Origin: a virus
Strand: one strand, 5' to 3'
DNA: 29,002 bases
Virus record (IMG/VR): IMGVR_UViG_3300020179_000126
Span: 1-29,002 of that record
The position numbers were made by a program, and so were the translations under genes. The notes beneath the pieces were generated by a model that was not told the origin of the DNA, searched no databases, and was given only the letters and a program-made list of their open reading frames with translations. Positions 1 to 29,002 of the stretch are shown in pieces; positions within the stretch are counted from its first letter, which is position 1; each line of letters opens with the position of its first letter.

Positions 1-82
1 TTTTGTGTTCTTTTACAATATCCCGGAGAATGATATCCAGATCGTTTTCATCCATATCATATTCTACATTAATGTTTTTCAT
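1..82 (-). CDS. Partial unrecognised protein, N-terminus only
   Basis: Only the first 27 codons are inside the window; they begin MKNINVEYDMDENDLDIILR and the gene continues beyond position 1. The ATG at 82-80 overlaps the TGA of the upstream ArdC-like gene (81-79) in an ATGA junction, which supports a real, translationally coupled start. The visible part is acidic and too short to assign. It probably shares the late transcript of the ArdC-like gene. Confidence 0.6.
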   Translation of the reverse strand, partial: MKNINVEYDMDENDLDIILRDIVKEHK

Positions 83-1248
83 AGATTTGCACCTTTTTGT
101 TCCACATAATTATTTATATATTCTATAAGGGTTTTTGAGGCATCTTTTATGATATTAAAGTTGCTGGTAACATGTTCTGGGTCAATCTGCCAAAGAGCCA
201 GATACTTTTCGGTGTGAGGGGCTGGAATATCATATTCGCTGAGAACAAAATTTGCCACACCTTCCGCCTGAAGTTCCCGTATTTTTCGTTCCGGCATATT
301 TTCCCGATCTTTCCAATGTAGCATTTCGTGAGCAACTTCATGGATTAGTGTGCTCAAATTTTCGCTAACAAGCTCAATCGTTCCACCCTTACTGACACCT
401 CGGGCACCACCCAGTTCGTCTTCTGCCTTGATATCTATTTTAATGTTGTTCTCTTCTGCATATTGTTTCACGGCATCAAAAATGGTGCGCATGCGTTCAT
501 TTAGGGGCGTGTCATCAAACCATTGAATTTCTTCAGGAATTTCCTTTTCCCGACCAGGAATAGGTTCGGTTTGACTGATATCAAAAACAGGCACAAGACG
601 AAATCGCATCACTTTTTCTTTGATACCAGCAGTGGGATCTTCCCCCACATTTATGTCTCCATCTTTTTGTTTCACCATAATAGGGGCATAAATCATTATG
701 GATCGTTCTCCGGGTTTTATTTTGCGACCTAATTGACGAAACCATGTGTTTTTTCCGGCTACCTTGGAAGCATTTTTTCTTTGCAGAAAGATCAAAATCT
801 GATTATAAAATGAATAATTGCGAAAACGTTTTTGAAACTGAACATATTCCTGATATTCCTTGCTGTTTTTAACATTCAGCACACCGCTTTTCAAAAGTTC
901 CAAAAATTTCTTGAAACGATCTTCCAGATTTTCTCCACCAAATTCAGCAACAGTTGTGTCCGTAAGTTCTTCCTTGTTGAATTCATTTAATTTTTTGATT
1001 GTATTCTTTACAAAATCTGATGCTCCGGCTTCATCCAAAGCACCTGTTTCCCACCGACGTTCCAATGCATTCCATTTGAATCCAAGGGTTTTAATGAAAT
1101 CTTTATTTGTAAATGTTTCATTACCAGCCTGTTTTGGATCAGATAAGTCACTGCTGACAATAAAAATGGTTTTACCTTCAGGAGCAGATTTTTTTTTCAA
1201 AACCAACTTTTCATTTAAAATAGTTTTTATATTTTTAAAACTGATCAT
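79..1248 (-). CDS. ArdC-like antirestriction protein with metallopeptidase domain
   Basis: This 389-aa protein has three parts. Residues about 48-70 (GFKWNALERRWET) resemble the small DUF5710-type domain. Residues about 105-235 look like the ArdC N-terminal single-stranded-DNA-binding domain (SKEYQEYVQFQKRFRNYSFY, then NTWFRQLGRKIKPGE). The C-terminal third carries a zinc-peptidase motif, H303-E304-V-A-H307, with a downstream glutamate near E329 (AEG), as in ArdC and ImmA-like M78 peptidases. ArdC of plasmid pSa protects incoming single-stranded DNA from restriction. Residues 1-13 (MISFKNIKTILNE) look like an added peptide ending in Leu-Asn-Glu, a motif shared with three other late-type proteins here and compatible with capsid targeting and cleavage by a prohead protease (inference). 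A TAAATA box lies 11 bases upstream of the ATG. The ArdC assignment is strong; delivery with the virion is a hypothesis. Confidence 0.85.
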   Translation of the reverse strand: MISFKNIKTILNEKLVLKKKSAPEGKTIFIVSSDLSDPKQAGNETFTNKDFIKTLGFKWNALERRWETGALDEAGASDFVKNTIKKLNEFNKEELTDTTVAEFGGENLEDRFKKFLELLKSGVLNVKNSKEYQEYVQFQKRFRNYSFYNQILIFLQRKNASKVAGKNTWFRQLGRKIKPGERSIMIYAPIMVKQKDGDINVGEDPTAGIKEKVMRFRLVPVFDISQTEPIPGREKEIPEEIQWFDDTPLNERMRTIFDAVKQYAEENNIKIDIKAEDELGGARGVSKGGTIELVSENLSTLIHEVAHEMLHWKDRENMPERKIRELQAEGVANFVLSEYDIPAPHTEKYLALWQIDPEHVTSNFNIIKDASKTLIEYINNYVEQKGANL

Positions 1249-1253
1249 GAATT

Positions 1254-1261
1254 AATAAATA
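1254..1261 (+). promoter_or_regulatory. Late promoter box (AATAAATA)
   Basis: AATAAATA ends exactly 5 bases before the ATG at 1267. It differs from the T4 late box TATAAATA at one position. If transcription starts where it does at T4 late promoters, the message begins at or next to the start codon. Confidence 0.6.
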
Positions 1262-1266
1262 TTTAC
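1259..1266 (-). promoter_or_regulatory. Late promoter box for the ArdC-like gene
   Basis: On the minus strand this reads GTAAATAT and ends 11 bases before the ATG at 1248. It overlaps the plus-strand late box through the palindrome TAAATATTTA (1256-1265), so one AT-rich element may fire both ways. The spacing is longer than at the other late boxes. Confidence 0.45.
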
Positions 1267-1491
1267 ATGGGATTAAGTGACGATATGCGCAAAATGGGCA
1301 ACCTTTATTGTGAAAATCTAGGTCTTGGCCCTCAAGCCAACAGTGCCCTGAATCCTGCTGCAGAAATACCCACGATTGTTCGTCAGGATCCTGAAAAGAT
1401 TTTAAATGAATTTCTTACTTTTCTAAAAGGTATTCAAGGTCCAGAAATCCGCAAGAAGGTAGTTTTGCGGGTGTTGGAAACTATCCTTTGA
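1267..1491 (+). CDS. Unrecognised small protein (74 aa)
   Basis: I do not recognise this family. The protein begins MGLSDDMRKMGNLYCENLGL, has a proline/alanine-rich middle, and ends in a predicted helix (EKILNEFLTFLKGIQGPEIR and following). It is the only plus-strand gene in the left 5.2 kb. Its ATG sits 5 bases after a late-type box, and its end overlaps the end of the convergent helix-turn-helix gene by 11 bases. The promoter suggests late expression and perhaps a minor virion role; function is unknown. Confidence 0.65.
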   Translation: MGLSDDMRKMGNLYCENLGLGPQANSALNPAAEIPTIVRQDPEKILNEFLTFLKGIQGPEIRKKVVLRVLETIL

Positions 1492-1945
1492 TACGATAAA
1501 ACTTGATAGCAGTGATTCTGCTGCCTTCGTCCACAATTCCGCCCCGAAAAATTTCCAATTTTTGATTTTTCACCAAAAGACAAATCATTTTGCGTCCATG
1601 CGATTCGCTAAGTTTTAATTCACGACAAAGCTGAGTAAACGTTTTCCAACCATTACCTTTGGGTCGTTTTTCTTTGCTTTTGGCATACTCCGCGTAAAGA
1701 CGTTTCCAATCCTTTTTTAAAGGATGGTAAAACATTTTGCTTGTCATAACCCGGGTTGTGGTAAGACTGGTTCCGGTTTTCATTTTTATCCGGTTGGTTT
1801 TTAACCCCCATTGCAGAAATTTTTGGCAATTATCCGTGCTGCTTTTGATAATGTCCACAATCTCAAATTTGGTTTTCCAGTTTCCTTGCGGTCTGGTTTC
1901 CTCCTTTTTGATTACAGACTGAAGTTGTTCTACCCATTTAGACAT
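1481..1945 (-). CDS. Tandem helix-turn-helix-like protein B
   Basis: This 154-aa basic protein contains two copies of one roughly 75-residue unit. Each copy has a Pro-x-Gly-(n)-W segment (RPQGNWKTKFEIVDI; RPKGNGWKTFTQLCRELKL), a helix-turn-helix-like stretch (LKLSESHGRKMICLLVKNQK in copy 2) and a strand-rich end closing with FYxxxK (KMFYHPLK; KFYRIKG). The next gene upstream (1930-2451) has the same two-copy plan, so the pair arose by duplication. The start lies inside the end of that gene (16-base overlap), so the two are co-transcribed. I infer DNA binding and possibly early regulation; I cannot name a family. Confidence 0.7.
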   Translation of the reverse strand: MSKWVEQLQSVIKKEETRPQGNWKTKFEIVDIIKSSTDNCQKFLQWGLKTNRIKMKTGTSLTTTRVMTSKMFYHPLKKDWKRLYAEYAKSKEKRPKGNGWKTFTQLCRELKLSESHGRKMICLLVKNQKLEIFRGGIVDEGSRITAIKFYRIKG

Positions 1946-2451
1946 AATTTATACCAGATTTTTCTTTCCAAATAATTTTTATTGGCATTGAATTTATAAC
2001 CATCAAAAGTTTTTACCTGTTTATTTAACCGGTGTTCCCGTATAAGTCTTAGAATTTTTGATTTTCTCAGACCGGTTTTTTTTGAAAGATCTTCTGCTGT
2101 GAACCAATCTGTGCCATTGGGAATGCGTTGACGTTCCATCTTGTATATGTTTTTTAAAAAATATTCCTTCCATGTATATTTTTTGTGGCGGTACCATACT
2201 GCTCTTTTCACAAATCCTTTTGGCGAACGAACCGTTCCCGCATAAATTTCACATTCTTTGCGATTGATTATTTCCGACAAAATGTTTCTGAGTGTGTGAT
2301 ATTTTGCTTTGTTTTTTGTCAGTTCGCATATTTGTTTCAATTCCAACCAACGTTCCCCGGTGGGACGTTTTTCATCCTTGCGCATTTCCTGAAAAAGAAA
2401 ACGTGACCAATTATCTGATTGTACGTTTCTGATTCTAAACTTTTTGCTCAT
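1930..2451 (-). CDS. Tandem helix-turn-helix-like protein A
   Basis: This 173-aa basic protein is a paralogue of the gene just downstream. Copy 1 spans roughly residues 14-92 (EKRPTGERWLELKQICELTK, ending AVWYRHKK). Copy 2 spans about 93-171 (RQRIPNGTDWFTAEDLSKKT, helix-turn-helix-like TGLRKSKILRLIREHRLNKQ, ending KIWYKL). The repeated Pro-x-Gly-x-x-W entry and the WY/FY exit define the unit. A strong promoter of the TTGACA/TAATAT class lies directly upstream, with an inverted repeat across its -10 box, which suggests early expression and perhaps autoregulation. The stop is TAG. DNA binding is inferred from the helix-turn-helix-like pattern only. Confidence 0.72.
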   Translation of the reverse strand: MSKKFRIRNVQSDNWSRFLFQEMRKDEKRPTGERWLELKQICELTKNKAKYHTLRNILSEIINRKECEIYAGTVRSPKGFVKRAVWYRHKKYTWKEYFLKNIYKMERQRIPNGTDWFTAEDLSKKTGLRKSKILRLIREHRLNKQVKTFDGYKFNANKNYLERKIWYKLCLNG

Positions 2452-2454
2452 GAA

Positions 2455-2467
2455 CCGATATTATCGG
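2455..2467. repeat. Inverted repeat over the -10 box (operator candidate)
   Basis: CCGATA-T-TATCGG is a perfect 6-bp inverted repeat with a one-base centre. It covers the TAATAT -10 box of the promoter for the helix-turn-helix pair. A dimeric regulator bound here would block transcription. The binding protein is unknown; the adjacent genes are natural candidates. Confidence 0.5.
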
Positions 2468-2485
2468 AACCGTGAATATTGTCAA
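2458..2485 (-). promoter_or_regulatory. Sigma70-type promoter for the helix-turn-helix pair
   Basis: On the minus strand, TTGACA (2485-2480), a 16-bp spacer and TAATAT (2463-2458) are followed by 6 bases and the ATG at 2451. The -35 is a perfect consensus match and the -10 matches at four of six positions. The expected start point falls on or beside the A of the ATG, so the transcript should be leaderless. The -35 overlaps the stop codon of the metallophosphoesterase gene. Confidence 0.75.
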
Positions 2486-3231
2486 CTATAAACCTTTATA
2501 TTGGTAGGAATTATGTATTTGCGATTGCGTTCTTTAGCTTGATAAACCTCATGAGTATTATCCATATGAATCAAACCAAAAGCCCATCCGTGTTGCCACC
2601 GAAGACGGCGCATTTGATTGCGATTGTATGAAGGGGACAAATTACTCAGACAACCGATATTCCAACCTTCCCGAACATCTGTGCTGACCGACCGGAAATA
2701 ATCAATTGCGTGGGTATGCCCGAACAAAACGTTACCATATACATCAGAATGCTGTTTAGATCCGTGCATATTGTGACCATAACCATGAACAAATGAAAGT
2801 GAACCACATTTATAAACACCTTCTTTGGAATCGTAAGGAAGCATTCGTACTCGTTGCTTTTTACACATTTCCTCGATAGACTCAATTCCTTGACGGGCAT
2901 AATCCCGCTTCAATCCGCTACTGGCATTCAAACGCAGATCATAAATTCTTTCGTCGTGATTTCCCCTCAAAAATACACGCTCAGTACCAAATGAGAAAAA
3001 CTTTTTAAAAAAATCTTTTCCAGCTTCCCAATCCTCGATCATGCTTTGACTTTGCTCGGTGTCTACATCACAATTTCTTCGAATGGCACGAAAATCCCAT
3101 ACATCTCCGATACAAACTGTCAGATCTGGTTTGTAATCTCGCATAAAACTGAACAAACATTTTAATGCTTGCGGATCAGATTCGTCACCGTGAACATCTC
3201 CGGCAGCAACAAACTTTAATGGTTTGGCCAT
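2482..3231 (-). CDS. Calcineurin-like metallophosphoesterase
   Basis: This 249-aa protein has the full calcineurin-like motif set in order: GDVHGDE (residues about 12-18), CIGDVWDF (about 40-47), RGNHDER (about 90-96), VHGYGHN and FGHTHA. These supply the two-metal site. It is shorter than gp47 and lacks a capping domain and a gp46-like partner next to it, so it is probably a separate phosphatase, phosphodiesterase or nuclease; the substrate cannot be read from the sequence. It has its own TTGAAA/TAAAAT promoter and is followed directly by the helix-turn-helix pair, which makes an early unit likely. Its ATG has no Shine-Dalgarno sequence. Confidence 0.9.
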   Translation of the reverse strand: MAKPLKFVAAGDVHGDESDPQALKCLFSFMRDYKPDLTVCIGDVWDFRAIRRNCDVDTEQSQSMIEDWEAGKDFFKKFFSFGTERVFLRGNHDERIYDLRLNASSGLKRDYARQGIESIEEMCKKQRVRMLPYDSKEGVYKCGSLSFVHGYGHNMHGSKQHSDVYGNVLFGHTHAIDYFRSVSTDVREGWNIGCLSNLSPSYNRNQMRRLRWQHGWAFGLIHMDNTHEVYQAKERNRKYIIPTNIKVYS

Positions 3232-3236
3232 AGTTT

Positions 3237-3263
3237 ATTTTACAGATAAAAACGTAATTTCAA
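3237..3263 (-). promoter_or_regulatory. Sigma70-type promoter for the metallophosphoesterase
   Basis: On the minus strand, TTGAAA (3263-3258), a 15-bp spacer and TAAAAT (3242-3237) are followed by 5 bases and the ATG at 3231. Layout and spacing match the promoters of the helix-turn-helix pair and gene 32, and again predict a leaderless transcript. The -35 lies in the last codons of the upstream gene. Confidence 0.62.
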
Positions 3264-3595
3264 GAGGTAGTCTCGGGAATATATTTATTAAGAATTGGTA
3301 TAATTTTATTTTCTAAAATATCAAAAGCATTGCCCGCATCAATTGTTAAATTAATCAAATCTGCTTTTTCACGATCATCTAGCTTGTCGATAAGCAAAGC
3401 TTTACGAATCAGATCAACAAGATACTGAACACCTTGTGTATCAAGCTTGGGTGCTTCTTCGGCAGGTGTTTCAGCAGCCGGTTGTTCCGCTGCAGGTTCC
3501 TTTGGTTGAGCAACATCTTCAGCAGCATCCAGTGTTGCTGGGGGCTGTTCGTTAAGAAGACCGTATTTATTTTTTAAAATATCATCGAATTTCAT
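3260..3595 (-). CDS. Unrecognised late protein with Leu-Asn-Glu N-terminus (111 aa)
   Basis: I do not recognise the family. The N-terminus (MKFDDILKNKYGLLNE) is a short amphipathic stretch ending in L14-N15-E16. It is followed by an acidic Ala/Pro/Glu/Gln-rich segment (residues about 17-50) and then a helical domain (GVQYLVDLIRKALLIDKLDD and onward). The plan resembles T4 prohead-core and internal proteins, whose targeting peptide is cut after (Leu/Ile)-X-Glu. Its ATG overlaps the stop of the upstream 146-aa gene (ATGA), so the two share a late transcript. A virion or scaffold-core role is inferred. Confidence 0.7.
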   Translation of the reverse strand: MKFDDILKNKYGLLNEQPPATLDAAEDVAQPKEPAAEQPAAETPAEEAPKLDTQGVQYLVDLIRKALLIDKLDDREKADLINLTIDAGNAFDILENKIIPILNKYIPETTS

Positions 3596-4032
3596 ACTTT
3601 TATTCCGTCTGCAACTTTTTGCAGTTTTTTCCCTAGTTTTCCAACAATTGCACCGTATGCTTTTTCAATTTGTTTTTGCGGATTCCTGTTGAAAAGAACT
3701 CCTCCTTTTGCATTTCCTCCTGCTAAAATACGAGCTATTTTTAAATCATTAGGAGTCAAACTCCCCCCTGTTAATTTGGTAAGACCGCTAAATTCTTCCT
3801 GATCTTCTTCTGCATGTTTTTCCACTTTGCCGTCCGGAGTTATTTTAAATCTACCCTTTTCACCATCCACATCATAGCTGACAACCGCATTCATTTTTTT
3901 AAGACCTTCATATTTGGCTTTGCCGGACGAAACCATTTTGTCCACCACATTTTGTTGCAGTTCAGTCAATTTTGGCGGTTTGATGTCCAATTTAAGATAT
4001 TCTTGTTCCAACAACTTATGAAATCTTGCCAT
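3592..4032 (-). CDS. Unrecognised late protein (146 aa)
   Basis: No family is recognised. The protein is basic and starts MARFHKLLEQEYLKLDIKPP, with helices near the N-terminus. A short beta segment follows (AVVSYDVDGEKGRFKITPDG), and the C-terminus is Gly/Lys-rich (GKLGKKLQKVADGIKV). It heads a two-gene unit with the 111-aa protein and starts 5 bases after an AGTAAATA late box. Late expression suggests a virion or assembly protein. The LLEQE near the N-terminus is only loosely like the Leu-Asn-Glu motif of its neighbours. Confidence 0.7.
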   Translation of the reverse strand: MARFHKLLEQEYLKLDIKPPKLTELQQNVVDKMVSSGKAKYEGLKKMNAVVSYDVDGEKGRFKITPDGKVEKHAEEDQEEFSGLTKLTGGSLTPNDLKIARILAGGNAKGGVLFNRNPQKQIEKAYGAIVGKLGKKLQKVADGIKV

Positions 4033-4037
4033 GTAAG

Positions 4038-4045
4038 TATTTACT
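4038..4045 (-). promoter_or_regulatory. Late promoter box (AGTAAATA)
   Basis: On the minus strand AGTAAATA is followed by CTTAC and the ATG at 4032, a 5-base spacing identical to several other late boxes here. The TAAATA core is intact. Confidence 0.55.
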
Positions 4046-4580
4046 CTAATTTCATTGAATAATTCTTTTTTAACACGGAATTGGAGAGGTTATATTCTTT
4101 TAAAACCTTTTGTATGTCCTTCATGCTGAAATTTTTACTGCTTTGAATCAGAATGGAGTTTATAATTTTGCTGGCAATTGTTCTGTAGAAAACAGGATCC
4201 GAGGATATCAATTTGCTGAATTGAACGAAAGATCCTTCATATTCAATAACAGTAAAGCTCAGATATTTTTCAAATTTTTTAAGAATCTTGATGCAAACAT
4301 CAAAAAGTTCATCCGAATCAAAATGCTCACAGATTTCCAAATCTTTCAAGCTTTTTTCTGAAATAACAAACACAATGTCTTCAGGTTGACGTTTGATCAC
4401 AAAATTGGACAGCAAAAGGTTTGCCAATTGATACACCAGTATGTTTTTGGCGTCCCGATTCTTCTTCAGGGGTTTTTCAAGCAGCTTAAACTTGTGACAA
4501 GAATCTAAAATCTTGGTTTCCAATTTGTTTGAAAACGCATCCCAAAAATCCACAAATACAATGTTATCCTTTTTCTGCAT
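4041..4580 (-). CDS. Unrecognised protein (179 aa)
   Basis: No family is recognised. I choose the start MQKKDNIVFVDFWDAF at 4580, a 17-base overlap with the upstream GIY-YIG gene. A start at 4631 would add 17 residues and overlap that gene by 68 bases. The protein begins with a hydrophobic strand and an Asp-containing segment (NIVFVDFWDAF), then becomes helical and Lys/Leu-rich, with a second strand near IVFVISEKSL. No signal peptide or membrane segment is evident. It lies in a minus-strand run with the GIY-YIG gene and a 78-aa late protein, so it is probably expressed late. Confidence 0.6.
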   Translation of the reverse strand: MQKKDNIVFVDFWDAFSNKLETKILDSCHKFKLLEKPLKKNRDAKNILVYQLANLLLSNFVIKRQPEDIVFVISEKSLKDLEICEHFDSDELFDVCIKILKKFEKYLSFTVIEYEGSFVQFSKLISSDPVFYRTIASKIINSILIQSSKNFSMKDIQKVLKEYNLSNSVLKKNYSMKLE

Positions 4581-4983
4581 CTTTAAACCAGAACTCCTTT
4601 GGCTTTCCGAGACGGCAATTAATAATTCCATTGTAATACTCCGGGTTTTTTATCACTTCGTTCTGAATTTGCAACCTGATCTCTTCATAACCCAGTTCCC
4701 ATTTGCTGCGGCAAAACCGAAGTATTTCAAACCGAAAATTTTCTTTCCCATATTTTTCAATATCCTCGTTAAGTTCCCGGCAGGAACCTGTGTATGTTTT
4801 CCAATCACTCTCAGAATATGAAATTTTGCTGTTTTTGCGGCTCTTCAGTTTTCTTTTTTTGCGAAATTGAAGTTGTTTTTTTCCAATATATTTGCGGTTG
4901 TTTTTAAGATTTGTTATCAAATAAATAAAACCAAAACTGTCCGCCTCAAAATTTTTACAAATCCAATGCCCATTATCGCTCAT
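4564..4983 (-). CDS. GIY-YIG-type endonuclease-like protein
   Basis: This 139-aa protein has a GIY-YIG-type entry: FGFIYLITNL (residues about 17-26) and KYIGKKQL (about 32-39). A Lys/Arg-rich stretch follows, then SDWKTYTGSCRELNEDIEKY with GKENFRFEILRF. This layout is common among small free-standing phage GIY-YIG proteins. The canonical G-I-Y is F-I-Y here and the family glutamate is not certain, so activity is unproven. It could be a mobile (Seg-like) homing nuclease or a domesticated relative. The ATG at 4983 lies 3 bases after the TGA of the 78-aa gene. Confidence 0.75.
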   Translation of the reverse strand: MSDNGHWICKNFEADSFGFIYLITNLKNNRKYIGKKQLQFRKKRKLKSRKNSKISYSESDWKTYTGSCRELNEDIEKYGKENFRFEILRFCRSKWELGYEEIRLQIQNEVIKNPEYYNGIINCRLGKPKEFWFKDAEKG

Positions 4984-4986
4984 GGA

Positions 4987-5223
4987 TCACACCCTTCGAC
5001 GTTGTACCAAAATCTTCTTTTTTTTCTTTTTCTTATTTTTTTTAATTTCACCAAAAACAAAAGGAATACGAGCATCTCCGGGGGCATAATTGTCTCCGCT
5101 ACTGATTTGAGACGGAGGATTAAAAATACTGCCGATGCTTGGTCCACTTCCAAACACACCCCCAACGCCTGCCACATTGTCTTCATTTAGTATTTTGATA
5201 AAAATGTTTGAAAAAAGACCCAT
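4987..5223 (-). CDS. Small late protein with Leu-Asn-Glu N-terminus and polylysine tail (78 aa)
   Basis: The N-terminus is short and hydrophobic (MGLFSNIFIKILNE, L12-N13-E14). A Gly/Ser/Pro-rich middle follows (NVAGVGGVFGSGPSIGS). The C-terminus is extremely basic: KKNKKKKKKK, then a short strand and QRRR. The preserved Leu-Asn-Glu and basic tail fit a small internal virion protein that is cleaved in the prohead and binds packaged DNA, but that is inference; I cannot name the family. A perfect TATAAATA late box sits 6 bases upstream of the ATG. Confidence 0.72.
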   Translation of the reverse strand: MGLFSNIFIKILNEDNVAGVGGVFGSGPSIGSIFNPPSQISSGDNYAPGDARIPFVFGEIKKNKKKKKKKILVQRRRV

Positions 5224-5229
5224 ATCAAG

Positions 5230-5237
5230 TATTTATA
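5230..5237 (-). promoter_or_regulatory. Late promoter box (perfect TATAAATA)
   Basis: On the minus strand TATAAATA is followed by CTTGAT and the ATG at 5223. It lies in the 19-bp gap between the divergent 78-aa gene and uvsY, marking the border between the left late block and the replication block. Confidence 0.7.
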
Positions 5238-5242
5238 TATTA

Positions 5243-5635
5243 ATGGAACCAGAAAAACTACTGGAAGAACTAAAACAGTTTCTTCAGTTTGACGAACTTA
5301 ATTTAAAAGAAAAACAATTGATGTTACCCAGCATCAAACACAGATATGCAACAATTTACATTCAAACAAAACGAGAACTAGGCGATTTGCATGCAGAACG
5401 AAAGCGCAAGTTGCGAACTGTGGTAGATGAAATAAACCGAGAATCCCCGATAAAACTCAGTTTAATTTCTGCTGAAAAACTGGCTTCAGACCATGAAATT
5501 GTTTTAGAGATAGACAAAAAAATAAAAAACAACGAATTGATATTGGAAATATGTGAAAAAAGTGAAAAGATTCTAAGCTCGGCAAGCTTTGATATCAAAA
5601 ATTTAGTCGAATTAATCAAACTTGAAACAAATTGA
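5243..5635 (+). CDS. uvsY: UvsY-like recombination mediator
   Basis: This 130-aa, highly charged helical protein begins MEPEKLLEELKQFLQFDELN. It matches the T4 UvsY plan (137 aa): an N-terminal L-x-E-L-K segment, a central helix ending in E-x-K-x-K-L-R (RELGDLHAERKRKLRTVVDE), and a C-terminal helix with a D-x-x-x-L-x-x-D motif (SDHEIVLEIDKKIKNNELIL). Identity is low, but its place directly before uvsW, as in T4, strongly supports the call. UvsY loads UvsX recombinase onto gp32-covered single-stranded DNA. I use the ATG at 5243 because earlier in-frame starts run into the divergent gene and late promoter. Confidence 0.72.
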   Translation: MEPEKLLEELKQFLQFDELNLKEKQLMLPSIKHRYATIYIQTKRELGDLHAERKRKLRTVVDEINRESPIKLSLISAEKLASDHEIVLEIDKKIKNNELILEICEKSEKILSSASFDIKNLVELIKLETN

Positions 5636-7047
5636 ACTGCATATATCTAGATAAATCAAAAAAGTTTGGGATGGTAGAATCTCCACATATTCAGATGATT
5701 CGAAATCATTTTTCGTGTGAAAATAAAATAGCAAAACATATGCGTCGTAAAGGTTATTATATTGCGGATCGTTTGTATGCCATAACGCCGTTAGGAAAGT
5801 TTGATTTAGGTTTATTTTTTTCCATTTTCAGATACATGACTGAAACGCTAGGGTTAGAACAAGTAAAAGTTGATTCTGAGATTTTGTCCAAAGTTAATCC
5901 CATAAGATCAAAAATTAATGTAGAATATCTTCAATATGAGCCCCGAGACTATCAAAAAGAAATGTGTGAGAAAGCTTTTCGATTTGGTCGAGGAATATTT
6001 GAAGTTGCCACCGGAGGAGGAAAAACATATGTGATGGCTTTATTGTGTCATAATATTTTAAAGAACGGTTTAGCGAAAAAAATTCTCGTACTAGAACCGG
6101 ATTTGGGTCTTGTAGAACAGGTTTATGAGGAATTTAAAAAATGTGGATTGAGATGTGATATGAAAAAATATACCGGAGAAAATGATTTTGACGGAAATTG
6201 CCAGGTGGTGATCGCTAATATTGGTGTATTGAATGCTCGGGGCGATGAAAAAATAAAAGATTGTGACGTGATAATCATTGATGAAGCACACAAATATAAA
6301 CGAGGAAACAAAATCAACAAAGTTTTGGACAAGATAGATGCAAATATACGATTTGGATTTACCGGAACTTTACCGGATGAAAAAGAGGATATATTTTGCA
6401 TAGAGGGAAAAATAGGACCGACAATTTATAAAAAAACAAGTGTAGATCTTAAAGAGTATCTTTCGCAAGCAACCTGTAACGTAATTGAATTGGATTATGA
6501 AAATCCGCCGGAATGGTGTTCACCGGACGATATGAAAAGATACCGGCAAGAATATGAATTTATAATAAACAATGATTCCCGGAACAAAATCATCAGCAAA
6601 CTTAGTTGTAATTTACAAAATAATACTCTTGTTTTGATAGATCGAATTCAGCACGGATTGGATTTGCAAAAAGTTTTGGAAAAAATTTGTGAAAATAAAA
6701 AAGTATTTTTTATACGGGGCGAGGTTGAAGTTGAATCCCGAAATGAAATTCGGCGCATCATGGAGCAGGCTGCCAACGTTGTTTGCATCGCCATAAGCAG
6801 CATTTTTGCAACCGGAATTGATATCAAGAATCTTCACAATATTATTTTGGCAAACGCTGGAAAAGCCAAAATACGTTTATTGCAAAGCATAGGACGTGGG
6901 TTAAGATTACATCCCTCCAAGGAAAAACTTATGGTTATTGATTTAGCCGACCAACTTTATTATGGAAAAAAACATTTTGAAAAAAGATATGAAATATACC
7001 AAAAAGAACAAATAGAAACCAAGAAAACAAGATACAAAATTATATGA
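5632..7047 (+). CDS. uvsW: UvsW-like SF2 helicase
   Basis: This 471-aa protein has SF2 helicase motifs in order: a YQKEM Q-like segment, Walker A ATGGGKTY (GGGKT near residue 126), DEAH (D217), GFTGTLP (motif III-like), DRIQHGLDL, and IGRGLRLHP (motif VI). The N-terminal ~95 residues match the small UvsW domain that precedes the helicase core. T4 UvsW unwinds branched recombination intermediates and R-loops, and switches replication from origin to recombination mode. The start is TTG, overlapping the uvsY stop as TTGA. The next ATG would remove part of the N-terminal domain, so TTG is preferred. It forms one unit with uvsY and gene 55. Confidence 0.92.
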   Translation: MNCIYLDKSKKFGMVESPHIQMIRNHFSCENKIAKHMRRKGYYIADRLYAITPLGKFDLGLFFSIFRYMTETLGLEQVKVDSEILSKVNPIRSKINVEYLQYEPRDYQKEMCEKAFRFGRGIFEVATGGGKTYVMALLCHNILKNGLAKKILVLEPDLGLVEQVYEEFKKCGLRCDMKKYTGENDFDGNCQVVIANIGVLNARGDEKIKDCDVIIIDEAHKYKRGNKINKVLDKIDANIRFGFTGTLPDEKEDIFCIEGKIGPTIYKKTSVDLKEYLSQATCNVIELDYENPPEWCSPDDMKRYRQEYEFIINNDSRNKIISKLSCNLQNNTLVLIDRIQHGLDLQKVLEKICENKKVFFIRGEVEVESRNEIRRIMEQAANVVCIAISSIFATGIDIKNLHNIILANAGKAKIRLLQSIGRGLRLHPSKEKLMVIDLADQLYYGKKHFEKRYEIYQKEQIETKKTRYKII

Positions 7048-7562
7048 AGAAAAAAAGAGGACGTAAACCCAATAATCAACAACAATTATCAGATTACTCT
7101 GATGATAATTTAGATGTTAAAAAAATAGCCGAAAAAAGTAAAAAAGAAAAAACTCATTATGTTAATTCTAAAGAATTTGAAGATAGTATTCGAGGTTTTT
7201 ATGCTTCTGGAACGCTTACCGCATATCTGGGTGAAAGTGTTAGTAAAATTGCAAATGGTCTTAGTTATGCGCCAAACTTTATCAATTATTCATATCGGGA
7301 TGAAATGGTGGGAGATGCAATTGTTAAAATGATGACTGCGCTCAAACATAAAAAATTCAATCTAGATTCGGGATACAGTCCTTTCAGTTATTTCACCACA
7401 ATTGCCTTTCACGCTTTTATCAACAGAATCAAGAAAGAAAAAAAACATCATGAAACCTTGGAACAATATAAGGAAAAAATGTATACGGATAAAATGATAG
7501 AAAGCACAGAAAATACAGGTGCGCATGTTTATATTGATCATGATAACAATGACGACGATTGA
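7044..7562 (+). CDS. 55: gp55-like late sigma factor
   Basis: This 172-aa protein resembles T4 gp55 (185 aa), the sigma factor that directs host RNA polymerase to TATAAATA late promoters. The matching core is THYVNSKEFEDSI (residues about 32-44), YRDEMVGDAIVKMMTALKH (about 90-108) and the region-2-like SGYSPFSYFTTIAFHAFINR (about 113-132) before IKKEKKH. The N-terminus is Lys/Arg-rich. The C-terminus ends in an Asp/Asn-rich run (IDHDNNDDD) and lacks the S-L-D-F-L-Y-type clamp-binding peptide of T4 gp55. Late boxes elsewhere in this window fit its expected specificity. It is coupled to uvsW (ATGA) and gene 47 (TTGA). Confidence 0.88.
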   Translation: MKKKRGRKPNNQQQLSDYSDDNLDVKKIAEKSKKEKTHYVNSKEFEDSIRGFYASGTLTAYLGESVSKIANGLSYAPNFINYSYRDEMVGDAIVKMMTALKHKKFNLDSGYSPFSYFTTIAFHAFINRIKKEKKHHETLEQYKEKMYTDKMIESTENTGAHVYIDHDNNDDD

Positions 7563-8569
7563 AAACAATAACCAAAAAATCTCTTCTTTTTGCCGATCTT
7601 CATTTGGGCATTCACCAGAATAGTCCCAAATGGCATCAGCTCGCTTTGGATTGGGCTGAATGGGCCAGAAAAATTGCTGTTCAAGAAGGTGCAGAATCCA
7701 TCGTTTGTCTGGGGGATTATTTCCATGATCGGGACCAGATTGATGTTTCTACTTTGAATATTGCAAGAAAAGTCTTGGACAGGTTTTCAGATTTTAAAGT
7801 TTATTTAATAACTGGCAATCACGACATTTATTTTAAAGAAAAAAATGACATAACCTCCTTGCATGTATTTCAGGGATATCCGTATGTGAATGTTGTAAAC
7901 GATACGACATCATTCAAATACGGAGATAAACAAATTAACATGGTTCCTTGGACAGACTCATCATATGAAAAAAATTATGAGGCGGATGTTGTATTAACTC
8001 ATGCGGAATTCAAACATTTTAAGATGAATAATAGCAAATTTTGTGAAGAGGGCTCTGATTTAGAAAAATACAATGAAAAAGAACGGCTTATTCTGGCTGG
8101 TCATTTTCATATCAGTGATGTCCGAAAAATGAATAAATTAATAGCTGGGTATTTGGGAAACCCATTTCAGCATACTTTTGCAGATATTAACAACAACAAA
8201 TATGCTTATGTTCTTGATTTGGAAACCATGAGTTTGAAAAAATTCGAAAATGAATTTTCACCTCGACACGAAATAATTAGATATTCAAAAAAAGAAACGC
8301 CGAAAAGAAAAAATTCTATTGTGCGTGTTATCTTTGATGTGTCTGATACCACAGAAAAATATACGAGTTTTTCCAGTCAAATACAGAAAGAATTCACACC
8401 ATTTACCCTGCTTACCCAGACGGATTTTGAATTAAAAAGTGAATCTGAATCAAATGAAACTAATATAGGGTTTGAACAAATGTTAGAAGAATTTATTAAT
8501 GGAATGGAAGTGGAACATAAAAAAGAAACCTTGGATTATTGCAGTAATCTTTACAAAAAGTGTGCCTAA
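7559..8569 (+). CDS. 47: gp47-like recombination nuclease (Mre11/SbcD type)
   Basis: This 336-aa protein is close in size to T4 gp47 (339 aa). Metal-site motifs appear in order: ADLHLGIH (D13, H15), LGDYFHDR (D53), TGNHD (residues 85-89), LTHAEF (H148) and AGHFH (residues 180-184). The C-terminal 110 residues form the capping and gp46-contact region. With gp46 it makes the Mre11/Rad50-type exonuclease that resects ends for recombination-dependent replication. The start is TTG overlapping the gene 55 stop (TTGA); the alternative ATGs lie far downstream and would remove the first catalytic motif. Confidence 0.95.
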   Translation: MKTITKKSLLFADLHLGIHQNSPKWHQLALDWAEWARKIAVQEGAESIVCLGDYFHDRDQIDVSTLNIARKVLDRFSDFKVYLITGNHDIYFKEKNDITSLHVFQGYPYVNVVNDTTSFKYGDKQINMVPWTDSSYEKNYEADVVLTHAEFKHFKMNNSKFCEEGSDLEKYNEKERLILAGHFHISDVRKMNKLIAGYLGNPFQHTFADINNNKYAYVLDLETMSLKKFENEFSPRHEIIRYSKKETPKRKNSIVRVIFDVSDTTEKYTSFSSQIQKEFTPFTLLTQTDFELKSESESNETNIGFEQMLEEFINGMEVEHKKETLDYCSNLYKKCA

Positions 8570-10347
8570 TGCAATCCATAAATTTTAAAACAGTTTATAT
8601 AAAAAATTTTCTTTCTGTGGGGGAAACCCCAATTACAGTTCAGTTTGAAAAGGGTCTTTGCTTGATTACTGGTCAAAATCTGGACAAACCGGAAAGATCT
8701 AATGGTGTTGGTAAAAGTACCATAGCAGATGCCATTCATTTTGCTTTATTTGGAGAAACTATCCGAGAAATAAAAAAAGATCTAATACCGAATTATTACA
8801 CAAATGGAAAAACTGTTGTTAATATAACATTTGATGCGTTCAATGACAGTTATGAAATAATTCGTACAATCAATCCAACCACAGTCAAACTGATGAAAAA
8901 TTCAGTGGATGAAACCAAAGACACCATTGCAAATACAAATGAAACAATTCAAACCTTGATTCACTGCACAAGTAAAATATTTAACAATTGTATTTCACTG
9001 GGTATCAACAGTAGCAATTGTTTCATGAACATGAAGAAGTCTGAAAAGCGGGAATATATCGAATCTATCTTGGATTTGGATATATTTTCAGAAATGACAG
9101 AATTGTGCAAAGGTGAACTTTCAGAGGAAAGAAAAATCCGGGAAGGACTAAATGCCAAAAAAGAAACCTATGAATCTATTCAGGATGATTATAAAAAACA
9201 AAAAGATGAATTTGAAAACAAAAAAAAGAAAAACATAGACGAACTGGAAACAAAGATAAAATCCCTGCAAACAAACATAACTGTTCTAAACAAAGAAATT
9301 GAGAATCTGCAAAAGACTGAGCAGATCGATTACTCTGAAAAGATAAACCGAGCCAAAAATGCATTGAAAGTTATAGAGCAAAAAGCAAATGAATCAGATA
9401 AAAATATAGCAGCCAAGCAATCTGAAATCAAAAGCATCCAGAAAAATCTGAATGAAATCAAGGAAAACATTGATGTTTGTCCTTCTTGTTTACGGGAAAT
9501 AGATGAAAGCTGCAAGGATCATGTGGAAAATAGAAAAAAAGAAATGCAACAACAAATAGAAAAAAATGAATCCCTTATTCTAGAAGAAACTGAAAGATGT
9601 AAAAAATTACTGTCAAAAAGAAATGATGCAGAAAAAATAATTGATGCTCTTCAAAAAAGAGAAAAACAATTTGAAAAAGACAATTCTAAACAGGAACAAA
9701 ACAAAAAACTGATTGAACAAATACAATTTTCCATCAAAGACGTTGAAAATCAGATTGAAAAAGAAAAGAACCGAACAGAAAATTTTGACAAGACCATAGA
9801 AGACAACAAAACCAAACTCGTGGATTTACAGAAAAAAATAACCGAAGCAGACCAAAAAATTTATATTTTAAATAATAGTAAATTTATTTTGAGTGATGAA
9901 GGTCTTAAAAGTGTATTTATTTCAAAAATAATAAATCTTCTCAATAACAAAATAAACCATTACTTAAACAAATTGGATGCCAACTCTCGCATAACTTTTG
10001 ATCATTACTTTGAGGATAGCTTGACAGATGCAATAGGTAAGATTGCAAGCTATGCAAACCTGTCCGGGGCAGAAAAAAAAGCAGTGGATTTGGCTTGCAT
10101 GTTTTCTTTTATGGAAATGCGAGAACTTCAGAATTTTCCCATGTTTAATTTTGTGCTGTTTGATGAAATATTTGATAGCAGTTTTGATAAAAAAAGTGTT
10201 CAACTTATCACAGACATATGTGAAGAAATTGCCCAAACCAAATGTGTTTTCATTATTAGTCACCGAAAAGATGCAATTTATTCAAATAACTATAAAACTA
10301 TAAACTTACAAAAGAAAAGTGGCATAACAAACTTGCTTGAAAATTAA
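8569..10347 (+). CDS. 46: gp46-like recombination ATPase (Rad50/SbcC type)
   Basis: This 592-aa SMC-like ATPase has an N-terminal Walker A (GVGKST, residues 46-51). Long coiled coils follow (about 190-300 and 310-435, rich in E, K, Q and N) around a zinc hook, C304-P-S-C307. The signature is NLSGAEKKAVDLA (about 497-509) and Walker B is FVLFDEIFDSSFD (about 529-541). The T4 homologue is 560 aa. The Walker A loop is longer than usual: eight or nine extra residues separate the Gly-Gln-Asn from the Gly-x-Gly-Lys-Ser/Thr. The ATG at 8569 overlaps the gene 47 stop (TAATG); an upstream GTG at 8560 is less likely. It pairs with gp47. Confidence 0.95.
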   Translation: MQSINFKTVYIKNFLSVGETPITVQFEKGLCLITGQNLDKPERSNGVGKSTIADAIHFALFGETIREIKKDLIPNYYTNGKTVVNITFDAFNDSYEIIRTINPTTVKLMKNSVDETKDTIANTNETIQTLIHCTSKIFNNCISLGINSSNCFMNMKKSEKREYIESILDLDIFSEMTELCKGELSEERKIREGLNAKKETYESIQDDYKKQKDEFENKKKKNIDELETKIKSLQTNITVLNKEIENLQKTEQIDYSEKINRAKNALKVIEQKANESDKNIAAKQSEIKSIQKNLNEIKENIDVCPSCLREIDESCKDHVENRKKEMQQQIEKNESLILEETERCKKLLSKRNDAEKIIDALQKREKQFEKDNSKQEQNKKLIEQIQFSIKDVENQIEKEKNRTENFDKTIEDNKTKLVDLQKKITEADQKIYILNNSKFILSDEGLKSVFISKIINLLNNKINHYLNKLDANSRITFDHYFEDSLTDAIGKIASYANLSGAEKKAVDLACMFSFMEMRELQNFPMFNFVLFDEIFDSSFDKKSVQLITDICEEIAQTKCVFIISHRKDAIYSNNYKTINLQKKSGITNLLEN

Positions 10348-10368
10348 AAATATATATTAATTAAATTT

Positions 10369-11589
10369 ATGTTTACACCAGGTAATCCTTACGTATCCAA
10401 TCCTCTGCTTCAGGCAGCAAGTCAATACACCAACAAAATAGTTCCCCAACAGCTTACACCCACTCCTGCGCAGCCTGACAACATTCCGGATAGGGGAATC
10501 AATTATCTGGCGGATTATAGTGGTTGTGGTCATTGGCGTTTGATCTGGCCCGAAATGATCCTGAATGCTCATAATAAAATGACTATGCACAGTACAACTG
10601 TAATGTGTTTAGATCCTCGTTATTACATTCATACCAAAGCAGTTCGTGTGCAACGCCAAGCAACCGAGCATCAGCTAAAATTTGTGCAATTTCTCAAACA
10701 ACTGGGCCAACAACAGGGGTTTCGCCTCATGTATGAAATTGATGATCTTGTGTTTCACGAGGACATTCCTGATTACAACAAGTTCAAAACAGCTTTCATA
10801 GATCCAAACATCCGTAAACAAGCTCAAGCCATCATGAATGAATGTGATGAAATCACCGTAACATGCAAATTCATGAAGGATTATTATGCGGAAAAGACCG
10901 GACACAAGAATATCACCATTATTCCTAACTATCCTCCCAAGTTTTGGATGGGCAATTACTATAATCTGAAACGCATCAGTGAAAACTATGATGCTTTTCA
11001 AAAAAAACCTCGTATTCTTTATGCAGGAAGTGGTGCACATTTTGATGTGGAAAACCGGATAGGTCAAAATGATGATTTTGCACATGTTCTGCAGGCAATT
11101 GCCGACACCAAAGACAAATATCAGTGGGTTTTCTTTGGGGCGTTTCCCATGATGTTCCGACCCCTGGTTGAACGGGGTATTTTTGAATATCATCCGTGGG
11201 CCGAGCTATACAACTATCCAGGCAAAATAAATGATATGAAAATCAACATGATGATTGCCCCCCTGCAAAACAATAATTTCAATAAAAGCAAAAGTGATTT
11301 GAAATATATTGAGGCTTGTTGTTATGGGTTACCAATTGCTTGTCAAAATCTTTGCACTTATGAAGATGCACCTTTCAAATTTGATACCGGGGATGAAATG
11401 ATCAAAACAATTGAACAGGTTTTAAGCAAAAAATCAAAATACATGACACATTGTGAACGGGCCCGGGCATATGCTGAAACTCGGTGGCTGGAAAATGATG
11501 ATAATATCAACAAATATGTGGAATTGTACAAATATCCTTATGGTGACAAAAGAAGGGTGTTGCTAAACAAATACAATGGTTTAACCTAG
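10369..11589 (+). CDS. GT-B glycosyltransferase (group 1/GT4-like)
   Basis: This 406-aa protein has a GT-B plan. An N-terminal domain contains MYEIDDLVFHEDIPDY (residues about 121-136), and IIPNYPPKFWMG lies in the linker. The second Rossmann domain begins RILYAGSGAHFD (about 215-226) and ends in the donor-binding EX7E-like segment SDLKYIEACCYGLPIACQN. It probably transfers a sugar from a nucleotide donor; the acceptor could be modified phage DNA, a virion protein or a host surface glycan. It sits between genes 46 and 43, an unusual place for such an enzyme, and ends with TAG. A weak TTGAAA/TA-rich element precedes it, but read-through from gene 46 is equally possible. Confidence 0.82.
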   Translation: MFTPGNPYVSNPLLQAASQYTNKIVPQQLTPTPAQPDNIPDRGINYLADYSGCGHWRLIWPEMILNAHNKMTMHSTTVMCLDPRYYIHTKAVRVQRQATEHQLKFVQFLKQLGQQQGFRLMYEIDDLVFHEDIPDYNKFKTAFIDPNIRKQAQAIMNECDEITVTCKFMKDYYAEKTGHKNITIIPNYPPKFWMGNYYNLKRISENYDAFQKKPRILYAGSGAHFDVENRIGQNDDFAHVLQAIADTKDKYQWVFFGAFPMMFRPLVERGIFEYHPWAELYNYPGKINDMKINMMIAPLQNNNFNKSKSDLKYIEACCYGLPIACQNLCTYEDAPFKFDTGDEMIKTIEQVLSKKSKYMTHCERARAYAETRWLENDDNINKYVELYKYPYGDKRRVLLNKYNGLT

Positions 11590-11594
11590 TCGGT

Positions 11595-14180
11595 GTGTAC
11601 AGGCATGCCACATATGATCCGTTAAATCACGCCATCCGTTTGGCCACATGGTCTGAAACGGGGCAAAGAATCACGGTCAATCGCACTTATTATCCTTATT
11701 TGTATGTTGAAACCAACGGCCAAAATGACGAAACATCATTATATAATACAAAATTAAAGAAAAAAACTTTCAATTCATCCAAAGAACGACGATTGTTTGC
11801 GGAAAAAGATGAGAATAACCGAATATTTCATAATTTCACGTGTTCGCAGCAGTTCCTGATCGACGAATTTTCAAGCGAGATAGACAATCCAGACTTTGTT
11901 AAACACCCGTTAAAGATATTTTATCTGGATATTGAAACATACAGTCCAGACGAGTTTCCAGAACCTGACTTGGCCAAAGCTCCGGTCAACGTGATCACTA
12001 TTTATGATAGTTTGAGCCAGACATTTCATAGTTTTGGGCTACATCCATACGATTCTCACGACAATGTTGTGTATCATTACTGCAAAGATGAGGTTGTTTT
12101 ACTTAGAAGCTTCCTGGAATTCTTTGAAAAAGATTATCCGGACATTGTTGCAACCTGGAACGGAGAACTTTTTGATATTCCTTATCTTGTTAACCGGATC
12201 AATCGGGTGTTGAGTGAAGATGATTCCAAAAGATTGAGTCCTTATCGAAATCTTATTGGCAAAGAGATATTCACGAAATTCGGAAGAAAAGCAGAGAAGT
12301 TTTATATTGAAGGAATTGCCAATCTGGATTATATGAACGTTTACAAAAAGTTCTGTCCGATCCAGCGAGAGAGCTATTCGCTCGGATCCATCGGTGCTTT
12401 GGAACTGGGGGAAACAAAAGTTGAATATGAGGAAAGCAATCTTTCGTCGCTGGCCGACAAGAACTGGAAGCAATTTGTAGAATATAACATTCAGGACGTT
12501 AATCTGCTTGTTAAGCTGGAAGAAAAACTCAGTTATTTGAGCATTTTACGTTCTCTTTCACATGTGGGTTTGACCAATTTGGAAACTGCCATGAGCACAA
12601 TCAGCATTGTGGCAGGTGCCGTGGCCATTCAAGCCAAGAAAAACAACAAGATCATACCCACGTTTCCTCACAAAGAAGATGACGGGGTGACAATTGAGGG
12701 GGGTTTTGTCAGCGAACCACAACGGGGATTTCATGAGGCTGTCATTAGTTTTGATGCCAATTCATTGTATCCCAATCTGATTCGTACCTGTAACATGTCT
12801 CCGGAAACCAAAGTGGGAACCATTGATGGTCAAAATGATGATGGTACCTATACCTTAACGCATGCCAGCGGAAAGAAATACCGACTAACAGAGGAAAAAC
12901 TTAATATCTTTATTGAAAAAGAAAATCTGGTCCGCACAAAAATAGGAACATTGTTTTACCAAAAAGAAGAGGGTCTGGTTCCTCAAATTGTTGCAGAAAA
13001 TTATAAAAAACGGGTGGATATCAAGCGGGAACTAAAGAAAATCAAACGGGAACTGCTTTCTCTTTCCAAGGATTCGCCCGAATACAAACAAAAAAAGAAC
13101 CGGGAATCTGTGCTCAACAACAAACAGTATGCGCTTAAAATACTCATGAACAGTATCTATGGGGCATTTGCCAACAATTTTTTCTTTCTTAGTGACCGGG
13201 ACATTGCCCGAAGCATTACTCTTACAGGTCAGACCGTGATCAAACATGCAAACGAGATTATTGAAAATTTCTTTGTGGAAGCTGGAATTGACCGGGAAAT
13301 ATTAAAAACAAATCCACCCACCATTTACAATGACACAGATTCTGTTTACATCTCCATTCAGCCGTTGATTGAAAAAAATAATATAAAATTATTGAAAAAA
13401 GACAAAACATTGTCTTCCGAAGCTGAAAAATTGATCGAAAACCTGGAAAAATATATAAATGAAAAGATATGTGATTGGGCCAAGAAAGAACTAAACAGCA
13501 ACAAACCCACCCTGGAATTCAAACGGGAAAGCATTTGTGATGTGGGTATTTTTATTCAAAAGAAACGCAATGTGCTTCATGTCATAGACGAAGAAGGTGT
13601 TCCTTGTGACAAAACCAAGTATACAGGAATTGAGGTTGTTCGCAGCACCATGACAAAAGAAGTTAAAGTTTTCAACAAAAAAATTATTGAAACCATGCTG
13701 AAAACCCGGGATCCTTCCCAGACAAACATCATCATGGACAAAATCTATGAAGAATTCCAAACCAAACCGGAAAACGAGCTTTCATTTGTGGTGGGAATTA
13801 AAAATTACGAGAAATATGCGGACTCCTGCAACGAACTGACAACCATAAAAGGAATGCCTGTGCATGTGAAAGCCGCGTATTATTACAATTATTTCATCAA
13901 AACCATGAAGCTGGACAAGAAATATGAAAAAATAAACAGTGGCGACAAGATTCAATATTACTATGTGCAGCAACCAAACAAATATGCTTTAACAGTGATG
14001 GCGTTTAAAAATCGTCTGCCCGAGGAGTTCAAGGACATTTTCCCTATGAACAAAGAAAAGCAGTTTGAAAAACTTGTATCGGAAACCATGCGCAAACTAT
14101 TTGAACCAGTAGGATGGCAAATCCGGGAACCAAGCCAGATGAATTATGCCAATTTGGAATTACTTTTTTCTGACGACTGA
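11595..14180 (+). CDS. 43: gp43-like family B DNA polymerase
   Basis: This 861-aa replicative polymerase (T4: 898 aa) has 3'-5' exonuclease motifs LDIETYSPDEF (D112, E114), WNGELFDIPYLVNR and YNIQDVNLLVKLE. Polymerase motif A is SFDANSLYPNLIR (D387), motif B KILMNSIYGAFANN and motif C YNDTDSVYIS (D580, D582); FIQKKRNVLHV is the KKxY-like segment. The C-terminus (ANLELLFSDD) resembles the sliding-clamp-binding tail of T4 gp43. All catalytic residues are present, and I see no intron, intein or split. The start is GTG, 5 bases after the upstream TAG. The end overlaps the convergent 263-aa gene by 21 bases. Confidence 0.97.
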   Translation: MYRHATYDPLNHAIRLATWSETGQRITVNRTYYPYLYVETNGQNDETSLYNTKLKKKTFNSSKERRLFAEKDENNRIFHNFTCSQQFLIDEFSSEIDNPDFVKHPLKIFYLDIETYSPDEFPEPDLAKAPVNVITIYDSLSQTFHSFGLHPYDSHDNVVYHYCKDEVVLLRSFLEFFEKDYPDIVATWNGELFDIPYLVNRINRVLSEDDSKRLSPYRNLIGKEIFTKFGRKAEKFYIEGIANLDYMNVYKKFCPIQRESYSLGSIGALELGETKVEYEESNLSSLADKNWKQFVEYNIQDVNLLVKLEEKLSYLSILRSLSHVGLTNLETAMSTISIVAGAVAIQAKKNNKIIPTFPHKEDDGVTIEGGFVSEPQRGFHEAVISFDANSLYPNLIRTCNMSPETKVGTIDGQNDDGTYTLTHASGKKYRLTEEKLNIFIEKENLVRTKIGTLFYQKEEGLVPQIVAENYKKRVDIKRELKKIKRELLSLSKDSPEYKQKKNRESVLNNKQYALKILMNSIYGAFANNFFFLSDRDIARSITLTGQTVIKHANEIIENFFVEAGIDREILKTNPPTIYNDTDSVYISIQPLIEKNNIKLLKKDKTLSSEAEKLIENLEKYINEKICDWAKKELNSNKPTLEFKRESICDVGIFIQKKRNVLHVIDEEGVPCDKTKYTGIEVVRSTMTKEVKVFNKKIIETMLKTRDPSQTNIIMDKIYEEFQTKPENELSFVVGIKNYEKYADSCNELTTIKGMPVHVKAAYYYNYFIKTMKLDKKYEKINSGDKIQYYYVQQPNKYALTVMAFKNRLPEEFKDIFPMNKEKQFEKLVSETMRKLFEPVGWQIREPSQMNYANLELLFSDD

Positions 14181-14951
14181 TTTTTTACCAACAAGATCAC
14201 TGGGCTTTCTCACATTCCGACCAAACTTTTTCTTGATGGCCCCAATCCAGGCTTGATTCAGGTTTTTCAAACGAGTCACTTCTGCTTTTAACTTGTAAGC
14301 ATCTTCTTCTGGTTCGGTGGGAGTTTCTGCCGGGGATGCAATCGGAGCAGGTGTGGGTGCAACTGTTTCCTCACTTTTTTTGGCATACGTATCTTTATCA
14401 ATTTTTGCTTTTTCTTCCGGAGAAAGTTTTGCATAGTCTTTAGGATCCATAGTTTTGGGTTTAGCAGCAGGTTCGGTCACAACTTTTCCGGCATCAGCAG
14501 CGGGTTCAGCTGTTTTTGTTTCAGGTGATGTTTCCTTTTCGGGTTCTGTTGTTTTGGCGGGTGTGCTGATTGAAGTCTGACCATAAAGAAGTGTTTCAAT
14601 CGCACCTTTTTGAAGATTGTCAAAATCCATGCTGCTGTGATTTTTTGTAAAATATTCTAAAGCCTTATTCTTATTGACTTCCATGTTTTCATCGGCCCAA
14701 CGACGGCTATTCAGAAACTTGTCAAACGTATCTATGGCTTTTTCCCTATTTGTTTTAATGTCCCCCTTCTTTGCGAAACGAGGATACCAGAATCTTGTCC
14801 ACATATCTTTATATGTGTTGTAACGCATTTTGTCTTCGCTCCTTATTTTCAATCCACCCAAGAAATCCATAATACCTTCGTTAAGTTGTTTATCTTCAAG
14901 ACTTTTTGCTAGAACATACGCCTCGAATATTTTGTGGGACTCTTGATGCAT
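14160..14951 (-). CDS. Unrecognised late protein with Leu-Asn-Glu N-terminus (263 aa)
   Basis: This is the only minus-strand gene within the replication block. I place the start at 14951 (MHQESHKIFEAYVLAKSLED) rather than the longer frame to 15044, because an AATAAATA late box ends 5 bases before this ATG and the longer frame would overlap the next gene. L23-N24-E25 is followed by Gly, as at T4 prohead-protease sites. A helical, Trp/Tyr/Lys-rich domain follows (about 26-125), then a low-complexity Ala/Pro/Glu/Thr linker (about 128-210) and a basic helical end (KLKAEVTRLKNLNQAWIGAI). It is probably a packaged or prohead-core protein (inference); the family is unknown. Confidence 0.72.
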   Translation of the reverse strand: MHQESHKIFEAYVLAKSLEDKQLNEGIMDFLGGLKIRSEDKMRYNTYKDMWTRFWYPRFAKKGDIKTNREKAIDTFDKFLNSRRWADENMEVNKNKALEYFTKNHSSMDFDNLQKGAIETLLYGQTSISTPAKTTEPEKETSPETKTAEPAADAGKVVTEPAAKPKTMDPKDYAKLSPEEKAKIDKDTYAKKSEETVAPTPAPIASPAETPTEPEEDAYKLKAEVTRLKNLNQAWIGAIKKKFGRNVRKPSDLVGKKSVVRKK

Positions 14952-14956
14952 AATAT

Positions 14957-14964
14957 TATTTATT
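14957..14964 (-). promoter_or_regulatory. Late promoter box (AATAAATA)
   Basis: On the minus strand AATAAATA is followed by ATATT and the ATG at 14951: a 5-base spacing. It gives the isolated minus-strand gene its own late transcription inside the early/middle plus-strand block. Confidence 0.62.
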
Positions 14965-14968
14965 ATTG

Positions 14969-14995
14969 TTGCTTTTCTAAATCGTGTGGTTAAAT
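14969..14995 (+). promoter_or_regulatory. Possible sigma70-type promoter for the uvsX unit
   Basis: TTGCTT (14969-14974), a 15-bp spacer and TTAAAT (14990-14995) are followed by 6 bases and the ATG at 15002. The match to consensus is moderate, but spacer and start distance equal those of the gene 32 promoter. TTAAATG could also be read as a weak late box. Confidence 0.4.
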
Positions 14996-15001
14996 GTTCG
15001 T

Positions 15002-15349
15002 ATGAATTCAATTCAACCATTCGTAGATCATGTTGGACGTACAATCATTGGTGAAGTTCTTGGCGAGGAGAACGGAAACCTAAAAGTGAAGAATCCTGCC
15101 ATCCTTCTGGTCCAACCGAACCAGGCTACTGGACAACTCAGCATCCAGACAGTTCCTTTGTTTTTCAAGGAATTTATCAGCCCTTCAGTTCGTGAAACAG
15201 TTGGTACCTGGCTTTTCCCCAAGGACAAGCTGGTTCTGACCACGGATATCAAGCTTGAGGAAAGGATCATTGAGCAGTATAGCCGTATTTTCACAACTGC
15301 TCCGGCACCTGCCTCTAACCCCGAAGTTGTAAAATTGTTCGAAGACTGA
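15002..15349 (+). CDS. Unrecognised small protein upstream of uvsX (115 aa)
   Basis: The start MNSIQPFVDHVGRTIIGEVL at 15002 is preferred over an in-frame ATG at 14984, because promoter-like elements lie directly before 15002. The protein is strand-rich: VGRTIIGEVLGEENGNLKVK reads like a small barrel of the Sm/SH3 type. PAILLVQPNQATGQLSIQTV follows, then FFKEF and a C-terminal helix with a short Ala/Pro tail. I do not recognise a named family, and the barrel comparison is only by pattern. Its stop overlaps the uvsX start (TGATG), so it may act with UvsX or simply share its transcript. Confidence 0.72.
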   Translation: MNSIQPFVDHVGRTIIGEVLGEENGNLKVKNPAILLVQPNQATGQLSIQTVPLFFKEFISPSVRETVGTWLFPKDKLVLTTDIKLEERIIEQYSRIFTTAPAPASNPEVVKLFED

Positions 15350-16416
15350 TGAGCGATCTGGATAAAATCCTAGGTTGTCTGGATGATATTAATCCAGAAG
15401 CTGCTTATCTGTCGGACAACACTCTTAGTAATGTAGATACATGGTATGACACAGGTTGTTATGCCCTGAATTCAATCATCAGCGGGAAACTTCGGGAAGG
15501 TGGAGTTCCTAAAGGCAGAATCATTGTTTTTACCGGCGAATCACAAACTGGAAAAACACTTCTTATCAACAAAATCCTTGGTATTGCACAAAAGCAAGGA
15601 TTGTATCCTGTCATTTTTGACAGTGAAATGAGTGTGGACGCGGAAAGTGGTAAAAGCGTGGGGTTGGATCCAGAAAAGACAAAGTATTGTCCGATCTACA
15701 CGGTAGATGAATGCAAGAATCAAATCAGCAAGTTCCTGGACAACGTGATTGAAAAGAAAGCTCAAGGCAAATTCATTATCAGTATTGATAGTCTGGGCAA
15801 TCTAGCCGGTAGCAAGGAAGTTGCTGACGTTGAAAAAGACAAGAGTGCGGCGGATATGGGTCTTCGAGCCAAAAGTTTGAAGAGCATGCTGCGTATTCTG
15901 ACCTATAAGGCTGCAAAAGCAGGAGTCACCATTCTTTGCAGTAACCATACCTATGCTGATCCTGCCAGCATGTATCCCAGCTTGGTGAAAAACCAAAGTG
16001 GAGGCAGTGGTCCATTGTACATGAGCAGTGTGATTGTGCAGTTGGCCCGTCGAAACGAGAAACAAGACGACAAAAACGAGGATGACAAGATTCTTCCGGA
16101 AGCCAAACAATATTCCGGGGTGACTCTTCGGGCCATGACCACGAAAAATCGTTTTGTTCCTCCGTTTTTGGAGGTTCCAATTTACTTAAATTATAAAACG
16201 GGTCTGGACAAATATAGCGGTCTTCTTGAAATGGCAGTAAACCATGAAGTTATTATTCAAAATGGACCTACTTATACAAAACCGGACGGGACAAAACTGG
16301 GTTATGGAAAAAATTTTAAAAATGATGTTTCTTTTTGGGAAGAGTATGTTATACCTACTCTTCAGGAAAAATTAAATGTCGCTTACAAATATGCAGCCAC
16401 AGCAACAGAAGAATGA
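15349..16416 (+). CDS. uvsX: UvsX/RecA-like recombinase
   Basis: This 355-aa recombinase has the RecA-fold ATPase core: Walker A GESQTGKT (residues 63-70), VIFDSEMSVDAESG, Walker B-like FIISIDSLGNLAG (about 142-154), GLRAKSLKSMLRIL, the SNHTYADP segment, and NQSGGSGPLYMSSVIVQLAR. T4 UvsX (391 aa) is the closest functional match by context. It forms filaments on single-stranded DNA with help from UvsY and drives strand exchange for recombination-dependent replication and repair. It is coupled to the 115-aa gene by a TGATG junction and overlaps the start of the following glycosyltransferase. Its end is basic and short compared with T4. Confidence 0.93.
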   Translation: MSDLDKILGCLDDINPEAAYLSDNTLSNVDTWYDTGCYALNSIISGKLREGGVPKGRIIVFTGESQTGKTLLINKILGIAQKQGLYPVIFDSEMSVDAESGKSVGLDPEKTKYCPIYTVDECKNQISKFLDNVIEKKAQGKFIISIDSLGNLAGSKEVADVEKDKSAADMGLRAKSLKSMLRILTYKAAKAGVTILCSNHTYADPASMYPSLVKNQSGGSGPLYMSSVIVQLARRNEKQDDKNEDDKILPEAKQYSGVTLRAMTTKNRFVPPFLEVPIYLNYKTGLDKYSGLLEMAVNHEVIIQNGPTYTKPDGTKLGYGKNFKNDVSFWEEYVIPTLQEKLNVAYKYAATATEE

Positions 16417-17083
16417 AAAGGTTATTTTTATTAGTGCCACCCGTGGAAGCAAGGACGGCACATCGTTTCTAAAAAGCATTACCAAAGTTCCCGGGGCAGA
16501 ATACGAAATCATAGAAAACAACACAGAAAAACTGTGTGTTGTTTACAATCGTGCCGTTCAAAAATACATGGATAGCCATGATATCATATGTTTCATTCAT
16601 GATGACGTTTACATAGACGATCTTCGGATCGTGCATAAGCTTACCAAAGCCAGCAATGAAGCAGGATATGACATTATTGGTTTAGCCGGGGGAATAAGTC
16701 CGGTTATCCGGGCCCCGGTTCTTTGGCATTTGATGTGTGATCGATCCAATTTGCGGGGAGCAGTTGCACATCCTCACGACAACAACAGCATCTTTATGAC
16801 CAGTTTTGGAGTGACTCCCTGTGAGGTGGATCTTATCGACAATCTTTTCATGGCATTTCGCACCAAGCTTTTCAGGATAAACAGCAACTTTCGGTTTGAT
16901 GAAAATAATCCGTGTCACACCCACTTCACGGATATTGATACTTGTCTTGAAGCAAAAAAATACAATTATAAAATAGGTGTGTGGCCCATATGGGTTTTGC
17001 ATGCAAGTCCGGGTCTTCGCAGTTATGAGGATCAGGTTTGGCAAAAAGGTCAACAATGGTTTTTGCAAAAATGGTCAAAGTAA
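16376..17083 (+). CDS. GT-A type glycosyltransferase-like protein
   Basis: This 235-aa protein has features of small GT-A (GT2-like) transferases: an N-terminal strand VIFISATRGSKDGTSF, NRAVQKYMDSHDIICFIHDD with an Asp-Asp pair (metal/nucleotide-sugar site, residues about 70-71), and a C-terminal HFTDIDTCLEAKKYNYKIGV followed by WPIWVLHASPGLRSY. The start overlaps uvsX by 41 bases; an ATG at 16391 would shorten it by 5 residues. It lies between uvsX and gene 41, a second sugar-transfer gene embedded in the core. Donor and acceptor are unknown. Confidence 0.7.
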   Translation: MSLTNMQPQQQKNEKVIFISATRGSKDGTSFLKSITKVPGAEYEIIENNTEKLCVVYNRAVQKYMDSHDIICFIHDDVYIDDLRIVHKLTKASNEAGYDIIGLAGGISPVIRAPVLWHLMCDRSNLRGAVAHPHDNNSIFMTSFGVTPCEVDLIDNLFMAFRTKLFRINSNFRFDENNPCHTHFTDIDTCLEAKKYNYKIGVWPIWVLHASPGLRSYEDQVWQKGQQWFLQKWSK

Positions 17084-18402
17084 ACAAAATCGACGCGGAC
17101 ACATTCGAGCCACTTATTATTTATAAGTGTCTGGCCGACGCTTCATATTTGGGAATTGTTTCGCAATATCTGAAACCAGAATATTTTAAAAATGAAAACA
17201 TCCGGAACATTGTACAAATTATCACGGATTTTCATGAAAAACACAATTCACCTCCGACTGTAACAGAGATAAAAAACTATCTGGTAAATGATAAACTTAA
17301 GATTTCTTTCAAAAATGTAGTGGAAGAAATTTCAAAACTGGACAAAAATCTGAATGAAAAAGAGCTTTTTCAAAACACTGAGATCTTTTTAAGAGAAAAA
17401 GCAATTTTCAACGTGATGATGCAGGCACTTGAAATGAGTGAAAAGAACAATATTGATGCATCTGAATTGTTGGAAAAAACACAGGAGGCATGCAGTATCA
17501 GTCTTACCAACGATCTTGGGTTGGAATATTTTAATCACATTGAAAAAGTGGCCACTGAACTAAACAAAGTGGAAAATTACATTTCCAGCGGATACAGATG
17601 GATAGATGAAAAACTTGGAGGTGGATTCCTACAAGAAGGAAAAGCACTGTATGTTTTCAGCGGTCAAACCAATGTGGGTAAAAGTATTGTTCTGGGTAAT
17701 TTGGCCAGCAACATATGTTCCCAAGGCAAAACAGTTTTGTTAGTCAGTCTGGAAATGAGTGAAATCATGTATGCCAAACGTCTTTGCGGTAATTTCTCCA
17801 ATATCCCAATCTTTTCTCTCAGACACAAACTGGACGATTTAAGGGATGCCATATCCAAATATGTAAGGGAAAATCCCAAAGCTAAATTGATCATTAAGGA
17901 ATTTCCCCCCAGCACAATCACTATCGGAAATCTTATTGGTTATGTGAAGAAACTGGTCCAGACCGGAATCAAACCGGACGTGATTGTTGTAGATTATGTG
18001 AATCTTTTCACAACATCATTTGGAAACAATTCCTATGAAAGAATCAAACACATAACAGAACAGTTGCGTTCTGTCAGTTACGTGTTCAATGTTCCGGTCA
18101 TTACCGCCACTCAATTAAACCGAAATGCCTTTAATCAAAGCAATCCCGGATTAGAAACCACCAGTGAAAGTATGGGCTTGGCCATGACAGCTGATTGTAT
18201 GTTCAGTATTTGGCGGGAAAAAGAGGATGAAGAACTGGGAAGAATCAACATAGGAATTCAAAAGAACCGACAGGGTCCGGTGTTTGGAACTGCTTCTTTT
18301 GCGATAGATTATTCCACCATGCAAATTCGGGAAGAGGTGAGAACAGATTCTACAGACGCCGTTTCCAGTACAGAAAACAGTCTTAATGATCTGATGTCAT
18401 GA
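17071..18402 (+). CDS. 41: gp41-like replicative helicase (DnaB family)
   Basis: This 443-aa protein has an N-terminal helical domain (about 1-160) with FHEKHNSPPTVTEIKNYL, matching the T4 gp41 region around HSVPS. The RecA-like core has Walker A SGQTNVGKS (GQTNVGKS at 198-205), LLVSLEMSEIMYAKR, VIVVDYVNLF (Walker B), TATQLNRNAFNQS and the arginine-finger region QKNRQGPVFG. It unwinds the fork ahead of gp43 and works with primase, which I do not see in this window. I prefer the ATG at 17071 (MVKVNKIDADTFEP, 13-base overlap with the previous gene) to one at 17038. Confidence 0.94.
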   Translation: MVKVNKIDADTFEPLIIYKCLADASYLGIVSQYLKPEYFKNENIRNIVQIITDFHEKHNSPPTVTEIKNYLVNDKLKISFKNVVEEISKLDKNLNEKELFQNTEIFLREKAIFNVMMQALEMSEKNNIDASELLEKTQEACSISLTNDLGLEYFNHIEKVATELNKVENYISSGYRWIDEKLGGGFLQEGKALYVFSGQTNVGKSIVLGNLASNICSQGKTVLLVSLEMSEIMYAKRLCGNFSNIPIFSLRHKLDDLRDAISKYVRENPKAKLIIKEFPPSTITIGNLIGYVKKLVQTGIKPDVIVVDYVNLFTTSFGNNSYERIKHITEQLRSVSYVFNVPVITATQLNRNAFNQSNPGLETTSESMGLAMTADCMFSIWREKEDEELGRINIGIQKNRQGPVFGTASFAIDYSTMQIREEVRTDSTDAVSSTENSLNDLMS

Positions 18403-19250
18403 AAAAAACCCGAATACTTTGTGATTTTGATCTGGACGGGGCCGGTTGCTGCCTGATAGCCAAATGGTCCTCACCCAATCAAGAATATGATATTGTCCCC
18501 ACAAATGAAGAGAATCTTTCCGAAGAAATAAAAAATAGCGATCCAAGAATTTCCCTTGTTGTTTGTGACATGGCTTTTGATCAAAAACATATTGATTTGG
18601 CGGATCGACCCAATGCATTGTTCATACATCATCATGAATTACTGGAAAATTTTTCCGGTAAAAATTGTAAAATCATAACTAAACAGGAACCTTCTTGTAC
18701 CAAACTTTTTGCAGATAGTCTCAAACCACAATTAAATGACAACCAAAAAAAGCTTTTGGAATATATCAATGATTATGACAGTTATAATCTTTTGCACAAA
18801 AAATCATTGTTTTTAAACATGGTCTTTTGGTCTTATACTGGAAACAAACTGGAAAAGTTTATTTCTGCATTTGAAGGGGGCGACCGGGAATTCACAAACG
18901 AAGAAAAGAACATGGTGCGTCTTTATCTGGATAAAATGCTGCAAGCCATGAAGAATGCAGAACCTCACCTGCTCAAAACAAAAAATTTTAATATAATAAT
19001 TTTTTATGCTGATTTTGCAATAAATGAGATTTGTGCAGAATTTTGCAAAAAATATGATACCCATGCGGCCGTGAGCATAAACAAAAACAACCTTTCTGCC
19101 TGTGTTCGAATCAACAGAAATAAAGAATCAAACTTTGATTGTGGTGTATTTGCCAAAATATTTTTGGATGGACATGGATATAAAAACTTTGCATCTGGCA
19201 AGGTTACCGAAAAATTTGTTGAATTATCCAGTCGGTTCAATAAGATTTGA
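18399..19250 (+). CDS. DHH-family phosphoesterase
   Basis: This 283-aa protein begins with the DHH motif I sequence RILCDFDLDGAGC (D9, D11, D13). Next come VVCDMAFDQKH (motif II-like), LFIHHHEL (the His motif, with His where RecJ/NrnA have Asp-His-His) and DYDSYNL (motif IV-like). A C-terminal DHHA1-like domain ends with FLDGHGYKNFASGKV, a Gly-His-Gly RNA/DNA-binding loop. Such proteins are RecJ-type exonucleases, nanoRNases or cyclic-dinucleotide phosphodiesterases. Its position directly after gene 41 (ATGA) and before the gp59-like gene points to nucleic-acid processing. Cyclic-dinucleotide degradation as an anti-defence role cannot be excluded. Confidence 0.78.
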   Translation: MKKTRILCDFDLDGAGCCLIAKWSSPNQEYDIVPTNEENLSEEIKNSDPRISLVVCDMAFDQKHIDLADRPNALFIHHHELLENFSGKNCKIITKQEPSCTKLFADSLKPQLNDNQKKLLEYINDYDSYNLLHKKSLFLNMVFWSYTGNKLEKFISAFEGGDREFTNEEKNMVRLYLDKMLQAMKNAEPHLLKTKNFNIIIFYADFAINEICAEFCKKYDTHAAVSINKNNLSACVRINRNKESNFDCGVFAKIFLDGHGYKNFASGKVTEKFVELSSRFNKI

Positions 19251-19251
19251 T

Positions 19252-19524
19252 ATGGAAAAGACCATCATAGACAAAGAAACAGAATATTACTTTCTTTGTT
19301 TCTGCAGTCTCATGTGTATTTTGGCAGAAAAGAAGCTGAATTTTCCAAATGTTTTCATAGCTTTTTTAAAAAATAAAAACTACAGAACATTGTTCAAGCA
19401 ATTGTTGCATGTGGAAACTGATCATGAGTGTGTGAAGATTTTTATTAATTTTGATCCCAACCTCCATAAATCAAAATACATAACCAAGTTTTTAAATAAG
19501 AATAAAAAGCTGAAGCTTTCGTGA
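19252..19524 (+). CDS. Unrecognised 90-aa protein in the gene 33 position
   Basis: The frame is open from 19102, but the start MEKTIIDKETEYYFLCFCSL at 19252 follows the DHH stop by one base and is the natural one. The protein is helical, with MCILAEKKLNFPNVFIAFLK in the middle and a very basic end (KFLNKNKKLKLS). In T4 the order is 33-59-32; here this gene precedes a gp59-like gene and gene 32. That makes it a positional candidate for the late coactivator gp33, but I see no convincing sequence match and no clamp-binding tail. Its end overlaps the next start as GTGA. Confidence 0.65.
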   Translation: MEKTIIDKETEYYFLCFCSLMCILAEKKLNFPNVFIAFLKNKNYRTLFKQLLHVETDHECVKIFINFDPNLHKSKYITKFLNKNKKLKLS

Positions 19525-20150
19525 AAAACGATTCGCTGGACATTTACAACTCGTTCATTCGAGCATATCGCACTGCCAATTCCGCTCCTTACCGGGCTCG
19601 TAAAAACTACGATACGTTGCCCCAGGAAATCAAAAACAAGGTTGAACGCATAAAATTATTTTTTGATTCTTACGACATTGACATCAACGATTTTTTTGAA
19701 GCTCCTTATTTTCTGTATCCTGACACAAAATATTTTCCTTTTGATTATTATCTTTCCAGAAAAGCAGTGAAAAGTTACAGTGATTTTGAAAAACAATTGC
19801 TCATGCTGGGTCCGGACAATTCCCGTAATCTTGTCAAAATAAAAAATTCTGTCAGTTTCATCAAGAAATTTTTGAAAGAAAACGGCATAAACTTTTCAGA
19901 ATATCTTGAATACAAAAAAGACAAAGTTCCTTCTTTCATAACACATTTGAAAAACAAAAAGGTTTCAGTTTATTTTCTTTTGGGTTTGGATGGTTTTCAC
20001 AAGGCATTTTTCAGTTTTGATTCCAATCTCCTAAGATTCATAGTACCAGATATTTATGAGAATTATGAATTATATAATATAAAATTTTGCAACAGCAAAC
20101 ATGGAAGAATATTGGTAAAAAGTATTTTAAATAAAAAGATTCTTGGTTGA
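19521..20150 (+). CDS. 59: gp59-like helicase loader (tentative)
   Basis: This 209-aa basic, helical protein (T4 gp59: 217 aa) starts with GTG in a GTGA junction. The match to gp59 is by size, by position directly upstream of gene 32 as in T4, and by a C-terminal stretch. In that stretch KVPSFITHLKNKKVSVYFLL and LDGFHKAF resemble the T4 segment around SSYIFKLLQSNIISFETFIL and LDSF. The N-terminal part (about 1-100) contains the aromatic run APYFLYPDTKYFPFDYYL. gp59 bridges gp32-coated DNA and loads gp41. The assignment is plausible but below what I would accept without a profile search. Confidence 0.6.
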   Translation: MKNDSLDIYNSFIRAYRTANSAPYRARKNYDTLPQEIKNKVERIKLFFDSYDIDINDFFEAPYFLYPDTKYFPFDYYLSRKAVKSYSDFEKQLLMLGPDNSRNLVKIKNSVSFIKKFLKENGINFSEYLEYKKDKVPSFITHLKNKKVSVYFLLGLDGFHKAFFSFDSNLLRFIVPDIYENYELYNIKFCNSKHGRILVKSILNKKILG

Positions 20151-20173
20151 CATATAAACTTGCATGTTAAGAT
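20147..20173 (+). promoter_or_regulatory. Sigma70-type promoter for gene 32
   Basis: TTGACA (20147-20152), a 15-bp spacer and TAAGAT (20168-20173) are followed by 6 bases and the ATG at 20180. The -35 is perfect. As at the two left-side promoters of this class, the predicted start falls on the ATG. The -35 overlaps the stop of the gp59-like gene. Confidence 0.68.
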
Positions 20174-20179
20174 AAATTC

Positions 20180-21061
20180 ATGAGTAAATTCACATCATCA
20201 ATGTTCGAGACACTTAAAGAATCCCTCACCAAGAAAGCGGAGGGCACCTCAAACAGCGGTCTTTACAAGCATATTTTGAAGCTGGAAAAAGGCAACACTT
20301 ATGTTGTTCGCCTTCTTCCGAATCTTAAGGATGCTAAAAAGACATTTTTTCATCATGTGCAGCATGGCTGGACAAGTTTCGCCACCGGTCAGTTTGTGAG
20401 CGCATTGTCGCCCACCACTTGGGGTGAAGCAGATCCCATCGGTCAAACCCGGTACAAAATGCTTTATAAGAGCAACAATGATGCAGACAAGGTTAAGGCA
20501 TCTGAAATCAAGCGAAGTGAGAAGTGGCTGGCCAACATTCTTGTGGTTGATGATCCGGTCAACAAAGGAAACAATGGCAAAGTAATGATTCTACGTTTTG
20601 GAAAACAGCTTCACAAAATTATCATGGATGCAATCAGCGGAGAGGAGAGTGAAGATCTTGGTGACCGCATTTTTGATCTTTCTGAAAGGGGATGCAACCT
20701 AAAGATCAAGGTGGAAGCCCAAGGTGAATATCCCAACTATAGCAGCAGCCGATTCACATCTCCAAAAGCAATCGAGGGTCTTGATAACAAGGAACAGGAG
20801 AAAATCTATGAATCGGTTTTTGATCTAGAAGCTGTTTACCAGAAGAAAAGCCAGGACGAACTGCAGAAACTTCTGGACGAACATTTCTTCTGTAATATCA
20901 GCACTTCTCCTGCTCCGTCAAAAAAGAAGGATGCCGCATCCAACAACAGTGATCTTGTGGAGGAAAAGGTTCAAATCAAAACCACCATTTCTTCCAAGAA
21001 GGAAAGCAACGAAGAAGATTTGATCAAGGATCTTCTGGATGGTTTAGAAGCATCTAAATGA
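20180..21061 (+). CDS. 32: gp32-like single-stranded-DNA-binding protein
   Basis: This 293-aa protein (T4: 301 aa) has the gp32 layout. The basic N-terminal arm is MSKFTSSMFETLKESLTKKA. The OB-fold core includes GNTYVVRLLPN, KTFFHHVQHGW, EKWLANILVVDDPVNKGNNG, KVMILRFGKQLHKII and YPNYSSSRFTSP. A low-complexity acidic C-terminal tail ends NEEDLIKDLLDGLEASK, the usual partner-binding hook. The zinc-binding cysteines of T4 gp32 (in C-S-S-T-H-G...C-P-V-C) are absent: the same place reads FVSALSPTTWGEADPI. It protects single-stranded DNA and organises gp59, gp41, UvsY and gp43. It has its own strong promoter. Confidence 0.92.
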   Translation: MSKFTSSMFETLKESLTKKAEGTSNSGLYKHILKLEKGNTYVVRLLPNLKDAKKTFFHHVQHGWTSFATGQFVSALSPTTWGEADPIGQTRYKMLYKSNNDADKVKASEIKRSEKWLANILVVDDPVNKGNNGKVMILRFGKQLHKIIMDAISGEESEDLGDRIFDLSERGCNLKIKVEAQGEYPNYSSSRFTSPKAIEGLDNKEQEKIYESVFDLEAVYQKKSQDELQKLLDEHFFCNISTSPAPSKKKDAASNNSDLVEEKVQIKTTISSKKESNEEDLIKDLLDGLEASK

Positions 21062-21492
21062 GCCAGCAGATTGACCCACGCATTGCCAACGTGGTTTATA
21101 ATTTCTTGGGCAATACTCTTGCTCAATTGAATGAAATAGACAAAAACAATTTAGGAAGCAGCAGTCTCAAAGCTGTGAAAACGAATCCTAAAAATGTTTT
21201 TAGCATGAGTCATGATGCCAGCATGAATTTGCTTCCAAATGAAATGCCGGTTCTTCCTTCTGCTCCTCCGATACAGCAACCCGAAACTCAGCTCATTCCA
21301 CAAGCAACCGTTGTGAATGCCGGATTGAACATTCCTAATACCATTCCAGTTGCCACTCTTCCGGTTACACCTCCACAAACTCGGATAGAACTGGGAATAA
21401 AAAACAGCGGGGATGTGAAAAAAGAAATAGAAAATATCATTTCGGCATTAAGTAACATCAAGAACCTTTTGAATGAACCGATTCACGATTGA
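21058..21492 (+). CDS. Unrecognised 144-aa protein between genes 32 and 45
   Basis: No family is recognised. A short N-terminal helix (DPRIANVVYNFLGNTLAQLN) is followed by a long Pro/Ala/Gln/Val-rich linker (residues about 60-110: LPSAPPIQQPETQ and similar) and a C-terminal helix (GDVKKEIENIISALSNIKNL). This two-ends-and-a-linker plan suggests a tether or adaptor. The ATG overlaps the gene 32 stop (ATGA) and the end overlaps the gene 45 start by 20 bases, so it is made together with the SSB and the clamp. Confidence 0.72.
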   Translation: MSQQIDPRIANVVYNFLGNTLAQLNEIDKNNLGSSSLKAVKTNPKNVFSMSHDASMNLLPNEMPVLPSAPPIQQPETQLIPQATVVNAGLNIPNTIPVATLPVTPPQTRIELGIKNSGDVKKEIENIISALSNIKNLLNEPIHD

Positions 21493-22207
21493 AAATAAAA
21501 ATAAATTTTGCCGATATTTTTTGGAACCGCTACTAAAGCTGAACCCAAAATGCATCCTTAAAATACAACCGGATCAGGTACAGGCCAAAAGCAGCTATCC
21601 CGATGGCAGTTTGTTTTTGGAAGCCACAGGAAACATTGATACGGATATCAAAGATGAGAAAGAACTGGCGTTCATTGATCTTTCCCGGTTCATAAAGACC
21701 CTGGATTTTGTGCAAAAAGATGTGGTCAGTTTCAAACTTGAACACAATTATCTTTCATACAAAGACACTGCCAATCAATTCATGATGCAGTTATATGACA
21801 CCAAGGTTGTGAACAAACCCCGATTAAGTTTTGAAAAAATAAACTCTTTGGATTTTGATTTGGAAATCGACCTGAACACCGATGTTTTTTTTGAAATAAT
21901 AAAAGCAAGTGCCATTTATCCAGATCTTAATAAATTATATTTTAATTTTACAAATAATAACCTGACCATTGAGCTTTCTGATCGCCAAAAAAATCAATCG
22001 GACGGATTCACCCGCACCATTGAAAACGTGCCGTCTCCCAGTGGAGATTTGGATTTTATTCTTCCGTTGGATCCAATACGGGTTATTTTGTCAAATAAGA
22101 TAGAAAAAATAAAATTTCGCTTTCATAAAGTCAGCAGCCTAGTAAATCTAATATATGAAACGGACGGAATCAAAATGTCTTATGTTGTTCCTTGTCTGAT
22201 CAAATGA
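21473..22207 (+). CDS. 45: gp45-like sliding clamp
   Basis: This 244-aa protein is close in size to T4 gp45 (228 aa) and reads like a two-domain clamp subunit. RFIKTLDFVQKDVVSFKLEH with NYLSYKDTANQFMMQL corresponds to the T4 segment around LNGFLGILSLVNDDAEI. The inter-domain loop is NKPRLSFEKINSLDFDLEID. Domain 2 has KLYFNFTNNNLTIELSDRQK, a late helix (LDPIRVIL) and the final strand KMSYVVPCLI. It is a trimeric ring that tethers gp43, and in T4 also gp55/gp33 for late transcription. No clamp-loader genes (44/62) are visible in this window. Identity is low; context supports the call. Confidence 0.8.
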   Translation: MNRFTIENKNKFCRYFLEPLLKLNPKCILKIQPDQVQAKSSYPDGSLFLEATGNIDTDIKDEKELAFIDLSRFIKTLDFVQKDVVSFKLEHNYLSYKDTANQFMMQLYDTKVVNKPRLSFEKINSLDFDLEIDLNTDVFFEIIKASAIYPDLNKLYFNFTNNNLTIELSDRQKNQSDGFTRTIENVPSPSGDLDFILPLDPIRVILSNKIEKIKFRFHKVSSLVNLIYETDGIKMSYVVPCLIK

Positions 22208-22608
22208 ATAAAAAACGCATCAGCAAAAACAAAGTACGCACACCCAGTTATTTCATCAAGCGTCTTCGCGATAATGGATTTATCGTGTGGAAAGTTTTCC
22301 AGCAATATGCAAAGATGGACACTCGTTTGTGGACCATCATTGTGGATCCTTGCAACAGCAGTACGTTCATCACCTGTTATCAAAACAAGGATTTTAACGG
22401 AGACATCATGTTTGAAATCAACGACGGGGGCATCCGGTTTGTGAAAAACTTTAGTCTGCGAACCGACAGTATTGAAAGTGTCATATTATTGTTGCTCGAA
22501 AAAGGTATTGGTAATAATGCAAAGAATAGTAGATTTTTCAAAAAACCGGTAAATACTATCAGTGAAAAGTCCGCGCAAGAAAAGCAACAAACAGTCAACA
22601 GCATATAA
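22204..22608 (+). CDS. Unrecognised 134-aa protein after gene 45
   Basis: The ATG at 22204 overlaps the gene 45 stop (ATGA) and is preferred to a TTG at 22192. The protein is basic at the N-terminus (MNKKRISKNKVRTPSYFIKR) and then has a compact alpha/beta domain: LRDNGFIVWKVFQQYAKMDT, RLWTIIVDPCNSSTFITCYQ and IMFEINDGG. It ends in a helix and a charged tail. The pattern reads like a conserved phage protein, but I cannot give it a function. Its C-terminus overlaps the next gene by 47 bases if that gene starts at GTG 22562. Confidence 0.75.
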   Translation: MNKKRISKNKVRTPSYFIKRLRDNGFIVWKVFQQYAKMDTRLWTIIVDPCNSSTFITCYQNKDFNGDIMFEINDGGIRFVKNFSLRTDSIESVILLLLEKGIGNNAKNSRFFKKPVNTISEKSAQEKQQTVNSI

Positions 22609-22924
22609 TTCCCTTTCTGGTAAAAAACCTGAAGCTTCGGTTCGTCCGGAAAACATGGAGAATCTGATTAAAAGCACGTTGCACAATTATTTGCAACAAA
22701 AACTGGAGCTAAAAAGTGAAAGGGCCACAGATATTTCACACTTGGACAGCATTATCAGTGAATATCTGGATTGTTTCATTATCATTGGTTATGACATGCT
22801 CAACAGCCAAATCAATTTCATTCATGCCAAGGACCAAAAAGATGCCGATGCTTTGAGCGCGGCCATTAACCGGTTCTTTTACCAATCCCAAAACAACATT
22901 AAACCAAAAAGTAACGATGATTAA
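22562..22924 (+). CDS. Unrecognised 120-aa protein
   Basis: The start is uncertain: GTG at 22562 gives 120 aa with a disordered basic N-terminus (SPRKKSNKQSTAYNSLSGKK), whereas ATG at 22655 gives 89 aa beginning MENLIKSTLHNYLQQKLELK. The folded part looks alpha/beta, with helix NLIKSTLHNYLQQKLELKSE, strand CFIIIGYDMLNSQINFIHAK and a final helix. There is no recognisable family. It is placed between the gene 45 group and the epimerase; the 8-base overlap with the latter indicates co-transcription. Confidence 0.65.
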   Translation: MKSPRKKSNKQSTAYNSLSGKKPEASVRPENMENLIKSTLHNYLQQKLELKSERATDISHLDSIISEYLDCFIIIGYDMLNSQINFIHAKDQKDADALSAAINRFFYQSQNNIKPKSNDD

Positions 22925-23807
22925 CAATGCGCTGATCCTGGGAGGGGGATTTGTGGGAAAAAGCATGTCGGCCAAACTAAAAAGTTTGGAACATGTGAAA
23001 ACTGTGGACATGGTTCGCCGGGAATTTTTGGATTATACCCAACCAGAAAAACTTCGGGAATATCTAGAAAAAGGAAAACCGGATTATTTGATCAGTGCGG
23101 CAGGTTATACTGGTTCACCCAACGTGGAAGGTTGTGAAACCAATTGGCAAGATTGTTATTTTTGGAATGTTTTGGTTCCGGTTCGCATTGCCAAGGTATG
23201 CAAAGAATTGGATGTGCCTTTCATCAACATTGGCAGTGGTTGCATTTATGATCATCAAGACAAAATTTACAGTGAATATGACATGCCTAATTTTGGTATA
23301 TTCAGCAATCGCAGCAGTTTTTACAGTAAAACCAAACATCTTTGCGAGGAAAAACTGGAAGATTATCCTTGCTACACATTCCGCATTCGCATTCCTTATG
23401 ATGAAAGTTACACAACCAAAAATTATCTTTATAAACTTTTGAAATATGACAATCTGATCAGTCTGAAAAACAGCATCACCAGTCTAAATCTTCTAAACGA
23501 ATTCACAGATTTTTTCATTAATCTGGAACAAAAACCGGAACCGGGCGTTTACAATGTGGTCAACAACGGTGTGGTCCGGGGACAGGATGTGATCCAGCTT
23601 TTGAAAGAGCATGGTCTGGAAAATAAAAACTGGAAAATATTGGGTTATGATGAAATGAATTTCCGAGTTAATCGTAGTAATTGCATGCTTTCTTGTCAAA
23701 AAATTGAAAGTCTTGGATACAAACCAAAATATGTGATTGATGATCTTAATGAAAATATCCGGGGGTTTGCCAATGCTGTCAAAAATATTCAAGCTGATCA
23801 AGCTTAA
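22917..23807 (+). CDS. RmlD-like NAD-dependent sugar epimerase/reductase
   Basis: This 296-aa extended short-chain dehydrogenase has an N-terminal nucleotide-binding loop ILGGGFVGKSM (GGGFVG at residues 9-14). YLISAAGYTGSPNVEGCE (about 57-74) follows, then FINIGSGCIYDH with the catalytic Ser/Thr-type position, and the YxxxK pair Y136-S-K-T-K140. The substrate half ends with GVYNVVNNGVVRGQDVIQLL. RmlD and related enzymes make dTDP-rhamnose or modify nucleotide sugars. It may supply donors for the two phage glycosyltransferases nearby. It lies at the end of the replication block, overlapping its neighbours on both sides. Confidence 0.85.
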   Translation: MINNALILGGGFVGKSMSAKLKSLEHVKTVDMVRREFLDYTQPEKLREYLEKGKPDYLISAAGYTGSPNVEGCETNWQDCYFWNVLVPVRIAKVCKELDVPFINIGSGCIYDHQDKIYSEYDMPNFGIFSNRSSFYSKTKHLCEEKLEDYPCYTFRIRIPYDESYTTKNYLYKLLKYDNLISLKNSITSLNLLNEFTDFFINLEQKPEPGVYNVVNNGVVRGQDVIQLLKEHGLENKNWKILGYDEMNFRVNRSNCMLSCQKIESLGYKPKYVIDDLNENIRGFANAVKNIQADQA

Positions 23808-24048
23808 AACGTACAAACGGGGCGACTTTTTTGCCATAACCAAAGGCAAATATGGGGGAGAATTCTGGGTATTGATCAACAAAAATGAAAAAGATTATGA
23901 TTTCCTTTCTTTGCCCAACATGATTAAACGGAATGCTCCTTTTGAAAAAATTGATATGGCAATTAATTGTAAAATAATTGATTTTATTCAAAATCTTCCC
24001 TGCAAGGTGTTTAAAGTTTGTGAAATGCAGTATAAAAAAGCAAAATAA
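23773..24048 (+). CDS. Small KOW/SH3-like protein (91 aa)
   Basis: I choose the ATG at 23773 (MLSKIFKLIKLKTYKRGDFF), which overlaps the epimerase end by 35 bases; an upstream start at 23737 would overlap by 71. The central KRGDFFAITKGKYGGEFWVL resembles a KOW/SH3-type barrel strand pattern. The rest is Lys-rich and helical (CKIIDFIQNLPCKVFKVCEM). It may bind nucleic acid or ribosomes like other KOW proteins, but that is only a pattern guess. It is the last gene before the late adhesin module. Confidence 0.6.
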   Translation: MLSKIFKLIKLKTYKRGDFFAITKGKYGGEFWVLINKNEKDYDFLSLPNMIKRNAPFEKIDMAINCKIIDFIQNLPCKVFKVCEMQYKKAK

Positions 24049-24049
24049 T

Positions 24050-24057
24050 TATAAATA
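24050..24057 (+). promoter_or_regulatory. Late promoter box (perfect TATAAATA)
   Basis: TATAAATA ends 5 bases before the ATG at 24063, with no -35-like sequence. It opens the right-hand late module just after the last replication-block stop codon. Confidence 0.72.
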
Positions 24058-24062
24058 ATAAT

Positions 24063-24248
24063 ATGATCAAAAACGTACCATTTGTGCAGCCCAAACCCCA
24101 AGTCAGCCCCATTTCCGGTCAAATGACCAAGCCGGTCATTGTGGAACGTCAGGTGGGCAAAAATATCATGAAAGAAGCACAATGGATTGATCCTGCTTCG
24201 GGAACACTCTTTCTGCGCGGTATTGTCAGTGTGGAAGAGAAAAAATAA
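24063..24248 (+). CDS. Unrecognised small late protein (61 aa)
   Basis: No family is recognised. The protein is Pro/Gln/Val-rich at the start (MIKNVPFVQPKPQVSPISGQ), with ERQVGKNIMKEAQWIDPASG and FLRGIVSVEE forming a possible small beta domain. It starts 5 bases after a perfect late box and 9 bases separate its stop from the first adhesin gene, so it is made with the adhesin. A minor tail or capsid-decoration role is possible, but nothing in the sequence proves it. Confidence 0.68.
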   Translation: MIKNVPFVQPKPQVSPISGQMTKPVIVERQVGKNIMKEAQWIDPASGTLFLRGIVSVEEKK

Positions 24249-24257
24249 CAGATTGTT

Positions 24258-25643
24258 GTGAGTAATGCATCCAACCTTGCAAACATTGCTCTGCCCGATT
24301 TTGGTCAATCCGGGCAAATATTAACGTCCACAGGCAGCACAACTGCCCCGGTTTTTTCCGCAATTCCTATTGCTGACGTTAACACAGTTTTTCTTGCCGG
24401 TAGCGGAACCACGATTGAAGTGGGGACAAGCAACAGCAGTGTCAAAGTAAACATTTTGAATTGTCCGGATTGGAAAGTGGGACAAACCGGTCGTAATCTT
24501 TACAATGAATCAGGATCAAACCGAGTCAGCAGAATGCGTTCGCTCAGTTCCGATTTTGCCCGACACATTGATTTTGTTATAGCTCAAAATGCTCCTCTCA
24601 GTGGAAACGGAGGATTTCGTGTGGAACAGGTTGTTCCCACCCCTATTGGAGGGGCCACAGCCGCGAATGCGGTAGGTGCTGTTGTGATGTTGGATGGTCG
24701 GGTATTTTTCGCTGGTTACAGTGGTAATTATTGCACCATTTGGGACCCTAAAACCAATACATTGAGATATGCAACAGGAGCAGCAAGTGGATGGGGGGGT
24801 GCTCCTTATGCTAATGCGGGTTGTCTGTTGCTTGCGGATGGCCGGGTATTAACCATTCCTCATAATGGTTCCTATATTCGCATATACAATCCGGCCACAG
24901 ATACTGTGTTCACAAATTCACAAGCCATAGGAGGAGGAGCACCCGGAGCTTATGAAGGGGGTGTGGTCATGTCGGATGGACAGGTGTTTTTGTGTGCTAC
25001 CCAATCTGGAAAAGCACATGTAATTTATGACCCGGTTACCGATGTTATCACTACACCTACCGGAGGTGCTGCAACTGCAGGAGGCACCTACAAATATGAA
25101 AGTGCTTGCTTGCTTCGGGATGGAAGGGTATTTGTGGTTCCTTATAGCGCTAATATACCCCTGATTTACAATCCCAGCTCAAATGATTTTACCACCCCAA
25201 ACGGAAATTATGGAGCAGGTAATTACAAATATGTTGGAGGAGTTTTGATGGCGGATGGCCGGGTTTTTTGTGTTCCGGAACACGCAACAACAGCCCGCAT
25301 TTATGATCCGGTCACCAACACAACAACGACTCCGGCCGGAACCTATGGTGCTTATAATTTTGGGGGGCTTTTGCTTCCGGACGGAAGAATTTTTATTGCC
25401 CCGGGCGGACTCAGCACCGCATTTGCAACCAAAATATATGACCCAGTGACAGACACTCTTAGCACACCATGCCCGGGGGTTGATTTTGGGGGTAGTAACA
25501 TGTATGGTATTTGCATGCTGCCGGATGGCACAATAGTTGGTGCTCCTATAGCAGGAACCACCATTTATACCATGAAAGTTCCCAATTTTGCCATGTTTTC
25601 GCCGCAAGCTGTCACCAGCCCAAACATGCAAAGAGGTGGTTAA
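24258..25643 (+). CDS. Seven-blade kelch-like tail adhesin 1
   Basis: This 461-aa protein starts with GTG, its N-terminus (SNASNLANIALPDFG) matching those of the two paralogues. Residues about 1-66 are a Ser/Thr/Gly-rich entry segment. Residues about 69-135 are the shared domain (NCPDWKVGQTGRNLY). From about 140 to 440 there are seven repeats of 40-47 residues, each centred on L-x-D-G-R-V-F and followed by a Y-D-P-x-T-N/D-T turn: LDGRVFFAGY, ADGRVLTIPH, SDGQVFLCAT, RDGRVFVVPY, ADGRVFCVPE, PDGRIFIAPG and PDGTIVGAPI. Seven kelch/galactose-oxidase-like blades predict a closed beta-propeller. Its place in a late module suggests a receptor-binding tail fibre or spike. It is the most divergent of the three. 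Confidence 0.82.
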   Translation: MSNASNLANIALPDFGQSGQILTSTGSTTAPVFSAIPIADVNTVFLAGSGTTIEVGTSNSSVKVNILNCPDWKVGQTGRNLYNESGSNRVSRMRSLSSDFARHIDFVIAQNAPLSGNGGFRVEQVVPTPIGGATAANAVGAVVMLDGRVFFAGYSGNYCTIWDPKTNTLRYATGAASGWGGAPYANAGCLLLADGRVLTIPHNGSYIRIYNPATDTVFTNSQAIGGGAPGAYEGGVVMSDGQVFLCATQSGKAHVIYDPVTDVITTPTGGAATAGGTYKYESACLLRDGRVFVVPYSANIPLIYNPSSNDFTTPNGNYGAGNYKYVGGVLMADGRVFCVPEHATTARIYDPVTNTTTTPAGTYGAYNFGGLLLPDGRIFIAPGGLSTAFATKIYDPVTDTLSTPCPGVDFGGSNMYGICMLPDGTIVGAPIAGTTIYTMKVPNFAMFSPQAVTSPNMQRGG

Positions 25644-25649
25644 ATAATA

Positions 25650-25667
25650 TATAAATAAGAATAAATA
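25650..25667 (+). promoter_or_regulatory. Double late promoter box
   Basis: A perfect TATAAATA (25650-25657) is followed 2 bases later by AATAAATA (25660-25667), which ends 5 bases before the ATG at 25673. The second box has the usual spacing; the first would give a short leader of about 10 bases. Confidence 0.62.
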
Positions 25668-25672
25668 ACATT

Positions 25673-26011
25673 ATGGACAAAATCAACATTTACGACGTGG
25701 GCAATTGTTACGAATATATAGACAACGAAGGAGTTGTTGCTGCTCGTTATCCCAAGCCTTTGAGTCTTTTAAATCGTCATGGTGACGACACCAAATGGCA
25801 AGAAAGATTTAATATATTGGATGGCACCCCCATCGTTTGGAAACGGATACGGCAGGAACGCAACAAACTGCTTTCTGAAACGGATTGGACGCAAATTCCT
25901 GATTGCACGGTAAATAAGCAGGCTTGGTTGGATTATCGCAATGCTCTTCGCAACCTGCCCCAGAATTTCAATAATCCTTTAGAAGTTGTTTGGCCCACGA
26001 AACCCGCTTAA
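25673..26011 (+). CDS. Tail-fibre/tail assembly chaperone-like protein
   Basis: This 112-aa protein ends with the pattern of phage tail assembly chaperones of the XkdW/Phage_tail_APC type: a helix with RxxRxxLLSETDWTQIPDC, then WLDYRNALRNLPQNF and a closing PLEVVWPTKPA. The N-terminal half (about 1-60) has IYDVGNCYEYIDNEGVVAAR and differs from the family core. In other phages such proteins sit beside fibre genes and aid fibre folding or assembly. Here it is between adhesins 1 and 2, with its own late boxes and a terminator. The family match is good; its partner is inferred from position. Confidence 0.78.
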   Translation: MDKINIYDVGNCYEYIDNEGVVAARYPKPLSLLNRHGDDTKWQERFNILDGTPIVWKRIRQERNKLLSETDWTQIPDCTVNKQAWLDYRNALRNLPQNFNNPLEVVWPTKPA

Positions 26012-26014
26012 AAA

Positions 26015-26038
26015 CATCAGCAACGCTGGTGGTTTTTT
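26015..26038 (+). terminator. Rho-independent terminator
   Basis: Stem CATCAGC / GCTGGTG (one G-T pair), loop AAC, then a G and six T. It lies 3 bases after the chaperone-like stop and just before the late box of adhesin 2, separating the two transcripts. Confidence 0.75.
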
Positions 26039-26046
26039 AATAAATA
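26039..26046 (+). promoter_or_regulatory. Late promoter box (AATAAATA)
   Basis: AATAAATA lies 7 bases before the ATG at 26054, directly after the T run of the terminator. This tight terminator-promoter pair gives adhesin 2 separate late expression. Confidence 0.58.
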
Positions 26047-26053
26047 ATAATAC

Positions 26054-27391
26054 ATGAGCAGGGCAAGTGTAACCGCATTATTTGGCGTATCCAGTTTTGA
26101 ACAAGCATATTATGCTTTGCGCACACGCGGCTCCACACTCAATCCAGTATTTTCTGCAACAAGACCGGGCGGACCGCAACCAACAGTCACAACGTTTGAA
26201 AATCTGAGCAGCAGCGGTTTCAACACAGTTCGAGATGTTAACGCCAACACAGTCACTTTTAACCTGAACACATGTCCCAATTGGACAGTGGGGGAAACAG
26301 GAAAACCTCTTTATCAAGAAACAGTAGCCAATCGTGTCAGCCAACAAGTCAGCTTGAGCGCTCAATTTCTGGCGCATCTTCAATTTGTGGTCAGTCAAAC
26401 CACACCCATGACCGGGGCGGAAATACTCACCACACCCAGCGGAAATTATCCGGGAGGGGGCGCATATGATGGTGCCGTTTTGTTGCTGGATGGCCGGGTG
26501 TTTTGTGTTCCATATGGTGCAACAGTTGCACGGGTATATGATCCAGCCACAAATACCATGACAACACCGGGCGGAAATTATACGTCCACTGCTCACGCCG
26601 GGGGTTGTCTTATGACAGACGGGCGGGTGTTTTGTGTTCCTTATAATGCTTCGTTTGCCAGAATTTATGATCCAGCCACAAACACCATTACTACTCCTGG
26701 GGGAAATTACGGAGCGTTAGCAAATAAACATACTCATGCAGTAAATCTTCCCGATGGTCGGGTGTTTGTTATTCCTTTTGGTGCAACAATTGCCAGGATA
26801 TATGATCCAGTAACTAATACAATGACAACACCAGCTGGAACATATGCCGCGAGTCATGACGGGGGTGTTCTGATGGCGGATGGCCGGGTGTTTATGCCTC
26901 CTTTTGATGGTTCCGTGGCAATGATTTATAACCCTTATAATGATTCATTAAGCACACCCGGAGGTGCCACCGGATCATTTCCCAGCGGAGGCAATAAACA
27001 TACAGACGCAGTTTTATTGCCGGATGGCCGGGTGTTTTGTGTTCCTCTTGACAGAATAGTTGCTATCATATATGACCCAGTTACAAATATTTTTTCAACG
27101 CCTGTTGGGTCATATCAGGGGGTAAATGGTAATGAAGGCGGTGTGTTGTTGCCGGATGGTCGGGTGTTTTGTGTTCCAAGTAGCACTAACGCTCAAAGAA
27201 TTTATGATCCGGCCACAAATACATGCACTACCCCATCTGGAACAATGTCTGGTCATGAACAAGGAATTTTAATGTTGGATGGCCGGGTGTTTTGTGTTCC
27301 TTTTACTACTACAGTTGCAAGAATAGTACAAATATACAACAATGCTAATTTCTCCCCGGCAGCTTCAACAGGATCTTGTTTAAATAGATAA
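26054..27391 (+). CDS. Seven-blade kelch-like tail adhesin 2
   Basis: This 445-aa protein has the same plan as adhesin 1. The N-terminal segment (about 1-72) differs at the very start (MSRASVTALFGVSSFEQAYY). The shared domain is CPNWTVGETGKPLYQETVAN, with SLSAQFLAHLQFVVSQTTPM. Seven blades follow: LDGRVFCVPY, TDGRVFCVPY, PDGRVFVIPF, ADGRVFMPPF, PDGRVFCVPL, PDGRVFCVPS and LDGRVFCVPF. Blades are more alike than in adhesin 1, and five share an identical 17-bp DNA word, which suggests recent repeat exchange. The last ~20 residues (NNANFSPAASTGSCLNR) match the tail of adhesin 3. It has its own late box and follows a terminator. Confidence 0.82.
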   Translation: MSRASVTALFGVSSFEQAYYALRTRGSTLNPVFSATRPGGPQPTVTTFENLSSSGFNTVRDVNANTVTFNLNTCPNWTVGETGKPLYQETVANRVSQQVSLSAQFLAHLQFVVSQTTPMTGAEILTTPSGNYPGGGAYDGAVLLLDGRVFCVPYGATVARVYDPATNTMTTPGGNYTSTAHAGGCLMTDGRVFCVPYNASFARIYDPATNTITTPGGNYGALANKHTHAVNLPDGRVFVIPFGATIARIYDPVTNTMTTPAGTYAASHDGGVLMADGRVFMPPFDGSVAMIYNPYNDSLSTPGGATGSFPSGGNKHTDAVLLPDGRVFCVPLDRIVAIIYDPVTNIFSTPVGSYQGVNGNEGGVLLPDGRVFCVPSSTNAQRIYDPATNTCTTPSGTMSGHEQGILMLDGRVFCVPFTTTVARIVQIYNNANFSPAASTGSCLNR

Positions 27392-27397
27392 TAATAT

Positions 27398-28765
27398 ATG
27401 AGCAAAAATGTAAATCTGGCACTTTTGGGAACACTGGATACAACCACCCCGGAACAATTTCTGGTTAGTACCGGTCCGGAATCAATCCCCAATTTTCAAA
27501 ACATTAATCTTTTGCCTTCAGGAAACACAAATTTCATTGCAGGCAGCGGAGTAACGCTGAATGAAAGCGGCACCACCGCTCAATATTCCCAGTTGGTTTG
27601 TCCGCAATGGCACATTGGCCAGACCGGAAAAATGCTTTATGGTGAAAACAGAACCACAATTGTGGGGGGATTCAGCGCCCGAACAAGCCAGCAAATCAGT
27701 TTAAGTGCCCAATGTTTTCAACATTTTCAATATGTTACAAGTTTGAATAAACCTGTCACCGGAGCAGAAGTTTTATACACTCCCGGTGGAACATTTCCGG
27801 CAGCTGGAAACAGTTATGTGGGAGGTGTGTTGCTTCCGGATGGTCGGGTGTTTTGTGTTCCAGCGGGTGCAACAGTTGCACGGGTATATGATCCTCGAAC
27901 AAATACTTTGTCCGCGTTGTCTCCGGCTTATCCGGGAGGCAACGCTTTTTTTGGAGGTTGTTTGCTTCCGGATGGTCGTGTGTTCTGCAGTCCATTTCTA
28001 AACACGGCCGGAAGAATTCATGATGTGGTCAAAGACACAATTTTCGCAACAACAACCATAAGCGGAGGTGGTGGCACAACTGAAAGCTGTGCTCTTTTAC
28101 CGGATGGCCGCGTGTTTTTGGCTCCTTACAGTTCAACAACGTTCCGGATATATGATCCAGTAACAGATACGGTCACTTCACTTTCTCAAACACATGCGGA
28201 AACACAACCCGCTTATGACGGATGTGTGACCATGTTGGATGGTCGCATCTATATGGTTCCTCATAGTGCGTCCCGGTCAAGAATTTACAATCCGTTCACA
28301 AATCAAATCACAACACCGGCCGGAACATTTCCCAGCGGAGCAGGTTCAAATTATGGAACCGGAGGTGTTTTGATGGCGGATGGTCGCGTATTTTGCGTAC
28401 CGGACGGTGGATCCGTGGCCACAATATACAATCCTTACACCGACCAATTAACAACACCCAACGGGGGATTTCCCGGAATAGAGGGACCATACAGCACCGG
28501 ATGTTTGCTGCCGGACGGACGCATATTTTTATGTCCGCAAGATGCAAATCTTGCAAAAATATATGATCCATTGACGGATAGCATGTCAACACCTTCTGGT
28601 GCTTTTGGAGTGGCTGTCAACAAATATCAAAGCTGTGTTCTTTTGAACAATGGAGATGTGTATTGTGTTCCACAAGAAGTTACCATAGCACGTGCGCTTA
28701 AAGTGGCACACAATGTTGATTTTTCCCCGGCCGCAACCACGGGTCCTCATTTAAATAAATACTGA
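27398..28765 (+). CDS. Seven-blade kelch-like tail adhesin 3
   Basis: This 455-aa paralogue starts MSKNVNLALLGTLDTTTPEQ. The shared domain follows (CPQWHIGQTGKMLYGENRTT, then SLSAQCFQHFQYV). The seven blades are PDGRVFCVPA, PDGRVFCSPF, PDGRVFLAPY, LDGRIYMVPH, ADGRVFCVPD, PDGRIFLCPQ and a degenerate NNGDVYCVPQ. The C-terminal segment (AHNVDFSPAATTGPHLNKY) matches adhesin 2. Only 6 bases separate it from the adhesin 2 stop, with a weak TTAAATA 11 bases upstream, so it may be read with adhesin 2. It is likely a receptor- or glycan-binding virion protein; no lyase or hydrolase motif is seen. Confidence 0.82.
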   Translation: MSKNVNLALLGTLDTTTPEQFLVSTGPESIPNFQNINLLPSGNTNFIAGSGVTLNESGTTAQYSQLVCPQWHIGQTGKMLYGENRTTIVGGFSARTSQQISLSAQCFQHFQYVTSLNKPVTGAEVLYTPGGTFPAAGNSYVGGVLLPDGRVFCVPAGATVARVYDPRTNTLSALSPAYPGGNAFFGGCLLPDGRVFCSPFLNTAGRIHDVVKDTIFATTTISGGGGTTESCALLPDGRVFLAPYSSTTFRIYDPVTDTVTSLSQTHAETQPAYDGCVTMLDGRIYMVPHSASRSRIYNPFTNQITTPAGTFPSGAGSNYGTGGVLMADGRVFCVPDGGSVATIYNPYTDQLTTPNGGFPGIEGPYSTGCLLPDGRIFLCPQDANLAKIYDPLTDSMSTPSGAFGVAVNKYQSCVLLNNGDVYCVPQEVTIARALKVAHNVDFSPAATTGPHLNKY

Positions 28766-28785
28766 TTGTTTTATAAAAAAAATCA
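28763..28785 (+). terminator. Weak AT-rich hairpin after adhesin 3
   Basis: TGATT/AATCA arms, extended by T-A pairs with one mismatch around a 3-base ATA loop, begin at the stop codon of adhesin 3. No G/C-rich stem or clean T run follows, so termination is doubtful. Confidence 0.25.
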
Positions 28786-28792
28786 ATAAATT
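28785..28792 (+). promoter_or_regulatory. Possible late promoter box (AATAAATT)
   Basis: AATAAATT lies 6 bases before the TTG at 28799. Its spacing matches the other late boxes, but its last base differs from the TAAATA core. Confidence 0.35.
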
Positions 28793-28798
28793 CTTTTG

Positions 28799-29002
28799 TT
28801 GAAAAAGATTTTTATCAGTCTGGGTGCATACAAAGGGGACAGTACTGATGCTTTTTTTGACAGCAAACGCATAGACAAGGAATATCACCTTTTGCTTTAT
28901 GAACCAAACAAACAGTGTCCAGAAATATTAAAAACAAAATATCCATCTGCTGAAATTGTAAACAAAGCGGTTTCTGACAAGGATGGCGAAGCAATTTTTT
29001 AT
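28799..29002 (+). CDS. FkbM-like methyltransferase, partial
   Basis: The visible 68 codons run off the right end without a stop. They begin KKIFISLGAYKGDSTDAFF, matching the glycine-rich SAM-binding entry of FkbM-type methyltransferases (usual pattern V-G-A-x-x-G). EYHLLLYEPNKQCPEIL follows (the acidic-Pro F-E-P-like position), then AEIVNKAVSDKDGEAIFY (the usual A-x-x-x-x-x-G strand). No ATG fits; TTG at 28799 (or the adjacent TTG at 28796) is the only sensible start, in line with other TTG starts here. FkbM enzymes O-methylate sugars, which fits the glycosyltransferase and epimerase genes nearby. Confidence 0.68.
   Translation, partial: MKKIFISLGAYKGDSTDAFFDSKRIDKEYHLLLYEPNKQCPEILKTKYPSAEIVNKAVSDKDGEAIFY

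Follow-up and report, generated by a model that had tools for sequence, protein, structure and literature searches.

Conserved N-terminal sites on proteins of a T4-like phage point to capsid-targeting propeptides and to a small mimic of the capsid arm

Four proteins encoded on a fragment of a T4-like phage begin with a short peptide that ends in Leu-Asn-Glu (LNE). Does this ending mark a signal that sorts otherwise unrelated proteins into the phage head, as do the gp21-cut capsid-targeting sequences of the T4 proteins IPI-III and Alt? The window (the whole stretch analyzed here, 29,002 nucleotides; IMG/VR record IMGVR_UViG_3300020179_000126, positions 1 to 29,002) is a 29-kb fragment carrying UvsX, gp43, gp46/47, gp41, gp32 and gp45-type genes, which were named from their translations and, for UvsX, also by a separate match. 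UvsX identity led us to a sister contig of 78.7 kb (IMGVR_UViG_3300013131_000036), with 92-94% DNA identity along the window's first 24.5 kb. All four ORFs lie on the minus strand with a positive coding score, and their translation confirmed that LNE stands where an earlier note had placed it, in an ArdC-like protein and in proteins of 111, 78 and 263 amino acids (aa; Table 1). PADLOC gave no match.

Table 1. Coordinates of the features discussed in the text. A slash marks a known or predicted cleavage site, here and in the text.
Feature	Coordinates	Strand	Residues	Sequence or basis
ArdC-like protein	79..1248	-		ArdcN domain and HEVAH metalloprotease motif
N-terminus, ArdC-like protein			11-13	MISFKNIKTI-LNE
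Candidate head-targeting propeptide, ArdC-like protein	1210..1248	-		MISFKNIKTILNE; L11 and E13 in 6 relatives
Late-type box, ArdC-like gene	1267-1260	-		TGTAAATA, one mismatch
111-aa protein	3260..3595	-		propeptide, acidic Pro/Ala linker, small conserved domain
N-terminus, 111-aa protein			14-16	MKFDDILKNKYGL-LNE
Candidate propeptide, 111-aa protein	3548..3595	-		MKFDDILKNKYGLLNE; site conservation in relatives
146-aa protein	3592..4032	-		N-terminus MARFHKLLE/Q; additional candidate, absent from the earlier note
78-aa protein	4987..5223	-		propeptide, capsid-arm mimic and Lys/Arg tail
N-terminus, 78-aa protein			12-14	MGLFSNIFIKI-LNE
Propeptide, 78-aa protein	5182..5223	-		MGLFSNIFIKILNE; predicted cut after E14, aligned with the gp23 INE62/D site
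Arm mimic, 78-aa protein	5062..5181	-	15-54	DNVAGVGGVFGSGPSIGSIFNPPSQISSGDNYAPGDARIP; likeness to the mature N-terminal arm of gp23
Basic tail, 78-aa protein	4990..5061	-		...KKNKKKKKKKILVQRRRV; translation
Late box, 78-aa gene	5230..5237	-		TATAAATA, exact T4-type, directly upstream
263-aa protein	14160..14951	-		MNKDSHLIFEAY-type N-terminal class
N-terminus, 263-aa protein			23-25	MHQESHKIFEAYVLAKSLEDKQ-LNE-G
Candidate propeptide, 263-aa protein	14877..14951	-		two sites, IFE10/A and LNE25/G
Late-type box, 263-aa gene	14964-14957	-		AATAAATA, one mismatch

Taken alone, the LNE tripeptide is only modestly above chance: it occurs within the first 25 residues of four proteins against ~0.6 expected among 36 genes (p ~0.004; hand Poisson calculation, post hoc), the chance rate being 1.5 per position, as counted for [LI]NE across 2149 related proteins. 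Nor is it specific, because a fifth LNE protein (21058-21492, residues 24-26) lies between gp32 and gp45 in an early, replication-gene context; not every LNE marks a signal. The proposal that LNE is itself the signal did not hold, since the conserved and enriched pattern is [LI]xE, in which the residue between varies.

In T4, gp21 cuts after L/I-X-E, the propeptides are 10-19 residues long, and processing of the 10-residue IPIII signal depends on its residues 8 and 10 (PMC9026906). The earlier note had raised the prospect that a gp21-like protease and a capsid protein elsewhere in the genome might follow an unrelated cleavage rule; we sought both on the sister contig and found the same rule. 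The contig encodes a gp21 prohead protease (PF03420, E 1.6e-29) and a gp23 (PF07068, E 3e-90) whose cleavage region, ...AWCMINE62/DNTAGNGG, aligns with ...SFLTE65/AEIGG at the Glu65 site of T4. Glu13 of the ArdC-like protein, Glu14 of the 78-aa protein, Glu16 of the 111-aa protein and IFE10 of the 263-aa protein fall within the 10-19-residue range of T4, and LNE25 of the 263-aa protein lies outside it. At positions 4 and 7 of the 10-mer, where T4 targeting calls for hydrophobic residues, the ArdC-like and 78-aa peptides fit, whereas the 111-aa and 263-aa peptides do not, the 111-aa propeptide having a non-hydrophobic residue at one T4 targeting position. The N-termini share with the T4 capsid-targeting sequences a short peptide that ends in (L/I)-x-E, protein bodies that are unrelated to one another, late boxes in part and, in the sister contig, a gp21 and a gp23 with the same rule. 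They differ in being longer and more varied, with Glu at 10-25 and a second class of N-terminus (MNKDSHLIFE/AY), and in their presumed cargo, in which an ArdC-like protein and a mimic of the capsid arm appear, neither of which is known from T4.

The sites are conserved among relatives. In six relatives of the ArdC-like protein, L11 and E13 are invariant and residue 12 is N, S or T. A hydrophobic-x-E followed by Q, A or D stands near the start of 29/29 relatives of the 111-aa protein, and hydrophobic-x-E is present in 53/53 complete relatives of the 78-aa protein. The 263-aa protein, which belongs to the second N-terminal class, has LNEG in 8/8 relatives. Late-type boxes, which had been assigned to all four genes either directly or through the gene ahead, proved more uneven: the 78-aa gene has the only exact one among the four in the window, the boxes of the ArdC-like and 263-aa genes each deviate once, and the best box of the gene ahead of the 111-aa gene (...AGTAAATA) has two mismatches.

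The pattern is also enriched in related phages. Across 17 related genomes (2149 non-redundant proteins), 82 proteins have an [LI]xE whose Glu is residue 10, compared with a background of 24 per position; the T4-type pattern, with hydrophobic residues at the T4 positions, has maxima at Glu10 and Glu13-14. Proteins of 162 random non-T4 viral contigs served as a control, with lambda-type contigs set aside as near-identical; here [LI]xE rises more weakly at Glu10 (28 versus 15, ratio 1.8) and the T4-type pattern shows no enrichment. With Glu at 8-17, a pattern like that of the T4 capsid-targeting sequences was found in 3.3% of kin proteins versus 1.35% of control proteins (p 3e-4), and a late box precedes 53% of the genes that encode such N-termini, versus 28% of other genes (p 1.6e-6). 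Two N-terminal classes recur among the kin, MKTFKQFLxE/ and MNKDSHLIFE/AY. Background is expected to account for ~40% of motif-bearing proteins, so that the motif alone gives roughly 60% for any single protein. An independent, indirect hint from experiment comes from the S-SM1 cytidylyltransferase T4-GC190, which has the N-terminus MKKFSAFLNE/AERSF (predicted cut) and was detected in purified virions by mass spectrometry (PMC3037559). Cytidylyltransferase-like proteins of two kin genomes, identified by weak family matches, start with MKPFKQFLTE/ and MKTFRQFLIE/.

The four proteins had been described as sharing nothing beyond the peptide, which fails for the 78-aa protein: its mature body matches gp23. 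Past LNE14 it reads DNVAGVGGVFGSGPSIGSIFNPPSQISSGDNYAPGDARIP, against DNTAGNGGVFGSGASIGAAFNPPGKITSGDNYAQGDARLP in the gp23 arm, and then runs into the Lys/Arg tail. About 30/40 residues are identical to the mature N-terminal arm (30 between the sister-contig mimic and its own gp23). The protein resembles the arm and N-fist of T4-type gp23 in repeating the post-cleavage residues up to the GDARxP stretch; unlike gp23, it has no capsid fold, continues into a Lys/Arg tail after the arm, and comes from a separate late gene with its own propeptide. Searches of Pfam and PHROG gave no match, and the HK97-type capsid domain PF07068 is absent, the arm alone being shared. Relatives occur in dozens of T4-like contigs, with a median net charge of +9 for the mature protein, and the arm is also found within larger proteins: in one genome it lies mid-protein, and in another it forms the end of an acetyltransferase-like protein. 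The bacterial genome collection had no close relative of the mimic and hence no clue to the host.

A tblastn search of cultured phages with the 78-aa protein returned nothing relevant because the arm differs by phage. A profile of the cultured phages' own gp23 arms did retrieve mimics in cultured phages, and detected no second arm copy in T4. In cultured cyanophages, T4-GC426 / PHROG 696, a non-capsid protein annotated as "major head protein", duplicates a cyanophage-type arm at its N-terminus, in most cases the arm of its own phage, as in S-SSM4, where the mimic reads SPTMSVGTGGFSGSSAATGPTAGFDPVL and gp23 reads APTMAAGTGGFSGSATATGPVAGFDPVL. Like the 78-aa protein, it is a second, non-capsid protein in which an N-terminal copy of the gp23 arm is followed by basic residues; in contrast to it, the cyanophage protein is longer (123-288 aa in examples), has an added conserved domain, and has a reduced or missing propeptide, several versions starting directly inside the arm. 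The 78-aa protein did not match the PHROG 696 profile, and the two have the principle of their architecture alone in common.

Overall, mimics track the capsid protein of their own genome. Across 28 mimic-capsid pairs, own-genome similarity is 0.514 versus 0.274 when permuted (p 2e-5); taking a single pair for each arm type leaves 12 pairs, with 0.474 versus 0.267 (p 2e-5), and tracking is also seen among cyanophages alone (p 1.2e-4). A mimic's best single match is not in every case the arm of its own capsid protein, the clade of the window included (median rank of the own arm 3.5 of 28, and 1 among the 12 arm types), and the mimics of S-RIM2, Syn19 and S-MbCM100 lie nearer another arm type and do not closely follow their own arm. 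In six genomes, identical residues of mimic and capsid use the same codon 62 times, versus 68 expected from codon usage. This chance-level codon identity indicates that the DNA copies are old and that selection on the protein has held the match; it rules out recent duplication or gene conversion as the origin of the mimic.

We consider it likely that these N-termini act as T4-style targeting propeptides and that the arm of the 78-aa mimic docks a basic tail at the shell; the ArdC-like protein would be injected in that case. What stands of the transferable T4-type signal proposed earlier is the rule match with gp21 and gp23, the conserved sites and the enrichment, with the corrections that LNE is not the signal, the late boxes are partial and one body resembles the capsid. 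The short amphipathic peptide would bring each protein into the prohead core, where a gp21-type protease would cleave after (L/I)-x-E and free the mature protein, which would stay in the head alongside the DNA. For the 78-aa protein, a cut after LNE14 would expose a near-copy of the mature gp23 arm followed by a polycationic tail. The mimic arm would most likely take the binding site of a gp23 arm, or the position of the arms at the inner face before expansion, and so anchor the positive tail to the shell beside the DNA. In T4, the cleaved N-terminal region of gp23 is disordered inside the prohead and reaches the outer surface on expansion, where it forms the N-arm and an N-fist that touches four subunits (PMC9958956), and lysines of the internal proteins contact DNA phosphates (PMC3012670). 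The pattern provides a rule, readable from sequence, by which the proteins that are internal and probably injected can be listed for the abundant T4-like phages that are uncultured or marine.

A reading without any targeting function, in which the LNE tripeptides reflect chance or belong to ordinary amphipathic helices at the N-terminus, seems to us unlikely. The slight excess of [LI]xE close to the N-terminus of unrelated viral proteins (1.8-fold at residue 10) and the replication-region protein with LNE at 24-26 would fit such an origin, but the enrichment is clearly stronger in T4-like kin, the T4-type pattern has none in controls, hydrophobic-x-E is kept even in distant relatives (29/29 and 53/53), and the site of the 78-aa family coincides with the cleavage site of gp23. 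A decaying partial duplicate of gene 23 would account for the clear similarity of the 78-aa protein to gp23, yet it is scarcely credible for a gene that has a propeptide and a late box of its own as well as a conserved basic tail, whose reading frame and arm persist across many divergent genomes and whose codon identity at chance marks an old copy with the protein match kept.

The mimic could instead move outward like the gp23 N-fist and serve as cement, filling arm sites closed to gp23, for example at vertices or the portal. The passage of the T4 N-terminal region from the inside to the outer surface, the contacts of the N-fist with four subunits (PMC9958956) and the likeness of the mimic to this region, together with its tracking of its own capsid protein, all suit such a role, which we nevertheless hold to be possible but doubtful: the strongly basic tail is better suited to DNA contact inside, and the propeptide points to core loading. 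It is very improbable that the mimic is a decoy or timer that competes with gp23 for gp21, for although the residues flanking the cleavage site of gp23 recur in it, the likeness lies downstream of the cut over ~40 residues, far beyond gp21 recognition, and some cyanophage versions begin inside the arm without a cut site. Returning to docking at the shell, opinion could fall evenly on either side of a broader proposal, namely that T4-like phages hold a distinct class of head proteins in which a copy of the mature arm of their own capsid is a docking module that changes in step with the capsid. Such a module would tether cargo or DNA-neutralising tails to one specific capsid, and would have been hidden under the label "major head protein", a widespread misannotation that recognition of the mimic would correct. 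The mimic points to a route for attaching proteins to the capsid; we found no description of it in the literature searched, which covered few subscription journals.

The ArdC-like protein matches ArdcN (PF08401, 26.0 bits versus a cut-off of 22.6) and the anti-restriction family PHROG 7245 (E 2e-12), and its C-terminal HExxH motif (LIHEVAHEMLHW) includes an HEVAH that is invariant in six relatives. A search of PDB sequences gave no match, and a structure prediction from a 6-row alignment was set aside (mean pLDDT 34). ArdC of plasmid pSa likewise joins an ArdcN domain with an HExxH metalloprotease motif, and ArdC moves with DNA during conjugation (PMC5512222). The Dar proteins of phage P1, among them DarA, which the prohead protease processes, are packaged in the head and shield the entering DNA; DarA-Hdf, at the inner capsid face, provides a precedent for an injected antirestriction protein that binds capsid and DNA (PMC12810830). 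Given this precedent and the conjugative transfer of ArdC, it is plausible that the ArdC-like protein is an injected anti-restriction factor, comparable to T4 IPI and the P1 Dar proteins. The candidate targeting peptide suggests that it enters with the DNA; it differs from the pSa and P1 proteins in that its predicted carrier is a T4-type targeting peptide, and its activity is putative.

Two further candidate sites came to light in the window. The 146-aa gene lies directly ahead of the 111-aa gene, and LLE/Q is kept in close relatives of its product. The 263-aa protein has, besides LNE25, a 10-residue IFE/A site that the earlier note did not list, and this is IFE in 7/8 relatives and IFQ in one.

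Two small basic proteins encoded beyond the window, on the near-identical sister contig IMGVR_UViG_3300013131_000036, are likely additional members of the head-targeted set: one begins with MNFNDLVTQLLEE and continues after the predicted cut with ATKKKAKRDACYHKV, while the other begins with MTQNFDNLVDSLINE and continues with AKFSLEKKYG. The N-terminal class MNKDSHLIFEAY(K/R) recurs on otherwise dissimilar proteins of T4-like kin genomes (G010, G019, G024, G031 and others), and 12 of the 15 genes in this class carry a late promoter box with at most one mismatch; the three members tested had no match in Pfam. A 144-aa protein also has Leu-Asn-Glu near its N-terminus and probably speaks against reading the motif as a signal.

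Propeptide and capsid arm are joined on a different body in a 182-aa ORF, which starts with MEFSKLVETTLTE, followed after the predicted cut by Q. In RefSeq cyanophage records including P-SSM4, Syn19, S-SM1 and S-MbCM100 (L339-L348, L359), the non-capsid protein T4-GC426 is labelled 'major head protein', and once gp23. The label apparently stems from an N-terminus that copies the capsid arm; in 10/10 cyanophage records checked, the true gp23 is found at a different place.

The gene for the 78-aa capsid-arm mimic is directly followed by one encoding a SegE-type GIY-YIG protein, whose best PHROG, 447, bears the seemingly wrong label 'NAD synthetase'. In G010 and G019, too, the mimic is followed by a gene of this kind.

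Three propeller- or kelch-like paralogues in the window probably belong to the tail or act in host recognition. The box TATAAATA occurs in exact form at 24050 and 25650.

Coordinates and features of the proteins discussed
Protein	Location	Features
144 aa	window 21058-21492	between gp32- and gp45-type genes; Leu-Asn-Glu at residues 24-26
SegE-type GIY-YIG	window 4564-4983	
Three paralogues (461, 445, 455 aa)	window 24258-28765	repeated LLPDGRVFCVP-type units
Two small basic proteins	sister contig 75692-76146 (L115:15692-16146)	
182-aa ORF	L227/L228	C-terminal capsid-arm mimic and basic tail
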